In this document: positions 1 to 64,000 of the stretch, piece after piece
How positions within the stretch are numbered: position 1 is the first letter of the stretch
Layout of the letters: each line of letters starts with the position of its first letter
Assembly: GCA_015056085.1 (NCBI GenBank)
Contig: SVHA01000002.1
Location: 124,001-188,000, forward strand
Direction: 5' to 3'
DNA from: Clostridiales bacterium
GTDB lineage: Bacteria; Bacillota; Clostridia; Christensenellales; Aristaeellaceae
DNA length: 64,000 nt
The notes under the pieces: generated by a model
Seen by the model: only the letters and a program-made list of their open reading frames with translations
The model's database searches: none
What the model was told of the DNA's origin: nothing
Made by a program: the position numbers and the translations under genes

Positions 1-36
1 GCCGCAGGTATCCGGCCAAAGGGCAAAGCCCCCTGG
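1..36. repeat. Left-edge fragment of a stop-codon-anchored hairpin array
   Basis: GC-rich inverted repeat whose arms are CCAAAGGGC and GCCCCCTGG (imperfect), lying directly after the mutS2 stop codon on the minus strand. It is the same module that begins the larger clusters at 26.3, 30.8, 37.1, 50.1, 60.0 and 62.3 kb. The rest of this cluster lies outside the window. Confidence 0.8.
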
Positions 37-2394
37 TCACTTCAGTGTCACAACAGTCACGCCGCTTTCGCCTTCGCCATAAACGCCCAGGCGGAAGGAC
101 CCCACGTGCATATGCCGCTTGAGATGCTGCTGAATGCCGCTGCGGAGAATGCCCGTGCCCTTGCCGTGGATGATGCTCACTTCGCCCATGCCGGCGAGAA
201 TGGCCTCATCCAGATACTGATCCACGGCGCAGATGGCCTCTTCCAGGTTCATGCCCCGGACGTCGCACTCCATTTTGACCGTGCGGGTCATGGCGGCGGT
301 GTGCATTCTGACGCTGGTCTGGGGCTGTACGGCGGGCTTTTCCCGCACCAGCCGCAGTTGACTGATGTGGGTCTTGAACTTCATAATGCCCGCCTGCAAT
401 TGCACTTCGCCCTTGGCGTCAGGGGCGGAAAGCACCGTGCCCTGCTGCCCCAGCGTCAGGATGTTCACCTTGTCGCCGGGTTTGACCGTCTTGGGCGCAG
501 CGCCGGTGTCGATTTTCTGGGTCAGCCCCTCGGTGAGACCGTCAATGCTGGTCTCAATGCGCTTTCGGATTTCATTGGTCTGCGTTTCGGGGGAGCGGGC
601 CTCTTTTTTTATACGCTTGAGGTCGGCAATGATGGCGTCAGCCTCCCGGCGGGTCTGTTCCATCAGCCGGCGGGCGTCTTCCTTGGCTTTGCGCATGGCG
701 GTCTCCCGCTTTTCTTCCATTTCCTTGCGGAGTTTTTCGGCTTCGTCCCTCAGGCGAATGGTCTCTGCGCTGGCCTGACGGGCGATTTCCCGCTCTCTTT
801 CCGCCACCTGCCGGTGATATTCCGCATTGGCGATGACGTCCTCAAAGCGGATGGATTCGCCGGAGAGAAGTTCCTTGGCGGCGTCGATGAGGTTCTCCAT
901 CAGGCCGAGTTTCCGGCTGATTTCAAAGGCGTTGGACTTACCCGGCACGCCGATGGACAGGCGATAGGTGGGGCGAAGGGTCTCCACGTCAAACTCTACC
1001 GAGGCGTTTTCCACGCCGGGCGTGGAGAGGGCGAAGGCTTTCAGTTCACTGTAATGGGTGGTCGCCAGCGTCCGCACACGGATGTGCAGGAGCCTGGTCA
1101 GGATGGCCTGCGCCAGCGCAGCGCCCTCGGTGGGGTCGGTGCCGGCGCCCAGTTCGTCAAACAGCACCAGATCGTGGGGCGTCACTTCCTGCATGATGCC
1201 CACAATGTTGGTCATGTGGCTGGAGAAGGTGGACAGGCTCTGCTCGATGGACTGCTCGTCGCCGATGTCGGCAAACACCTGCTCAAACACTGCCAGTTCC
1301 GTGCCCAGGTCAGCGGGAATCTGCAAGCCCGCCTGGGCCATCAGGGTGAACAGCCCCACGGTTTTGAGCGTCACCGTCTTGCCGCCGGTGTTGGGGCCGG
1401 TGATGATCAGCGACGTGAAATCCTGACCCATCCACAGGTTGGAAGGAACCACCTTGTCCGGGTCAATCAGCGGATGCCGCCCTCTGATGATGTTGATGCG
1501 GCCCTCTTTGTTGAGTTTGGGCGTCACGGCGAACATATCCCGGCTCAGAAGGCCCTTGGCGAAGATGAAATCCAGTTCCGCCAGTGCATCAATGGTCTCC
1601 GTTAAGGGCTGGGCGAAGGGAGCGATCTCCTGGGAGAGACCTTCCAGAATCCGCTGGATTTCCTGCTGCTCCTTCACTTCCCACTGGCGCAGTTCGTTGC
1701 CCATTTCCACAGCGGCCATGGGCTCAACGAACAGCGTGGCGCCGGAGGAAGACTGGTCATGCACCAGTCCCGGCACAGCACCCCGGTATTCCGCCTTCAC
1801 CGGCAGCACATAGCGGTCGCCGCGCACGGTGATGATGGGGTCCTGCAGATACTTCTGGAAAGCGGCGGAGCGGATCATCTGGTTGAGTTTTTCCTTGATG
1901 CGCTCGGTGGCGCCCCGCAGGTGGCGGCGGATGTTCATCAGTTCAGAGGACGCCCTGTCGGCGATTTCATCCTCGGACAGGATGGCGTCGGTGATGTCCC
2001 GCTCCACATTGTGCAGCACCGTCAATTTTTGCGCTCGGGCCTTGAGCAGGGGCGTGTTGTCCCGCTCGGTGTCCAGTGCGTCCCGGGCGGTGCGGGCTGC
2101 CCGCAGCATTTCCGCCACGGCAAGCAGCGCCCGGGGGGAGAGGGCCGCCCCCTTGTGAGCCAGGGACAGGGAGGCCCGCACATCCTGGAAGGACGCCATG
2201 GGGTGCCCGCCCAGATATTGCAGCACAACGGCGGCTTCCTCCGTCTCCTGCTGCCACAGGGTGATTTCCTGCAGGTTGCACGAAGGCGTCAGGGCCAGGC
2301 ACTTTTCAGCGCCCAGGGGCGTGAGGGCCTTTTCGGATAACTGCTGACGGATCTTGGTGAATTCCAGGACCCGCAGCGTGCGTTCTTTCATCAT
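37..2394 (-). CDS. mutS2: MutS2 family protein (ATPase / Smr endonuclease)
   Basis: MutS2 is a MutS-related ATPase with a C-terminal Smr nuclease domain. In Firmicutes it has been linked to control of recombination and to splitting of collided ribosomes. A Walker A motif GPNTGGKT lies near residue 333 and a Walker B/signature FDELGAGTDPTEGA near 413. A long charged helical segment follows (about 500-610), then a KOW-like linker and the Smr domain with DVRG (about 710) and HGKGTG (about 745). The length of 785 aa is normal. I chose the ATG at 2394 because AGGAG lies 9 bases upstream and MMKERTLRVLEF matches the usual family N-terminus; an ATG at 2421 lacks a good ribosome site. The stop TGA is followed at once by a repeat-array hairpin. 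It is last in the zapA-U32-mutS2 group. Confidence 0.95.
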   Translation of the reverse strand: MMKERTLRVLEFTKIRQQLSEKALTPLGAEKCLALTPSCNLQEITLWQQETEEAAVVLQYLGGHPMASFQDVRASLSLAHKGAALSPRALLAVAEMLRAARTARDALDTERDNTPLLKARAQKLTVLHNVERDITDAILSEDEIADRASSELMNIRRHLRGATERIKEKLNQMIRSAAFQKYLQDPIITVRGDRYVLPVKAEYRGAVPGLVHDQSSSGATLFVEPMAAVEMGNELRQWEVKEQQEIQRILEGLSQEIAPFAQPLTETIDALAELDFIFAKGLLSRDMFAVTPKLNKEGRINIIRGRHPLIDPDKVVPSNLWMGQDFTSLIITGPNTGGKTVTLKTVGLFTLMAQAGLQIPADLGTELAVFEQVFADIGDEQSIEQSLSTFSSHMTNIVGIMQEVTPHDLVLFDELGAGTDPTEGAALAQAILTRLLHIRVRTLATTHYSELKAFALSTPGVENASVEFDVETLRPTYRLSIGVPGKSNAFEISRKLGLMENLIDAAKELLSGESIRFEDVIANAEYHRQVAEREREIARQASAETIRLRDEAEKLRKEMEEKRETAMRKAKEDARRLMEQTRREADAIIADLKRIKKEARSPETQTNEIRKRIETSIDGLTEGLTQKIDTGAAPKTVKPGDKVNILTLGQQGTVLSAPDAKGEVQLQAGIMKFKTHISQLRLVREKPAVQPQTSVRMHTAAMTRTVKMECDVRGMNLEEAICAVDQYLDEAILAGMGEVSIIHGKGTGILRSGIQQHLKRHMHVGSFRLGVYGEGESGVTVVTLK

Positions 2395-2430
2395 ACGATC
2401 AATCTCCTGAAGATTTCGCATATCGGGGGA

Positions 2431-4728
2431 TTATTCCACCGGCCGCATCCACCAGCCGGAGGTGGAATTTGCGGATTTGCCGCCGGATTGCATCTGCCGG
2501 AGGATGGCTTTGACCTCCTCGCCGCTTTCTGATGTGAAGGCGATTTGCGGCGTCCAGCCGGAAGACGTCACCCGGGCGATCAGGTCGGTGGGCAGGCTGT
2601 TCATCAGGCGGATGCGGCAGCCTTCCGGCAGGCGCACCCGATGCAGGGGGAATTCAGCGCCTTTGCGGTCGGTGAAGGACGTGCCCGTAAGGGCGTCTTG
2701 GTGATGCACGTCACACATCCGGCAGTCCTTGTGGCCTTTGGTCAGACCCAGCCAGGTGCGGGCGGGGCAGTGGTGCAGGAGCATCAGCTGTTGCACGCCG
2801 TAGGCAGGCACCACAATGGGGGGATTCCCCTGAAGGAGGGCGTCCAGTTCAGCGCCGGAGAGTTCCGGGCTGGCGGTGACGAACACGCAGCCGTCTTCCA
2901 GCAGCAGTTGGGCCGCCCGGCGATTCATCACCGGCACGCCTTCGCCCGCTGCCATGGGCACACGCCAGTTCATGCCCAATTGTCCCACGCTGCCCAGCAC
3001 AACGCCCTGCAGGCGCTCCCGGTTTTTCTGCACAAAGCGGCACAGCATTTCCAGCGTGGACTGCTGGCACACCGTGGGCAACTGCAGCCACACGTTTTCG
3101 GGCAGGAGTTGCAGGGCTTCCTCCCGGTAATCCTCCGGCTGCCATACCAGATGGGCGTCAACGCCCCGGAGGGCTTCATACTGCTGAAGGGTGGTGAAGC
3201 GAATCACCGGCTTCACTTCGCCTTCGGGGAGATGGGCAGAAGCAGGTGCTTCTTCCCGGGCGTCCGGGCGGGAGAAATCCTCTGCCCGCTGATGTTCCAG
3301 CGCTGCAAGGGCGTCCCGCCGGATGGCATTGAGGGCAGACACCGGCACAAAGGCGTTGTCGGTGATGACGCTGCCTTCCCGGAAAATAAAGGGCGTATCG
3401 CCTGTTTTGGAAAGGCTGCGGAGGGCGTCTCCCTCCGTCAGCGCCCGGTGAGAAGCGGATTGCACTTCCTCGCCGGTGACGCTTGCCCAACTGTCGCCGT
3501 CCGTCACCGTCAGGGTGAGGGGCGTGCCGGGCAGAGCGGTGAGGGTCATGTCACAGGGAATGGGCGCAATGGGCAAATTGCGGGCGTGGGCAAGCTGCTC
3601 GACGTCCGTCAGGCGCACGAGTTCGTCGCCGGGCTTCACCTGCATATCCCGGCGCAGACGCAGGGTGGCGGTGGTACCGGCGGGGGTGTCATGGCCGGCA
3701 TAAATCATCTCATGGTCGCCGGAAGCGCTGCGAATTTGCAGTCCGTCGCCGTCGTGGAGGGAAAGGGTCAGGTGTGCCTTGCACAGCCCCTTGCCCACAG
3801 AGGTGATCCTGCCGATCAGCACGCCGCTGTGGTTGACCCGCTGGGGATAGATGACATCGGCGTCCTCGGCGCCCATGGCGTATCCCCGCATGAATCCGCC
3901 CCGCTGGAAAATCTGCTGCAGGGAACGCTGCTCCCGTTCATCCGCCGGGGTGAAATCCTCCTGAAGCAGGCTGTCGATGCCCCTGCGGTAACTTTCCGCC
4001 ACCGTGGCCACGTATTCCGGGCGTTTGAGGCGGCCTTCCAGCTTCACGGAGCACACGCCCGCCTTGTGCAGCTCAGGCAGATGATCCCGCAGGCACACAT
4101 CCCGGGGGGAAAGCCATGCCGCCGTCTTGCCCCGATAGGTGTAGGGCAGCCGGCAGGGTTGGGCGCAGCGGCCCCGGTTACCGCTCCGCGAGCCGATCAT
4201 GGAAGAAAACAGGCACTCGCCGCTGACGGCCACGCACTGGGCGCCGTGTCCGAAGGCTTCAATCTCGATGCCCTCTGCGGCTGCCTTGGCCATTTCGGAA
4301 ACGCTGCATTCCCGGGCCAGCACCGCTCTGGTCATACCGTGGCGGCGGCACCATCTGGCGCCGGAAGCGTTGTGGATGGCCATCTGTGTGCTGGCATGAA
4401 CAGGCAGGTCAGGAAAGGCGCTGCGGCACAACTGCAGCACGCCCAGGTCCTGCACCAGCACCGCATCCACCCGCAGCTCGTTCAGCAGACGCAGCACGTC
4501 CATCACGCCGGAAAGTTCCCCGTCTTTGATGAGGGTGTTCACCGTCACATGGACGCGCACATGATGCAGATGGGCAAAATGCACCGCTTCCCGCAGGGCA
4601 GGTTCGTCAAAGTTGCCGGCGCCGGCCCTGGCGGAATAAGCGGCATATCCCAGATACACCGCATCAGCGCCGGCGGCAACGGCCCTTTCAAGGGCTTCCC
4701 GGTTTCCGGCGGGGGCAAGATTCTCCAT
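2431..4728 (-). CDS. U32 family peptidase-like protein with DUF3656 domain
   Basis: Members of this family (YegQ/RlhA/TrhP-like) act with Fe-S clusters in hydroxylation of tRNA or 23S rRNA; the 'peptidase U32' name is historical. The N-terminal half has the typical TIM-barrel opening (LAPAGNREALERAVAAGADAVYLG), the family block with CVAVSGECLFSS near residue 164, and CAQPC near 188. These supply the conserved cysteines. The C-terminal third matches the DUF3656 extension and ends in a further CRMC pair near 669. The 765-aa length fits the long form. The start ATG at 4728 has AAGGAG 9 bases upstream; an upstream TTG at 4734 is possible. It lies 16 bases after zapA. The exact RNA substrate cannot be told from sequence. 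Confidence 0.88.
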   Translation of the reverse strand: MENLAPAGNREALERAVAAGADAVYLGYAAYSARAGAGNFDEPALREAVHFAHLHHVRVHVTVNTLIKDGELSGVMDVLRLLNELRVDAVLVQDLGVLQLCRSAFPDLPVHASTQMAIHNASGARWCRRHGMTRAVLARECSVSEMAKAAAEGIEIEAFGHGAQCVAVSGECLFSSMIGSRSGNRGRCAQPCRLPYTYRGKTAAWLSPRDVCLRDHLPELHKAGVCSVKLEGRLKRPEYVATVAESYRRGIDSLLQEDFTPADEREQRSLQQIFQRGGFMRGYAMGAEDADVIYPQRVNHSGVLIGRITSVGKGLCKAHLTLSLHDGDGLQIRSASGDHEMIYAGHDTPAGTTATLRLRRDMQVKPGDELVRLTDVEQLAHARNLPIAPIPCDMTLTALPGTPLTLTVTDGDSWASVTGEEVQSASHRALTEGDALRSLSKTGDTPFIFREGSVITDNAFVPVSALNAIRRDALAALEHQRAEDFSRPDAREEAPASAHLPEGEVKPVIRFTTLQQYEALRGVDAHLVWQPEDYREEALQLLPENVWLQLPTVCQQSTLEMLCRFVQKNRERLQGVVLGSVGQLGMNWRVPMAAGEGVPVMNRRAAQLLLEDGCVFVTASPELSGAELDALLQGNPPIVVPAYGVQQLMLLHHCPARTWLGLTKGHKDCRMCDVHHQDALTGTSFTDRKGAEFPLHRVRLPEGCRIRLMNSLPTDLIARVTSSGWTPQIAFTSESGEEVKAILRQMQSGGKSANSTSGWWMRPVE

Positions 4729-4744
4729 GGTCAAACGCTCCTTG

Positions 4745-5011
4745 TCATGCCTTTGTGTTCAGCGCTTCCCGAAGGGCGGTGATTTCCCGGCGCAGGCGGC
4801 TGTTTTCGTCCTGGGCCTTGATAAGTTCATCGGCGAGGTTGATGGCGGCCAGCACCGGCGCCTGGGCGGAAGAAAGGCGCATGGACGCTTTGGCCTCCAG
4901 AATCTTCCTGTCCACGTACTGGGCCACCCGGCGGATATGGTCGGGGTCATCAGCGGAAACAAGGGTATATTCCCGCCCGGCGACCCGCACGGCTGTTTTC
5001 TGTTTGTCCAA
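4745..5011 (-). CDS. zapA: Cell division protein ZapA
   Basis: Small protein that binds and bundles FtsZ at the Z-ring. The 88-aa sequence has the ZapA N-terminal beta segment (KTAVRVAGREYTLVSADDPDHIRRVAQYVD) and a C-terminal coiled coil (about 50-85) for dimerisation. The start is a TTG at 5011 preceded by GGGAGG at good spacing; the ATG further upstream would extend the protein into the ppiB terminator and is rejected. A small perfect inverted repeat (GTCAGCA/TGCTGAC, 5025-5040) lies between the terminator and the start. The zapA-U32-mutS2 order is common in Clostridia. Confidence 0.88.
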   Translation of the reverse strand: MDKQKTAVRVAGREYTLVSADDPDHIRRVAQYVDRKILEAKASMRLSSAQAPVLAAINLADELIKAQDENSRLRREITALREALNTKA

Positions 5012-5041
5012 TTGAAACCTCCCTGTCAGCAACTGCTGACG

Positions 5042-5080
5042 CCAAAAAAGGCGCGGCCCGCTTGATTGCCCGGCCGCGCA
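5042..5080 (-). terminator. Rho-independent terminator after ppiB
   Basis: On the minus strand GCGCGGCC pairs with GGCCGCGC across a loop of about 12 bases and is followed by CTTTTTT. It starts 9 bases past the ppiB stop, so ppiB forms a one-gene unit. zapA must then rely on read-through or on a promoter I could not identify. Confidence 0.85.
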
Positions 5081-5088
5081 CAACATGA

Positions 5089-5607
5089 TTACATCTGGTC
5101 GAAGGGGTACACCTGCTCGAAGGTTTCCACGCGGATGGAGCGCATCACCTGGGGCTCCAGGGGCTTGTCGCGCCCGTCACGAGCCACGTTCACGATGGCG
5201 TCAGCCGTCTCCATGCCTTCCAGCACCTTGCCGAAGGCGGCATACTGGCCGTCCAGGTGGGGGCTGTTGCTGGTCATGATGAAGAACTGGCTGCCGGCGG
5301 AATCCGGAAGCATACTGCGGGCCATGGACAGCACGCCATAGGTATGCTTGAGGGGATTGTTGACGCCGTTCATGGCAAATTCACCCTTGATGTGATAGCC
5401 GGGGCCGCCGATGCCGATGCCCTTGGGGTCGCCGCCCTGAATCATAAAGCCAGGGATCACCCGGTGGAAAATCAGGCCATCGTAAAAGCCGCTGTTGGCC
5501 AGGGCGATGAAGTTGCCCACGGACTGGGGTGCAAATTCGGGGTAGAGTTCCCCCTTCATCTCACGGCCATCGGCCATGGTAATGACAAACACGGGATTCT
5601 GAGCCAT
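5089..5607 (-). CDS. ppiB: Cyclophilin-type peptidyl-prolyl cis-trans isomerase
   Basis: Catalyses proline isomerisation during protein folding. The 172-aa protein is a single cyclophilin domain with no signal peptide, so it should be cytoplasmic. Family landmarks are visible: [19 protein letters not shown] with the catalytic [19 protein letters not shown] and SQFFI. The start at 5607 (MAQNPVF) has AAAGGAG upstream; an in-frame ATG at 5676 lies inside the hemZ stop region and the ppiB promoter and is rejected. It has its own promoter and terminator. Confidence 0.95.
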
Positions 5608-5628
5608 GGTTGAAAGACTCCTTTCGGG

Positions 5629-5647
5629 AAGGTGGATATACCACCTT
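5629..5647 (-). promoter_or_regulatory. Perfect inverted repeat in the ppiB leader
   Basis: AAGGTGG and CCACCTT form a 7-bp stem around a 5-base AT loop. It lies directly after the -10 element of the ppiB promoter and before the ribosome-binding site, so it could be a repressor site near +1 or a 5' mRNA hairpin. Confidence 0.5.
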
Positions 5648-5676
5648 ATTGTACCAGCATTGCCGCAGGAAATCAA
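5648..5676 (-). promoter_or_regulatory. Sigma-A promoter of ppiB
   Basis: On the minus strand: -35 TTGATT (5671-5676), 17-base spacer, -10 TACAAT (5648-5653) with TG one base upstream (extended -10). The -35 overlaps the last codon and stop of hemZ. Confidence 0.75.
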
Positions 5677-7133
5677 GCATCCGGGGAAAAATCATCCCCC
5701 AGGAACAGGTTTTCCTTCCGGGCGATCATTTCATCCACCCGGTCAATGTATTGTTCAATATTGGAAACATTGGGGGCGCGGCCGATGTGCCCCTCCTCAG
5801 GATAGACCCGCTTGCTGATGCCTCCTGCGCCCAGGGCCAGGATGTGGGTGTTTTCCTCCATGATGTCCACATTGTACTGGCAGGCGTGGCCCGGCAGGGC
5901 ATACCCCACGTTTTCCTGATTGCCCGCCATGTACTTCTGGCGATAGAGGTAATAGGGTGCAAGGCCCAGGCTGCGGGAGGTTTCCAGTCCCATGTCCACC
6001 ATCCGGGAGGCTTCTTCGCCGTTGGGCAGGGGGTGATTTTCCAGATGCAGGCGACTGGAGCGCTTGATGGCCAGGGTGTGCACGGTGAGGCTTTCGGGGC
6101 GAAGGGCCCTTGCGCCTTCCATGGTGCGGGCGAAGTCCTCGAGGGTTTCGCCGGGCAGCCCTGCGATGACGTCCATGTTGATGTGATGCAGGCCTTCCGC
6201 CCGGGCCATGGCGTAGGCGTCGATGACCTGCTGCACGGTGTGATCCCGGCCGATGATTTGCAGGGTCTTGTCATTCATCGTCTGGGGGTTGATGCTGATG
6301 CGCCCCACGCCGCTTTCCCGGATGGAACGCAGTTTTCCGGGGGTGATGGTGTCAGGCCGGCCGGCTTCCACAGTGTATTCCATGGCACCGGGGAAGGTGC
6401 TCATCAGCTTGTCCAGCAGCCGGCGCAGCTGGTCTTCGTTGAGGGATGTGGGCGTTCCGCCGCCCACATACACCGCCCGGAGGGACTTGCCGGTTTGTTC
6501 CAGCAGGCGCTTCACGCCGTCCATTTCCGCAAACAGCGCAGTCAGGTAGGGCTCCACCAGCTTGCCCGTGCCCAGTTCCCCGCAGGAGAAGGAGCAATAG
6601 GTGCAGCGGGTGGTGCAGAAGGGGATACCCACATAGAGGCTCACCCCTGCGTCATCGGGGGGAAGCATACCGGATTGCACCCGGGTGATTTCCCGCAGGA
6701 GCTGCGCCTTGTGAGGGGCCACGTCAAACTGGCGCACCAGCGAGGCGGCGGCTTCCTCCTCCGTCAGGCCCTGCTGCAATGCTTCATACATCAGGTGGGT
6801 GGGGCGGATGCCGGTGAGGCTCCCCCACGGCGGATGAATCCCTGTCACCTTGCGGCACCAGTCGTAGAGCGTCTGTTTTAGCAGGCGCCGGGCGGCCCGC
6901 TTGCGGTGCAGCGTTTTGATGCGCTCGTCCGCCTCGTGTTCATCGGGGATGGCCGTGCGCCCCTGGACGGCAACGTTTTGCCCCTCCACGGACGCCACAT
7001 AGTCGCCGTTTTCCACCCATGCGGTATACTCATATCCCGCCGGTTCATCAGGCAGGGAAAACAGGCGGGTCACGTTATTCAGTTCAGGCTGGATGGTATC
7101 CAGATAGCTTGTCAGTTCTTTCATGCTCATCAT
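5673..7133 (-). CDS. hemZ: Coproporphyrinogen dehydrogenase-like radical SAM protein HemZ
   Basis: Radical SAM enzyme of the oxygen-independent coproporphyrinogen III oxidase family (anaerobic haem synthesis step). CTTRCTYC near residue 176 is the CxxxCxxC cluster motif, followed by a glycine-rich VGGGTPTSL segment. The roughly 170-residue N-terminal extension and the position after dtd and an MBL gene are typical of HemZ rather than HemN/HemW. Length 486 aa is normal. The start overlaps the upstream MBL gene by 4 bases (ATGA), which suggests translational coupling. No other haem genes are in view, so a true haem role is not certain. Confidence 0.88.
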
Positions 7134-7690
7134 TCATGACCGGGATGCATGGTGTAGCGGCGGCACAGGGGATAGAGCCGCAGGAGGGAAGCCTGCAGGT
7201 CCTTTTCGCTGCCGCCGGGGAAATCCGTGCGTCCCCAGCCGTGGGTAAAGACGGTATCGCCGGTGAAAAGGTTGCCTTCGGAGAGATAGCACACGCTGCC
7301 GGGGGTGTGTCCGGGGGTGTGCAGCACCTGGAAGGGGATGTCGGCCAGGACGATGCGGTCGCCTTCCTCCACCAGCAGATCGGGGGTCGGGGCGACGAAG
7401 GGAATGCCGGTGAGATCGGACACATTCAGGTGCGGGTCACCCGGCATATTCTTTTCCAGCCGGTGGGCCACCAGCCGGGTGCCTTTTTCCATCAGTTCCT
7501 TCACGGCGCCGATGTGATCAAAATGCCCATGGGTGAGCAAAATGGCGGCGATATGGCGGTCGCCGGCGGCTTTCCTGATGGCAGAGGCCCTGGCGCCGGG
7601 GTCGATCACCACGCAGTCGTCCCGGTTCTCCCGCCACAAAAGATAGCAGCAGGTGCCCATGTGGCCCACCAACAGTTTTTTCAGGATCAT
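7130..7690 (-). CDS. MBL-fold metallo-hydrolase (glyoxalase II-like)
   Basis: 186-aa single-domain metallo-beta-lactamase fold protein. The metal-binding signature THGHFDHIG is near residue 54, then HTPGHTPGS (third histidine region), FTGDTVF (bridging Asp) and a C-terminal HPGHE (last histidine), as in hydroxyacylglutathione hydrolase-like YcbL/YqgX proteins. The start at 7690 is preceded by AAGGAGG. It sits between dtd and hemZ, a conserved clostridial order. The substrate is unknown; a thioester such as an S-acyl adduct is the best guess. Confidence 0.88.
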   Translation of the reverse strand: MILKKLLVGHMGTCCYLLWRENRDDCVVIDPGARASAIRKAAGDRHIAAILLTHGHFDHIGAVKELMEKGTRLVAHRLEKNMPGDPHLNVSDLTGIPFVAPTPDLLVEEGDRIVLADIPFQVLHTPGHTPGSVCYLSEGNLFTGDTVFTHGWGRTDFPGGSEKDLQASLLRLYPLCRRYTMHPGHE

Positions 7691-7701
7691 CGTGTGCCTC
7701 C

Positions 7702-8151
7702 TTAAAACAGCTTGGTGGAATCCATCAGGATGGTCACCGGGCCGTCATTGACCAGCGCCACCTGCATATCCGCCCGGAAGCGGCCTGTTTCCACATGGAT
7801 GCCCTGGCTGCGCCAGGCGGCCACCAGCGCCTCGTAGAGGGCGTTGGCTTCCTCGGGGCGGGCAGCGGCGATAAAACTGGGGCGGCGGCTGGAGCGGGCG
7901 TCGGCATAGAGGGTGAACTGGCTCACCGCCAGAATCTCGCCGCCCACGTCCTTCACAGACAGATTCATTTTGCCGTTTTCGTCCTCGAAAATCCGCAGGT
8001 TGGGCACTTTCTCCGCCAGGTATTTCAGGTCCTTTTCTGTGTCTTCGGCGCCCACGCCCACCAGAACCATCAGCCCTTTGCCGATGTTCCCGATGACGTC
8101 GCCTTCCACCGTCACGCTGGCGCCTGATACCCGCTGAATCACTGCTCGCAT
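7702..8151 (-). CDS. dtd: D-aminoacyl-tRNA deacylase
   Basis: Removes D-amino acids mischarged on tRNA. The 149-aa protein has the two family motifs: SQFTLYAD (mid-protein) and [11 protein letters not shown] near the C-terminus (the Gly-Pro motif). Starts [13 protein letters not shown], as is standard, with AAGGGAG upstream. It follows relA by 12 bases, in one operon. Confidence 0.96.
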
Positions 8152-8163
8152 ACGATTTCTCCC

Positions 8164-10356
8164 TTATCCCTGGGCACGGAAGACGTCGATGACGTCCTTC
8201 TTGCGCTGAAGCTGCATGACCACCTTGTCCATCTGCTCACGGGAGATGACCTCCAGCACCAGACGGATGGTGGCGATGTGATTTTTTTCGTCCAGCTGGC
8301 TGGACACTGCCTTGATGGGCACGTTCATTTCGCTGATGAAGGTGGCGATTTCGCCCAGCATATTCACCCGGTCCCGTACAACTACCTTGATGCAGGCGCA
8401 GAAGGAGCCGGTGTTGCTGTCGGCCCAGGCCACGTCCATGCGCCGCTCGATTTCGCCGTTGATGGCATTGAGGCAGTCCGCCTTGTGAATGGTGACGCCT
8501 CTGCCGCGGGTCACATAGCCCACGATGTCATCGCCGGGGACGGGGGAGCAGCATCCGCCGAAGCGCACGGGGATGTCCATGTCCTCGTTGCCCAGGAGCA
8601 CAATGCCGTGGCGGGCCTTGGGCTTTTTGGCAGAAGGCCGCTGAATGAGGTCTTCCACCTTCATGGGCTGGGCGGGCTGAAGGGCACGCTGTTCGTCCAG
8701 CATACGGGTCACCACATACATGGCGGCCAGGCTGCCGCAGCCCACGGAGCCAAAGATGTCTTCCAGTTCCTGCAGACCGTATTTGGACAGGATGGGAGCG
8801 TAGTATTCCGGCTTGAGCAGTTCACTCATGGTTACGCCACGGCGGCGGCATTCCCTTTCCACCATGGTCTTGCCCTGCTCGATGTTTTCTTCCCGGTATT
8901 CGCTTTTGAGGAAGGCGCGGATTTTCGCCTTGGCCTGGGGCGTTTTGCAGATGCGCAGCCAGTCCCGGCTGGGGCCCCGGCTGGAAGCGGAGGTGATGAT
9001 CTCCACCCGGTCGCCGGTGACCAATTCCGTGGACAGGGGCACGATTTTGCCGTTGACGCGGGCGCCGGTGCATTTGTTGCCCACGCCGGAATGGATGCGA
9101 TAGGCAAAGTCCAGGGGCGTGGCGCCCTTGGTCATGGAGATGACGTCGCCCTTGGGGGTGAAGAGGAACACTTCCTCGGAGAACAGGTCGGTCTTCAGCG
9201 TGGCCATGAACTCCTTGGAGTCACGGGTTTCATTCTGCCAGTCCAGAATCTGCCGCACCCAGTAGAGTTTGCTGTCCAGGGAATTTTCCCCGCCGCCCTC
9301 TTTATAGCGCCAGTGGGCGGCAATGCCGAATTCCGCCACCCGGTGCATCTCCCAGGTGCGAATCTGCACTTCAAAGGGGAAGGGCATCTTGCGCCCGCCC
9401 ACCACCGTGGTGTGCAGGGACTGATACATATTCGCCTTGGGCACGGAAATATAGTCCTTGAAGCGGCCCGGCACCTGATTCCACAGCGTGTGGACAATGC
9501 CCAGAACCGCATAGCAGTCCGGCACGGAATCCACCAGCACACGGATGGCGATCAGGTCGTAAATCTGGTCGAAGGTCTTGTTCTGAAGCACCATCTTGCG
9601 GTAGATGGAGTAGAAGTGCTTGGGGCGGCCGTCCACATCGTAGCGGATGTGCTGTTCGTCCAGCTTTTCGGAAAGTTCCTGGATGACCATGCGGATGTTT
9701 TCCTGACGCTCGGAGCGCTTCTGGCCCACCTTCTGCACCAGATCCTGATAGCCTTCCGGGTCGATATAGCGCAGGGACAGGTCTTCCAGTTCCTGCTTGA
9801 TGGCATACACGCCCAGTCGATGGGCCAGGGGGGCATAGATTTCCAGCGTTTCCTTGGCGATGGCTTTTTGACGCTCGGTGCGCTGATAGCGCATGGTGCG
9901 CATATTGTGCAGGCGGTCCGCCAGTTTGATCAGCACCACACGGATGTCCTTGCTCATGGCCAGAATCATCTTGCGCAGGGATTCCGCCTGGGCCTCTTCC
10001 TTATCGGCAAAGTCCAGCTTGTTCAGCTTCGTCACGCCGTCCACCAGCAGGGCCACTTCATTGCCGAATTCCTGGCGGATGGTGTCCAGGGTGATATTTT
10101 CGCAGTCCTCCACCGTGTCGTGCAAAAGCCCGGCGGCAATGGTGGGGGGATCAATCATCAGCTCCGTGAGGATGCTGGCCACAAAGCAGGGGTGCACAAA
10201 ATAAGGCTCGCCGCTTTTGCGCTTCTGGTCCTTGTGGGCCTCCTCGGCAAAGCGATAGGCCTTTTCCACCAAAAGATAGCCATCCCCAGGGTTATATTTC
10301 TGCACCCGGCCCAGCATCTGGTCCAGCGGCATGGCTTCATAAACGGTGTACGTCAT
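8164..10356 (-). CDS. relA: Bifunctional (p)ppGpp synthetase/hydrolase
   Basis: Makes and degrades the alarmone (p)ppGpp in the stringent response. Domains in order: HD hydrolase domain (about 45-150, with HPCFVA and LLHDTVEDC intact, so hydrolysis should work), synthetase domain (about 235-350, with KPKHFYSIYRKM-like GRPKHFYSIYRKM), TGS domain (about 390-450, LFTPKGDVISMTKGATPLDFAYRIH), a zinc-finger/helical region and a C-terminal ACT domain (about 655-728). Length 730 aa is normal for Rel. It is downstream of recJ and upstream of dtd, a typical Firmicutes arrangement. Confidence 0.97.
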   Translation of the reverse strand: MTYTVYEAMPLDQMLGRVQKYNPGDGYLLVEKAYRFAEEAHKDQKRKSGEPYFVHPCFVASILTELMIDPPTIAAGLLHDTVEDCENITLDTIRQEFGNEVALLVDGVTKLNKLDFADKEEAQAESLRKMILAMSKDIRVVLIKLADRLHNMRTMRYQRTERQKAIAKETLEIYAPLAHRLGVYAIKQELEDLSLRYIDPEGYQDLVQKVGQKRSERQENIRMVIQELSEKLDEQHIRYDVDGRPKHFYSIYRKMVLQNKTFDQIYDLIAIRVLVDSVPDCYAVLGIVHTLWNQVPGRFKDYISVPKANMYQSLHTTVVGGRKMPFPFEVQIRTWEMHRVAEFGIAAHWRYKEGGGENSLDSKLYWVRQILDWQNETRDSKEFMATLKTDLFSEEVFLFTPKGDVISMTKGATPLDFAYRIHSGVGNKCTGARVNGKIVPLSTELVTGDRVEIITSASSRGPSRDWLRICKTPQAKAKIRAFLKSEYREENIEQGKTMVERECRRRGVTMSELLKPEYYAPILSKYGLQELEDIFGSVGCGSLAAMYVVTRMLDEQRALQPAQPMKVEDLIQRPSAKKPKARHGIVLLGNEDMDIPVRFGGCCSPVPGDDIVGYVTRGRGVTIHKADCLNAINGEIERRMDVAWADSNTGSFCACIKVVVRDRVNMLGEIATFISEMNVPIKAVSSQLDEKNHIATIRLVLEVISREQMDKVVMQLQRKKDVIDVFRAQG

Positions 10357-10402
10357 GGTTTCTTTCCTCTCGCTTGATGCGGAAAGCGTGCGCCTTCCGC
10401 CG

Positions 10403-12730
10403 TTACTTTCTGCTGCGCAGATAATGGATCAGGCTGCTGTCCTCCATGGAGCATTTCACGGGAGGCAGCAGTTCAATGGCATAGGGGTCCAGGGAAACCT
10501 TTGCCAGACCCACCTGGGAAAAGGCGGTCAGGCCGGTCATCACCTGCAGGGGCGTGAGATGGGCTTCCTCCGCCAGACGGGACACCGGCGCCGGGCCCAG
10601 AGACCGCAGCGCCCGGTAGAGGTCGCGCAGGGGCTCGTCCGCCATGGTGATGCCATCCAGCAGGGCGGTGAAGGCCGGGTTGGCCTTGAGGGCGAACACC
10701 TCCGCCCGGGGGCACTTTTCCCGGATGGCGGCGCATTCGCCGGGCAGCACATCGCCGTCCAGCAGCACCACCTGCTGCCAGATGTCCGTCAGGGCGGAAA
10801 TGTCCGGGTTCATCACCAGCGTGTTGAAGCCCCGTCCATCCCGCACACGGACGCAGGCAGCGTCGCAGCCGGTATCCAGCACGGCGGCAGCAGCCCGCTC
10901 CCTTTCGTGGCAGATGAGCAGCACGCCCCGCCCGGACTGCATCAGTTTGTTCAGCGCCGCCTTCGTCAGGGGCGCCGGCTGAATATCAGCGGGCATCTTA
11001 TTAACATTCTGTTCAAACTGGGCGATTTCCTGCAAAAGCGCCGGAAAAAGCCCTTCTGCCGGGGGCAGAGACGCCGTGCCTTTGGCGGGGCGCAGGGCTT
11101 TCACCTGCAACTGCGGCGTGACCCGGCCCATATAGACATTTCTTTCGGGGGCATAGAGCACGTCCACCCGCTCCAGACCGTCCTCTGCCATGTCGCCCAG
11201 CCCAAAGGCGATGCCGTCCCTGAGGTGCTGGCCTTCCAGCAGAGACACCTTCAGGTGCTGTCGGGAAGCACCCACCCGGCGCATCTGCTGCACATGGCAG
11301 TCGCAGGTGAGCATCATCGGCTCAGGGTTGCCGCAGCCGGTGGGCTGCATCAGGTCCAGGGCCTCGATGGTCTCCAGCGTCACATCCTGAAGGGGCATGG
11401 TCAGGTCGTACTCTTTGGCGGGAATGTAGCAGCGCAGGTCGCAGTTTTCCCGGATGGCCAGGTTCAGCCGCCGGCGCAGTTCGGGAATCAGCGCCGCATC
11501 CATGGTCAACCCCGCTGCCATGGCGTGACCGCCGAAGCGCTGGAACAGATCCTTGCAGGTGCTGAGCATCCCGTGGATGTTCACGCCCTCAATGGAGCGG
11601 CAGGAGCCCACCGCCACGCCATCGCTGACGCTGAGCACAACGGTGGGGAAGTGATATTTCTCGCAGATGCGCCCGGCAGCCAGGCCGATCACACCGGCGT
11701 TCCAGCCTTCGCCCGATACCAGAATCACCAGATCGTTGCGGAAGTCCACATGGGACTCGATTTCCTTCATGCACTGGTTGATGATGTCCTGCTCCACGCC
11801 CTTGCGCTGCTGATTGCACTCTTCCAGGTGCATGGCGATAGCCCGGGCAGGTACTTCCTCCCGGGAGGTGAGCAGGCTCACGCCTTGAGAAGCGTCTTCC
11901 AGCCGTCCGCCGGCATTGATGCGGGGCGCCAGCCGGAAGGCCACGTCGGAGGCAGTCACGGCCTGCTGAATGCCGCTGACGTCCTTCAGGGCCCGGATGC
12001 CCGGCCTGCCGGAGTGTTCCATCTGTTTGAGGCCTTCCCTCACGATAATGCGGTTTTCGTCGATCAGAGGCACGATGTCGGCGATGGTGGCCAGCGCCGC
12101 CAGATCAATGCGCTTCATCACGCCTTCCATGCCCAGGAGTGCCTGGGTCACCTTCAGCGCCACACCGGCGCCGCACAGCCGCCTGAAGGGATAATCCCCC
12201 AACAGGGGATTGAGCACGGCGTCGCCGGGGGAAGGGGTGTCCGCCAGTTCGTGATGGTCGGTCACCACCACGGTCATGCCCAGCATCTGAGCCAGACGCA
12301 CCTCGCTGTGGTTGGTAATGCCGCAGTCCACCGTCAGAAGAATCTTGTGGGTCTGGGCGATTTCCCGCACGGCGGATTCATTCAGGCCGTAGCCTTCCCC
12401 GTGGCGGGAGGGGATACGGTAATCCGCGGGAATGCCCAGATCGGCGAGGGTTTCCAGCATGATGGAGGAGGCGCACACGCCGTCCACGTCATAATCGCCG
12501 TAGACCATCACCGGCAGCTTTTCCCGGGCGGCTTTTTTGAGAATTTCAACCGCCTTGTCCATGTCCTGCATCAGGAAGGGATCATGGAGGTGACTCACAT
12601 CAGGGTGGAGGAACCGCTGGGCCTTTTCCGGGGTATCCACGCCCCGGTTACGAAGCAGGGCGCTGAGCCACCGGGGCAAATCCCCGATGGGCTGAGGGGT
12701 GTCCGGGCCCCGTCTGATAAAGTGCAGCAT
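10403..12730 (-). CDS. recJ: Single-stranded-DNA-specific exonuclease RecJ
   Basis: 5'-3' single-strand DNA exonuclease for recombination and base-excision repair. The DHH phosphoesterase domain carries YGDYDVDG near residue 77 and VTDHHE near 158. It is followed by DHHA1 with GGHAMAAG and the OB domain. A C-terminal extension (about 580-775), typical of Firmicutes RecJ, completes the 775 aa. I set the start at the ATG at 12730 (MLHFIRRG), 4 bases after GGAGG plus spacer. The longer reading back to 13102 runs through the divergent promoter and gene and is rejected. It is first gene of the recJ-relA-dtd-MBL-hemZ run. Confidence 0.95.
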   Translation of the reverse strand: MLHFIRRGPDTPQPIGDLPRWLSALLRNRGVDTPEKAQRFLHPDVSHLHDPFLMQDMDKAVEILKKAAREKLPVMVYGDYDVDGVCASSIMLETLADLGIPADYRIPSRHGEGYGLNESAVREIAQTHKILLTVDCGITNHSEVRLAQMLGMTVVVTDHHELADTPSPGDAVLNPLLGDYPFRRLCGAGVALKVTQALLGMEGVMKRIDLAALATIADIVPLIDENRIIVREGLKQMEHSGRPGIRALKDVSGIQQAVTASDVAFRLAPRINAGGRLEDASQGVSLLTSREEVPARAIAMHLEECNQQRKGVEQDIINQCMKEIESHVDFRNDLVILVSGEGWNAGVIGLAAGRICEKYHFPTVVLSVSDGVAVGSCRSIEGVNIHGMLSTCKDLFQRFGGHAMAAGLTMDAALIPELRRRLNLAIRENCDLRCYIPAKEYDLTMPLQDVTLETIEALDLMQPTGCGNPEPMMLTCDCHVQQMRRVGASRQHLKVSLLEGQHLRDGIAFGLGDMAEDGLERVDVLYAPERNVYMGRVTPQLQVKALRPAKGTASLPPAEGLFPALLQEIAQFEQNVNKMPADIQPAPLTKAALNKLMQSGRGVLLICHERERAAAAVLDTGCDAACVRVRDGRGFNTLVMNPDISALTDIWQQVVLLDGDVLPGECAAIREKCPRAEVFALKANPAFTALLDGITMADEPLRDLYRALRSLGPAPVSRLAEEAHLTPLQVMTGLTAFSQVGLAKVSLDPYAIELLPPVKCSMEDSSLIHYLRSRK

Positions 12731-12834
12731 GGTGCATCCTCCTTCCTGACGGAATGAAAAAAACAATAATGTGTTAAATTTCGTGAAAGGATGGGGATTT
12801 CCCTGCACGAAGCGCCACAATCCCAGCGAAATCC

Positions 12835-12863
12835 TTGACGAAAAGGGAGAATAAGGATATAAT
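12835..12863 (+). promoter_or_regulatory. Sigma-A promoter for the small membrane protein and secDF
   Basis: -35 TTGACG (12835-12840), exact 17-base spacer, -10 TATAAT (12858-12863). It lies 32 bases upstream of the GTG start at 12895 and faces away from recJ. Confidence 0.85.
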
Positions 12864-12894
12864 ACGCATATGTGTGCGGGAAAGGAGGATGCCT

Positions 12895-13227
12895 GTGAAG
12901 CGTTCATATTGCCGATGGCTGTATGTGCCTGTTTTGCTGTTCCTCCTGTTTTCCCTGCCCCGTCTGGTGGAAGGCCCGGAAGCGGCGCCGGTTGTTCCCT
13001 TTGAGGAACTGCCCGCTGCCGGCACCGTGCTCCTGCCTGCGGATGCGGCGCAAACCGCCCCAGTGCATAGCGTTCAGGGTGCGCCCCTTCGCCGCATCGC
13101 ACTCCTGCCCCGGCGTCAGGATCCTGTGCCCCAGCCGGTGAAGGACAAAAACGGCGTTCCCCTCACGGCAAAGACCTACCTGGAGGCGGTCTACACCGTG
13201 TGGCGGATGGAGGCGTGTGCCGGATAG
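12895..13227 (+). CDS. Small membrane-anchored hypothetical protein upstream of secDF
   Basis: I do not recognise this family. The 110-aa product begins KRSYCRWLYVPVLLFLLFSLPRLVEG, a single N-terminal membrane segment or uncleaved signal, followed by an Ala/Pro-rich, probably extracytoplasmic tail. I chose the GTG at 12895 because AAAGGAGG lies 6-7 bases upstream; the ATG at 12889 is too close to that site. It has a strong promoter and is followed by secD after 62 bases, so it is co-transcribed with the Sec accessory genes. A role in secretion is only suggested by position. Confidence 0.65.
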   Translation: MKRSYCRWLYVPVLLFLLFSLPRLVEGPEAAPVVPFEELPAAGTVLLPADAAQTAPVHSVQGAPLRRIALLPRRQDPVPQPVKDKNGVPLTAKTYLEAVYTVWRMEACAG

Positions 13228-13289
13228 GACGGAAGCCTTCCCTGTACCCCCAAGGACCCCAACAAATATTTCAGGAGGATGCAAGCGAT

Positions 13290-14621
13290 ATGAAATCCAA
13301 GAATCGCAAGCGCGCCAATGCCAAAGTCAAGGCGATTGTTGCGCTGAGTATTGTGTTCGTGCTGACGGTTGCTCTGGCGCTGATCGGCGTGAACGGTATG
13401 CCTCTGGACAGCCGCGGCCTGTATAAGCTCATGCCCTGGCTGCCCACCACCGATGTGGAAGCCTGGCCTTCCACCCTGCCTCTGGGCCTGGACCTGCGTG
13501 GCGGCGTGTATGTGGAATACTCCGCTGAAGTGCCGGAGGACACCGAGGCCAGCTTTGACGACCTGATGACCGGCACCATTTCCGTCATCCAGGCCCGTCT
13601 GACCGACAAGGGCTATGCGGAAAGCACCGTGCAGCGCATCGGCGGCGATGGCCTGCGCATTGAAATTCCCGACGTCACCGATCCCGACGCCGTGCTGGAT
13701 CTGATCGGTTCTCCCGCCAAGCTGGAGTTCCGCACCCCCGCCGGCGAGTCCTTCATGGACGGCTCCATGGTGGAACTGGCCACCGTGCAGATGCAGGAGG
13801 GCGAGTACGTCATCGCCTTCAAGCTCAACAGCGAAGGCACCGAGATCTTCGCCCAGAAGACGGCTGAATATCTGGGCCAGTCCATCGCCATCTATCTGGA
13901 CGACGTCATGCTCATCAACCCCACCGTGCAGTCCGTCATCACCGGCGGCCAGGGCGTCATCAATGGCATGGGCGGCCTGGAAGAAGCACAAACCGTCGCT
14001 GCCAAGATTCAGTCCGGTGCGCTGCCTCTGGTGCTGACCCAGCAGAAGGTGGACACCGTGTCCGCCACCCTGGGTGACGACGCTCTTGCCACCTCCGTAC
14101 TGGCTGCCATGATCGGCATCGTGCTGGTGATGCTGGTGATGATCGTTCGCTACCGCGTCAACGGCGTCATCGCTTCCTGGGCGCTGGTGATCTACATCGT
14201 GACCCTGTTCTTCCTCATCGCCGTCATCCCCGGCATCCAGCTCACCCTGCCCGGCATCGCCGGTATCGTGCTGGGTATCGGCATGGCCGTGGACGCCAAC
14301 GTCATCATCTTCGAGCGCTTCAATGATGAAGTGCGCGGCGGCCGTCCCCTCAAGGGCGCCCTGCGTGCGGGCTTTAAGAACGCCATGAGCGCCGTGCTGG
14401 ACGCCAACATCACCACGCTGATCGCTGCGGTGGTGCTGATGTTCTTCGGCACCGGCTCCATTCAGGGCTTCGCTAAGACGCTGCTGCTGAGCGTGATTAC
14501 CTCCATGTTCACCGCCGTGCTGGTGACCCGCTTCCTGATGAAGCACACCATCGCCCTGAAGAACTGGAACGTGAATCTGTTCACCTCCCGCGTAAAGACT
14601 GTGAAGGAGGAACAGGAATAA
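13290..14621 (+). CDS. secD: Protein translocase subunit SecD
   Basis: Accessory subunit of the Sec translocon that uses the proton or sodium gradient to help pull secreted proteins out. The 443-aa protein has an N-terminal membrane helix (about 14-34), LDLRGGVYVEY opening the first periplasmic-type domain, and a C-terminal six-helix RND-like block with GIGMAVDANVIIFERFNDE. The start at 13290 (MKSKNRKRANAKVK) has AGGAGG upstream; the longer frame back to 13200 overlaps the preceding gene. It overlaps secF by one base. Confidence 0.97.
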   Translation: MKSKNRKRANAKVKAIVALSIVFVLTVALALIGVNGMPLDSRGLYKLMPWLPTTDVEAWPSTLPLGLDLRGGVYVEYSAEVPEDTEASFDDLMTGTISVIQARLTDKGYAESTVQRIGGDGLRIEIPDVTDPDAVLDLIGSPAKLEFRTPAGESFMDGSMVELATVQMQEGEYVIAFKLNSEGTEIFAQKTAEYLGQSIAIYLDDVMLINPTVQSVITGGQGVINGMGGLEEAQTVAAKIQSGALPLVLTQQKVDTVSATLGDDALATSVLAAMIGIVLVMLVMIVRYRVNGVIASWALVIYIVTLFFLIAVIPGIQLTLPGIAGIVLGIGMAVDANVIIFERFNDEVRGGRPLKGALRAGFKNAMSAVLDANITTLIAAVVLMFFGTGSIQGFAKTLLLSVITSMFTAVLVTRFLMKHTIALKNWNVNLFTSRVKTVKEEQE

Positions 14622-15499
14622 TGAAGATCAAGAATCACTCCAGGATTTGTCTGATTGTTTCCGCCTGCATCATGGTGCTGGCGCTGGTCCTGACCCTGTT
14701 TGGTCAGGGCGTGAATCTGGGCATTGACTTCACCGGCGGCCTGTCCATGCAGTATTCTCTGGGCGCTGACGCCGTGCAGACGGACGTGGAAGCCGTGCTC
14801 AAGGAAATGCAGGTGGGCGACTTCACCGTGACGGTGCAGGGCGCCAACCATGACGAAGTCAACATCCGCATCAAGTCCATCAATCAGGATGACGTGCAGA
14901 CCGTGCAGGAGACCTTTGAAGGCAAGATGGCTGACAAGTATCCCGCCATCAAGCGTGTGGGCGACGTGAACTACGTGGGCCCTGTGGCCGGCGAAACTCT
15001 GCTGAAGAACGCTTTCGTCTCCGTGATTCTGGCTGCCGTGCTGATGCTGGTGTACATCGCCATCCGCTTTGACTTCAACTCCGGTCTGGCGGCTGTCATC
15101 GGTCTGGTGCATGACGTGCTGATCATGCTGTCCTTCATGGTCATCCTGCGCAGCATCGTGCAGATGAATTCCTCTTTCATCGCCGCTGCCCTGACCATCG
15201 TGGGCTACTCCATCAACAACACCATCGTTATCTTCGACCGTATCCGTGAAAACGCCCGCAAGCTGGGCGGCGTGACCCGGGAAGAAGTGGTCAACGTGTC
15301 CGTCAAGGACTGCCTGACCCGCACCGTGACCACCACCGTCACCACCCTGATCACCATCTGCGCCCTGTACATCCTGGGTGTGGCTTCCATCAAGGAATTC
15401 GCCCTGCCCATCATCGTGGGTATCGTGTCCAGCGTGTACAGCGCCAACATGATCAACGGCTACATCTGGGCTGCCCTGGAAAGCCGCAAGCGCAAGTAA
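14621..15499 (+). CDS. secF: Protein translocase subunit SecF
   Basis: Partner of SecD in the SecDF complex in the cytoplasmic membrane. The 292-aa protein shows the N-terminal helix, the family motif IDFTGG near residue 32, and the C-terminal block with SINNTIVIFDRIRE. TAATG overlap with secD indicates coupled translation. A clear terminator follows. Confidence 0.97.
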   Translation: MKIKNHSRICLIVSACIMVLALVLTLFGQGVNLGIDFTGGLSMQYSLGADAVQTDVEAVLKEMQVGDFTVTVQGANHDEVNIRIKSINQDDVQTVQETFEGKMADKYPAIKRVGDVNYVGPVAGETLLKNAFVSVILAAVLMLVYIAIRFDFNSGLAAVIGLVHDVLIMLSFMVILRSIVQMNSSFIAAALTIVGYSINNTIVIFDRIRENARKLGGVTREEVVNVSVKDCLTRTVTTTVTTLITICALYILGVASIKEFALPIIVGIVSSVYSANMINGYIWAALESRKRK

Positions 15500-15521
15500 G
15501 CCGTTTCTCCTCGTATCCTGT

Positions 15522-15552
15522 CCCCGAAGCCATGCTGCTTCGGGGATTTTTT
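15522..15552 (+). terminator. Rho-independent terminator after secF
   Basis: CCCCGAAGC and GCTTCGGGG form a 9-bp stem with a 6-base loop, followed by ATTTTTT. Confidence 0.92.
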
Positions 15553-15660
15553 GTGAAAAATCAGAGAAAAGCCCGAAAATATACAATTTAGTCACAACTG
15601 ATTCACAAACCTGTGGTACAATAAGACTGGAAACGTATCACATCGGGAGGCGAATGAACG

Positions 15661-16353
<693 letters not shown>

Positions 16354-16390
16354 TGCCGGCAAGGCGCCGGTGAGGGAGTCGGGAAAAAGT

Positions 16391-17848
16391 ATGTTTGGAA
16401 GAATCATGGCGGTGGTGCTGGCGGTGATTCTGCTTTTGACGGGCGTGTTTTCCGCCATTGGTGTGGTGGCCCTGAGAAATCAGCAGATCAGCCAGCAGCT
16501 GGAAAATCTCCGCAAGGAAGGCCGGGAAATCGCCTACCTGGCGGCGCAGAACAATGACCCCTTCGGCTTTGCGCCCCCCTGGCGGGACGATCAGCGGGAA
16601 TACCTGAGCTGGAAGGCCTCTGAGGTGTTTCAGGAGTATGGTGCCTATATTCTGGTGGTGGATCGCCAGGGTCGGTTGATGGACAATATGCAGGCTGCGT
16701 ATGCGGGCGATCCCGCTTTCGCTGCCTCCCTCAACGGCAAGGAGATCTCCCAGGCGCTGGTGCAGGTGCTGGGCGGAGAGGAAATCGACGTGCGGGCAGA
16801 TGTGGATGGCAGCCCCACGTTTACCGTCGGCGTTCCCTTTGTGCAGGATAATGTGGTGCTGGGCGCCGTGTTCATTCGGACCCCTGCCCAGTCGGTGGAA
16901 GGCGACACCGGCGCGCTGGTGGGCCCCGTGCTGATGCTGTCAGGCGCAGCGGTGCTGATTTCCGCCCTGGCGCTGTTCTTCTTAGTCAGAAATGCCCTGC
17001 GGCCCCTCAAGCGCATGACAGACGCCTCCCGGGCCATGGCCCAGGGTGATTTTGCCGTGCGTGTGGAGCAGGAAGCCGCCGCCCCTGAAATGGCTGAACT
17101 GGCCGACGCCTTCAACACCATGGCGGATCAGCTTTCCGCGGTGGAAAAGCAGCGCCGGGAGTTTGTGGCCAATGTTTCCCACGAACTGCGCAGCCCCATC
17201 ACCGCCATCAGCGGCTTTGTGCAGGGCATGGAGGACGGCACCATTCCGCTCCCGGAACACGCCAAGTATCTGGGCGTGGTGCGTCGGGAAACATCCCGCC
17301 TGAGCAAACTCATTAACGACCTGCTGGCCCTTTCCCGCCTGGAGAGGGAGGACGCAGCGCTGAACGAGTCTGATTTTGACATTTGCGAAATGCTCCGCCG
17401 GGCGATCATCCGCCGCATTACCGATCTGGAAAACAAGAAGATGGAACTGGTGTGCGACTTTGCGCTGGAGCCCTGCATGGTTCACGCCGATGCCGACAGA
17501 ATCGAGCAGGTGGTGGTGAATCTGCTGGACAACGCCATCAAGTTCACCCCGGAAGGCGGCACCATCACCCTGACTACCAGCGGTGCCGAGGATGGCGCCA
17601 CCGTTGTCATCCGTGACAATGGTCCCGGCGTGGCCCCGGAGGACCGTCCCCGGCTGTTTGAGCGCTTCTTCACTGCCGACCGGGCGCACACCTCCGGCAA
17701 GGGTACGGGTCTGGGCCTGTCCATCTGCCAGCGCATTATGGAAATGCACTTGAGCAGCATCCGCCTGCTGGATACCCCGGAAGGCGCCGCTTTTGCCTTC
17801 ACCCTGCCGCTGGCGGGGGAAGAGCAAGTGGTCAACAAGAAAGAATGA
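16391..17848 (+). CDS. Sensor histidine kinase
   Basis: Membrane kinase paired with the preceding regulator. N-terminal TM (about 5-27), an extracytoplasmic sensor of about 150 residues (16480-16900), a second TM (about 180-200), HAMP, then the dimerisation helix with phosphoacceptor SHELRSP near residue 265. The ATPase domain has NLLDNAIKF (N box), DNGPGV (G1) and GKGTGLGLSIC (G2). I prefer the ATG at 16391 (MFGRIMAVV); a GTG at 16370 would add seven residues. Neither has a strong ribosome site. The ligand cannot be told from sequence. Confidence 0.9.
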   Translation: MFGRIMAVVLAVILLLTGVFSAIGVVALRNQQISQQLENLRKEGREIAYLAAQNNDPFGFAPPWRDDQREYLSWKASEVFQEYGAYILVVDRQGRLMDNMQAAYAGDPAFAASLNGKEISQALVQVLGGEEIDVRADVDGSPTFTVGVPFVQDNVVLGAVFIRTPAQSVEGDTGALVGPVLMLSGAAVLISALALFFLVRNALRPLKRMTDASRAMAQGDFAVRVEQEAAAPEMAELADAFNTMADQLSAVEKQRREFVANVSHELRSPITAISGFVQGMEDGTIPLPEHAKYLGVVRRETSRLSKLINDLLALSRLEREDAALNESDFDICEMLRRAIIRRITDLENKKMELVCDFALEPCMVHADADRIEQVVVNLLDNAIKFTPEGGTITLTTSGAEDGATVVIRDNGPGVAPEDRPRLFERFFTADRAHTSGKGTGLGLSICQRIMEMHLSSIRLLDTPEGAAFAFTLPLAGEEQVVNKKE

Positions 17849-17853
17849 ATGAT

Positions 17854-17887
17854 CCTCCGAAGTTGCCAAAACTTCGGAGGCTTTTTG
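17854..17887 (+). terminator. Rho-independent terminator after the two-component pair
   Basis: CCTCCGAAGTT and AACTTCGGAGG form an 11-bp perfect stem with a 5-base loop, followed by CTTTTTG. It separates the two-component operon from the saccharide locus. Confidence 0.92.
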
Positions 17888-17933
17888 TTTGCTTTCTTTC
17901 TTTTCGTATGGTTGCTCAAAGGCGGATATAGAC

Positions 17934-17962
17934 TTGTCAAATATTCAAGGGTAGTGTATAAT
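17934..17962 (+). promoter_or_regulatory. Sigma-A promoter of the saccharide operon
   Basis: -35 TTGTCA (17934-17939), 17-base spacer, -10 TATAAT (17957-17962). This is the only convincing promoter before the four same-strand genes up to 26097. Confidence 0.8.
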
Positions 17963-17969
17963 TGAAAGT

Positions 17970-18151
17970 GAGGCAGTATGCTGTTTTGCAGTGCTGCTGA
18001 CACGATAGCAAAGGGGTCCATCAGGGGCCTGCTGTAGGCGCCGGGAGCCAGGGTGAATGCGCCTGTGCAGGGCAATGGCTGCAGTCTTCGATGGAAGATT
18101 GACAGGCAGCACAAGCTTTGCTGCAAGAAGACGTTTGGAGGGCAACACTCA
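17970..18151 (+). other. Long untranslated leader of the saccharide operon
   Basis: About 180 bases lie between the predicted transcription start and the chosen start codon. The 3' part contains several short G-rich and complementary segments (for example CTTCGATGGAAG at about 18078) but I see no known riboswitch, T-box or terminator stem. An open frame continues upstream to a GTG at 18053, yet the encoded residues look non-protein-like. The leader could hold a regulatory RNA or be the remnant of a deleted gene. Confidence 0.35.
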
Positions 18152-19387
18152 GTGGATGCAGAAGTGATCGCCAGATGCGGGCAAAAGATCCTTGCGCCTG
18201 TAGTATCAGAGTTCACAATGTGGGTGGTAGACGAGGCGCGAAGGATGGGCGTATCCACGCTGTACTTTCTTTCTCGTGATGGCTATATTCCTTATCTCAT
18301 TGCCCAGAAACTTTGTGCACAACACGGTTATGGCATTGCGTGCCGCTATTTGTATTGTTCCAGGAAATCGCTGCACTTGCCTGTATATCAGTTCATGGGC
18401 GAGGAAGCGTTCGAACATATTTTCACCATAAGCACCCAATGCACCCTTGGAGCGATCCTGCAAAGGATCAACGCTTCTAAAGAACAGAGGGATGCGATCC
18501 TGCAAGAACTTGGGCTGAAGCAGGGTGACTTGACCAGGCTGCTGCAGCCGGATGAAGTGGAGGAACTTCGCAAAAAGGCACAAAACAACTCCCTGTTCTG
18601 CAATGTCTTGCGGGAAAATTCGCAAAAAGCCTATGAAGCAACCATGGGCTATCTGAAGCAGGAGAAACTGTTTGAGCAAAGTCTTGTGGCTGTGGTTGAC
18701 AGCGGATGGGCAGGCACAAGCCAGCGTGCGCTGTACAGGCTGCTCAAGACAGCGGGCTGCAGTGCAAAGGTGCAGGGGCTTTATTTCGGCTTATTCAGCG
18801 ATTTCCCGGAGAAAGAGGATTTTGCAGCCAAAGCATGGTATTTTGACGGACATCGTAAGTTCTGGAATAAAGTACTGTTTTCCCCGAATCTGTTTGAATG
18901 CATGATGTCTGCACCCGATGGCATGACGGTGGGATACACCTGCACGGAGGGGAAATATCTTCCCCAAAAGAGGGATGTTTCCCGCACGGAACAGTTTTCA
19001 GCAAAAGAGGCGCAGCTTCATGCAGTGATGGAGGGCTTTGAAGTTCAGCAAAAGCGGGGCATTTCTCCGTCTGCGGCTCAATGGCGGCTGAAGCGGCTCA
19101 TGGCATTCCCGACGCGCGAAGAAGCGCAGGCCTACGGAGCCTATGCATTCTCCGATGATGTGGCAGACGAGAATGCGCTGCATTTATGCGCTGCTGAGGA
19201 TGCTGCGGCGATCAGGAAACACACCTTTTTCGCAAAGGTACGTGCCAAACTGTCCCGAGCAGAAAGCGAGCGGAGACCCTATTGGGTATTTGGCGCCGTT
19301 TCATTGGTGGATGGACGCTTAAAGAGAATATGGTTGCGAATGAATGTCATTGGCCTGGAAGTATTCCGATGGATTCGCAGCCGATAA
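18152..19387 (+). CDS. Stand-alone FLxRDGY-domain protein of a surface-saccharide locus
   Basis: The 411-aa product is homologous to the C-terminal 430 residues of the next gene. Matching blocks are YFLSRDGYIPYLIAQKL, YLYCSRKSLHLP and VAVVDSGWAGTSQRAL, against FLARDGYMVMKAVEIM, YLVASRKTLLP and VCFDMGYSGRLQAAI. In databases this domain occurs in large HAD/glycosyltransferase proteins (COG5610-like, from memory) in capsule and teichoic-type loci; its activity is not established. There is no membrane segment. I chose the GTG at 18152, after GGAGGG, since the 33 residues before it do not match the family. Base composition is lower in GC than flanking genes. It is first in the four-gene operon, 24 bases before the next gene. 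Confidence 0.72.
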   Translation: MDAEVIARCGQKILAPVVSEFTMWVVDEARRMGVSTLYFLSRDGYIPYLIAQKLCAQHGYGIACRYLYCSRKSLHLPVYQFMGEEAFEHIFTISTQCTLGAILQRINASKEQRDAILQELGLKQGDLTRLLQPDEVEELRKKAQNNSLFCNVLRENSQKAYEATMGYLKQEKLFEQSLVAVVDSGWAGTSQRALYRLLKTAGCSAKVQGLYFGLFSDFPEKEDFAAKAWYFDGHRKFWNKVLFSPNLFECMMSAPDGMTVGYTCTEGKYLPQKRDVSRTEQFSAKEAQLHAVMEGFEVQQKRGISPSAAQWRLKRLMAFPTREEAQAYGAYAFSDDVADENALHLCAAEDAAAIRKHTFFAKVRAKLSRAESERRPYWVFGAVSLVDGRLKRIWLRMNVIGLEVFRWIRSR

Positions 19388-19411
19388 GAAATGAGGGTAA
19401 GGAGAAAACCT

Positions 19412-22400
19412 ATGTCAGTGATGTTATCTGTGATTGTGCCTGTGTATGGAACCGAAAAGTATTTGCCTGCCTGCCTTGATTCGCTTATGGAGCAGAGTTA
19501 TCAGGACATTGAAGTGATTCTGGTGGATGACTGCTCTCCCGATGGCTCCCGGAAAATCATGGAAGAGTATGCCGCAAAGGATGCGCGCTTCCGGATTGTT
19601 TCTTATGAGAAAAACAAAGGTCTTTTCGGCGCTCGCGTGGCGGGTGTGAAGGCTGCGACGGGAAAGTATATCGCATTCCTGGACAGCGACGATTATGTTT
19701 CGGTGGATTTTTACCGTCTGGCGGTTGAAAAGGCTGAAAACGGTCCTTTCGATGTGGTGATGGGCGATACAGTTGTCGTCAATGCAAACGGCAGCAAGAG
19801 CGTGTTCCCGGTTCATCTGGACTGCGTGATTGCAGATGAGTATCACGGAGAAGAAGTTCGAAAAGCGTTCTATTCTCAGGAAATGAACTGCTATGCATGG
19901 CATACTGTCTGGAATAAAGTATACAGAAAAACCGTCTGGGATCGATGCGAGCCGTATTTTGAAAAGGTCACAGATCATATCATCATGACGGAAGATGTGG
20001 GCTTCTCTTCGCTGCTGCTGTATGAGGCTGCCTCCTTTGCCCATCTTCACACGCCCAGCGTATTCTATTGTATGCACGATGCTTCCTCCACGGGAGCATC
20101 GCTGGTGAGCGTACAAAAAACGCTGAAGAATTACGAAGACATTGTGACAATTTTTGAGTTTGTCGATGATTTCCTCAAGGAGAAAAATGCCGAGGAATAC
20201 CGCGGGTATTTCATGAAGGCGAGAGAACGCTTCTGCCGTATGTGGCACGGCGCTGCCATGAACGTCTGCAAAGGCGACCTGGACAGCAGGAAGAAGGTGA
20301 AACTGCTGTCCAAGCGGTTGTGCCCGAATTGCGATGGCGCAAATGACCCTGGTATGTGGTGGTATGAACGCAGCCCCATCATTTGGGATGAATCGCTGGA
20401 GAAAATCAAGAAGGCCATTGCCAACAAGGGCATTCGCATGGTGTCCTTTGATATTTTCGATACGCTGGTGCTTCGTCCTTTTGCAAAACCTACGGATGTC
20501 TTTGACCTGATGCAGCCGGAAATGACAAAGTTGCTGGGGGCGACTCAGATTTCTTTTGCTGACATCCGTCAGCAATCGGAAGTGGTGGCAAGAAGGCATG
20601 CTTACGGTCGTGAAGACATTGTCATTGATGAAATCTATGAAGCAATGTCAGAATACTTCGGGATCGACAAGGGCATATGCACTGCCCTGATGGAAAAGGA
20701 AAAGGAATACGAAATTCGCTATATTCTGCCAAGAAAAACGGGCGTAGAGTTGCTGCAGTATGCTTTGGCTTGCCACAAGAAGGTCGTGCTGATTTCGGAT
20801 ATGTACCTTGACCGCACCACCATTGAGCGGATGCTGGACAAGGCGGGCGTCACCGGCTGGAGCGAATTGTTCCTTTCCAGCGACGCCCAGGTGCTCAAGG
20901 GTACGGGCAAACTCTTCCGCAAAGCGCTTGACGAACTGAAGGTGGACGCTGCGGAAGTGCTGCATATTGGCGACAACCGGGTTTCCGACCATGACGCCGC
21001 CATCCGCATTGGCATGGAGGCCAGGGTTCATCCCAAGACCATTGATGCGCTCAACTATCTCAACCGTTCGAGGCTGGGGGAATTGGGCCTGCAGGCGTAC
21101 GCTGGCTTTGCAGAGAAAAACGTGATTGAGCAGTCCCTGGCCGGGCGCTGCATGAAAGCGCTGATCGCCAATCACATTTTTGATAACGCCTTCCAATCGC
21201 AGCATCCCCAGACGTTTTTCTCCGGCTCCTACAGGCAGATGGGCTATGCTGCCGTCGGTCCGCACTTGGTGGCTGTGGCGGATTGGTTGATTGAGCAGAT
21301 CCGGGAAAATGGATATACATACATGGCGTTCCTGGCGCGGGATGGCTACATGGTCATGAAGGCTGTGGAAATCATGCTACCCGAGGACCTGCGGGGCAAA
21401 GTGACACTGGATTATCTGGTGGCGTCCCGGAAAACGCTTCTCCCTGCATTGGCCATGCAGAAAATCGATTTCTATGCGTTGCCGGTGAACTGCTGCTCCT
21501 ACACGCCGGAAAAAATGTGGAAGCTGCTGCAGTTCTGCGCGCAAGGCGAAAAGGAAGCGTTCTTCCGGGAGGCTGAGCGAGCGGGCCTTGCGTGGGATCA
21601 GCTTTTCACTTCTGAAAAGGACTACCACACCTGCATGACGGTTTTCCTGGACAAGTACTATTCCCAGGAGAAGCATCAGCGGGCGATCGAGGCGCTGAGA
21701 CTTTACTACGCACCCCTGCAGAACGAGCATGCTGTATGCTTCGACATGGGATACAGCGGGCGCTTGCAGGCAGCGATCTCGGCAGTGTGCGGAAGGCCGG
21801 TTCCTGTGTGTTTTGTGCACAGGGACGGAAAAGATCAGTGCGAGCGCATGAGCCAGACGTACCAATTCCACGTTCATCAGTTCTACGATGTGAAGCCAGG
21901 AATGTCGGGAGCTATCAGAGAATTCCTCCTGTCGGCGGATGAGCCTGGTGTTCAGAGCATTACCTTGTGCGATCACAAGCCTTGCCTTACGTACGAAAAG
22001 TCTGAGTACAACCACATTGCAAGGTTTGTCATCGAGTCGATCCAGCATCATGCCCTCGAGTTTGTGAAGGACTGGGTCAAGAATTTCGCTGATGCGCAGC
22101 TGATCAAAATCCCCCGCACGGTGTTTTCCCTGCCCTTTGAGAGTATGTTGCGGTACATGAAGCCTCTGGACTTCGCAATGTTTGACAAATGTGTCTTTGA
22201 GGATGTAGTGTTCGCGGGGGACAATAACATGGACTTCTCCCAGCTGATTTGCGAACAGGCGAACCAGGCAAACGAATCCCTGAATGTCCTGCATAAAGGC
22301 AGCAGCATTCAGCAGCTGCCTGTGGGCCTCGTGTCCTTTGATCCCAACCGGGTCGGCAAGGTGAAGCGGGTCCTTGGCTATCTTCTGTTTGACCATAGCC

Positions 22401-22489
22401 GGTTCAAGGCGGCCATTGCCAACCGCCTGGTCAAACACCCCACTGTGTTCAGGATGGCAAAAGCGCTGTACAAGAAAGTGAAGAAATGA
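19412..22489 (+). CDS. GT2 glycosyltransferase / HAD / FLxRDGY-domain fusion protein
   Basis: A 1025-aa three-part protein. Residues about 1-230 are a GT-A (family 2) glycosyltransferase: LSVIVPVYGTEKYLPACLDSL, VDDCSPDGS and FLDSDDYV (the DxD metal site). Residues about 340-560 are HAD-like, with FDIFDTLVLRP holding the nucleophile-type Asp, LISDMYLD and LHIGDNRVSDHDAA. Residues about 600-1025 are the FLARDGY domain shared with the preceding gene. It probably adds a sugar and processes a sugar or polyol phosphate in a surface polymer, but substrates are unknown. The start at 19412 has AAGGAG upstream; 19391 is a weaker option. No TM segment; it should be a cytoplasmic or membrane-associated enzyme. 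Confidence 0.82.
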   Translation: MSVMLSVIVPVYGTEKYLPACLDSLMEQSYQDIEVILVDDCSPDGSRKIMEEYAAKDARFRIVSYEKNKGLFGARVAGVKAATGKYIAFLDSDDYVSVDFYRLAVEKAENGPFDVVMGDTVVVNANGSKSVFPVHLDCVIADEYHGEEVRKAFYSQEMNCYAWHTVWNKVYRKTVWDRCEPYFEKVTDHIIMTEDVGFSSLLLYEAASFAHLHTPSVFYCMHDASSTGASLVSVQKTLKNYEDIVTIFEFVDDFLKEKNAEEYRGYFMKARERFCRMWHGAAMNVCKGDLDSRKKVKLLSKRLCPNCDGANDPGMWWYERSPIIWDESLEKIKKAIANKGIRMVSFDIFDTLVLRPFAKPTDVFDLMQPEMTKLLGATQISFADIRQQSEVVARRHAYGREDIVIDEIYEAMSEYFGIDKGICTALMEKEKEYEIRYILPRKTGVELLQYALACHKKVVLISDMYLDRTTIERMLDKAGVTGWSELFLSSDAQVLKGTGKLFRKALDELKVDAAEVLHIGDNRVSDHDAAIRIGMEARVHPKTIDALNYLNRSRLGELGLQAYAGFAEKNVIEQSLAGRCMKALIANHIFDNAFQSQHPQTFFSGSYRQMGYAAVGPHLVAVADWLIEQIRENGYTYMAFLARDGYMVMKAVEIMLPEDLRGKVTLDYLVASRKTLLPALAMQKIDFYALPVNCCSYTPEKMWKLLQFCAQGEKEAFFREAERAGLAWDQLFTSEKDYHTCMTVFLDKYYSQEKHQRAIEALRLYYAPLQNEHAVCFDMGYSGRLQAAISAVCGRPVPVCFVHRDGKDQCERMSQTYQFHVHQFYDVKPGMSGAIREFLLSADEPGVQSITLCDHKPCLTYEKSEYNHIARFVIESIQHHALEFVKDWVKNFADAQLIKIPRTVFSLPFESMLRYMKPLDFAMFDKCVFEDVVFAGDNNMDFSQLICEQANQANESLNVLHKGSSIQQLPVGLVSFDPNRVGKVKRVLGYLLFDHSRFKAAIANRLVKHPTVFRMAKALYKKVKK

Positions 22490-22501
22490 GGAAGAAATGC
22501 A

Positions 22502-23848
22502 ATGACGACATTCAATGTTCTTGGTTGCTGCATTCTTCGGGATATTTTTCGCATTGCAAAAGACGAAGAGATGAAGGTCAACACGTTTGTGCAATCGTGC
22601 AGTCCTGCCTCTATTGTGGAGGACAAGCAAAATCAAGGCAGACTTTCGCAGGATGCTCTGAGCCGATACGATTGGAGCAATTTCACAAAGAGAAATGTCT
22701 GCCTTGATATCAACAAAGAAGTTCAGCAGAGAATCGGAGAGAATCCGGCGGATTATATGCTGATTGATTTGAGCGAGCTTCGATTTCCTGTGGACAGGTA
22801 TACACTGGCCAGTGGTGATTCCTTCTGTGTGACAAGGAATAAGTTCACGAAGATTCTTCAAGGCGACCTGGATGACATGCTGATAGCGGGCGAAAAGGTG
22901 GTATCGGTGGAGCCCATTCCCCTGACGGAGGAAATGCTAACCGATGTTCTTGAGAAATATGTGGAATTCCTCAGGAAGGTTGCCTACGAAAAACGAATCA
23001 TCGTCGTGGAAAACTATCTGCAATACAGAGTGGCAGATGATACGGCCATGTGCTTCCATGAGTATCATGCCATGGGGATTCATGCGAAAAATCAACTGCT
23101 GCACCATGCCTATGAGACGCTGAAGAAACTGCTTCCGAATGCGCACTATATTCAGATGCCGGAGCATTGCCTGGGAGACGCTTCTCATTTCTGGGGAAAA
23201 GATCCCTTGCATTTTGCAGACGAATACTACCTATATCTGTATGAAGCAGTGAAGAAGATTATTTCTGGAGACGATAACACCCAAAGGTCGCTGACGGAAT
23301 TGCGCGAGACATATTCTGTTTGTTTTGCTCTGTTGGAAAAGCAAAAACGAATGGAATACTACATCGCCCATTGCTGCAACAACGAGAATTTCCTGAGAGA
23401 CTGCCGCTTTGATTATGTGAATCAGGCAAAGGATGGGCAGGAGAAGGCGTGGCAAACTTCGCTTTCAAAGGAAGCCCGATATGAGGCAAAAGACAATATT
23501 CTGGTCTGCGGCAACCAGGCTGTGAATTGGGCGATCCTTCAGCAGCAGGTTGATCTTGAAAAACTGGGGGAGAAGACGGTCACCTTGTCGGTGAAATATC
23601 AGACGTTTGAAGGCGCGGCGCTGAATATCGCGATTCGCTGCACAAAGCCGGATGGAAGCCGGGTGCTTATTGCAACGAAACAGTGCACTTGCGATCAATA
23701 TACAAATATTGATTCGCTGGTTGCAGAGATGCCGAAAACGTCGGACGCTGTGAGTGCGGATGTGATTGTCTATTGCAATCATCCGAATGCAAAGGCCCGG
23801 GTTGTGGAAGCAAAACTGGAAATGGGAAGCAATAGCTCGTTGTTTTGA
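22502..23848 (+). CDS. DUF6270-like (SGNH-type) saccharide-locus protein
   Basis: 448-aa protein beginning TFNVLGCCILRDIFRIA, then NTFVQSCSPASIVED. This resembles DUF6270, whose members begin with a GSC-SRD-type motif and sit in capsule or exopolysaccharide loci. The histidine-containing HCLGDASHFWGKDPLHFADEYY segment near residue 220 would suit the C-terminal D-x-x-H part of an SGNH/GDSL-like fold. Residues about 320-448 look like a beta-rich accessory (carbohydrate-binding-like) domain. The role may be acyl transfer to or from a saccharide, but this is inference. It starts 12 bases after the preceding gene and is about 46% GC in sampled lines, well below the housekeeping genes. Confidence 0.6.
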   Translation: MTTFNVLGCCILRDIFRIAKDEEMKVNTFVQSCSPASIVEDKQNQGRLSQDALSRYDWSNFTKRNVCLDINKEVQQRIGENPADYMLIDLSELRFPVDRYTLASGDSFCVTRNKFTKILQGDLDDMLIAGEKVVSVEPIPLTEEMLTDVLEKYVEFLRKVAYEKRIIVVENYLQYRVADDTAMCFHEYHAMGIHAKNQLLHHAYETLKKLLPNAHYIQMPEHCLGDASHFWGKDPLHFADEYYLYLYEAVKKIISGDDNTQRSLTELRETYSVCFALLEKQKRMEYYIAHCCNNENFLRDCRFDYVNQAKDGQEKAWQTSLSKEARYEAKDNILVCGNQAVNWAILQQQVDLEKLGEKTVTLSVKYQTFEGAALNIAIRCTKPDGSRVLIATKQCTCDQYTNIDSLVAEMPKTSDAVSADVIVYCNHPNAKARVVEAKLEMGSNSSLF

Positions 23849-23874
23849 GAAGATCAGCAGTGAAAGGGAATAAC

Positions 23875-26097
23875 ATGAAAAAGATTGATGTGCTTTCCGA
23901 ATCTCTCTGCACAGGGTGCAGCGCATGCCTGAATGCTTGTCCCGTACAGGCTATAGAGATGAAACGGGATGAAAATGGTTTTCTTTTCCCCAAAATCATG
24001 GAGCATTGCATTGATTGCGGCAAGTGTGCACGGGTCTGTCCTGCATTGACGCCCAGAGACCGTTGTCAGGATACGGTGAGTTATGCTGTTTGGGGAGATC
24101 AGAAGCATCGTCCTTTGGGCAGCAGCGGTGGCGTTTTTCCGTGCATGGCTGAACATATCATCAAAAAAGGCGGCGTGGTATACGGCGCGGCATTTGAAAA
24201 AGGCTGCCGGGAATTGAAGCACGTCGGCGCCAGAAAACTGGAAGAATTGCCGAAACTGTACAAATCAAAATATGTGCAGAGCGAAACGGGGAATGTATTC
24301 AGCGAAGTGAAGGCTGCGCTCGAAGAAGGAAAACCGGTGCTGTTCAGCGGTTGTCCTTGCCAGGTGGACGGACTCAAAGCGTATTTGGGCAAAGAGTACG
24401 ATCACCTCACGACCATTGATATCCTTTGCCATGGCGTACCTTCCCCCAGGGCATACAACCGTTTCCTTGATGAGGTGTCTGCTGGCAAGGAGATCACGTC
24501 TGTTGACTTCCGCGACAAGAAGTACGGCTGGGGTACATTGATCAATGTGACTTTCGAAGACGGAACGGTTCACTATGATCAATGGAACGGCAATTATTTC
24601 AAGGCGTTTCTGTCCGGACTCTCGATGCGGGAGGCGTGCTTGCATTGCCAGTATGCACAGCCGGAGCGCGTGGGCGATATCACGCTGGGTGACTTCTGGG
24701 GCGTTGCAAATTATAAAGAGAACTGGAACGACAAACAGGGAACGTCTCTGGTTCTTTGCAATTCTGAGAAGGGAAAGAAACTGTTCCATGCGATTTCGAA
24801 ACAAATCGCACGAAAAGAGGAAGTCGCTTATGAAAAAGTGATTGAAATATCAAGGAAAGCCAATGCTGCGCTGGTAAGGCCTACCTGGGAACCGGAAATG
24901 CGCAAGTGCTTCTTCAAGCATCTTGCCAAAGGCGACTCTTTCTCAAAGGCGCTGCGCTATGCTGAAAAGGCGATCATGGATATCGGCATTGTTGGTTGGT
25001 GGATTGAAACGCCGAGATCTAATTATGGTTCGTCCCTGACCTGTTATGCGTTGTATCGGTATCTGTCGGATGAAGGTTATTCTGTGGCGTTTATTTCCCC
25101 GCCTGGGTTTGACCGTGCGGGCGCAGGAAAATTCAATAAGGAAAACGGCTACAGAATGACTGCGAAGTATGACATGGAACATATGTCGGAAAACAACAAG
25201 TACTTTGATGCATTTGTTGTTGGATCCGATGTGCTGTGGTATTATGATGCAATGATCAGGTCCGGATATACTTTCCTGCTGGATTTTGTGGATGATCAGC
25301 ACAAGAAGATCGCTTATTCCACTTCCTTTGGCAATCTGCGTGGATTCTTTCCGCAGGAAGTGCTTCCAAAGGTGAAGGGGCTGATTCAGCGCTTTGATCA
25401 CATTGCGGTGCGTGAATTTGAAGGCGTCGAAGTGTGCCGGGAGAGGCTGGGCGTCCATGCGGAACACGTGCTCGACCCCGTGTTCCTGACAGATGCAAAG
25501 CATTGGGAACAGATGGCGCAAAAGGCAGAAAGGAAAACGGACGGTGAATTCCTGTTTGCCTATATGCTGGACCCGTCGCCGGAAAAAGCCGAAGAACTGA
25601 AGAAACTGGCGCAAAAGAAGAACTTGAAGCTGGTCTCCATTACGGATAAGCAGTTCAATCCGGAGGGGAAACTGGAAACGCTGAAGGAGTGCGGTGTGCT
25701 TGAAGGCGCATCCATCTACGAAATCATCTATCATCTCAAGAACGCTGCATTCATTGTGACGGACTCGTACCACGGATATTGCTTCTCCCTTGTGTTCCGC
25801 CGGAATTATCTGGTGCTGGTGAATCGGAGCAGAGGCGGGGCAAGATTTGATACGCTGGGCGAACTGTTTAATATTCAAGATAGATTTGCGGAAAAAGTTG
25901 CTGAAATCTCCGAGAATGAAGCCCTGCACGAACCGGTTGACTACACGTTCTTGTCTAAGCGCATCGAATATGAAACTGATCGGAGCAAAAAATGGTTGAT
26001 TCGTGCAATCGAAAGCAACAAATACACGACTGAAAAGACTGGTAAAAGCGAGGGAAAGCCAGCGATTTTCACGCTCCTTAAAAAAATGCTGGGGTGA
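23875..26097 (+). CDS. Fe-S / FrhB-like oxidoreductase fused to polysaccharide pyruvyl transferase
   Basis: 740-aa fusion. Residues 12-22 and 45-55 carry two ferredoxin motifs (CTGCSACLNACP and CIDCGKCARVCP) for two 4Fe-4S clusters. Residues about 75-330 match the F420 hydrogenase/dehydrogenase beta-subunit (FrhB) family with SSGGVFPCMA, FSGCPCQVDGLKAYL and CHGVPSPRAYNRFL. Residues about 365-700 match the polysaccharide pyruvyl transferase family: GWWIETPRSNYGSSLTCYALYRYL, VVGSDVLWYY and VTDSYHGYCFSLVF. These two families are often neighbours in exopolysaccharide loci; here they are one chain. It likely modifies a sugar with a pyruvate ketal and carries out a linked redox step. Start 23875 follows AAAGGGA. 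It is last in the operon, with a terminator 95 bases beyond. Confidence 0.8.
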   Translation: MKKIDVLSESLCTGCSACLNACPVQAIEMKRDENGFLFPKIMEHCIDCGKCARVCPALTPRDRCQDTVSYAVWGDQKHRPLGSSGGVFPCMAEHIIKKGGVVYGAAFEKGCRELKHVGARKLEELPKLYKSKYVQSETGNVFSEVKAALEEGKPVLFSGCPCQVDGLKAYLGKEYDHLTTIDILCHGVPSPRAYNRFLDEVSAGKEITSVDFRDKKYGWGTLINVTFEDGTVHYDQWNGNYFKAFLSGLSMREACLHCQYAQPERVGDITLGDFWGVANYKENWNDKQGTSLVLCNSEKGKKLFHAISKQIARKEEVAYEKVIEISRKANAALVRPTWEPEMRKCFFKHLAKGDSFSKALRYAEKAIMDIGIVGWWIETPRSNYGSSLTCYALYRYLSDEGYSVAFISPPGFDRAGAGKFNKENGYRMTAKYDMEHMSENNKYFDAFVVGSDVLWYYDAMIRSGYTFLLDFVDDQHKKIAYSTSFGNLRGFFPQEVLPKVKGLIQRFDHIAVREFEGVEVCRERLGVHAEHVLDPVFLTDAKHWEQMAQKAERKTDGEFLFAYMLDPSPEKAEELKKLAQKKNLKLVSITDKQFNPEGKLETLKECGVLEGASIYEIIYHLKNAAFIVTDSYHGYCFSLVFRRNYLVLVNRSRGGARFDTLGELFNIQDRFAEKVAEISENEALHEPVDYTFLSKRIEYETDRSKKWLIRAIESNKYTTEKTGKSEGKPAIFTLLKKMLG

Positions 26098-26192
26098 ATC
26101 ATCGGTAAGGTCCTTTGCGGCTGAAGAACGGTGCAGAGGCAATCGGGTGTTCTGCGCTCGGAGGCCTCTAGAAAACTCAAAACAAAGAAAGA

Positions 26193-26226
26193 GAAGAACG
26201 TCTTTGATGTTCTTCCCTTCTTTTTT
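26193..26226 (+). terminator. Rho-independent terminator of the saccharide operon
   Basis: GAAGAAC and GTTCTTC pair around a 9-base loop, followed by CCTTCTTTTTT. It lies just before repeat cluster 1. Confidence 0.8.
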
Positions 26227-26280
26227 CACGAAGTAGTTGATTTCGAAATTTGGGGATGACCTCAAAAAGCGCCTTGGTAA

Positions 26281-26650
26281 AACAACATCCAAGAGATGGG
26301 ACTCCGAAGGTTTCCAAAGGGCGATCGGAAAGCCCTTTGGTCGCCCATGAGGGCGAAACCCACCTCGCGTAACAGCACAGCATGAAAGGAAAAACCTACA
26401 TAATAACAATCCCCCAAGCCCTTGGGCTTGGGGTGATGGGTCAAGGGCCAATGGCCCTTGCGGGGGTGTTGGGGGCGGAGCCCCCAACTGGGGTGCGGGG
26501 CAACGCCCCGCTGAAGGGTCAAGGGCCAATGGCCCTTGCGGGGTGCAGGGGCAGCGCCCCTGCCGGGGTGTGGGGCAGCGCCCCTGCTGGGGGTGGTGGG
26601 GGCAGCGCCCCACACCCCGGCAGGGGGACCAGGGGGGCCATGCCCCCTGG
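26281..26650. repeat. Intergenic hairpin-repeat cluster 1 (between convergent genes)
   Basis: From left: a core palindrome of the GATCGG type (arms CCAAAGGGC and GCCCTTTGG, about 26314-26341) with a GTCGCCC-GGGCGAAAC hairpin, an AT-richer spacer, a terminator-like hairpin (CCCAAGCCC/GGGCTTGGG, 26411-26432). Then a minus-oriented array of at least six GC hairpins with GCxxxGC-type loops runs up to the holA stop codon at 26651. No coding potential beyond translated repeats. 26098-26280 before it holds only the operon terminator. Confidence 0.85.
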
Positions 26651-27652
26651 TCATCGCCTGAGGGCGAAGATTTCCAGCATGGCGGCTTCAAGGGAGCCTT
26701 CGTCGTGATGCTTGCCTGACTTGACATTGGCCTCTTCCTGCAGGCAGATGTCCACGGCACGCTTGACCTGCCCGCCGGTGTAGCCGCTGGCCTGACGGAT
26801 AATCCTGTCAGCAGCAAAGGGCGGAACGCCCAGCGCCGAGCGGATTTCCTGGGGCGAGCGCTTTTCAAACTGCATGATTTTGGTGTGCTGCATCAGGCGG
26901 AACTGACGCAGCAGCATGGCCAGAATGCCCAGGCGGGATTCGCCTCTGGTCAGCATATCCTTCAGTAACTGGAAGGCACGGCCTTCCTTGCCTGCCACCA
27001 CGGCGTCCACCATTTCAAACACGGTGCACTCAATGGACCGGGTGGCGATGGCGCGCACATCGTCGTCGCTTACAGCGGTTCTCTCGCCGGTCAGGGCGCA
27101 GATTTTGTCGATCTCCTGGCTGAGAAGAGCGGTGGTGCTGCCCACGGTGAAGGCCAGCAGGGACGCAGTTTGCGGGGAGCACTTCTTGCCCTGAGCGGCA
27201 AAGGCGCTGATGATCCACTGGTTGAGGGCAGCGTCATCCAGCGTGTTCACGGTCACGATCTGACCGTGTTTTTTGATGGCGGTGTAGAGCTTCTTGCGGG
27301 CGTCCGCCTTGCCCCGGACGAAGAAAATCAACACGCAGGAATCCGGCACATCGGTGATATACTGGGTCAGGCGGTCATCACCCTCGCCCCGCCCGGTGAG
27401 GCCGGGGTGATCCCGGACGATGACCAGACGGCGGTCGGCCAGAAAGGGCAGCGTCTCCGCAGCGGCGATCACGGCGTCGGAAGCGGGGGCGTCCAGCACC
27501 GTTTCATTCAGCTGCTCCATGCCCGGGGGCAGCAGCGCCTGACGCACGGCCTCCAGGGCGGTGGATTTGAGGTTTTCCTCCGTGCCTTCCAGAAGGATGG
27601 CGCCGGACAGGCTGCCGTTTTGCGCCTTTTGAATCAACTCGTTGCGATCCAT
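26651..27652 (-). CDS. holA: DNA polymerase III subunit delta
   Basis: Clamp-loader subunit that opens the beta sliding clamp. The 333-aa length and the pattern (LLEGTEENLKSTALEAVRQALLP at the N-terminus, FLADRRLVIVRDHPG, LLSQEIDKICAL, and the C-terminal GVPPFAADRIIRQASGY helical domain) fit Firmicutes HolA (YqeN). It directly follows comEC (one base gap), the usual clostridial order. The reading frame ends ALRR-TGA, and the next base starts a repeat hairpin. Confidence 0.93.
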   Translation of the reverse strand: MDRNELIQKAQNGSLSGAILLEGTEENLKSTALEAVRQALLPPGMEQLNETVLDAPASDAVIAAAETLPFLADRRLVIVRDHPGLTGRGEGDDRLTQYITDVPDSCVLIFFVRGKADARKKLYTAIKKHGQIVTVNTLDDAALNQWIISAFAAQGKKCSPQTASLLAFTVGSTTALLSQEIDKICALTGERTAVSDDDVRAIATRSIECTVFEMVDAVVAGKEGRAFQLLKDMLTRGESRLGILAMLLRQFRLMQHTKIMQFEKRSPQEIRSALGVPPFAADRIIRQASGYTGGQVKRAVDICLQEEANVKSGKHHDEGSLEAAMLEIFALRR

Positions 27653-27653
27653 C

Positions 27654-29966
27654 CTATTCTCCTTCCCTTGTTTGGAACAGCGTATCGATGCTGTATCCTT
27701 CCGGGGTGATGGTGATGGTCACCGTGCCTGCACAGTGGGTGCAGTACACGGGGGTGTCGCCGGTGCGGCTGCGCAGGGACTGGCATCTGTCGTCATCCCC
27801 GCAGGAGAGAATCGCCGTTTGCGGAGATACGCCCGTAAGGAAATCTTCGCCGGTGGAATAATCAGAGCCGTGATGAGCCACCTTCAGCACATCCGATGGC
27901 ACGGCGGAATAGATTTCGTAGGCGCCGTCCAGATCGCCGGTGAGCAGGAGCGTGGTGTTATTGACCTGCACCTGCATGGCCAGACTGTACACATTGGCGT
28001 CCTCCAGCCCCCGGATGGTGTCTGGCCACAGGAAGCGGATTTCGCCCGAAGGCAGGGTGAACAGATCGCCTCTACCCATGTAGGTGATTTCACTGCCCCT
28101 GTTTTCAAGGGCAAGGACATAATCCACCATGCCGTCATCCACCTGCACATCCATGGCGCCCCGGGGCAGGAAAATCTTCTCCACCGGGATGTTCTTCTCG
28201 ATGAGGGCTTCCACGCCGCCAACGTGATCCTGATGCATATGGGTGAGAATCAGCACGTCCACGTCCATGCGCCGCTGATGCAGCCACTGGGCCAGGTCGT
28301 CGCCCTCGCCGGTGTCAATGACCACCACCATGTCGCCGTCCTGCAGGATGGCAGCGTCGGCATTGCCCACGCTGAGCTGGGTGTAGGTGACGGTGCCGCC
28401 GGTGGGCGCAGGGGCAGGGGAGAGGGAGCAGGCGACGAGAATCACGCCCAGCGTGACGGGAATCCACCGATGTTTGCGCCACAGAATGGACAGTCCTGCC
28501 AGAATCAGCACAGCGCCGACGGCGGTGAGCAGATTGGCCTGCGCCGTCCACAGCATCATGCCGTCCATGCTTTGAGTGAAGCGCAAAAGGGCCAGCAGTC
28601 CCTGGGTCAGCCAGTCGGCCACGCCGCCCAGCAGCCAGGACACGCCGGGAATGGGCAGCACCGCCAGCACCACCCAGTAGAGCGTCAGCAGCAGGGAGGC
28701 AAAAGCCATCACCACCAGATTGGCGGGAATGGACAGAAGGGGCAGTTCATGATACCAGTAGAGTTGAGGCAGCATCACGCCCAACTGGGCGGAAAAGGCC
28801 GCCGCCACCGCATTGCCGATGGAATGGAGCCCCTTCTTTTTCGGCATCCGCCGGGTCAGGGCGGGATAAATCAGCGTCAGGCCCAGCATGGCGCCGTAAC
28901 TGAGTTGGAAACTGGCGCCGGAAAGCTGGATGGGGGAAATCAGCAGCATCACCATGGCGGAGAGGCACAGCATATGCAGCGCCATGTGCTGCCGGTGGAA
29001 GATTCTCTCCACCTGGAACAAAAGCACCAGCAGCGTGGCCCGGATGACCGGCGGATGCAGCCCTGTCAGCACGCAATAGGCCGCCAGCACCACAAAGGTG
29101 GCAAACAGGCGCAGTTTGGGCGAAAGTTTCAGTTTCTTGCATAAAAGGGCCAGAATCCCCGCCAGCACGCCCACATGATACCCGGAAACGGACAGAATGT
29201 GGGTGATGCCCAGACGGTTGAACAGTTGGGTATCCTCTTCCGGCAGGCTGGTGCGGTCGCCCAGAATCATGGCAGAGGCGTAAGCGCCGGTTTCTTCGTC
29301 CATGACCCGGAAATATCCCTGGGTCATTTCGTCCCGGAAGGAGGCCATCACGCCGGAAAAACTCCACCAGCCGTCCTGGGCCGTCAGATCGGTCATGCCG
29401 TACACGCCCACCGTCAGCCCCTGCTGATACAGGTATTCGTCAAAGGCGAATCCGCCGGGGTTATCCGCTGAATCAGCGTGATACACCGTGCCTTCAAAGG
29501 TGACAAGGTCGCCGGGAGAGAGGTTTTCGGGGGCTTTATCGCCGGGATAGCAGGTCCAGTATGCGCCGCCGGAAAGGGGCTCGCCGTTCAGGGTGACCTG
29601 CCGCAAAAGCGTGCGCATCTGGCCGTCTTCCCGCAGCCGCAGGGTGTCTGACACCACGCCCGTGACCTGATAGGTGCCTTCCGGGGGCAAATCAGGATGG
29701 AAAGCGGTGTAGCCCCGGGAAAATCCCACGGCCACAAACAGCGCTACAATGGCGATGCGCCGCCACACGCCCTTGCCCAGCAGGCACGCCAGCGCGGCAG
29801 CGATGATTCCCAGCCAGATGGGCAGCGTGGCCACGGCATGGCGGCCCAGCAGGATGCCAGCGCACAGGCCCAGGGTGGCAAAGGGCAGCATCCATGCCAT
29901 GGGATTGGGGCAGCGGACAGAATCATCCGCCGGATGAACTTGCTGATTCAAAGGCTGATTGCTCAC
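27654..29966 (-). CDS. comEC: ComEC/Rec2 DNA-uptake channel protein
   Basis: Membrane channel for entry of single-stranded DNA in natural transformation. The 770-aa protein has several N-terminal TM helices, an OB-like extracytoplasmic segment, the competence domain (GDRTSLPEEDTQLFNRLGITHILSVSGYHVG near 255) with many TM helices, and a C-terminal MBL nuclease-like domain (LTHMHQDHVGG near residue 573, HHGSDYSTG later). Start is GTG at 29966, overlapping the upstream MBL gene's stop by 4 bases. No comEA or other competence genes are in the window, so transformability is not shown. Confidence 0.93.
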   Translation of the reverse strand: MSNQPLNQQVHPADDSVRCPNPMAWMLPFATLGLCAGILLGRHAVATLPIWLGIIAAALACLLGKGVWRRIAIVALFVAVGFSRGYTAFHPDLPPEGTYQVTGVVSDTLRLREDGQMRTLLRQVTLNGEPLSGGAYWTCYPGDKAPENLSPGDLVTFEGTVYHADSADNPGGFAFDEYLYQQGLTVGVYGMTDLTAQDGWWSFSGVMASFRDEMTQGYFRVMDEETGAYASAMILGDRTSLPEEDTQLFNRLGITHILSVSGYHVGVLAGILALLCKKLKLSPKLRLFATFVVLAAYCVLTGLHPPVIRATLLVLLFQVERIFHRQHMALHMLCLSAMVMLLISPIQLSGASFQLSYGAMLGLTLIYPALTRRMPKKKGLHSIGNAVAAAFSAQLGVMLPQLYWYHELPLLSIPANLVVMAFASLLLTLYWVVLAVLPIPGVSWLLGGVADWLTQGLLALLRFTQSMDGMMLWTAQANLLTAVGAVLILAGLSILWRKHRWIPVTLGVILVACSLSPAPAPTGGTVTYTQLSVGNADAAILQDGDMVVVIDTGEGDDLAQWLHQRRMDVDVLILTHMHQDHVGGVEALIEKNIPVEKIFLPRGAMDVQVDDGMVDYVLALENRGSEITYMGRGDLFTLPSGEIRFLWPDTIRGLEDANVYSLAMQVQVNNTTLLLTGDLDGAYEIYSAVPSDVLKVAHHGSDYSTGEDFLTGVSPQTAILSCGDDDRCQSLRSRTGDTPVYCTHCAGTVTITITPEGYSIDTLFQTREGE

Positions 29967-30679
29967 AGGGTGTACACATCGCCTTCCCGGGCCAATACGG
30001 CGTCAGGGCGGATGGCCCTGGCCTGGCGCAGCAGCGTGGTGGGGTCAATCGTCGGATTCAGGTGAGTAATGACCAACCTGGCAACGTCAGCCGCCTGTGC
30101 CGTTTCAGCGCACAGACGGGCGGACAGGTGCGGCTTTTGCGGCGCCCACAATTCCTCGGTGAACAGGCCGTCCGCCAGAAGCAAATCCGCATGGCGGCAG
30201 GCGCCGATCAGGTGATCCACCGTGTTGGTGTCGCCGGTGTAAAACAGGGAATGATTCTGATGAGTGAAGCGCAGCATCACAGCGGGCACAGGATGGCGCG
30301 CCGAAAACACCTCGGCGGTCACATCGCCCAGATTGATGGTATCGCCTGCGGAAATATCATGCAGGATGATCTGGCGGCAGTTCAAAACGGCCTGCCGGAT
30401 GGGGGAGGATTTGTCTATGGGGGCATAGATGTGAAGCGTTTGCCCGGTGCTTTCCAGACGATAGATCAGCGGAAGTACATCGCAGGCGTGGTCTGCGTGC
30501 CAGTGGGACAGCACCAGTGCTGTGAGGCTTTCCGGGGCGGTATAGGATGTCAGCCGGGATAGCACGCCGCTGCCCATGTCCAGCGCAATGGCGGTTTTCC
30601 CGGCAGTGAGCAGATACCCGCTGGTGGCGCCCAATGCCGCCGGAAAGGGCCCGTTCATTCCCAGAATTCTCAGCTGCAT
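29963..30679 (-). CDS. MBL-fold hydrolase (RNase Z / YhfI-like)
   Basis: 238-aa metallo-beta-lactamase-fold protein. Motifs: LSHWHADHACD (HxHxDH), ARHPVPAVMLRF, YTGDT and a C-terminal ITHLNP. This fits the RNase Z-like/YhfI group; the lack of an extended exosite makes a tRNA 3'-processing role uncertain. The start at 30679 (MQLRILG) follows GGGAGG. The frame open to 31123 lies in the repeat cluster and is rejected. First gene of an MBL-comEC-holA operon, with its own promoter at 30715-30743. Confidence 0.8.
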   Translation of the reverse strand: MQLRILGMNGPFPAALGATSGYLLTAGKTAIALDMGSGVLSRLTSYTAPESLTALVLSHWHADHACDVLPLIYRLESTGQTLHIYAPIDKSSPIRQAVLNCRQIILHDISAGDTINLGDVTAEVFSARHPVPAVMLRFTHQNHSLFYTGDTNTVDHLIGACRHADLLLADGLFTEELWAPQKPHLSARLCAETAQAADVARLVITHLNPTIDPTTLLRQARAIRPDAVLAREGDVYTL

Positions 30680-30714
30680 GGCCTGCGCCTCCCTCAACAT
30701 TCGTGTTCCCTTTG

Positions 30715-30743
30715 ATGATACCAGCATCCGGCAGGTTTGTCCA
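30715..30743 (-). promoter_or_regulatory. Sigma-A promoter of the MBL-comEC-holA operon
   Basis: Minus strand: -35 TGGACA (30738-30743), 17-base spacer, -10 TATCAT (30715-30720) with an upstream TG (extended -10). It sits just downstream of repeat cluster 2, which begins about 20 bases further out. Confidence 0.65.
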
Positions 30744-30763
30744 GTCTTTTGGGGAAAAATGGG

Positions 30764-31544
30764 CCAAAGGGCTTTGCCCTTTGGAAACCTAATCGGGGGC
30801 GCTGCCCCCGATACCCCCGCAAGGGTCTTCGACCCTTGACCCTTTACCCCAAGCCCTGACGGGCTTGGGGGATTGTTTGTATATTGGATTTTCCTTTCGA
30901 ACTGTGCTTTTGTGCGAGGTGAGGTTTCGCCCTCACGGGCGACCAAAGGGCTTTCCGATCGCCCTTTGGAAACCTTCGGGTCCCCTCCGGATGAAGGGAT
31001 TTTAGCGTGCTTGTTGAGGAAACGGTTTTCGTTGTTCCAACAAAAACTACTTACAAGGATGCAGACCGAAGGGGTCCAGGGGGCGACCGGAAAGCCCCCT
31101 GGTTGCTCCGGTAAAGACAACATAAATCCTTAAGACTACTCCAAAACAAAACACCCCCGAAATCCGTCAGGATTTCGGGGTAATGGGTCAAGGGACAAAT
31201 AAGACTACTTGCATCCGAAGGGGTCCAGGGGGCGATCGGAAAGCCCCCTGGTTGCTTCTGTAAAGACAACATAAATCCTTAAGACTACTCCAAAACAAAA
31301 CACCCCCGGAAATCCTTCAGGATTTCCGGGCAATGGGTCAAGGGCCAATGGCCCTTGCGGGGGTGTTGGGGGCAGCGCCCCCGACTGGGGTGCGGGGCAA
31401 CGCCCCGCTGATGGGTCAAGGGCCAATGGCCCTTGCGGGGGTGTCGGGGGCAGGGCCCCCGACTGGGGTGTGGGGCAAAGCCCCACAAAAGGGGTGTCGG
31501 GGGCAGAGCCCCCGACTGGGAGTCCAGAGGGCAAAGCCCTCTGG
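30764..31544. repeat. Intergenic hairpin-repeat cluster 2
   Basis: Left array (30764-30875, plus-oriented) ends in a terminator-like hairpin CCCAAGCCC/GGGCTTGGG followed by GATTGTTTGT. The core holds a GATCGG palindrome with the GTTTCGCCCTCACGGGCGAC hairpin at about 30927-30985. Two copies of a 149-base unit (starting 31066 and 31215) follow, each with a CCAGGGGGC palindrome and a TAAGACTACT box. The right array (31308-31544, minus-oriented) runs to the stop codon of the ABC exporter gene. No gene is seen in it. Confidence 0.85.
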
Positions 31545-33316
31545 TCACGCGAACTGAGAATTGTACAGTCCGGCGTAGGCGCCTTGCTTGGTGAGGAGTT
31601 CCTGATGGGTGCCGGATTCCACAATGCGACCCTTGTCCATCATCAGGATGGTGTCAGCGCCCACAATGGTGGACAGGCGATGGGCGATCACAAAGCAGGT
31701 GCGACCATTCATCAGGTTGAGCATGGCGGACTGAATCTGCCGCTCCGTTTGCGTGTCCACGTTGGAGGTCGCCTCGTCCAGAATCAGCATGGAGGAGTCC
31801 ATCAGCATCGCCCGGGCAATGGTCATCAGCTGCTTTTGTCCCTTGGAAATGCTGTTGCCGCTGTCGGTGACCCGGGTCTGATAGCCCTCGGGCAGGGACA
31901 TGATCATGTTGTGAATGTGGGCAGCCTTGGCGGCTGCGATGATTTGCTCCTCCGTGGCGTCGGGGCGGGCGTAAGCCAGATTGTCGTAGACGGTGCCTTC
32001 AAACAGCCAGGTGTCCTGCAGAACCATGGTGAACTGCCGCCGCAGGTCTGCCCGGGCAATGCGGCGGATGTCCACGCCGTCCAGGAAAATGCCGCCCTCG
32101 GAAACATCATAGAAGCGCATCAGCAGGTTGATCATCGTGGTCTTGCCGCAGCCTGTTTCACCCACAATGGCAATCACCTTGCCGGGCTTGGCGGTGAAGG
32201 ACACATCGTGCAGTACCGTGGTTTCCGGCGTGTAGCCGAAGGTGACGTGGCGGAATTCCACCTCGCCGCGGCTGTTTTGCATGGGCAGGGCGTCGGGCTC
32301 GTCCGCCTTTTCCGGCGGAAGATCCAGCAGCGTCAGCACACGCTCGGCGGCAGCCAGGGCGGATTGCAGGTCGCTGATGATGTTGGCGAATTCATTGATG
32401 GGCCCGGAAAAGCGTCGGGAATACAGCACGAAGGAACTCACGCCGCCCAGAGAAATGCCGCCCAGCATATACAGCATGGCGCCGAACATACTCACCGCCG
32501 CCATGGACACATTACTGATCAGGTTGACGGTGGGGCCGGTGATGCAGGCGGTGTGATCTGCCTTCCAGTTGGCGTTGACGGCCTCATCGTTGTGAATGAT
32601 GAAGCGGCCGTTGAATTCATCCTCCTGATGATAGGCCCGGACGGTCTTCATGCCGGACACCGTTTCCTCGCAGTAGCCGTTGAGCTCGCCCAGCTTCTTG
32701 CTGCGAGCCCTGAAAAGCGGGCGCACCACCTTTGAGCGATACCTTGTGAAGAGGAAGGAGGCGGGAATGGTGAAGAGGAACACCGCCACCAGCACCGGGG
32801 AGATGGTCATCATCATCACAAAACTGCCCACCACGGTGATCAGACTGGACAGGATGTGGGTCAGGTCGGAGGACAGGGAGGCGCCGACGGTATCGATGTC
32901 ATAGGACAAAACGGAAATGACGTCACCTGTTTGATGGGTGTCGAAGAAATCAATGGGCAATGTGGTGAGGTGGTCGAAGACCTCCTTGCGCATCCGTGTG
33001 ACCACGCTGCGGGACAGGCGGATCATCACCGCCGCCAGCAGCCAGTTCATCCCGGCGGAAAGCACCGCCACTACCACCATCAGCACCACATAGCGGATGA
33101 CCACGGGCATATCCACCGCACCGGGGATGATGGCGTCAATGGCTGCGCCGGAAAGCCGGGGAGAGACCAGCCCCAGCAGGTTGCCCGCCACGGAGAGCAG
33201 GGCCGCAAAGATGATGATCCACTGGTAGCGCTTCAGATAGCGCCACAGCCGCCTGAGCACCTGGGTCGGTTTGGCCTTGGGGCGCTGGCCGCCCATGCCC
33301 CGTTGTCTGCCTTTGT

Positions 33317-33320
<4 letters not shown>
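31545..33320 (-). CDS. ABC transporter, fused permease and ATPase (half 2 of a pair)
   Basis: 591-aa type IV ABC exporter half: six TM helices (about 35-330), then the ATPase domain with Walker A GETGCGKTT near 398, signature SISKGQKQLMTIARAML, Walker B MLILDEATS and a His switch in VIAHRLST. The signature is SKGQ rather than LSGGQ, as seen in the degenerate-site half of heterodimeric multidrug exporters. It overlaps the preceding partner gene by 4 bases. MarR control suggests drug or toxic-compound efflux; the substrate is unknown. Its TGA stop abuts a repeat hairpin. Confidence 0.93.
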
Positions 33321-35025
<1,705 letters not shown>

Positions 35026-35038
<13 letters not shown>

Positions 35039-35493
35039 GGCGGGTCACCTCCGTTCATGTAGGCGTCGGCTTTGACCGCAATGCGCTGCATCAGAAGGGA
35101 CAGCGTCTCCTTTTCTTCCGGGGTGAAATCCTCCGTCAGCAGTTCGCTCCAGGTTTTCAGCACGCTGCGGATGCGCCCCTGTAGCGACAGCGCCTTTTCC
35201 GTGGGATACACCAGTAGTGTCCGGCGATCGCCCGGTGCGCCTTCCCGGCGCACAAAGCCCATTTCTTCCAGCACCGCCAACTGCCGGGCCACGCTGGACT
35301 TGTTTACGCCCAGCTGCCGGGCCATTTCCTCCTGGGAAATCCCCGGGCGGCGGTACAGGGTCAATAAATAGGGCGTCTGGCAGCCATTGAGTCCCGTGTC
35401 CGCCAGTTCCTGATCCCGGTAGCGCATGGCATAGCGATACGTCAGGCTGATTTGGCGCATCAGCGGCGGCATGGGGTGGGAGTGATCCGTCAT
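35026..35493 (-). CDS. MarR-family transcriptional regulator
   Basis: 155-aa winged-helix regulator: RPGISQEEMARQLGVNKSSVARQLAVLEEMGFVRREGAPGDRRTLLVYPTEKA is the HTH and wing. It leads the marR-ABC-ABC operon and probably represses it. The start at 35493 (MTDHSHP) follows AAGGTGA. The 23 residues that an upstream ATG would add come from the operator region and are rejected. Two likely binding sites lie just downstream of the -10 element. Confidence 0.93.
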
Positions 35494-35533
35494 CAAGTTC
35501 ACCTTGCTTTGAATTTTCTGTCTTGATTCACAA

Positions 35534-35564
35534 CCGTTGCGTGTGCATCGTTGCGTATGCAACC
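35534..35564 (-). promoter_or_regulatory. Probable MarR operator (two related sites)
   Basis: Two direct copies of GTTGCGTRTGCA, at 35536-35547 and 35550-35561; the second extends to a near-perfect palindrome (GTTGC/GCAAC). They sit immediately downstream of the -10 hexamer, around +1, which suits repression of the marR-ABC operon. Confidence 0.65.
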
Positions 35565-35565
35565 A

Positions 35566-35594
35566 ATTATAGCCCCGTCACGCTCCTTTGTCAA
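35566..35594 (-). promoter_or_regulatory. Fully consensus sigma-A promoter of marR-ABC operon
   Basis: Minus strand: TTGACA (35589-35594), 17-base spacer, TATAAT (35566-35571). Both hexamers match the consensus exactly, so the promoter is expected to need a repressor. Confidence 0.9.
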
Positions 35595-35610
35595 GACCTG
35601 CCTGAAAGGG

Positions 35611-35640
35611 TTGATTATTCCGCCTGGTTTGGTATATAAT
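35611..35640 (+). promoter_or_regulatory. Sigma-A promoter of murC
   Basis: TTGATT (35611-35616), 18-base spacer, TATAAT (35635-35640), 39 bases before the murC start. Divergent from the marR promoter. Confidence 0.75.
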
Positions 35641-35678
35641 AACAGTCGGCGAAGGACTTTTTCGCAAGAGGAGATGGA

Positions 35679-37073
35679 ATGATGATTCCCCACATCAGGG
35701 ATTTTGAAGGTAAGCGGATTCACATGATCGGCATCGGCGGCTCCAGTATGTCGGGGCTGGCGGAAATGCTGCTGGCCAAGGGCTATCAGGTGACCGGCTC
35801 CGACCGCACCGATGGCTATCTGATGGGCGATGTGCGCCGGGCCGGCGCCCAGGTGATGATCGGCCACCGGGAAGAGAACGTCCACGGCGCTGATCTGGTA
35901 GTATTCACCGGCGCCGTGCCGGAAAACAACCCAGAGCGGGCAGAAGCCGCCCGGCTGGGCATTCCCTCCATGGAGCGGGCCTATCTGCTGGGTCAGTTGA
36001 TGGAAGGCTATCCCCAGGCGGTGGGCATCAGCGGCGCCCACGGCAAGACCACTGTGACCAGTATGCTCTCTCAGGTGCTGATGTCCTGCGGGCTGGACCC
36101 CAGCATTCACATCGGCGGCAAACTGGATTTCATCGGCGGCTCCACCCGCATCGGCCAAGGCGACGCCTTCCTCGCGGAAGCCTGCGAATTCCGCCGCAGC
36201 TTCCTGCAGCTGCGCCCCACGGTGGCGGTGGTACTCAATATCGACGCCGACCATCTGGACTGCTACAAGGACATCGATGAAATCGAAGACACCTTCGGGG
36301 AATATATGCACCTGGTGCCGGAAAGCGGCATCATCATCGGCAACGGCGATGACGTGCGTGTGCGCCGCCAGATGGAAAAGTGCGCCTGCCGCCTGGAAAC
36401 CTTCGGCATGACGCCCGGATGCACCTGGCATCCCGCCAACCTCTCAGAGGACGATCAGGGCTATGCCTCCTACGATCTGTGCCACAACGATGAAGTGGTG
36501 GCGCACGTCAAGATGTCTGTGCCGGGGATGTTCAATGTGGAAAACGGCCTGGCAGCGCTGGCGACGGCGGCTGCACTGGGCGCTGATATGAAGAAGGCTG
36601 CTGAAGCGCTGGGACAGTTCCGGGGCGCTCACCGCCGGTTTGAACTGACCGACGTGGTCAACGGCGCTGAAATCTTCCACGATTATGGGCATAATCCCAC
36701 CGAGATGCGCTCGGCGCTGTCCATTGCCCGCAAGCGCTGCAAGGGCCGCCTGTTTGCTGTGATGCAGCCCCACACCTTTTCCCGGGTACGCACGCTGTTT
36801 GATGAATACCTCACCTGCACCCAGGTGGCTGATTTCACCCTCGTGACGGACATCTGTGCTGCCCGTGAGGTGGACCCCGGCGACCTGAATTCCGGCATGC
36901 TGGTGGAAGGCATGATCCGCAACGGTATTGATGCCGTGTGGACGCCCTCCTTTGATGACACGGAGGCGTATCTCCGGGCACATCTGCAGCCCGGCGATCT
37001 GGCCATCACCATGGGCTGCGGCGACATCAATCTCCTCAACGACCAGATTCATCGTCATGAAACGGAGAAGTAA
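35679..37073 (+). CDS. murC: UDP-N-acetylmuramate--L-alanine ligase
   Basis: Adds L-Ala to UDP-MurNAc in peptidoglycan precursor synthesis. 464 aa. N-terminal Rossmann-like IHMIGIGGSSMSGLAEML, P-loop GAHGKTTVTSM near 120, central DADHLDCYKD and GAHRRFELTDVVNGAEIFHDYGHNPTEM. These fit MurC, although the N-terminal GxGGxxMS motif is also seen in Mpl-like ligases. GAGGAG precedes the ATG pair at 35679. The TAA stop is followed directly by a CCAGGGGGC hairpin. Confidence 0.92.
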   Translation: MMIPHIRDFEGKRIHMIGIGGSSMSGLAEMLLAKGYQVTGSDRTDGYLMGDVRRAGAQVMIGHREENVHGADLVVFTGAVPENNPERAEAARLGIPSMERAYLLGQLMEGYPQAVGISGAHGKTTVTSMLSQVLMSCGLDPSIHIGGKLDFIGGSTRIGQGDAFLAEACEFRRSFLQLRPTVAVVLNIDADHLDCYKDIDEIEDTFGEYMHLVPESGIIIGNGDDVRVRRQMEKCACRLETFGMTPGCTWHPANLSEDDQGYASYDLCHNDEVVAHVKMSVPGMFNVENGLAALATAAALGADMKKAAEALGQFRGAHRRFELTDVVNGAEIFHDYGHNPTEMRSALSIARKRCKGRLFAVMQPHTFSRVRTLFDEYLTCTQVADFTLVTDICAAREVDPGDLNSGMLVEGMIRNGIDAVWTPSFDDTEAYLRAHLQPGDLAITMGCGDINLLNDQIHRHETEK

Positions 37074-37540
37074 CCAGGGGGCTATGCCCCCTGGACCCCA
37101 GTTGGGGGCTCTGCCCCCAACAACCCCTGCCAGAAGGCTTTGCCCTCTGGACTCCCAGCAGGGGCTCTGCCCCTGCACCCCTTTTGCGGGGCTTTGCCCC
37201 ATACTCCGTCCAAAGGGCTTCGCCCTTTGGAAACCCAATCGGGGGCGCTGCCCCCGATACCCCCGCAAGGGCCATTGGCCCTTGACCCATCACCCGGAAA
37301 TCCCGAAGGATTTCCGGGGTGTTCTTTTTGGAGGAGTCTTATATATCAGGATTGCCCTTACCGGGGCAGCCAGGGGGCTTTCCGATCGGTCCGCCTCCGC
37401 TTCGCTCCGGAAACTCGCCTTCGGCGACTGCCCACTGGGCAGTTCGTTTCCCCTGGACCCCTTCGGAGTCCCGTCTCTTGGATGTTGGTTTTACTCCGGC
37501 AACAAACCGAAGCACACTTCGTACCCACTCCGGCACGACA

Positions 37541-37753
37541 GTTCCGGCGTGCGGCGCACCGTCGCCGCACACGGACTCCATCGGAGTAGCCCCGAAACGG
37601 GACGCCCCTGCGAGGCGCTTGAGGGTAACTCAACTCAATAACACTCACAAGACAGAGGGAAAGGGGGGAGTCCAGAGGGGGTGTCTCCGGGTGGGATGAA
37701 TTGAGACACCCCCTCTGGCCCTCTTTGGTTCTTTCTCAGGCCTGAGAAAGAAC
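37541..37753 (+). repeat. Palindrome cassette, copy 1
   Basis: A roughly 215-bp unit also found at 50885-51107 (inverted), 61071-61294 and 62781-63011. It starts GTTCCGGCGTGCGGCG, includes a hairpin with 16-bp arms (CCAGAGGGGGTGTCTC at 37672-37687 and its complement at 37703-37718, 15-base loop). It ends in a perfect 26-bp palindrome whose half is GTTCTTTCTCAGG (37728-37753). Confidence 0.85.
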
Positions 37754-37855
37754 GCTAATCATTACTGAAATGCCGCAAGGGTTTCCTCAGGCCTGAGAAA
37801 GAACACTAATCATTACCGAAATGCCGCAAGGTTTTTCTCAGGCCTGAGAAAGAAC
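37741..37855. repeat. 51-bp tandem repeat
   Basis: CCTGAGAAAGAAC occurs at 37741, 37792 and 37843, an exact 51-base period. The interval (CTAATCATTAC, then ATGCCGCAAGG) is nearly identical in the two full copies. It extends the palindrome that ends cassette copy 1; other copies of the cassette lack this expansion. Confidence 0.85.
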
Positions 37856-37929
37856 ACCCACCAAGCGCTATTCCTTGCAAGGAATCATACCCGCTGTACC
37901 GCAGGCTCCCCCACCGTCGTTCCGACAGA

Positions 37930-37957
37930 GCCCCCTCCCTGAGGGGGCTTTTGTTTG
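37930..37957 (+). terminator. Terminator-like hairpin, plus strand
   Basis: GCCCCCTC and GAGGGGGC form an 8-bp stem with a CCT loop, followed by TTTTGTTTGT. It closes transcription entering from murC and the repeat cluster. Confidence 0.75.
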
Positions 37958-38022
37958 TGTCGTTAAACGACTTTTCTTCAAAAACAAGTCTTTTGTGCGA
38001 AGTGAGGGCAAAACATCACACA

Positions 38023-38066
38023 CAAAAAGGAACGAGTATGCGGGCGATCACCCAACATACTCGTTC
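38023..38066 (-). terminator. Terminator after the PBP gene
   Basis: Minus strand: GAACGAGTATG and CATACTCGTTC form an 11-bp stem with a 15-base loop, followed by CTTTTTGTG. It starts 10 bases past the PBP stop. Confidence 0.85.
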
Positions 38067-38075
38067 TCCATCACA

Positions 38076-39530
38076 TTATTCAACTGTATTATCCGTCACC
38101 AGTTCAGGATGCTCCTTCAGGTACCTGAAAATGTCCCCGGCGATGCGGGCTGCGGTGCTGCCGCCGCCTTCGCCATCAGGAATGTCCTCCACCAACACGG
38201 AGAGGGCAAAGGGCAGGGAATCATCAGCAATATAGCCCACAAACCAGCCGTAGGTGACGTCGGCGCCATCCAGGCTGCTCTCGGCCGAGCCAGTCTTGCC
38301 GCCGATGGTCAGGCCGGGCACGGCGGCCCGGGTGCCCGTGCCGGAAGTCGCCACGGCCTGCATATAGCCTTGCAGGGTGGCGGCGATTTCCGGGGTGGTG
38401 GCGGTGCGGTAGAGCCGGGATTCAAACACCGTGCGCTCTACGCCCGTGGCGCCATCCACCCGGCGCAGCAGGCGGGGCTCCATCATCTGGCCGTCATTGG
38501 CGATGGCGGCGGCCACCATGCACATATGCACAGGCGAGGCGGTGATGGCGGATTGTCCGAAGCCGGAGGTGGCGATTTCAAACTGAGAGCGGTTTTTCGT
38601 GGGGTAGGTGGAGTTTTCCACCACCAGATCCCGGAAGAGGAAGTTGTCGTTGAAGCCGAAATCCTCGGCGGTGCGGCGCAGTTCGGCGTCCTCCATGGCC
38701 AGCGCCAGACGGGCGTAGGCGTTGTTGCAGGAGGTGGTGAAGGCCTTTTTCAGGCTCAACTCGCCGTGAATGGCGCTGCCGTAGTCCCGGATGGCCTGAT
38801 TGTCCACCATCAGGCCGCCGCCGCAGGTGATGGGCGTGTTCTCAATGCCCGGCAGGTATTTGAGGGACGCCACGGTGGTGATGATCTTGAAGGAACTGCC
38901 CGGAGGATACACCGACTGGGTCGCCCGGTTCCAGAAGGGCTGACCGGGGTCCGCCAGCGTGTCTGCGGTGATGTTCATGGGGTCGAAGTTGGGCAGGCTG
39001 ATTTCCGCCAGCACCTCGCCCGTCTTGTAGTTCATCACCACCACGGCGCCCTTTTTGCCGGCGGTTTCCGCATGGGCGTTGAAGTAGGTGGGAATTGCCG
39101 TACACAAGCGGCTGTCGATGGTCAGGGTAACGGTGTCGCCTGTGAGGGGCTCGCTGCTGCCCAGGGCGGCCAGGCGCTCGCCCAGGGTGAGGTTGAAGCC
39201 GTAGAGATAACTGGTCTGGAAGGCTTCCACGCCGTTGGAGACCTGTCCCTGACTGTCGCCCAGCAGATGCACAATGGCCCGGCGGGCGCTTTCATCCTCC
39301 TGATAATACCGCTTGCCTTCCTCGGACCAGGCCAGCACCACGCCGTTGCGGTCCAGGATGTCCCCGGCGTCCACGTTTTGCTTCTGGGTGCGGATGCGGG
39401 GATTGCGGGAGAAGGAAAACCAGCGGTTGCCGTAGGTATTCACGCTGTAGCCACCATAGACGGCCAGCAGGGCGAACATCCCCAGCAGAATCAGCGCCAG
39501 AATCTTGAAGCGGAAACGCCTCTGTTTCAT
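38076..39530 (-). CDS. Class B penicillin-binding protein (transpeptidase)
   Basis: 484-aa peptidoglycan transpeptidase. N-terminal membrane anchor (about 8-28), a short pedestal domain, then the transpeptidase domain with SSFK near residue 210 (catalytic Ser), SCN near 267 and KTG near 410. The short N-terminal part and pairing with an FtsW/RodA protein resemble the PbpA/RodA pairs of Actinobacteria and Clostridia rather than full-length FtsI. Overlaps the ftsW-like gene by 4 bases (ATGA), so the two are made together and probably act as one SEDS-PBP unit. Confidence 0.92.
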   Translation of the reverse strand: MKQRRFRFKILALILLGMFALLAVYGGYSVNTYGNRWFSFSRNPRIRTQKQNVDAGDILDRNGVVLAWSEEGKRYYQEDESARRAIVHLLGDSQGQVSNGVEAFQTSYLYGFNLTLGERLAALGSSEPLTGDTVTLTIDSRLCTAIPTYFNAHAETAGKKGAVVVMNYKTGEVLAEISLPNFDPMNITADTLADPGQPFWNRATQSVYPPGSSFKIITTVASLKYLPGIENTPITCGGGLMVDNQAIRDYGSAIHGELSLKKAFTTSCNNAYARLALAMEDAELRRTAEDFGFNDNFLFRDLVVENSTYPTKNRSQFEIATSGFGQSAITASPVHMCMVAAAIANDGQMMEPRLLRRVDGATGVERTVFESRLYRTATTPEIAATLQGYMQAVATSGTGTRAAVPGLTIGGKTGSAESSLDGADVTYGWFVGYIADDSLPFALSVLVEDIPDGEGGGSTAARIAGDIFRYLKEHPELVTDNTVE

Positions 39531-40765
39531 TCGTCCACCTCCCAGCCCTGGGCCAGTTCGGCGTCCTGCTGCAGGTGATCTTCATTCAGGCTCGCCACGC
39601 CCTGCATCAGCCCCATCAGGCACAGGGCCGACACCAGCGACGTGCCGCCGTAACTGACAAAGGGCATGGTGACGCCGGTGAGGGGAATCAGCTTGATGAC
39701 GCCGCCGATGATCAGGAAGGTCTGCAGCCCCAGCATCAGCGTGCAGCCCATGGACAGCAGGCCGTGGAAGCCGGAGCGGGCCGACATGGCGATGGTCGCG
39801 CCCCGCCAGATCAGCGCCACATACATCAGCAGCACGCACAGGCCGAAGATCAGTCCGAACTGCTCGCAGATGACGGCGAAGATGAAGTCGGTGTGATACA
39901 CCGGGATGGTCTTGGGGGAACCAAGACCCAGTCCCAGACCAAACAGTCCTCCGCTGGCGATGGCCATGAGGCTCTGCACAATCTGATAACCGGCGTTGTC
40001 GTAATCCGCAAAGGGATTTTGCCAGATGGCGACACGGCGCTTGACGTGGGCGAACATCTTGTAGCCCGCAAAGGCTGCGCCTACGCCGCCGCCCAGGCCG
40101 ATGACGGTCAGGGGGAGATTTCCCGATGCGGCAAAGTAGAGCATCAGCGCCGTACCGTAATACATCAGCGCCGTACCCAGGTCCTTCTGCAGCATCAGCA
40201 GGCCCAGACACCCCACGGCGAACATCAGCCAGGGGATCATCTTCCGGCGGCTCATGTAGTGGCTGAGCACCAGCAGGAGGCTGAGTTTGACGATTTCGCT
40301 GGGCTGAACGGACACGCCGCCCACATAGAACCAGTTGCGGGCGCCGTTGGTTTCCCGGCCGATGACCAGCGGCAGCGCCAGCAGCACCAGCGACACGGGC
40401 ACCATCAGCCACACCAGCACGCCCCACTGGCGCACCCGGCGTACCAGATAGATGCACACCACCATGGCGATGAGGCCGATGCCGTAGTTGATTACCTGTT
40501 GATAGGCGTATTCGGGGTTGGTGTCATACAAAACCAGCACGCCCAGGGCGCACAGGAAGTTGGTCAGGGACATCAGCAGTTTGTCGCAGGGGAAAAGCCG
40601 GGGCAGCAGGTCGGTGGTCAGGGAGACCATCAGCGGCACGGCAAAGGCCAGCGCCAGCCCCTGCCACTGGAAATCCCGCAGGAACAGAAGGAGAAACGCA
40701 GAAAAGTAGAAGGCCTTCACCGCCCGGGCCAGCGGCCTGCCCCAGTCACGCTTACGCTTGCTCAT
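39527..40765 (-). CDS. FtsW/RodA/SpoVE-family peptidoglycan polymerase
   Basis: 412-aa SEDS glycosyltransferase with about ten TM helices. Family blocks are GGVSVQPSEIVKLSLLLVLSHY, LLMLQKDLGTALMYYGTALML (catalytic-loop region with Lys-Asp), and the C-terminal PLTGVTMPFVSYGGTSLV. It polymerises lipid II into glycan strands with the PBP that follows. Overlaps the FHA gene upstream by 14 bases. Which of the septal, elongation or sporulation roles it has cannot be told. Confidence 0.93.
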   Translation of the reverse strand: MSKRKRDWGRPLARAVKAFYFSAFLLLFLRDFQWQGLALAFAVPLMVSLTTDLLPRLFPCDKLLMSLTNFLCALGVLVLYDTNPEYAYQQVINYGIGLIAMVVCIYLVRRVRQWGVLVWLMVPVSLVLLALPLVIGRETNGARNWFYVGGVSVQPSEIVKLSLLLVLSHYMSRRKMIPWLMFAVGCLGLLMLQKDLGTALMYYGTALMLYFAASGNLPLTVIGLGGGVGAAFAGYKMFAHVKRRVAIWQNPFADYDNAGYQIVQSLMAIASGGLFGLGLGLGSPKTIPVYHTDFIFAVICEQFGLIFGLCVLLMYVALIWRGATIAMSARSGFHGLLSMGCTLMLGLQTFLIIGGVIKLIPLTGVTMPFVSYGGTSLVSALCLMGLMQGVASLNEDHLQQDAELAQGWEVDE

Positions 40766-41672
40766 CTTCAGCGTACCTCCTGCGGCGGGAATGGCGCACC
40801 CGGGGACGGATGGCTTCAGGGTCGTGCTCCGGCTCCGTCACCGGCGGAGCAGGCTCATAGGGCTGGGTGTCGCACAGCGGGTCGCCCTGTACAGGCTGAT
40901 TCATCTCCGGCTGCACAGGATGATACACCGGCTGATTCATCTCCGGCTGCACAGGCGGATACACCGGCTGCTGATACACCGGCTGCTGATATACCGGCTG
41001 CTGATAGATCGGCTGCTGATACACAGGCGGATACCCCTGCTGCATGGGGGGATACATGGGCTGCTGATAGCCTTGCGGCATGGGCGGATACACCGGGGGA
41101 TACACAGGCATCCCGGTGGGATAGCCGGGGGCAGACTGCTGTTCGGGAGGCGTTTCTTCCGGCTCATCCTCGGCGAGCGATACATATCGGGGGGCATCGA
41201 TGCCGGCAAACAGGTGGAGTTTCAGGAATGCATCGCCCACCTGCAGGATGGAGCCGTGCCCCAGCGGATTCATCCGGGCCACTTTCTTGGAGGAAAGGAG
41301 AATATCGTCCACAAAGCACTCGCAGCGGGGGCGGGGCATGATGCGCAGGCCCTGCCCGGCGATAAAGGTAAAATCCAGATGGGATTTGGCCACGCCGGAA
41401 GCGGGCACGGGGATGTCATTCACCCGGGAATACCCCAGCACGCCTTCCCGGGGCACGGAAAGAATGGTGCCTTCCGGCAGGGCGTCCGTGCCGGGGGATT
41501 GCACCACAAATTCACCGACCATCCCGGCGTCCGGGAGTCGGCGGAGGCGCTTGTGTTCTTTTCGCCTGTCCTTGCGAAGCCAGGAAAAGGCACGCCACAC
41601 GATCAGCACACCCACAAGGGTGAACCAGTATCGCATGGCGAGGGACAGGACTTCATAAATTTCAGGAGTCAT
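40752..41672 (-). CDS. Membrane-anchored FHA-domain protein with Tyr/Pro/Gln repeats
   Basis: 306 aa. One TM helix (about 12-30), an FHA-type phosphothreonine-binding domain (about 50-165; GEFVVQSP, YSRVNDIPVPASGVAKSHLDF, HGSILQVGDAFLKLHLF), and a C-terminal low-complexity tail with QQPVY/QQGYPP repeats and twin PVQPEMNQP units. FHA genes next to rodA-pbpA are known in Actinobacteria and Clostridia, where they tie wall synthesis to Ser/Thr kinase signalling. No kinase is seen here. The classic GR-S-x-x-H signature is diverged (YSRVND, KSHLD). Confidence 0.85.
   Translation of the reverse strand: MTPEIYEVLSLAMRYWFTLVGVLIVWRAFSWLRKDRRKEHKRLRRLPDAGMVGEFVVQSPGTDALPEGTILSVPREGVLGYSRVNDIPVPASGVAKSHLDFTFIAGQGLRIMPRPRCECFVDDILLSSKKVARMNPLGHGSILQVGDAFLKLHLFAGIDAPRYVSLAEDEPEETPPEQQSAPGYPTGMPVYPPVYPPMPQGYQQPMYPPMQQGYPPVYQQPIYQQPVYQQPVYQQPVYPPVQPEMNQPVYHPVQPEMNQPVQGDPLCDTQPYEPAPPVTEPEHDPEAIRPRVRHSRRRRYAEDEQA
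40968..41050. repeat. 15-bp in-frame coding repeat in the FHA gene
   Basis: Repeats of about CTGATACACCGGCTG (plus-strand sense), giving QQPVY units on the coding strand. All periods are multiples of three, so copy-number change would alter tail length without a frameshift. Confidence 0.7.
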
Positions 41673-41682
41673 GGGACGCCTT

Positions 41683-42969
41683 TCATGCCAGCATGGCGCG
41701 GAGCCTGCGCAGGAGGGGCTTGAGGTTGCGGGGGGTGCGGGCAGGGTCGCGCTGGATGGCGATCACGAGATTTTCGGGGCGGAATACCGCCTGAGCGGCA
41801 TTGAGCAGGTCTTCGGCGGTCAGGTCTTCATACATGGCGGTCTGGGCGTCCAGGTCGGCACGGGCCACGTCCTCGGAGATCCACGCCCAGCCCAGGCGGT
41901 CGTTCATCTGCAGGCTGGAATCCAGTTCAAACAGGTTGTTTTCGGTAAACTGGGTGCGGGTGTGCTCCAGCCGGGAAGGCCGGACATAAGTACGCAGGCG
42001 CACCAGCAGGGCAAACACCTTTTCCAGACTTTCCACCAGATACTCCTGGCGCACGTCATAGTCAATCACCAGCCGGCGGTAGATGCCCAGTTCATCCATG
42101 GAAGCGTCGATTTCCGCCACGAGGGCCTCGGTTTCCCGCAGTTCCTGGAAGAGGATGGAATCGCAGTTGCCGCCGGTGATGCAGGACAGCACGTCGCCCA
42201 CCAGCGGGAACACCAGATCATTGTCCACGTCAAAGTGCAGGCGCACCTTGGCCTGTCCGTCTTCTTCCGGGCGGATGATGTCGCTGTCTTCATCCCGCAT
42301 ACAGAAGCCTTCCGGCGCCTGCATCAGGAAGGGCGGCTCGTCGGTGGTGTTCACCAGTTCCGAGAAGGCCTCCACCGCAGCCTGTTCCATGCCGTCGGAG
42401 AAATTGCCGGTGATGCACAGGCAGGCATTTTGAGGCTGGAAGATCAGCCGCTGCCAGCGGCGGATGGTGGCGGCGGACATCTTTTCAATGGATGCAGCTG
42501 TGCCCATGCAGGGGTAGGCGCCCTGGGCCGTTTTGCGGTAGCGCAGGTCGATCATGTCGTCAAAGTCCGGGTCCTCCTGCTCAATCTGACGCAGGACCAC
42601 CTGCTTTTCCTGATCGATCTGCTCCTGCGTCCAGGGCGTGCCCGCAAAAAACCGCAGGAAGAGATCCACCAGATCATCAAAGAAGCGGGGGCGGGCGCCG
42701 AGGGTGAACACCATGGCTTCCCGATAGGTGGCGCCGTCCATGTCCATGCCGAAGCGGTTGAAGCGTTCCTGCAGTTCGTCGTGACTCAGGCCACCCAGAC
42801 CCCGGAAGCACAGGTGCTCCAGCAGGTGACACACGCCCTGATTCTGGCGGTTTTCATACAGGGGACCGCCCTTGAGGTACATCCCGAAGCTGATGGAATG
42901 CAGGTGGGGCTGCTGCAGGCACAAGAGGGTCATGCCGTTGGGAAGGACGTGTTCGTTGATGGCAGACAT
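41683..42969 (-). CDS. M16 (insulinase-like) zinc peptidase
   Basis: 428-aa processing-peptidase-like protein. HLLEH (HxxEH zinc motif) near residue 50, with a glutamate about 75 residues on (QIEQE... region), then the inactive C-terminal repeat domain of the M16B type. The start at 42969 (MSAINEHVLPNG) follows GGAGG. It has its own promoter and probably leads the M16-FHA-SEDS-PBP group (10-base gap to FHA). The substrate is unknown. No signal peptide, so it acts in the cytoplasm. Confidence 0.88.
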   Translation of the reverse strand: MSAINEHVLPNGMTLLCLQQPHLHSISFGMYLKGGPLYENRQNQGVCHLLEHLCFRGLGGLSHDELQERFNRFGMDMDGATYREAMVFTLGARPRFFDDLVDLFLRFFAGTPWTQEQIDQEKQVVLRQIEQEDPDFDDMIDLRYRKTAQGAYPCMGTAASIEKMSAATIRRWQRLIFQPQNACLCITGNFSDGMEQAAVEAFSELVNTTDEPPFLMQAPEGFCMRDEDSDIIRPEEDGQAKVRLHFDVDNDLVFPLVGDVLSCITGGNCDSILFQELRETEALVAEIDASMDELGIYRRLVIDYDVRQEYLVESLEKVFALLVRLRTYVRPSRLEHTRTQFTENNLFELDSSLQMNDRLGWAWISEDVARADLDAQTAMYEDLTAEDLLNAAQAVFRPENLVIAIQRDPARTPRNLKPLLRRLRAMLA

Positions 42970-43018
42970 GGGGGCGAACCTCCTTGGGAATGTATCGGTT
43001 GCATCGGTCGTTTCCCTT

Positions 43019-43047
43019 ATTATACCGTATTTGCCCCGCTCTTGCAA
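43019..43047 (-). promoter_or_regulatory. Sigma-A promoter of the M16-FHA-SEDS-PBP operon
   Basis: Minus strand: TTGCAA (43042-43047), 17-base spacer, TATAAT (43019-43024), 50 bases before the M16 start. Confidence 0.8.
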
Positions 43048-43083
43048 CCCCTCGCGGCCCGGGGGAAATCCGCCTTGCCCCCC

Positions 43084-43112
43084 TTGCAATTTTCCCCGGG
43101 GGACTGTATGAT
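43084..43112 (+). promoter_or_regulatory. Sigma-A promoter of the chorismate mutase-aroK operon
   Basis: TTGCAA (43084-43089), 17-base spacer, TATGAT (43107-43112), 34 bases before the chorismate mutase start. It is divergent from the M16 promoter. Confidence 0.75.
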
Positions 43113-43145
43113 ATAGACATAAGCACGCCCGGGGAGGTACGCAGG

Positions 43146-43433
43146 ATGAAAACGCAATCAGACATCCGAAAAGAACTGGATGCGGTGGATGAGGAAATCG
43201 TCCGCCTGTTTGAAAAGCGGATGAATCTTTCTATGCAGATGGCTGCGTGGAAAAAGGCGCAGGGGCTGCCTGTCCTGGACAAGCAGCGGGAGCAGCAGGT
43301 GATTGTTTCCCGCCGGGAAATGCTGACGGATTCCCGCTATGCTCCCTGCGTGGAAACACTGTACAAAACCATCCTCTCTTTGAGCCGGGAAGAGCAAAAC
43401 CGCTGGTTGCAGGAGGAAGAGCATCATGCTTGA
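43146..43433 (+). CDS. Chorismate mutase (AroQ type)
   Basis: 95-aa all-helical AroQ-fold chorismate mutase, converting chorismate to prephenate for Phe/Tyr synthesis. RKELDAVDEEIVRLFEKRMNLSMQMAAWKKAQGLPVLDKQREQQVI contains the expected Arg, Lys and Gln positions. GGGAGG precedes the ATG at 43146. Overlaps the shikimate kinase gene by 8 bases, which fits an aromatic amino-acid role. Confidence 0.93.
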   Translation: MKTQSDIRKELDAVDEEIVRLFEKRMNLSMQMAAWKKAQGLPVLDKQREQQVIVSRREMLTDSRYAPCVETLYKTILSLSREEQNRWLQEEEHHA

Positions 43434-43941
43434 GAGGCACATTTTTATCATCGGCATGACGGGCAGCGGCAAGTCCAGCCTGGGGCGGCGCGTGGCCAAT
43501 CAGTTGCGCATCCCCTATGTGGATACTGATCAGCGCATCACCGAGGCGGCGGGCTGCACGGTGGGCGAGGTGTTCGAAAAATACGGCGAGCAAGCCTTCC
43601 GCAATGCGGAGACCAACGTGCTCATTCAGCTCACCAGAGAGCAGCCGGCCATCGTGTCCACCGGCGGCGGCATGATCATGCGGGACATCAACCGCCACAT
43701 CATGCGCAATCATGGCGTGATTTTCCTGGTGGATCGCCCGCTGGAAGACATTCTGGGGGATATCAAGCTGGACCGCCGTCCCATGCTGCGGGAAAAGGGC
43801 CTGGGCGAGGTGGAAAAACTGTATCATGAGCGCATTGATACCTACCGGGCGGTCGCTGATGAGGTGCTGGACAACTCCCACGGCTATTACGCCGGGGTGT
43901 ATGCCATGGAAAAACTCATCCGTACCCGGTTCCATGTGTGA
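43426..43941 (+). CDS. aroK: Shikimate kinase
   Basis: 171-aa P-loop kinase of the shikimate pathway. Walker A GMTGSGKSS (residues 10-18), DTDQRI (shikimate-binding Asp), FRNAE, STGGGMI and LDRRPML lid motif. Start overlaps the chorismate mutase gene. Normal length. Confidence 0.95.
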   Translation: MLERHIFIIGMTGSGKSSLGRRVANQLRIPYVDTDQRITEAAGCTVGEVFEKYGEQAFRNAETNVLIQLTREQPAIVSTGGGMIMRDINRHIMRNHGVIFLVDRPLEDILGDIKLDRRPMLREKGLGEVEKLYHERIDTYRAVADEVLDNSHGYYAGVYAMEKLIRTRFHV

Positions 43942-43955
43942 AGCGGAGGGACAAG

Positions 43956-45128
43956 ATGAGCCTTCGCCATACGATTGATTATTTCACTGCGGAAACGGGC
44001 ATCATGCCCGGTCTGGCGGTGGCCTGCGGCGACAGGCGCCATGCCGCCGCTGACATGGGCGGCGTGATCAACCGGCAGGGAACGCCCCTGACGGAGAAGA
44101 GCCTGTTCGACCTGGCAAGCCTCACCAAACTCTTCACCGGGCTGCTGGTGATACGCCTGAAGGAAGAAGGAACGCTGGATCTTTCTCGCCGGGTGACGGA
44201 CTATGCGCCGGAATTCACCCATTTGCAGGGCGTGACGGTGGATCAGGTGCTGGGGTTTGAAGTGTCCCTCGCCACGCCGGAGCGGCTTGATCAGCAGGCG
44301 TGTGCGTCAAATGCCCTGCGGGTGCTGCATCAGATTGTTCCCGGGGACAACGGCGACAACCGGGCGTATTCCGATATGCACGCCATGGTGCTGTCCCGGG
44401 TATTGGCGGGCGCTTCCGGCATGACCTGGGAGGCACTGCTGCAGCAAAAAATCCTCCATCCGCTGGGAATGGAGGAAACCTTCACCGTGGCGCCGGAAAA
44501 CAGGCACAAGGATTTGGTACAAACCGGCGGCGAACACCGCATCATTTCCGGCAGGTACATCCTGCGGCCGGATGCGCCTCCCGGCGTGCCCCATGACCCC
44601 AAAGCGGCGCTGATGTACCCGGAGTGCTTCGGCCATGCGGGCGTTTTCTCCACCCTGCCGGACATGATTCGTCTGTGTCAGGGGCTGCTGGCGGGCAAGG
44701 TGATTTCCCCGGAAGGGCTGCGCTTCATGAGCTGCAACCGCACCGGCAGAAAGACCACTTCCGGCGCATGGACGCAGTTTCTGGGCAGCCAGTGCTACGT
44801 CAAGCACCCCGATCAGTATTTTTCCGAAATTCCCGTGTATGAAAGCAGCGCCGCCATCGGCCTGTCGGGATTCACGGGGCATCACCTGTCCGTGGACGTC
44901 GAAACGGGCGTGTTTGCCCTGATGCTGGGCAACCGGGTGCTGGATCGCCTCACGACGGTGACGCTCCTTCCCGGTCAGTCTTTGGCGGATCTTGGCTTGC
45001 GCCCGGACGGTACAGGGCAGGTATGCTGGCCAGACGGCTCGAAGGTATTTTCTTCCGTGGATTATGTTCATCACAAGGACGCCCATTTTCATCGCCAGGT
45101 GGCGCAGACACTTGGCCTTTCACCGTGA
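43956..45128 (+). CDS. Beta-lactamase-family serine hydrolase
   Basis: 390-aa class C beta-lactamase/DD-peptidase-like hydrolase. SLTK at 55-58 is the SxxK nucleophile motif; YSD in RAYSDMHAMVLSRVL is the YxN-like motif; a C-terminal GFTGHHLSVD segment would provide the HxG-like strand. No signal peptide, so likely a cytoplasmic esterase or peptidase. The ATG at 43956 has GGAGGG upstream; a GTG at 43938 overlaps aroK and is less likely. Its 3' end overlaps an antisense small gene by 179 bases. Confidence 0.88.
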   Translation: MSLRHTIDYFTAETGIMPGLAVACGDRRHAAADMGGVINRQGTPLTEKSLFDLASLTKLFTGLLVIRLKEEGTLDLSRRVTDYAPEFTHLQGVTVDQVLGFEVSLATPERLDQQACASNALRVLHQIVPGDNGDNRAYSDMHAMVLSRVLAGASGMTWEALLQQKILHPLGMEETFTVAPENRHKDLVQTGGEHRIISGRYILRPDAPPGVPHDPKAALMYPECFGHAGVFSTLPDMIRLCQGLLAGKVISPEGLRFMSCNRTGRKTTSGAWTQFLGSQCYVKHPDQYFSEIPVYESSAAIGLSGFTGHHLSVDVETGVFALMLGNRVLDRLTTVTLLPGQSLADLGLRPDGTGQVCWPDGSKVFSSVDYVHHKDAHFHRQVAQTLGLSP

Positions 45129-45300
45129 AAACCGGCGGGGTATGAATGGCCATAAGGGACGCCAGGTCGCTGCTTTCTGACGGCGACTGAGGTGCGGAGG
45201 GCATCAGCCCGGTGCATTCCGTGGCGCTGGCGATGGTTTCGTCCTCCAGGAAGGTATCGTATGCCGGCATTTTCCGGCGGGGTGCATCGTGGTTGTTCAT
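44950..45300 (-). CDS. Small ATECTGL-motif protein, antisense-overlapping
   Basis: 116-aa frame with a strong AGGAGGT site 6 bases before its ATG. The first 60 residues (MPAYDTFLEDETIASATECTGLMPSAPQSP) resemble a widespread but uncharacterised clostridial microprotein with an ATECTGLIP motif, from memory. Those proteins usually end at about this point. Here the frame continues on the opposite strand of the serine hydrolase gene, so residues 58-116 are probably recent extension after loss of a stop. The function is unknown. The real gene may be only about 45128-45300. Confidence 0.55.
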   Translation of the reverse strand: MNNHDAPRRKMPAYDTFLEDETIASATECTGLMPSAPQSPSESSDLASLMAIHTPPVFTVKGQVSAPPGDENGRPCDEHNPRKKIPSSRLASIPALYRPGASQDPPKTDREGASPS

Positions 45301-45360
45301 GATGAGACCTCCTGTCTGTTTTCTTCAGGGTGCCCATTTCAAATTGGATTGATTCATCAG

Positions 45361-45391
45361 GCACGCTTACTAACAAGGAGCGTGCTTTTTT
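45361..45391 (+). terminator. Rho-independent terminator after the aroK-serine hydrolase operon
   Basis: GCACGC and GCGTGC pair across a 13-base loop, followed by TTTTTT. It lies 230 bases past the serine hydrolase stop, so the transcript would run antisense across the small ATECTGL gene. Confidence 0.75.
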
Positions 45392-45467
45392 GCGTCCCGT
45401 TTTCCGCTGCCGGGCCCTTTTCAGCATACAATGGAAGGCAAGGCATGATTTTGCTGCGGATGCCATC

Positions 45468-45496
45468 TTGCGCCGGAGCGAAGAATGTGATATACT
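45468..45496 (+). promoter_or_regulatory. Sigma-A promoter of the ctsR operon
   Basis: TTGCGC (45468-45473), 17-base spacer, TATACT (45491-45496). The CtsR operator begins 6 bases after the -10. Confidence 0.7.
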
Positions 45497-45502
45497 GGGA
45501 AT

Positions 45503-45519
45503 GGTCAAAGTAGGTCAAA
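45503..45519 (+). promoter_or_regulatory. CtsR operator
   Basis: GGTCAAA-GTA-GGTCAAA, an exact tandem heptamer with 3-base spacer matching the known CtsR site (RGTCAAA NNN RGTCAAA). It covers the +1 region, so CtsR should repress its own operon and release it on heat or protein stress. Confidence 0.92.
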
Positions 45520-45536
45520 TGAACGGAGGAACGGTC

Positions 45537-46013
45537 ATGCGGTTGAGTGACGCCATCGAGCGGTTTATCAAGGACATGATGCTGGAGGAAGAAGCGGGCG
45601 TGGAGCTCAAGCGCAACGAGCTGGCAGAATATTTCGGCTGTGCGCCCAGCCAGATCAACTATGTGTTGTCTACCCGCTTCACGCTGGATAACGGCTATGT
45701 CACCGAGTCCCGCAGGGGCGGCGGAGGATACATCCGCATCGTCCGGGTGGCGAGGAATGCGGCGGACCAGATGGCGTATCTGATCAACGAGCGCATCGGC
45801 GAAAGAATCGACGAAGCCTCCGCCGTGCGGGTGATCCTGCAATTGATGGAGCAGCAGGTGATCAGCCGGGAGTGCGCCGGGGTGATGCGGGCGGCGATTT
45901 CCGCCCAGGCGCTGTCGGTGCCCGTGCCGGACGCTGTCAAGGATGCCCAGCGGGCACGGATCCTGCGCAGCATGATCCTCAGCGTGGCCAGGCAAAATGC
46001 CTCGCGCGGCTAA
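45537..46013 (+). CDS. ctsR: Transcriptional repressor CtsR
   Basis: 158-aa repressor of class III heat-shock genes. N-terminal winged helix (LSDAIERFIKDMM, RNELAEYFGCAPSQINYVLSTRFT) with the glycine-rich heat-sensing wing RRGGGGYIRI, and a C-terminal dimerisation/McsB-contact domain. Start at 45537 follows GGAGG at 8 bases; upstream in-frame codons cross the promoter and operator. First gene of ctsR-mcsA-mcsB-clpC. Confidence 0.96.
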   Translation: MRLSDAIERFIKDMMLEEEAGVELKRNELAEYFGCAPSQINYVLSTRFTLDNGYVTESRRGGGGYIRIVRVARNAADQMAYLINERIGERIDEASAVRVILQLMEQQVISRECAGVMRAAISAQALSVPVPDAVKDAQRARILRSMILSVARQNASRG

Positions 46014-46034
46014 GGAAGGAAAGGATGGGACAGA

Positions 46035-46568
46035 ATGCTTTGTGAAGAATGCAAGGTCAATGAAGCGACCTTTACTTTATCAGTGATGGTGGATACCCAA
46101 CTGACCCAGCGCCACCTGTGCGGCGACTGCATGGCGAAGATGCACATGCCCCTGATGGGCGGCAGCGTCCATGGGCTGCTGGGCAGCATATTGAGCGCTA
46201 TTTCCGGCAGCAGGAATACACAGGGGGATGAGGAACATCCGCCCATGGAGAAAAAGCCGGAGGATGATCTTGCCTGCCCCTGCTGCGGCACCACCTGGGG
46301 AACCTTCACCCAGGGCGGACTGCTGGGCTGCGCCGGGTGCTACGACGCTTTCCGGGAGCAACTGGCGCCCATGCTTCGGCAGATTCACGGCAAAGTGCAG
46401 CATGAGGGCCGCACGCCGCTGAAAAGCCAGCAGCAGCAGGAACTCCGCCGCCAGCAGGAAGAACTCAGCCGGGAAATGGCCCTGGCGGTGGAAAATGAAG
46501 ACTACGAAAAGGCGGCCCGGCTCAGAGATCAGCTGCGGGCGCTGGCACGGGAAGAAGGTGCAACCTGA
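46035..46568 (+). CDS. mcsA: McsA, activator of protein-arginine kinase
   Basis: 177-aa zinc-binding partner of McsB. CEEC near residue 3 with CGDC, then CPCCGTTWG and a CAGC pair give the metal sites; the C-terminal UVR motif (SREMALAVENEDYEKAARLRDQLRAL) binds McsB/ClpC. TGATG overlap with mcsB. Confidence 0.94.
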   Translation: MLCEECKVNEATFTLSVMVDTQLTQRHLCGDCMAKMHMPLMGGSVHGLLGSILSAISGSRNTQGDEEHPPMEKKPEDDLACPCCGTTWGTFTQGGLLGCAGCYDAFREQLAPMLRQIHGKVQHEGRTPLKSQQQQELRRQQEELSREMALAVENEDYEKAARLRDQLRALAREEGAT

Positions 46569-47578
46569 TGGCCCACGGTGTTGTGATGTCCAGCCGGGTG
46601 CGCCTGGCCCGGAATTATGCGGATATTCCCTTTGACACCTCCCACCGGGAGGAACAGGCTGCCAGAAGCATCGCCCGTACCGCTAATGCCGTCAAACTGG
46701 TGCCGGAAGGCGAGGGCATGGTGCTCCTGCGGCTGCGGGACCTGAATGATATTGCTCTGAAAGCCCTGGAGGAAAGCCGGTGGATCAGCCGGGATTTGCT
46801 CAAGCACCCGGAAACCACCGCCGTGATGCTCAGGGAAGAAGACGGCGTGTCCATCATGCTCAATGAGGACGATCACGTCCGCATTCAGGCGGCAACGCCG
46901 GGGCTGGACTTGCTCGCAGCCTCCGCCGGGTGCTTCCGCATGGAGGACGCCCTGGCACGACAGGTATCCTTCGCCTATGATGAAAACCTGGGCTACCTCA
47001 CCGCCTGCCCCACCAATGCGGGCACGGGCATGAGGGCGTCGGTGGTGATGCACCTGCCCATGCTCAACAGGGAAAAGCAGATGGGCAACGTGGCCCAGAT
47101 GCTCACCAAGATCGGCCTGACCATTCGAGGTGTGTACGGCGAGGGCGCTGAGGCCCTGGGCGATGTGTACCAGGTGTCCAATCAGGCGGCGCTGGGCCGC
47201 ACAGAGCAGGATCTGCTGCGCATGGTGCAGGCCGCCGGCGAGCAGCTCACCGGCATGGAACGGGCCCTGCGGGAAAAGGCCATGGCCAACAACCGCCTGG
47301 ATCTGGAAGACGGCGTCTTCCGTGCCTGGGGCGTGCTGCGGTATGCAAGGGTGCTGCCCATGGGCGAAATGTTCCGCCACTGGTCGCAGGTGCGCATGGG
47401 CGCCGCTATGGGGCTTTTGCCGGTAGAACTGCCGGTGGTGGATGAAACGCTGGAACAGGCTCTGCCGGGGCATCTGGCCCAGTGGGCGGAAAGGCCCCTT
47501 ACAGGCCGAAAGCAGGATGAAGTCCGGGCCCAGCGGGTCAGGGCGATGCTCAGACTGACAAGCAAAGCAGGAGCGTGA
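46568..47578 (+). CDS. mcsB: Protein-arginine kinase McsB
   Basis: 336-aa phosphagen-kinase-fold enzyme that phosphorylates arginines to mark proteins for ClpCP and inactivates CtsR. SSRVRLARNYADIPF near the N-terminus, CPTNAGTGMRASVVMHLP near residue 150 and the substrate-loop region are present. The N-terminus is about 20 residues shorter than in Bacillus, lacking the first helix. It overlaps mcsA by one base. Confidence 0.95.
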   Translation: MAHGVVMSSRVRLARNYADIPFDTSHREEQAARSIARTANAVKLVPEGEGMVLLRLRDLNDIALKALEESRWISRDLLKHPETTAVMLREEDGVSIMLNEDDHVRIQAATPGLDLLAASAGCFRMEDALARQVSFAYDENLGYLTACPTNAGTGMRASVVMHLPMLNREKQMGNVAQMLTKIGLTIRGVYGEGAEALGDVYQVSNQAALGRTEQDLLRMVQAAGEQLTGMERALREKAMANNRLDLEDGVFRAWGVLRYARVLPMGEMFRHWSQVRMGAAMGLLPVELPVVDETLEQALPGHLAQWAERPLTGRKQDEVRAQRVRAMLRLTSKAGA

Positions 47579-47582
47579 TGAT

Positions 47583-50066
47583 ATGGCTTTATTCGGACGA
47601 TTGACGGAGCGGGCGCAGCGGGTGCTCAATGCGGCGCAGATGATGGCGGCGGAACTTCACCGCCCTGTCATCAGCACGGAGCATATTCTGCTGGGACTGC
47701 TCAAGGAGGACAGCGGCACGCCGGAAGCGGTGTCTGACCGGATGAACTTCCAGCAGGTGCTGGAGATGATTCGCCGCCGCTCCAGCGAAAACGGCGAGAT
47801 GCTCATGGGCAGGCCTCGTTTTGAACTGACGCCCCGGGCGAAAAAACTGCTGGAAACGGCGGTGATGGAATCCAGGCGGCTGGGCAAATCGATTGTCAGC
47901 AGCGAGCACCTGTGGCTGGCCATGCTGGCGATGGAAGACGGGATGCCGGGCGGCCTGATGCGGGAGATGGGCGTGGACCTGAAACTGGCAAGGGAGCAGA
48001 TTCTCACGGGGCTGCGTCAGCCACGCCTGCAGTTGCCCCAGATGCCCTTCAGCGAGGAATCCACCCCCAAGGAAAACGACTCCATGCTGGAAAAATACTG
48101 CCGTGACCTGACCCGGGCGGCCCGTCAGGGCGAACTGGACCCGGTCATTGGCCGGGACACGGAGATTCAGCGGCTGATTCAGATTCTCATTCGCCGCACA
48201 AAGAACAACCCCGTGCTCATCGGCGAGCCCGGCGTGGGCAAAAGCGCCGTGGTGGAGGGGCTGTCCCAGCGGATTGTGGACGGCAACATCCCCGAAATGC
48301 TCACCGGCAAGCGGGTGATGTCCCTGGACATCGGCAGCCTGGTGGCCGGCAGCAAGTACCGGGGCGAGTTTGAAGAGCGCCTCAAAACTGCCATGGATGA
48401 AATCCGCAAAAGCGGCGACGTGCTTCTGTTCATCGACGAGATGCACACCATCGTGGGCGCCGGCGCTGCTGAAGGCAGTCTGGATGCGGCCAATATTCTG
48501 AAACCCGCCCTGGCCCGTGGCGAAGTGCAGTGCATCGGCGCCACCACGCTGGATGAATACCGCAAGCACATCGAAAAGGATGCAGCGCTGGAAAGGCGCT
48601 TTCAGCCGGTGCAGGTGGGCGAGCCCACCGCTGAAGAGACCCTGGCGATTCTCCACGGCCTCCGGGACCGCTATGAGGCCCATCACAAGGTGCATATCAC
48701 CGATGAGGCGCTGCAGGCCGCCGTACATCTCTCCAGCCGGTACATTGCCGACCGCTGTCTGCCGGACAAGGCCATCGACCTGATGGACGAGGCTGCCTCC
48801 CGGGTGCGGATTCAGGCTTACACCGCCCCGCCGGACGTCAAGGAGCAGGAAAAGCAGCTGGAAGGCGTACTGCTGGAAAAGAAGGCCGCCATTGATGCTC
48901 AGGATTACGAGGCGGCGGCGAGATTCCGGGACAGGGAGCGGGAACTGCGGGAGGAAATCGCCCGCCTGCGGGACAAGTGGAACGCCAGCCAGTCTTCCTC
49001 CGGCGATGTGGTCACCCAGGATGATATCGCTGCGGTGGTGTCCGGCTGGACGGGGATTCCCGTGAAGAAAATGACCCAGGGCGAGGCCGATCGCCTGATG
49101 CACCTGGAAGACGTGCTGCATCAGCGGGTGATCGGGCAGGAGGAAGCCATCAGCGCCGTCAGCCGGGCGATTCGCCGGGCACGGGCGGGCCTGAAGGACC
49201 CCAAGCGACCCATCGGCAGCTTTATTTTCCTGGGTCCCACCGGCGTGGGCAAGACGGAGCTGTGCCGGGCGCTGGGCGAGGCCATGTTTGGCGATGAAAA
49301 TGCCGTCATCCGTGTGGACATGAGCGAATACATGGAAAAGCACGCCGTGTCCCGGCTGGTGGGCTCGCCCCCCGGCTATGTGGGCTATGAGGAAGGCGGC
49401 CAGCTGACGGAAGCCGTGCGCCGCAAGCCTTACAGCGTGGTGCTGCTGGACGAGGTGGAAAAAGCCCACCCCGATGTGTTCAATATGCTTTTGCAGATTC
49501 TGGAAGATGGCCGCCTGACGGACAATACCGGTAGGGTGGTGTCCTTCAAGAACACCGTGATTGTCATGACCAGCAATGCCGGCGCCCATCAGATTGGCAG
49601 CGGCAGGAGCCTGGGTTTTGGTGGCAGGGCGCTGGCGGATGAAGCCAACTATGAGGCCATGAAGGGCTCCGTAATGAAGGAAGTCAAGGATGTATTCCGT
49701 CCTGAATTCATCAACCGCGTGGACGAACTGATTGTCTTCCATGCCCTGACGGAGCAGGATATCAGCCGCATTGCGGATTTGATGCTCACCCAGGTGGCGG
49801 ACAGGCTCAGGGAGCGGGACATTCGCCTCAACTGGACGGAGGATGTGGCCCAGGAACTGGCCCGTCAGGGCTATGACCCCAAATTTGGCGCACGCCCGCT
49901 TCGGCGGCTGATTCAGCGCACGGTGGAGGACACCATGAGCGAGGAGTTGCTCCTGGGCAGGATTGCCCTGGGGGATGATGTGTCTCTCGTGGTGGAGGAC
50001 GGCAGGATTGCCGTCAAGGGCGTCAAAAAGACGAAGAAGCGCACCCGCAAGGTGGTACGCGCATGA
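47583..50066 (+). CDS. clpC: ATP-dependent Clp protease ATP-binding subunit ClpC
   Basis: 827-aa Hsp100 unfoldase that feeds ClpP. Order: double Clp N-domain (about 5-140), AAA1 with GEPGVGKS near 214, UVR/coiled-coil linker (about 415-460; [21 protein letters not shown]), AAA2 with GPTGVGKTE near 551, and C-terminal ClpB-D2-small domain with [15 protein letters not shown] basic tail ([13 protein letters not shown]) ends the protein. No clpP is in the window. The TGA stop is followed at once by a CCAAAGGGC hairpin. Confidence 0.97.
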
Positions 50067-51630
50067 CCAAAGGGCTTTGCCCTTTTGCGGGGCGTTGCCC
50101 CGCACCCCAGCAGGGGCTCCGCCCCTGCACCCCCACCAAAGGGCTTTGCCCTTTGGAAACCCAGTCGGGGGCGCTGCCCCCGACACCCCCGCAAGGGCCA
50201 TCGGCCCTTGACCCATCACCCGGAAATCCTAAAGGATTTCCGGGGTGTTTTGTTTTGGAGTAGTCTTGTGGATTGGGCTTGCCTTTACCGGGGCAACCAG
50301 GGGGCTTTCCGATCGCCCCCTGGACCCCTTCGGATGCAAGTAGTCTTATTTGGCCATTGACCCATTACCCGGAAATGCAGAAGGATTTCCGGGGATTTCT
50401 TTTTTCGAGTAGTTTTGTACATTTGACTTGTCTTTCCAGCAACAACCAGGGGGCTTTCCGGTCGGTCCGCCTCCGCTTCGCTTCGGAAACTCGCCTTCGG
50501 CGACTGCCCACTGGGCAGTTCGTTTCCCCTGGACCCCTTCGGCTTGACCCCTACCGGCAATCTTGAGCAAGCAACAAAGGAAAAACCGTTCCTCCAACAA
50601 GCAGGTTACAACTCTAAACAAGAGATGGGACTTCGAAGGTTTCCAAAGGGCGATCGGAAAGCCCTTTGGTCGCCCGTGAGGGCGAAACCCCACCTTGCAC
50701 AAAAACATACTTTCAAAGGAGAAATCCACACACAAAAAATCCCCCAAGCCTTTGGGCTTGGGGTGATGGGTTAAGGGCCAAATAAGACTACTTGCATCCG
50801 AAGGATCCCAAAGGGCGATCGGAAAGCCCTTTGGTCGCCCGTGAGGGCGAAACCTTTCCTTGCAAGGGGTAGCGCCTGATGATTGTTCTTTCTCAAGCCT
50901 GAGAAAGAACCAAAGAGGGCCAGAGGGGGTGTCTCAATTCATCCCACCCGGAGACACCCCCTCTGGACTCCCCCCTTTCCCCCGGTCAATAGGAGTTATT
51001 TAATTGAGTTACCCACAAACGCCTCGCAGGGGCGGCCCGTTTCGGGGTCGCTCCGATGGAGTCCGTGTGCGGCGACGGAGCGCCGCACGCCGGAACTGTT
51101 GTAGAGGAGCGGGCACGAAGTGTGCTTCGGTTTGTTGCCGGAACAGGGCAATCCCTCAGTCAAAAATCAGAGATTTTTGCCAGCTCCCTTTACACAAGGG
51201 AGCCTATTTTGTGCCGCTGCTAAATTGTCCTTTATGGCAAGGCTTTGCTTGTAAGATGAGGGTTTCGCCCTCACGGGCGACCAAAGGGCTTTCCGATCGC
51301 CCTTTGGGATCCTTCGGGCTCCCTTCGGATGGAGGAATATTGGTCTGATTGGAGAAGGAACAGTTTTCCTTTGTTGCTTGCTCAAGATTGTTGGTAGGGG
51401 TCAAGCCGAAGGGGTCCAGGGGGCGATCGGAAAGCCCCCTGGTTCTCTCATAAAAGACAAGTCTCAACTATAAGACTTCTCCAAAAAAGAACACCCCGAA
51501 GTCCAACGGACTTCGGGTAAAGGGTCAAGGGGCAATGCCCCTTGCGGGGGTGTCGGGGGCAGCGCCCCCCCGACAGGGGGTCCAGGGGGCATAGCCCCCT
51601 GGTGGGTTTCCAAAGGGCGAAGCCCTTTGG
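50067..51630. repeat. Intergenic hairpin-repeat cluster 4 (largest, both ends anchored on stop codons)
   Basis: Left array from the clpC stop (50067-50210) closes in CCGGAAATCC/GGATTTCCGG plus GGTGTTTTGTTTT. The core has a CCAGGGGGC...GATCG palindrome (50299-50325), a second GGAAATGC/GGATTTCC terminator-like hairpin, the long variant palindrome (about 50448-50545), two GTCGCCC-type cores (50640-50690, 50810-50855), palindrome cassette copy 2 (inverted), another core pair (51260-51440), and a right array (51494-51630) that runs to the htrA stop. No gene is seen over 1.56 kb. Confidence 0.88.
50885..51107 (-). repeat. Palindrome cassette, copy 2 (inverted)
   Basis: Same unit as at 37541-37753, in the opposite orientation. 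The terminal palindrome (50885-50910) has one mismatch at its centre (CAAGCC instead of CAGGCC). The 16-bp-arm hairpin CCAGAGGGGGTGTCTC is intact. Confidence 0.85.
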
Positions 51631-52932
51631 TCACTGGCTGATGGCATCCACCACTTCCAGCGTCACTTCCGTGTCAATGTACTCGCCTTCGGGCACTTCG
51701 TCGCCCCACTGGTTGGAGTTTTCGATGCCGGGCACACGATAGAACTTGATCTTCAGCACATCGCCGGCCTTGTGCTGGCCGATGATCTCCTGCAGCTGGG
51801 AGGGCTCCGTAATAATGACGTCGTCCACATCCACAATGATGTCGCCCGCCTGAATGCCGGCCTTGTCAGCGGGGCCGTTTTGATCCACCTCGGTGACGTA
51901 CACGCCGTTAGGCACATCGCCGTTGCGGACGGCGGAGTGGTTGGGATTCAGGCCCGTCATGGTGATGCCCATGCGGGGCTTGCCGGTCAGATCATGGTCA
52001 TTGTCGGCGGTCTGCTCGTCGTCCGTTTCGATTTCTTCCGGGGGAACCAGTTCCACCTTGTTGTTCAGCACATCTTCCAGCAGCGGCTTGGCGGCGTTGA
52101 TGGGAATGCACATACCGATGCCTTCCACGGTGGCGCCGGAATAGATGGAGCCGCTGTACTTCAGGGTGGGGATGCCCATCAGTTCGCCGGTGACGGAGAA
52201 CATACCGCCGCCGGAGTTGCCGTTGTTGATGGCGGCGTCTGTCTGAATCATGGAGTTGACGGTGGTCTGGCGGCGGCCATACTTGTCCGTGGAGTTGGAC
52301 TCAATGCCGCGGTTGAGGGCGGACACAATGCCCACGGTCACCGTGTTGGACAATTCCGCGCTCAGGGGATTGCCGATGCAGATGGCCCAGTCGCCCACCC
52401 GAAGGGTGTCGCTGTCGCCCAGTTTCACGGGTTTGAGGGTCAGTTTGGGCGCATACAGCACGGCCACGTCCACGTTTTCGTCATAGGTGACCAGGGAAGC
52501 GGCGTATTCGGTGGTCTTGCCGCTGTCGTCAGTGACAGAAATGCTCAGGCGGGAAGCGTCTTCCACCACGTGGAAGTTGGTCAGAACGATGCCGTTGCCT
52601 ACCACCACGCCGGAGCCGGTGCTGGACAGCATTTCCTTTTCGACGCTGCTGCTGCCTCCGCTGCTGCCGCCAAAGCCGAAGTCAAAGCCAAAGCCGAAGG
52701 GGTCGCTGTAATAAGGGTAGCCGGAGGACTGGCGATACATCTGATAATTGTTCACACCGATGACGCTGCCGCGCACTTCTTCAATAGCGGCGGTGAAGGG
52801 GCTGGTGACTACCACGGTCTGCTGTTCAGCCTGAGCGGCTCCGTCCACGGTGGACGTCATGGCCGAGCCGATCATCACGCAGCAAAGGCACAGGGCGATA
52901 CTGCCCAGAACACGACGGATACGGATACTCAT
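51631..52932 (-). CDS. HtrA/DegP-like serine protease with PDZ domain
   Basis: 433-aa membrane-anchored quality-control protease. N-terminal signal/anchor (about 5-28), a Ser/Gly-rich linker, trypsin-like domain with His in LTNFHVVED (about 118), Asp in DVAVLYA (about 152) and Ser in NNGNSGGG (about 237), and one PDZ domain (about 325-420; GVYVTEVDQNGPADKAGIQAGDIIVDVD). Start at 52932 (MSIRIRR) is 7 bases after GGAGG. Upstream, 52933-53081 holds a CCACGGA/TCCGTGG hairpin and a TATAAT at 53010-53015 (minus) without a clear -35. The TGA stop abuts a repeat hairpin. Confidence 0.94.
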   Translation of the reverse strand: MSIRIRRVLGSIALCLCCVMIGSAMTSTVDGAAQAEQQTVVVTSPFTAAIEEVRGSVIGVNNYQMYRQSSGYPYYSDPFGFGFDFGFGGSSGGSSSVEKEMLSSTGSGVVVGNGIVLTNFHVVEDASRLSISVTDDSGKTTEYAASLVTYDENVDVAVLYAPKLTLKPVKLGDSDTLRVGDWAICIGNPLSAELSNTVTVGIVSALNRGIESNSTDKYGRRQTTVNSMIQTDAAINNGNSGGGMFSVTGELMGIPTLKYSGSIYSGATVEGIGMCIPINAAKPLLEDVLNNKVELVPPEEIETDDEQTADNDHDLTGKPRMGITMTGLNPNHSAVRNGDVPNGVYVTEVDQNGPADKAGIQAGDIIVDVDDVIITEPSQLQEIIGQHKAGDVLKIKFYRVPGIENSNQWGDEVPEGEYIDTEVTLEVVDAISQ

Positions 52933-53081
52933 GTACATACCTCCTCAAAAAATAAATGGGAATTAGAGGGCCACGGAAGAATCATCCTCCGTGGGTTGTT
53001 GACAGTTGTATTATACAGCACATTTTTGTCCTGATTATGTCCAAATCATGAACAATTCAGAATATTTCGAAAATGGGCTGA

Positions 53082-54596
53082 TTATTCTGTGCAGAAAAGG
53101 GTGGAGAGCATTCCCATCAGCCACCCGCCCAGGATGGCAAAGAGCCTTGTATAGAAGGGCAAGGGGAAGAAGAATATCGCAAGGCCGACCATCGCCAGCC
53201 ACATCAGCCCCAGCCAGACGGTACCCATCCTGTCAGCGCTCAGGCGCAGCAGCAGGGGCAGCATGGCGCAGATCAGGCAGATCGACAGGGCGCTCACCGC
53301 ATAAGGAGCCATAGCCAGATGCAAAAACAGCGTCAGCGCCAAGCCCAGGGCACCGGGGCCAATCAGCGCCAGCGGGGTCACGGCGGTGCGGGCGGACAGG
53401 CAGAGGTGCAGCCCCAGTGCCATCAGGCAGAACATCAGCCAGACGAGGGGCGATACGCCGCTGATGAGGCAAATTGCCCACAGGGGGAGGAGCAGCCAGG
53501 TCATCACAGAGGCACGGCGGCGGGTGTCCCGCAGCCATTCCAGAGGCCGCAGGACAGGTGCGGCAAAGTCCCAGTGGCGGTCATCGGCAGGGGCAATGCA
53601 CAGCGCCGTGCCGGAAAGTGCCTTGGGGGAGACGATCACATCAGCGGAATAATCCGCATCCGGGGCCTGCAGGCGCATCCGCACTGCTGAAAGGCTCAAG
53701 GGCGCTGGGCAGGCGGGGTCAATGGGCTGCAGTTGCACCACCAGTCCGGCGTCCTGCAGGGTTTTCACGGCGTCGGGGGCGTCGGGGAGAATGCGGTCCC
53801 GCAGAACCACCGTGCCCAGATAAGTGGGGCCGGGCACGTTCAGCCCGGGATGCACGCAGCACAATCCCAGCAAGCGATGCCCCCGGCGGTCAAATTGATG
53901 CAGCGTTTCTTCCAGATGCAGACGTTCTTCGGGGGTGATTTTCTGCGCCTGATGATCAAAATGGCTGCCGCACAGGGCAAGCAAATCAAAGGCGTCGCCG
54001 CAGAAATAGGAGATGCGGTCAGCGCCGTCCTGCGCCACCACGCCGGGAATCGTTCCCAGCACGGTGTCGCCGCAGACGGGCTTCAAGGACACAAGCTGGT
54101 CGGGATTCATGTGCAGGCTGGTCAGATGACGGGTGAGAGCGTCGGATTCTTTTTTCTCCAGCAGGGGAGAAGTGTACGCCATGGCGCTCAGGAGCAGCAG
54201 CGTGTCGGGGGTGGCCCTTGTCAGGTTTGTGGGGCCGGAGGGCAGCAGCAGGTCAGCCACTTCCTTTTCGCCGCCGGTGACAAGGGCGGTGTCCACCACC
54301 ACCGTGCGGGCACGGAGCAGCTCGCTGCCGGGGGAGCGGGAATACTCCCACCCCGGAGACGGGGTCATGGTGCGGATCATGGTGACGATGCAGGCGATGA
54401 ACAGCACGCCCGCCGGCCCTGTGGGGAGAATCAGCACAATCCCCGGCAGGTCAGGCAGAAACAACTGGGCAGCGCACAGAAGGAGAAACACGCCGCCCAG
54501 GCCCACAAAGGGCGCCCAGTGGCGCAGGAGCGTCTGGCATAATCCGGGCAGAAAGGGGATGTCCGGCAGGGGAGTTAATCCGTTATTGCGGCGCAT
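53082..54596 (-). CDS. Degenerate P-type-ATPase-like membrane protein
   Basis: 504 aa. Two N-terminal TM helices (about 28-75), a soluble part of about 270 residues, then about five TM helices (about 355-500). The soluble part follows the P-type ATPase order: a DKTGT-like site replaced by VVDTALVTGGE (Asp102 kept, Lys and TGT lost), an N-domain-like LLLLSAMAYTSPLLEKKESDALTRHL, GTVVLRDRILPDAPDAVKTLQDAGL as in the P domain, and ADVIVSPKALSGTA before the last TM block. The actuator TGES motif and GDGxND motif are missing. It probably cannot pump ions and may be a pseudo-ATPase. GGAGG precedes the start. It is last in the GerMN/two-component operon. Confidence 0.6.
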   Translation of the reverse strand: MRRNNGLTPLPDIPFLPGLCQTLLRHWAPFVGLGGVFLLLCAAQLFLPDLPGIVLILPTGPAGVLFIACIVTMIRTMTPSPGWEYSRSPGSELLRARTVVVDTALVTGGEKEVADLLLPSGPTNLTRATPDTLLLLSAMAYTSPLLEKKESDALTRHLTSLHMNPDQLVSLKPVCGDTVLGTIPGVVAQDGADRISYFCGDAFDLLALCGSHFDHQAQKITPEERLHLEETLHQFDRRGHRLLGLCCVHPGLNVPGPTYLGTVVLRDRILPDAPDAVKTLQDAGLVVQLQPIDPACPAPLSLSAVRMRLQAPDADYSADVIVSPKALSGTALCIAPADDRHWDFAAPVLRPLEWLRDTRRRASVMTWLLLPLWAICLISGVSPLVWLMFCLMALGLHLCLSARTAVTPLALIGPGALGLALTLFLHLAMAPYAVSALSICLICAMLPLLLRLSADRMGTVWLGLMWLAMVGLAIFFFPLPFYTRLFAILGGWLMGMLSTLFCTE

Positions 54597-54631
54597 AAAA
54601 GCCTCCGGTGGAATCGGTCAGAATAACTGCG

Positions 54632-56119
54632 TTACGGTTGGACGGGCAGGACGAAGAAATCGCCGTCCCACACCACATCCTGCCCCAGGTCTGACAGCGC
54701 CTCGCCGCCGAAATAGTACCGCACACGGCGCACGTTCAGGCACGTTCCCAGGGCAGAGGTGATGCTGCGGCACATCATCTGCTGATTCATGCCGCTGCCT
54801 TTGATGATGTCTGCTGTGCGACCGCTGAAGTGCACAAGCAGCGTGTCGCCCTGCACCGACAGGCCCAGGATGTCTGCATCCGTCAGACCTTCGGGGGTCA
54901 GGCGGTCAGTGTTTTGCGGCGCATCGCCAAAGAGTTTCAGCAGAATCCTTCGGGGGGAATAGGCCTCCCCCTGGGGGAAGAACACCGTCAGAGGCATCAG
55001 CAGGCCGTTTTGCGGGAAGAGCAGGGAGCGGCTTTCCAGGATGAAGGGGGCGTAATCCGCCCGGGTCATGACGCCGCCGGGGAAGAGCATGCTGCCGAAG
55101 GTGGGGTGAATCACGCTGGTGATGCGGTTCTGCCCCGCCTGAATCTGCACAGACTGCAACGAGGGAATGAAGGTGGTCAGGGTGCAGGTGAGGGCGGCAT
55201 AGAGGCACGCCGGCTCAATGGATGCCTGACGCAGGCGGCTTTCCAGATCGGCAGGGAAGTGCAGGGTGATGCGCCGCGCACCGCCGGTGACGGCAATCAC
55301 TTCGGGAGCGGCGGTCATGTCCATGGACAGGGACGCAAGGGGCGCAAAGAGGGGATTACTTGAGCCGGAGAACAGGGCGTTCACCAGTCCCTGGGCCAAC
55401 TGGGCAGGGGACTGTCCCGGGAAGGTGAGGCTGCGGACTTCCGGCATGACGCCGCTGCCGTCCGCCAGCGGGAAATACAGGGAACAGGCGGCGGTGAGTG
55501 GCGCGCTGTCGGCAGAAGCGCCCACGGCGGGCCGCCGGGATTCCACCGATCGCCACAGGACGGGCAGCGTCTGGGCGGTGCTGGGCAGGAGGCATCCGGC
55601 GGGCAGATGGCCGCTGATGTCCAGCGCCGGGGCCTGACCGGCCACCAGCACGTTCACCGCATCGATGCCGGGCAGTTCGTCCAGCGTGGCGGACAGGGAC
55701 AGGCACAGGGTGTAATACTCCCGGGCGTCCATCAGCAGCGCCGAGGTGGACAGATGCACCGTGCATACGCCGCCGGAAATCTCAATGGGCGTGTTGCCCA
55801 CAAGGGTCAGGGGCATGGGGGCGACGGTGCGCGTCAAAATGGCCCTGACCACCGTTTCGGCAGGATGCCGTCCCCGGTTGCTTTGCAGGGGCACATACTG
55901 GCACAGGAGATGCTCTCCGGCGCTGTCGGGCAGATACAGGGCGAAAGTTTCCTCCGCCATCAGGGCCGCGTCGCCCACAGGGGGTGTGTTGCCATCCACC
56001 GCCGGGGAGAGGGTGGCCACGGGGTCAGCCTGTTCTTCCACCGGGGCAGGGGAGGGCGCACAGGCAGACAGCGCCAGACAGGAAATCATCATCAGGCACA
56101 AAAGGCGTTTTTTCATCAT
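54632..56119 (-). CDS. GerMN-domain lipoprotein (large)
   Basis: 495-aa predicted lipoprotein (lipobox LSAC, Cys20) with two GerMN-like domains: about 55-165 (FALYLPDSAGEHLLCQYVPL, ETVVRAILT) and about 205-320 (SLYFPLADGSGVMPEVRSL, PAQLAQGLVNALF). The C-terminal part is a beta-rich domain. GerMN occurs in the spore germination/sporulation protein GerM and in LpqB-like lipoproteins near two-component systems. GGAGG precedes the ATG; 4-base overlap with the upstream gene. Confidence 0.82.
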   Translation of the reverse strand: MMKKRLLCLMMISCLALSACAPSPAPVEEQADPVATLSPAVDGNTPPVGDAALMAEETFALYLPDSAGEHLLCQYVPLQSNRGRHPAETVVRAILTRTVAPMPLTLVGNTPIEISGGVCTVHLSTSALLMDAREYYTLCLSLSATLDELPGIDAVNVLVAGQAPALDISGHLPAGCLLPSTAQTLPVLWRSVESRRPAVGASADSAPLTAACSLYFPLADGSGVMPEVRSLTFPGQSPAQLAQGLVNALFSGSSNPLFAPLASLSMDMTAAPEVIAVTGGARRITLHFPADLESRLRQASIEPACLYAALTCTLTTFIPSLQSVQIQAGQNRITSVIHPTFGSMLFPGGVMTRADYAPFILESRSLLFPQNGLLMPLTVFFPQGEAYSPRRILLKLFGDAPQNTDRLTPEGLTDADILGLSVQGDTLLVHFSGRTADIIKGSGMNQQMMCRSITSALGTCLNVRRVRYYFGGEALSDLGQDVVWDGDFFVLPVQP

Positions 56120-57072
56120 GGAGACACCTCCGCCGTCAGGGACAGAAGGTCATGGGCGTCCATTTTCCACAAGCCGCCGGAGAAATACAGGCGCATCACC
56201 CGGGGCTGGGAAGCAGTTCCGGGGATGTCCAGCTGGACGGTGAAAGTGGCCCTGTTGTCGTTGATGGAAGGCCCGGAGAAGGCGAAATCCGTCAGGTGGG
56301 GCAGGTTGTCCGCTTGGGCGGTAAAGGCGGCGTCTTCGCCCGAAAGGAGATACCGGGTCAGGCGCTGCCAGCTGCGCTGCTGCCACAGGGTGAGAATCAT
56401 CTGCAGGGAGTTGTCGGGGGTCAGGAGCAGATCGTCTCTGCGGGTGAGCAGTTCAGCGGGGGAGGCGTCGCTGCTGCCGGGCTGATAGTAATTCCGGCGC
56501 AGACGCAGGCTGTCGGTGGCAGCGGATTGCTCCACCAGCACACAGACCTGATCGGCGTCACAGTTTTCCGTCAGCGTGGCGGCCAGTGCCTGCATACACA
56601 GCTGGCGCCGCAGGGGCACTTCCGTTTTCCAGAAGGCGTCCTCCTGCCAGGCGGCGGGCTCGTCAGGATAAGCGCTCAGAATTTCCTTGGAGAAGGTGAC
56701 GAAGATCGTCCGGCCCTGATGCACCGTGGAAAGCACCCGGGTGCCCGCAGGGAACAGGCCGGAGAGATGCCCCGAGGACGTGCCGGGGCCTGCAATCAGC
56801 GCCTCGGTGAGCGTCCTCTCCAAAGGCATGGAGGCAGAAGACGCCACCGCGCGGGTTTCGCTGGCCAGGCACGGCTCATCCAGATAGCGGAAATACAGGG
56901 TCGCTTCGTTTCCCCGGGGGAAGCGGTCTTCTTCGCCGGGCAGAGGCAGCACCGTGTCCGCATGGGGCACAAGGGTGGAAACGGCTTCTTCCAGGGGATC
57001 GGCGGGCATGGTGCAGCCGCCCAGGGTCATCACTGCCAGCAGTAGGGCCAGCAATTGCCAGAAACGCCTCAC
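56116..57072 (-). CDS. GerMN-domain lipoprotein (small)
   Basis: 318-aa lipoprotein (lipobox LGGC, Cys20) with one GerMN domain (about 50-175; ATLYFRYLDEPCLASETRAV, LTEALIAGPG, TRVLSTVHQGRTIFVTFSKE) and a C-terminal beta domain. It resembles the Actinobacteria LpqB, which works with the MtrAB two-component pair. It overlaps the kinase gene by 4 bases, so kinase and lipoproteins are coupled. Confidence 0.82.
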   Translation of the reverse strand: MRRFWQLLALLLAVMTLGGCTMPADPLEEAVSTLVPHADTVLPLPGEEDRFPRGNEATLYFRYLDEPCLASETRAVASSASMPLERTLTEALIAGPGTSSGHLSGLFPAGTRVLSTVHQGRTIFVTFSKEILSAYPDEPAAWQEDAFWKTEVPLRRQLCMQALAATLTENCDADQVCVLVEQSAATDSLRLRRNYYQPGSSDASPAELLTRRDDLLLTPDNSLQMILTLWQQRSWQRLTRYLLSGEDAAFTAQADNLPHLTDFAFSGPSINDNRATFTVQLDIPGTASQPRVMRLYFSGGLWKMDAHDLLSLTAEVSP

Positions 57073-58469
57073 AGCCGCACCTCCTCTTTCCGATGCTGCA
57101 GGGGCAGATGCACCGTGAAAACGCTGCCCTCACCGGGCACGGAGGTCACGGTGATGTCGCCCTGATGCATGGTGATGATCTGCCGCACGATGGACAGGCC
57201 CAGGCCTGTGCCGCCGGTGGCCCGGGAGCGAGCTTTATCCACCCGGTAGAAACGGTCGAAGATGTGGGGCAGGTCCTCTTCCGGGATGCCCTCGCCGTTG
57301 TCCTTCACTGTGAGCACGGCTTCCTTGCCTTCCACGGTCAGAGATACCGAAATTTCGCCCTGCTCGGGGGTATACTTGAGGGCGTTGTCCACCAGATTGG
57401 TGATCACCTGCCCGATTTTGGACTTATCCACCTCGGCCTGCACCCTGGGGGCGATGTCGGTTAACAGCACCTGCCGGCGCTTTTCCGCCACGGGCGTCAG
57501 GGCATGGACAGCGGAGGTCACCAGTTCAGACAGGTCTTCCTTGGCAACGTGCAGGGCGGTTTCGTGGCTGTCCGCCCGGGTCAGCGTCAGCAGGTCGCTC
57601 ACCACGGAGTTGAGCCGGTCAATCTCGTGGTTGATGTCCTGCATGAATTCTTCCCGCATTTCAGCGGGCATATCCGGCTGATAAATCAGGCTTTCCAGCA
57701 GGATTTTCATGGTGGTGAGGGGCGTTTTCAGTTCGTGGGAAGCATTGGACACAAACTGGGAACGGCTCTTGTCGAAATGCTCGATCTTTTCCGCCATGCG
57801 GTTGTAGTTTTCCGCCAGTTCCCGCATTTCGCCGGAGCCCCGCACCTTCACACGGGCGGACAGATCGCCCCGCTCCATGCGCTTGATGGTGCGGGTCAGC
57901 CGCTGAAGGGGATGGGAAATCAACCGGGAGAAAACCAGGGAAATCACAATGGCGGAAAGGGTGACAATGGCAAAAATCCGCCACATCTGCGCCTGCAGGG
58001 AGGACACGGCGTCCACCAGCGACTGCACCGGCGCCACATACACCACTGTGCCCACCGTCTGCCCCTGATGCATCATGCGGGCGGCGCAGTAGGAGGCGTA
58101 ATCGCCGGAGGGCGATTCATCCGTGTGGTGAATGCCGTAGGCGAGGCTGTCGCTGCCGTCCAGCACCTCAAGGACTTCCGGCAATTGCAGCCGCTGACCG
58201 TAGAGTCGGTTGGCGGTGTCCAGTTGCACCTTGCCTGTTTCGTCCGTCAGGAGGATTCTGCCGCCCATTTCCCCGGCGGTCACAGGCAGGGTCTCCTGCA
58301 GGGGAGAAAGGTCTGCCGAGGCAAAAAAAGGCGCACACATCACGGCCAGCTTCTCAACCGAGAGGCTGTCCTGATGGGTACGCTGTTCAAAAAGGCGGTC
58401 GGTGACCAGCGTGGTCAGGAGCGTCGCCATCACCAGGAAGGCGGCGCCCATAATGCCCGCAAAGGTCAA
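57069..58469 (-). CDS. Sensor histidine kinase (MtrB/ResE-like)
   Basis: Kinase of about 466-475 aa. TM1 at the very N-terminus, extracytoplasmic sensor of about 130 residues, TM2 (about 165-187), HAMP, SHELKTPLTT with phosphoacceptor His near 241, NLVDNALKYTP (N box), DNGEGIPEEDL and GTGLGLSIV. The only usual start codon in frame is the TTG at 58469, which leaves the ribosome site ACGGAGG 30 bases upstream. A start at a CTG (58496 or 58499) just after that site would restore the basic residues normally seen before TM1. Partner of the regulator upstream. Confidence 0.88.
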   Translation of the reverse strand: MTFAGIMGAAFLVMATLLTTLVTDRLFEQRTHQDSLSVEKLAVMCAPFFASADLSPLQETLPVTAGEMGGRILLTDETGKVQLDTANRLYGQRLQLPEVLEVLDGSDSLAYGIHHTDESPSGDYASYCAARMMHQGQTVGTVVYVAPVQSLVDAVSSLQAQMWRIFAIVTLSAIVISLVFSRLISHPLQRLTRTIKRMERGDLSARVKVRGSGEMRELAENYNRMAEKIEHFDKSRSQFVSNASHELKTPLTTMKILLESLIYQPDMPAEMREEFMQDINHEIDRLNSVVSDLLTLTRADSHETALHVAKEDLSELVTSAVHALTPVAEKRRQVLLTDIAPRVQAEVDKSKIGQVITNLVDNALKYTPEQGEISVSLTVEGKEAVLTVKDNGEGIPEEDLPHIFDRFYRVDKARSRATGGTGLGLSIVRQIITMHQGDITVTSVPGEGSVFTVHLPLQHRKEEVRL

Positions 58470-58506
58470 CAGTATTTTGACCCGGATGCTGCCCAGCAGC
58501 CTCCGT

Positions 58507-59202
58507 TTAGTTCTTGTCGGTGAAATAGTAACCCACCTTCCACTTAGTGCAGATGAATTCAGGCTTGGTGGTGTCGCGCTCGATCTTTTCCCTCAGGCGT
58601 CGGATGTGCACGTCCACTGTCCGGGCGTCGCCGGTGTAATCGTACTTCCAGACGTTTTCCAGCATTTCCTTGCGGGTGAAGGGCCGGCCGCGGTTGGAGA
58701 CGAACATCGCCAGCAGGTCAAACTCCTTGGCCGTCAGGCGGATTTCCTCGCCCGCCAGGGTGACGGTGCGCTTGAGGAAGTTCACTTCCAGATCCCGCAC
58801 ACGGACGATGCGGGGCTCTTCTGCGGGCGTATGGGGCTGATTCACCCGGCGCAGGATGGTTTTGATGCGGGCCTTGACCTCCAGAATGTTGAAGGGCTTG
58901 GTCATGTAGTCATCAGCGCCGTATTCCAGGCCCAGAATCTTGTCCATGTCATCGCCCTTGGCGGTGAGCATGATGATGGGCACCGTGGAATGCTCCCTGA
59001 TGCGCTGGCACACGCTCAGGCCGTCCAGTTTGGGCAGCATCACGTCCAGCAGAATCAGGTCGTAGGGCTGTTCAAAAAACTTGTCCAGAGCTTCTTCGCC
59101 ATCCATGGCGCTTTCGGTCTCATAGCCCTCCTGCTCCAGGGTATATTTGAGTCCCTTGAGGATCAACGGTTCGTCGTCAACCAGAAGAATTCGCTTGCCC
59201 AT
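58507..59202 (-). CDS. OmpR-family response regulator
   Basis: 231-aa regulator. Receiver domain with DDE at 9-11, phosphoacceptor Asp53 in LLDVMLPK, LTAKGDD; C-terminal winged helix with LTAKEFDLLAMFVSNRGRPFTRKEML and RTVDVHIRRLREKIE. The first gene of the regulator-kinase-GerMN-GerMN-pseudo-ATPase operon, with its own promoter. Confidence 0.94.
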   Translation of the reverse strand: MGKRILLVDDEPLILKGLKYTLEQEGYETESAMDGEEALDKFFEQPYDLILLDVMLPKLDGLSVCQRIREHSTVPIIMLTAKGDDMDKILGLEYGADDYMTKPFNILEVKARIKTILRRVNQPHTPAEEPRIVRVRDLEVNFLKRTVTLAGEEIRLTAKEFDLLAMFVSNRGRPFTRKEMLENVWKYDYTGDARTVDVHIRRLREKIERDTTKPEFICTKWKVGYYFTDKN

Positions 59203-59255
59203 ATTCTGTCACGGCTCCTTTTGTAGCGCAGTGTGTATACAACGAGGATATCCCC

Positions 59256-59284
59256 ATTTTACACCGAAATGTAAAGAAAATCAA
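59256..59284 (-). promoter_or_regulatory. Sigma-A promoter of the regulator-kinase-GerMN operon, with inverted repeat
   Basis: Minus strand: TTGATT (59279-59284), 17-base spacer, TAAAAT (59256-59261). A perfect inverted repeat TTTACA/TGTAAA (59258-59275) fills the spacer and -10 and could be an autoregulatory binding site. Confidence 0.6.
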
Positions 59285-59323
59285 GAGAAAAAGAAACGAA
59301 AGTGTCATAAATGCAGAAAAAGT

Positions 59324-59992
59324 TCAATCCTGCTGAAGAATCCGCCCTCGTTCCAGCACCAGTCGCCGGGGTGCACGGCGGGCGGCCTTTTCGTCGTGGG
59401 TGATGAGCACCAGCGTGCGGCCTTCCCGATGCATTTCGTCCAGCAGGTCCATCACTGCCTCGGCGGAAGCGGGGTCGAGGCTGCCCGTGGGCTCGTCCGC
59501 CAGCAACAGGGCGGGGTCTCTCGCCAGCGCCCGGGCGATGGCGACACGTTGCTGCTGTCCGCCGGAAAGTTCGCAGGGCCGGTGATGGAGGCGGTCACCC
59601 ATGCCGACACGCCGCAGCAGGTCTTCCGCCTTTTTCAGCCGCTGTTGCTGTGCAACGCCGCAGAGCATCAGCGGCAGGGCGACGTTTTCCAGCGCTGTGA
59701 GTCGGGGCAGCAGCTGGAATCCCTGAAACACAAAGCCGATTTCGGCGCCTCTGATGCGGGAGAGGTCGGCGGGCGGCAGCTTGGCTACATTGCGCCCGGC
59801 GAGAACGTATTCCCCGCTGTCGGGGACGTCCAGGCACCCCAGAATGTTCATCAGCGTGGACTTGCCCGACCCGCTGGGCCCGACGATGGCGACATACTCT
59901 CCCCGGGCGATGTGGATGTCCACGCCGTCCAGCGCAGCCACCTCCTGTCCGTCCAGGGTGTACTTCTTTCGCAGGTGGGTGGTGTGGATCAT
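59324..59992 (-). CDS. MacB/LolD-type ABC transporter ATPase
   Basis: 222-aa ATPase with Walker A GPSGSGKST near 40, FQGFQLLPRLTALENV, signature LSGGQQQRVAIARAL, Walker B LLLADEPTGSLD and a His switch LITHDE. The set is typical of the MacB/FtsE/LolD group, which needs a permease partner. None is adjacent: the next gene downstream is a response regulator and upstream is repeat cluster 5. Start at 59992 (MIHTTHL) is 7 bases after GGAGG. Confidence 0.9.
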   Translation of the reverse strand: MIHTTHLRKKYTLDGQEVAALDGVDIHIARGEYVAIVGPSGSGKSTLMNILGCLDVPDSGEYVLAGRNVAKLPPADLSRIRGAEIGFVFQGFQLLPRLTALENVALPLMLCGVAQQQRLKKAEDLLRRVGMGDRLHHRPCELSGGQQQRVAIARALARDPALLLADEPTGSLDPASAEAVMDLLDEMHREGRTLVLITHDEKAARRAPRRLVLERGRILQQD

Positions 59993-60115
59993 ATACATTC
60001 CTCCTTGCAGGGGCTTCGCCCCCACCAAAGGGCTTTGCCCTTTGGAATCCCAGTCGGGGGCGCTGCCCCCGACACCCCCGCAAGGGCCATTGGCCCTTGA
60101 CCCATCACCCCAAGC

Positions 60116-60935
60116 CCAAGGGCTTGGGGGATTTTTTGCAGGTGAGATTATCCTTTGCAACTTGTTAAGTCAAGCAACAACGGAGGGGACTCCGAAGGGG
60201 TCCAGGGGGCGATCGGAAAGCCCCCTGGTTCATCCGGCAAAGGGACGTTGCAGGTATAAGCATAGAAATGGAACAATCTTTTGTGCAAGTTGAGGTTTCG
60301 CCCTCACGGGCGACCAAAGGGCTTTCCGATCGCCCTTTGGAAACCTTCGGATGCAAGTAGTCTTATTTGGCCCTTAACCCACCACCTCGAGCCTTGAAGG
60401 GCTTGGGGGATTGTTTGTATGGGGGATTATCCTTTGTTTATTGCTCGGTCAACTCTCATCGGAGGGGACTCCGAAGGGGTCCAGGAGGGCGATCGGAAAG
60501 CCCCCTGGTTGCTGTGGAGAAAACGTGCAACAGGTATCGGATTAGAAACGGATGATCCTTTATCCAAGGTGAGGGTTTCGCCCTCACGGGCGACCAAAGG
60601 GCTTTCCGATCGCCCTTTGGAAACCTTCGGATGCAAGTAGTCTTATTTGGCCCTTAACCCACCTCCTCGAGCCTTGAAGGGCTTGGGGGATTATTTGTTA
60701 AGGGGATTATCTTTTATTTATTGTTGGGACGAGCAACAACGGAGGGGACTCCGAAGGGGTCCAGGGGGCGATCGGAAAGCCCCCTGGTTGTTGCGGATAA
60801 ATTTCGCAACAGGTATCGGATTAGAAACGGATAATCCTTTATCCAAGGTGGGGTTTCGCCCTCACGGGCGACCAAAGGGCTTTCCGATCGCCCTTTGGAA
60901 ACCTTCGGGCTCCCTCCGGATGAAGGGATTTTAGC
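60116..60935. repeat. About 280-bp tandem repeat, three units
   Basis: CGGAGGGGACTCCGAAGG recurs at 60181, 60460 and 60740 (steps of 279 and 280). Each unit holds a terminator-like GGGCTTGGGGGATT, an AT-rich spacer, a CCAGGGGGCGATCGGAAAGC palindrome, an AT-rich spacer and the GTTTCGCCCTCACGGGCGAC core with its AAACCTTCGG end. Confidence 0.88.
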
Positions 60936-61070
60936 GTGCTTGTTGAGGAAACGGTTTTCGTTGTTCCGGCAAAAACTACTTACAAGGATGCAGACCGAAG
61001 GGGTCCAGGGGGCGATCGGAAAGCCCCCTGGTTGCTCCGGAAAAACCGAGTAACAGGAATCAGACAACAA

Positions 61071-61294
61071 CCTCTACAACAGTTCCGGCGTGCGGCGCAC
61101 CGTCGCCGCACACGGACTCCATCGGAGCGACCCCGAAACGGGCCGCCCCTGCGAGGCGCTTGAGGGTAACTCAACCCAATAACGCTCACAAGACCGGGGG
61201 AAAGGGGGGAGTCCAGAGGGGGTGTCTCCGGGTGGGATGAATTGAGACACCCCCTCTGGCCCTCTTTGGTTCTTTCTCAGGCCTGAGAAAGAAC
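61071..61294 (+). repeat. Palindrome cassette, copy 3
   Basis: Same unit as at 37541-37753. 16-bp-arm hairpin about 61213-61259; perfect 26-bp palindrome at 61269-61294. Confidence 0.85.
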
Positions 61295-61369
61295 GCCTAT
61301 CGGATGCTATTGCTTGCAAGGTGAAGGTTTCGCCTTCACGGGCGACAGGAAAGCCCCCTGGTTGCATGA

Positions 61370-61407
61370 ACAAAAAGAACACCTCCAGTCACAGTATGAC
61401 CGGAGGT
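61370..61407 (-). terminator. Terminator after the dipeptidase gene
   Basis: Minus strand: ACCTCCGGTCA and TGACTGGAGGT pair (one mismatch in 11) around a 5-base loop, followed by GTTCTTTTTG. It starts 20 bases past the stop. Confidence 0.8.
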
Positions 61408-61426
61408 GATAAAAGCAATCCCAGAA

Positions 61427-62332
61427 TCAGGCGAGGCGCTGATAATACTTCAGCAGGTTGCCGCCGGCAATTCCGGCGATGGATTCTTCATTATAGCCGT
61501 ACCGACGCAGGGCGTCCAGCAGATTCCCCATCTGCCCGGCGTGCTGCAAATCATCCGGCGTGCATTCAATGCCGTCGAAATCGCTGCCGAAGCCGACGAT
61601 ATCCCCGCCGCCCATCTGGCAGATGTGATCGATATGCTGGGCGATAGTGACGCAATCCGCCTTGCCGTCATCAGAGAGGAAATGCGGATAGAAGTTCACG
61701 CCGATGTATCCGCCGTACTGAATCATGGCCCGGATTTGCTCATCGGTGAGGTTGCGGAAGTGATCCCGTAGGCTGCGGCAGCAGGAGTGGGAAGCCATGG
61801 GCGGCTTGTCACCTTTGCGGAACAGATCCCAGAATCCGCCTTCGTTGAGGTGGGACACATCCACCGCAATGCCCAGGCGCTGCATTTCCCGCACGGCCTG
61901 AATGCCGTAATCCGTCAGGCCGGTGGTGGCGTCCACCTTGGCGGGGGTGCCCAGGCGGTTGACGTTGTTCCACACGGGCGCCGCCATGCGGATGCCCTTC
62001 TCCCGCCATTCGGCAATGGCGCTCAGACCCTTTTCAAACACCTCGCAGCCTTCCAACGACAGCATGAAACTGACGTCGCCGGCCTTGGCCTGAGCGGGGT
62101 CATCCACCATCACGAGGCCGGCGTCCAGCATCCGCTGCACCTGCTGATATTCAGCGGCGGCGATGCCTTCGTAGTCGCCCTTGTTGCCCTTGGGGCCGCT
62201 GAACAGCGCAAAGGTTTGCAGGCTGACGCTGCCCTGACGCAGCCGGTCAGGGTTGATCATGCACTCTGCAGGTTTTGCGTGGTGTACGCCCAGGGCGTAC
62301 AGGGTGTCGGAATGGGTGTCGGCGATGAACAT
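61427..62332 (-). CDS. M19 (renal-type) membrane-dipeptidase family zinc peptidase
   Basis: 301-aa metallo-dipeptidase. Starts MFIADTHSDTLY with the DxHxD-like metal motif; mid-protein SLEGCEVFE (bridging Glu), VDVSHLNEGGFWD and PPMASHSCCRSLRDHFRNLTDEQI, then GFGSDFDGIE. These cover the metal-binding His, Glu and Asp set. Length is slightly shorter than typical (about 310-370). Start at 62332 has AGAAGG upstream. A hairpin array begins within about 20 bases on the 5' side. Confidence 0.92.
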   Translation of the reverse strand: MFIADTHSDTLYALGVHHAKPAECMINPDRLRQGSVSLQTFALFSGPKGNKGDYEGIAAAEYQQVQRMLDAGLVMVDDPAQAKAGDVSFMLSLEGCEVFEKGLSAIAEWREKGIRMAAPVWNNVNRLGTPAKVDATTGLTDYGIQAVREMQRLGIAVDVSHLNEGGFWDLFRKGDKPPMASHSCCRSLRDHFRNLTDEQIRAMIQYGGYIGVNFYPHFLSDDGKADCVTIAQHIDHICQMGGGDIVGFGSDFDGIECTPDDLQHAGQMGNLLDALRRYGYNEESIAGIAGGNLLKYYQRLA

Positions 62333-62349
62333 GATATACCTTCTTTCTT

Positions 62350-63338
62350 GCGGGGCTTTTGCAGGGGCTTTGCCCCTGCACCCCAGTCGGGGGCGCTGCC
62401 CCCGCACCCTTATGCGGGGCTTCGCCCCACACCCCACCAGAGGGCGCTGCCCTCTGGACTCCCGCAAGGGGCATTGCCCCTTGACCCTTCACCCCAAGCC
62501 CTGAAGGGCTTGGGGAATTATTTGTATGTGGGTTTTTCCTTTCAGGCTACTCTTTTTTTGAAGGATGAGGTTTCGCCCTCACGGGCGACCAAAGGGCTTT
62601 CCGATCGCCCTTTGGAAACCTTCGGGCCCCCTTCGGATGAAGGGATTTTCGCGTGCTTGTTGAGGAAACGGTTTTCTTTGTTCCGGCAAAAACTACTCAC
62701 AAGGATGCGGACCGAAGGGGTCCAGGGGGCGATCGGAAAGCCCCCTGGTTGCTCCGGGAAAACCGAGTAACAGGAATCAGACAACAACCTCTACAACAGT
62801 TCCGGCGTGCGGCGCTCCGTCGCCGCACACGGACTCCATCGGAGCGACCCCGAAACGGGCCGCCCCCGCGAGGCGTTTGCGGGTCAGTCAACAAAATAAC
62901 CCGCACAAGATAGGGGGAGCGGGGGGAGTCCAGAGGGGGTGTCTCCGGGTGGGATGAATTGAGACACCCCCTCTGGCCCTCTTTGGTTCTTTCTCAGGCC
63001 TGAGAAAGAACACCCAACAAGCGCTATCCCTTGCAAGGTGGGGCTCTGCCCCACACCCCGCCAAAGGGCTTTCCGGAGCGAAGCGAAGGCGGACCGATCG
63101 GAAAGCCCCCTGGTTGCACCGGAAAAGACAAGAGAAATGTCTAAATCTTCCCTGTACCCTCCCGAAGCCCTCTGGGCTTCGGTAATGGGTCAAGGGGCAA
63201 TGCCCCTTGCGGGGGTGTTGGGGGCAGCGCCCCCAACTGGGGTGTGGGGCAAAGCCCCACAAAAGGATTCCAAAGGGCAAAGCCCTTTGGTGTGGGGCAA
63301 AGCCCCACGAAAGGGGTCCAGGGGGTGTAACCCCCTGG
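62350..63338. repeat. Intergenic hairpin-repeat cluster 6
   Basis: Plus-oriented left array (62350-62490) on the 5' side of the dipeptidase gene, closed by CCCAAGCCC/GGGCTTGGG. The core shared with clusters 2 and 5 follows (62560-62745), then palindrome cassette copy 4, a hybrid core with an inserted GGAGCGAAGCGAAGGCGG segment (63062-63112), and a minus-oriented right array (about 63165-63338) ending at the pyrI stop. No gene is seen. Confidence 0.87.
62781..63011 (+). repeat. Palindrome cassette, copy 4
   Basis: Same unit as at 37541-37753, about 90-95% alike by eye to copy 3. Perfect 26-bp palindrome at 62986-63011. Confidence 0.85.
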
Positions 63339-63761
63339 TCACCCCTTGGAGCGCTCGGCGTCGCAGTAAATGCAGCGATACACCCGGCGGGCAGCGTCCT
63401 TCAGGCGGAAAATGTGGTCAAGAGACCCCTCCACGGAGGTGATGCACCGGGGATTCTTGCAGCGCACCACGTTCACCAGCTCCTTGGGCAGTTCCAGATG
63501 CTTCTTTTCGGCGATTTTGCCATTTTCGATGATGTTCACCGTGATGCCGGGATCCAGATACCCCAGCACGTTCAGGTCCAGATCAATGGCTTCATCGATC
63601 TTGATGATGTCCTTGCGGCCCATGGCCTCGCTCTTGACATTCCTGATGATGGCCACGGAGCATTCCAGTTCATCCAGGTGCAGATACCGGTAGATATCCA
63701 TGCTGCGGCCGGCCTGGATATGATCCAGCACAATGCCGCGGCTGATCGAATCAATCTTCAT
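63339..63761 (-). CDS. pyrI: Aspartate carbamoyltransferase regulatory subunit
   Basis: 140-aa allosteric subunit of ATCase in pyrimidine synthesis. N-terminal nucleotide-binding domain, then a zinc domain with Cys101, Cys106, Cys130 and Cys133 in the expected spacing. Overlaps pyrB by 4 bases (ATGA). The TGA stop abuts a CCAGGGGGT hairpin. Confidence 0.96.
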
Positions 63762-64000
63762 GCCATGTCCTCCAGCAGCGTCTTGATCAGTGCCATGCGC
63801 ACAAACCTGCCGTTACGCACCTGCTTGAAGTATACCGCGCGGGGATCGTCATCCACCTTGGTGGAAATCTCATTCACCCGGGGCAGGGGATGCATGATGG
63901 ACAGGTCCGCCTTGGCGGTGCGGAGTTTGTCCGGGTCGAGGATATAGGTGTCCTTGAGGCGGATGTAGTCGGCTTCGTTGAAGAAGCGCTCCCGCTGCAC
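63758..64000 (-). CDS. pyrB: Aspartate carbamoyltransferase catalytic subunit (C-terminal part)
   Basis: Only the last 80 residues are in the window; the gene continues past 64000. [11 protein letters not shown] and the C-terminal [23 protein letters not shown] match PyrB. It condenses carbamoyl phosphate and aspartate with PyrI as regulator. Confidence 0.93.

Follow-up and report, generated by a model that had tools for sequence, protein, structure and literature searches.

Hairpin arrays that begin on the very base after a stop codon are real and occur genome-wide in this Clostridiales bacterium. A preliminary description of a 64,000-nucleotide stretch of contig SVHA01000002.1 (the window) had reported CCA(R)RGGG directly 3′ of the stops of seven genes, and re-reading of the sequence bears out the zero spacer in 7/7, along with the stop tally (TGA six times, TAA once, at murC) and the presence of both strands. 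The motif CCARRGGG has 81 occurrences in the window, where shuffled sequence gives an expectation of 21.7, and a chance origin of the junctions was rejected on this control and on the reversed-pattern controls given below.

Hairpins at the stops of seven genes

The gene names hold with NCBIfam, with ClpC-type, HtrA-type and ABC exporter used as type names because these three score below their own family-model cut-offs; the product of pyrI is the aspartate carbamoyltransferase regulatory subunit. Arrays as described are present at six of the genes (Table 1), whereas mutS2 has a single imperfect hairpin with two G·T mismatches, adjoined on the opposite (+) strand by the 3′ end of a raiA RNA (RF03072, 161 bits; the match, L407:3805-4000, is interrupted where L407 ends). 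The head stem is uneven at holA, and at clpC its outer two bases are unpaired, with the paired stem running from 50069 (+2). The holA array extends to a terminator-like hairpin near 26404, T-rich terminators lie near 37286-37330 in the murC array and near 50218-50260 in the clpC array, the ABC exporter array includes two T-rich terminator hairpins, and the final hairpin of the pyrI array has no T tract. The clpC and htrA genes are convergent and the 1564 bp between their stops is all repeat, every base of it being matched in other array gaps.

Table 1. Stop-anchored hairpins and other arrays in the window
Feature	Coordinates	Strand	Basis
mutS2 stop TGA 37-39 and one hairpin 16-36	16..39	-	ORF 37-2421; TIGR01069
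holA stop 26651-26653, head hairpin 26629-26650, array	26404..26653	-	sequence; TIGR01128
Array not at a gene end, beginning after unrelated sequence in a tandem gap	30764..30880	+	sequence; no + gene end called there
ABC exporter stop 31545-31547, head hairpin 31524-31544, array	31146..31547	-	sequence
murC stop TAA 37071-37073, head hairpin 37074-37094, array	37071..37330	+	sequence; TIGR01082
clpC stop 50064-50066, head module at 50067, array	50064..50260	+	sequence
htrA stop 51631-51633, head hairpin 51610-51630, array and T-rich terminator	51478..51633	-	sequence
Array with outer end on the ribosome-binding site of the minus gene 59324-59998	60005..60140	+	sequence, gene call
pyrI stop 63339-63341, head hairpin 63318-63338, array	63160..63341	-	sequence; PRK00893

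Spacing and borders across the genome

Genome searches returned 38 sites for TRACCARRGGGC against 2 for the reversed pattern, and 32 sites for TRACCAGGGGC against 0. Zero-spacing cases, which the preliminary description had proposed to count genome-wide, prevail among them: of 70 TRA-CCA(RR/GG)GGGC sites, 55 coincide exactly with the stop of a called gene, 5 are intragenic and 10 are neither, 7 of the last group belonging, on manual reading, to array linkers or to the far arm of a hairpin abutting a neighbour's stop. Counting both arms of each palindrome, CCARRGGGC occurs at 375 sites in 464 kb.

Spacing was measured in a contiguous set of 528 kb with 440 stops (C20 1-208000, C23 1-140000, C11 1-120000 and C10 1-60000), in which the density of arrays is not a fair genome average because C20, C23 and C11 were chosen as site-bearing. 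A sense array lies within 100 nt of the stop at 51 of these 440 gene ends. A script that took the first GGG..CCC hairpin ≤100 nt from the stop and without a T tail gave 55 rows, of which 30 were at exactly 0, 1 at -5, 6 at +1 to +3 and 18 at +4 to +100. When the 25 non-zero rows were read manually, 4 were not array ends and 13 were a degenerate module from +0, one of them with the stop inside the stem. Off-zero starts were found by reading at +1, +1, +3, about +7 and +8 (n=5). In 3 of the 51 a T-tailed terminator belonging to the gene comes first, and the array starts directly 3′ of it (about +38, +59 and +71). The start is thus at +0 in 43 of the 51 array ends by reading, and in 30 by the strict script. 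Arrays do not usually lie at variable distances from stops, the pattern that the preliminary description had held would speak against it, yet some of them do begin off zero. For T-tailed terminators, surveyed in 464 kb of this genome, the distance to the stop is mostly 5-30 nt (two are at -2), which upholds the earlier view that the junction is more precise than terminators need.

Head palindromes measure about 19-25 bp, comparable with the 20-40 bp of GTAG REPs, and are intergenic and high in copy number, with 3 of 319 array hairpins intragenic. Arrays occupy 38/72 convergent, 16/300 tandem and 0/71 divergent gaps, in a set that includes stretches fetched for their sites. In 23 of the 38 convergent array gaps, ≤5 bases are left uncovered by other array gaps and the repeat runs from stop to stop. 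Arrays also meet other borders: by manual reading they adjoin terminator T tracts in 4 cases, and a second array in the window (about 62345-62520), like the one at 60005..60140, abuts a ribosome-binding site.

Structure of the arrays

The head hairpin has the form CCARRGGG-loop-CCCYYTGG, one to several more modules follow, joined through A(A/C/T)CCC linkers, and an intrinsic terminator often comes last. The base 3′ of the head hairpin is A in 29/29 cases of the sense set, mostly in ACCCC or AAACC and with no T tract; a T-rich tract is found only after the last hairpin of some arrays. By eye, modules run in the same direction within one array and in opposite directions only between two facing arrays. 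Rfam at the gathering score gave no match in the window.

Triloop stems with at least 8 perfect pairs number 233, against 11 with a single mismatch (G·T 4, A·C 7). As G·T is not in excess over A·C, on few cases, the stems look maintained as DNA, and the same counts leave upkeep at the RNA level unsupported. The 45 best array-to-array alignments have 72-92% identity over about 265-335 bp, and in 24 of them the match begins in register, from a point 1-15 bases 5′ of both stops. With thresholds of ≥50 bp and ≥90% identity, only 9/271 alignments start in register at the stop, which suggests that modules are shuffled more than they are copied as whole blocks.

The base upstream of the stop and the identity of the stop

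The repeat signature extends into the gene. At 57 anchored ends the -1 base is G in 38, T in 11, A in 4 and C in 4, against G 73, C 57, A 42 and T 16 at 188 control transcription-unit ends. Before TGA alone, G stands at 28/42 anchored ends and 23/90 controls (p=9e-6), while before TAA it is not clearly raised (67% of 15 anchored ends vs 52% of 97 controls). The enrichment of G one base upstream of the stop makes the head a GTRA plus a palindrome, close to the GTAG of REPs. This foot (GTGA or GTAA), and not a GTAG or CGTC tag, is present at 38/55 exact stop sites. Sense copies of the GATC-loop palindromes have a GYRA foot in 87/128 cases (GCGA or GCAA in 86/128), whereas 67/118 other sense modules are preceded by CCCA or CCCG instead of GTRA, and the GTRA foot is lacking in two arrays of the window, at 30764 and 60025.

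Anchored ends use both TGA (42) and TAA (15), so no fixed stop is carried. The stop differs in identity from that of the nearest relative (G014) in 11/13 anchored genes and 7/19 controls (p=0.012; matches with ≥60% identity that extend to the C-terminus), where the controls include at least one gene with an array (TGCGGGGC at +0, overlooked by the search pattern). The result weakens as the identity filter is relaxed, to p values between 0.02 and 0.065, the last of these from counts of 5/16 vs 18/29. Gene length is the same as in this relative in 6/13 anchored genes and 13/19 controls (p=0.28).

Gene ends in relatives

Relatives also carry stop-anchored arrays, built of different hairpins. At polA, uraA, trxB and pheT the first hairpin differs between species, at +0 or around the stop, so that modules turn over while the junction is kept. 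An array is present within 72 nt 3′ of the murC stop in 0/15 same-genus relatives, and at the clpC gene end in 0/16 relatives with a readable end. The comparison with array-free orthologues that the preliminary description had proposed shows the stop position to be shared in several genes; truncation by an element is excluded there, and the idea that genes were shortened by it is rejected wherever ends are conserved. The earlier suggestion that an element brings the stop codon with it hence fails as the source of a new protein end in several genes; in a weaker sense it gains some support from the G/T bias at -1, whatever the stop, and from the change in stop identity.

Among same-genus ends with CCA at +0, the -1 base is G in 17/22 rows, which include this genome's murC and fall into orthologous groups, hence are not independent, vs 27/100 rows not recognised as array. 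By manual reading, the stem includes the stop in 12/16 TAA-GGGG rows from relatives (6 genes), and in these 12 the 3′ arm pairs also with the gene's own -1 base; 7 rows start off zero, at +1 to +8. In 400 kb of G012 contig C39, examined for a filled/empty pair of sites, only 5 array hairpins were present. Pattern counts alone mislead in other genomes, because TRACCAGGGGC marks no array at 12/12 sites in G005 and at the one site inspected in G011, and an anchored array at 6/7 sites in G009. For TRACCARRGGGC, 20 sites in five other relatives include 1 called stop and, by reading, several further anchored arrays.

Comparison with known systems

Of the parallels raised in the preliminary description, REP/BIME elements are upheld as the nearest. 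GTAG REPs and BIMEs are likewise described as short high-copy palindromes with a four-base tag at one end (PMC3733652, PMC2817692). GTAG REP termini are reported to "often provide" the TAG stop, and these REPs lie near 3′ ends, with a preference for convergent and tandem gaps over divergent ones (PMC3733652), a distribution resembling the convergent > tandem > divergent order of our arrays. Unlike in GTAG REPs, the tag here is GTRA, stems are near-perfect with 3-base loops, and arrays, which by eye appear same-direction, are joined by A(A/C/T)CCC linkers and often terminator-ended; ClpC matches suggest that the host belongs to Bacillota, a phylum not named as a carrier of GTAG repeats in the portion of the source cited. 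In E. coli, 446/4,072 REPs are reported to lie ≤15 nt from a stop, near enough to meet the terminating ribosome and, it is reported, to stall it (PMC12306157); here 43/51 array ends are at +0. Hairpin clusters acting as intrinsic terminators also place several hairpins 3′ of a stop, often without a U tract, but the cited part of that report describes no repeated sequence family or fixed zero spacing (PMC8355165). Quasipalindrome template switching, a DNA-level process reported to make hairpin arms match (PMC7202029, PMC3820800), would explain both the few mismatches and the 3′ arms matching a gene's last base; the sources describe it for mutational hotspots, and we infer its extension to the upkeep of this repeat family. 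The titles and abstract openings surveyed held no description of stop-anchored arrays in Clostridia.

The RAYT-type (Y1) transposase that had been suggested as a partner gave 0 PF01797 matches in the genome (94.84% complete, absence unproven), and the same search was positive in 5/14 control genomes. Reverse transcriptase (PF00078) and IS110/IS1111 DEDD transposase (PF01548) likewise gave 0 matches in this genome at that completeness, which leaves the group IIC intron parallel without support here; no source of the arrays thus came to light among RAYT, reverse transcriptase and IS110, the three families searched.

Origin of the junction

We tentatively favor a reading, to which we give a little less than an even chance, in which a RAYT-less, REP/BIME-like 3′-end cassette displaces sequence without function until it meets a functional border, and in which its GTRA tag serves at the same time as the stop. 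The palindromic repeats, those of a single genus, would be arranged as cassettes of head hairpin, modules and often a terminator, and would take over a gap's non-functional sequence as far as a stop, a ribosome-binding site or the T tract of the terminator belonging to a gene. In the head's 5′ foot tag, G(T)-T-R-A, TRA would serve as the stop while G would occupy the wobble position of the final codon, leaving the hairpin without a spacer. Copying between gene ends may proceed by DNA-level exchange among hundreds of copies (template switching or recombination), which would also keep the arms matched, and surviving junctions would be those that keep the reading-frame end or shift it by a few codons. 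Once transcribed, the array could form a 3′ hairpin cluster that folds when the terminating ribosome departs, blocks exonucleases and aids transcription end.

Selection on position is a possible but less likely account. Here random 3′ spread ousts functionless sequence, a hairpin abutting the stop is tolerated or favored, and spacers are lost over time, the proposed benefits being a hairpin opened by the terminating ribosome, no bare RNA, and better termination or stability. It would fit the kept place and changing sequence at polA, uraA, trxB and pheT, the arrays at T tracts and two ribosome-binding sites, where borders generally and not stops alone limit arrays, and the ribosome stalling reported for E. 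coli REPs (PMC12306157). However, it does not predict the -1 signature, would demand strong selection for single-base precision at 43/51 ends, and sits poorly with stems that look DNA-maintained and with T-tailed terminators of the same genome that show no pull to +0.

IS200/IS605-type elements insert 3′ of a target tetranucleotide in single-stranded DNA. By analogy, a lost or unrecognised enzyme might place the palindrome 3′ of GYRA/GTRA in single-stranded DNA, GTAA and GTGA stops being common such sites near genes, which would be a form of the insertion targeted to stops proposed earlier. The GTRA foot at exact sites, seen also in relatives, and the GYRA foot of the GATC-loop palindromes point this way, as does GTAA at 52% of TAA ends in controls. 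We nevertheless consider it unlikely: searches of the 94.84% complete genome yielded no gene for Y1, reverse transcriptase or IS110, the 3/51 sense arrays that start beyond +8 and within 100 nt all follow terminators and not GTRA, and plain stop targeting does not predict stop-to-stop repeat or arrays at T tracts and ribosome-binding sites, although time alone could erase the unique sequence almost absent from 23/38 convergent gaps. Ordinary clustered terminators, for which closeness to stops is habitual and exact zero a by-product of compact gene ends, are disfavored and in our view very improbable, since the head hairpins are a single sequence family with a junction at one exact base, the arrays are repeats common to different genes and the usual distance of T-tailed terminators from the stop in this genome is 5-30 nt, even though several arrays finish in a T-rich hairpin, 67% of matched cluster units are reported ≤20 bases from the stop (PMC8355165) and, in low-GC Firmicutes, stable stem-loops often lie near the stop that precedes them (PMC1590033).

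Returning to the cassette with a GTRA tag, the end of the repeat may double as the gene's stop signal, as in a little-noticed habit of REPs elsewhere, and a repeat sharing its end with the stop would be how extragenic palindromes sit maximally close to genes without harm. Transposase-free spread of REP-like repeats becomes testable in this genus, in which arrays are gained and lost from one species to the next and the junction hardly moves. A bolder version, which we rate as rather unlikely, has a mobile, RAYT-independent REP-like family with the stop as its tag replacing everything past the last codon; were it true, gene ends across the genus would have been repeatedly rewritten as stop, hairpin array and terminator with the protein unchanged.

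Arrays at stop codons

At all seven gene ends under study in the window (MutS2, HolA, an ABC exporter, MurC, a ClpC-type ATPase, an HtrA-type protease and PyrI, as named from family models), CCA(R)RGGG lies directly 3' of the stop codon. The zero spacing claimed in the preliminary description was borne out by the sequence, and the ORF list gives the same ends. Its claim of arrays stands for six of the genes but not for mutS2, which ends in one imperfect hairpin adjoining a raiA RNA of the opposite strand. As read from the sequence, the six arrays consist of a head hairpin followed by hairpins of other families (for example, GTCGGGGGC..GCCCCCGAC, GCAGGGGC..GCCCCTGC and TGTGGGGC..GCCCCACA) joined by A(A/C/T)CCC linkers, with GCAAGGGCC..GGCCCTTGACCC or similar in the distal part and then a last hairpin. 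A T-rich tract accompanies that last hairpin at the exporter, murC, clpC and htrA, is weak at holA and is absent at pyrI.

Locations of repeats and associated features (L, extracted loci; C, contigs of the source genome)
Feature	Location	Detail
GATC-loop palindrome family	window 30943-31250, 50297-50840, 60202-61040, 62589-62750, elsewhere	ACCARRGGGC-TTTCCGATC-GCCCYYTGGA
Repeated stretch between arrays	window 37540-37640, 51050-51160, 61080-61180, 62790-62890	~100 bp, GTTCCGGCGTGCGGCGC...
Repeated palindrome near larger repeats	window 37730-37850, 50880-50910, 61270-61300, 62990-63020	around TTTCTCAGGCCTGAGAAAGAAC
raiA RNA, + strand	L407:3805-4000 and window 1-36	Rfam RF03072, 161 bits; reaches mutS2 3' hairpin
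Gene ends with terminator, then array	L081:3536 partner gaps, C20 71702-equivalent (C20b), C23, C11, C16	
dnaA match	C10 396837	

Genome-wide counts and spacing

The genome-wide search proposed earlier revealed an excess of stop-adjoining sites. In the source genome (2,075,594 bases, 26 contigs, 94.84% complete), TRACCARRGGGC occurs at 38 sites versus 2 for the reversed pattern, and TRACCAGGGGC at 32 versus 0. With gene ends taken from a purpose-made hexamer gene caller, 55 of 70 TRA-CCA sites coincide exactly with a called stop, 5 lie within genes and 10 do neither. Contig C10, which bears a dnaA match (547,826 bases, 26% of the genome), holds only 4 of the 70; few arrays may lie close to the origin. 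Only 5 array hairpins were seen in C39:1-400000 of another genome, G012.

Spacing was measured over 528 kb with 440 stops, a contiguous set in which three of the four contigs were chosen for already showing sites. A script scoring the first GGG..CCC hairpin at most 100 nt after the stop and without a T tract returned 55 gene ends: 30 at 0, 1 at -5, 6 at +1 to +3 and 18 farther. On reading, 4 of the 25 non-zero rows proved not to be array ends, 13 turned out to open at +0 with a degenerate module, 5 miss zero by 1 to 8 nt and 3 start behind the gene's own terminator, so that 43 of 51 array ends start at +0, compared with 30 by script alone. Another run (524 kb, 434 stops) placed 26 ends at 0. 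T-tailed terminators of the same genome lie mostly 5-30 nt from the stop, with two at -2. Arrays occupy 38/72 convergent, 16/300 tandem and 0/71 divergent gaps in a set that includes stretches fetched for their sites.

A four-base junction signature

The 57 anchored genes end in TGA (42) or TAA (15) and none in TAG, versus 218, 212 and 3 for 433 other genes (p=0.001); against 188 transcription-unit ends the difference in stop usage gives p=0.0008. The base before the anchored stop is G in 38, T in 11, A in 4 and C in 4, in equal proportions for TGA and TAA, whereas the transcription-unit ends have G 73, C 57, A 42 and T 16. G precedes TGA in 28/42 anchored versus 23/90 control ends (p=9e-6). 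For TAA the enrichment is slight, at 67% of 15 against 52% of 97. Among same-genus rows where CCA stands at +0, G occupies -1 in 17/22, these rows being related and one being the source genome's own murC, while rows without a recognised array have G in 27/100 and C in 51/100. GATC-loop palindromes, of which the stretches examined hold 128 sense copies, some within a larger repeat, have the foot NNRA in 114 and GYRA in 87, mostly GCGA or GCAA. Other sense modules have CCCA or CCCG upstream in 67/118.

Orthologues and arrays in relatives

Names of orthologues and relatives' genes other than clpC and murC are presumptive, being based on the protein sequences. No array was found at ClpC orthologues in 16 relatives with a readable end, nor within 72 nt after the stop of the GuaB-like gene (0/17) or murC (0/15). 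Among named genomes, the source genome's ClpC is most similar, at 60-61%, to those of an Oscillospiraceae and a Clostridia MAG, so the host is probably a member of Bacillota. Comparison of C-termini, as suggested earlier, showed stop positions kept in several genes; stop codon identity was compared with that in G014, the nearest relative by ClpC (80%). The stop of the gene ending FVHP matches in position in 16/16 relatives, and among the relatives compared with one another end positions are identical for polA (8/8 genomes), infB (8/8) and uraA (7/7); the murC stop lies as in the source genome in 4/15, the rest being mostly 2 codons longer. The stop codon is the same as in G014 for 2/13 anchored genes versus 12/19 controls, one of which itself bears an array (p=0.012); looser filters gave 3/14 versus 15/24 (p=0.02), 5/16 versus 18/29 (0.065), 5/17 versus 23/36 (0.038) and 6/18 versus 30/46 (0.027). 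Lengths equal those in G014 for 6/13 anchored genes and 13/19 controls (p=0.28); of the other anchored genes, 5 fall short by 2-5 residues, 1 has 3 residues more and one is an outlier at -70.

Arrays follow polA, uraA, trxB, pheS and infB in five genomes grouped by eye (G004, G006, G008, G012 and G015), and pheT and gltX in some. The first hairpin commonly differs across species, though it starts at +0 or its stem includes the stop. By reading, the stem takes in the stop in 12/16 TAA-GGGG rows (six genes), and the 3' arm pairs in addition with the gene's own -1 base (infB G, pheT C, pyrR C, trxB T, A29 C and one pheS G); 4/16 do not. Seven rows lie at +1 to +8, including three pheS at +6, and the rpoD array in G012 begins at +22. 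TRACCAGGGGC sites correspond to anchored arrays in 6/7 cases in G009, 0/12 in G005 and 0/1 in G011. At two infB ends, L162 (G004) and L327 (G008), the first hairpin is reduced to its 5' arm (TAAGGGGC), followed directly by a different module, which is a visible module exchange within a hairpin.

Other borders and module shuffling

The repeat start was read in 14 convergent array gaps where a gene keeps unique sequence. In four, a sense array starts immediately behind the T tract of the gene itself, and its head is of the TGTGGGG or GCGGGG type rather than CCA; in two, sense arrays lie at distances of 765 and 231 nt and may follow uncalled genes; the other eight open with repeats of other kinds. 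Two arrays of the window adjoin a ribosome-binding site, and one begins after unrelated sequence. Arrays at T tracts and ribosome-binding sites indicate that the repeat fills gaps up to functional borders, of which the stop is the most frequent.

In an all-against-all comparison of 320 bases after and 60 before each anchored stop, 24 of the 45 best alignments (72-92% identity) begin at matching positions 1-15 bases before the two stops, and the remaining 21 begin elsewhere. Of the 271 alignments that span 50 bp or more at 90% identity or higher, 9 are in register at the stop, 1 is in register further in and 261 are out of register, so modules have been shuffled. Similarity to other array gaps leaves at most 5 bases uncovered in 23/38 convergent gaps, and in 13/16 tandem gaps the sole uncovered run adjoins the downstream gene; at such divergence, time alone could possibly have erased old neutral sequence.

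Mechanism and class

Three findings suggest an element end that would include the stop codon, comparable with the REP tag GTAG: the signature of four bases, the change in stop identity and hairpin arms matching the -1 base. That stop positions are conserved, and that TGA and TAA both serve, indicates joining at a pre-existing stop, and the filling up to other borders indicates that the precision is owed partly to what selection protects. Stems are nearly perfect: 233 have at least 8 perfect pairs, and 11 carry one mismatch (G.T 4 and A.C 7). This speaks for maintenance at the DNA level, for instance through quasipalindrome template switching, which might act here. RNA roles of the arrays may be proposed with help from PMC8355165 and PMC12306157. 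The RAYT-type (Y1) transposase, a search for which was proposed earlier, was not encountered: no Y1, reverse transcriptase or IS110 genes were found in the 94.84% complete genome.

We class the arrays as a variant of the REP/BIME kind. Their stop junction is near a known but seldom noticed REP property, in that PMC3733652 reports the GTAG tag of REPs as a source of TAG stops. Because the tag and RAYT tests both fail, we do not class the arrays as GTAG REPs. The stop-joined arrays are real, precise and widespread in much of the genus, and their new aspects are the apparent host group, the tag, the array build and the near-single-base precision.
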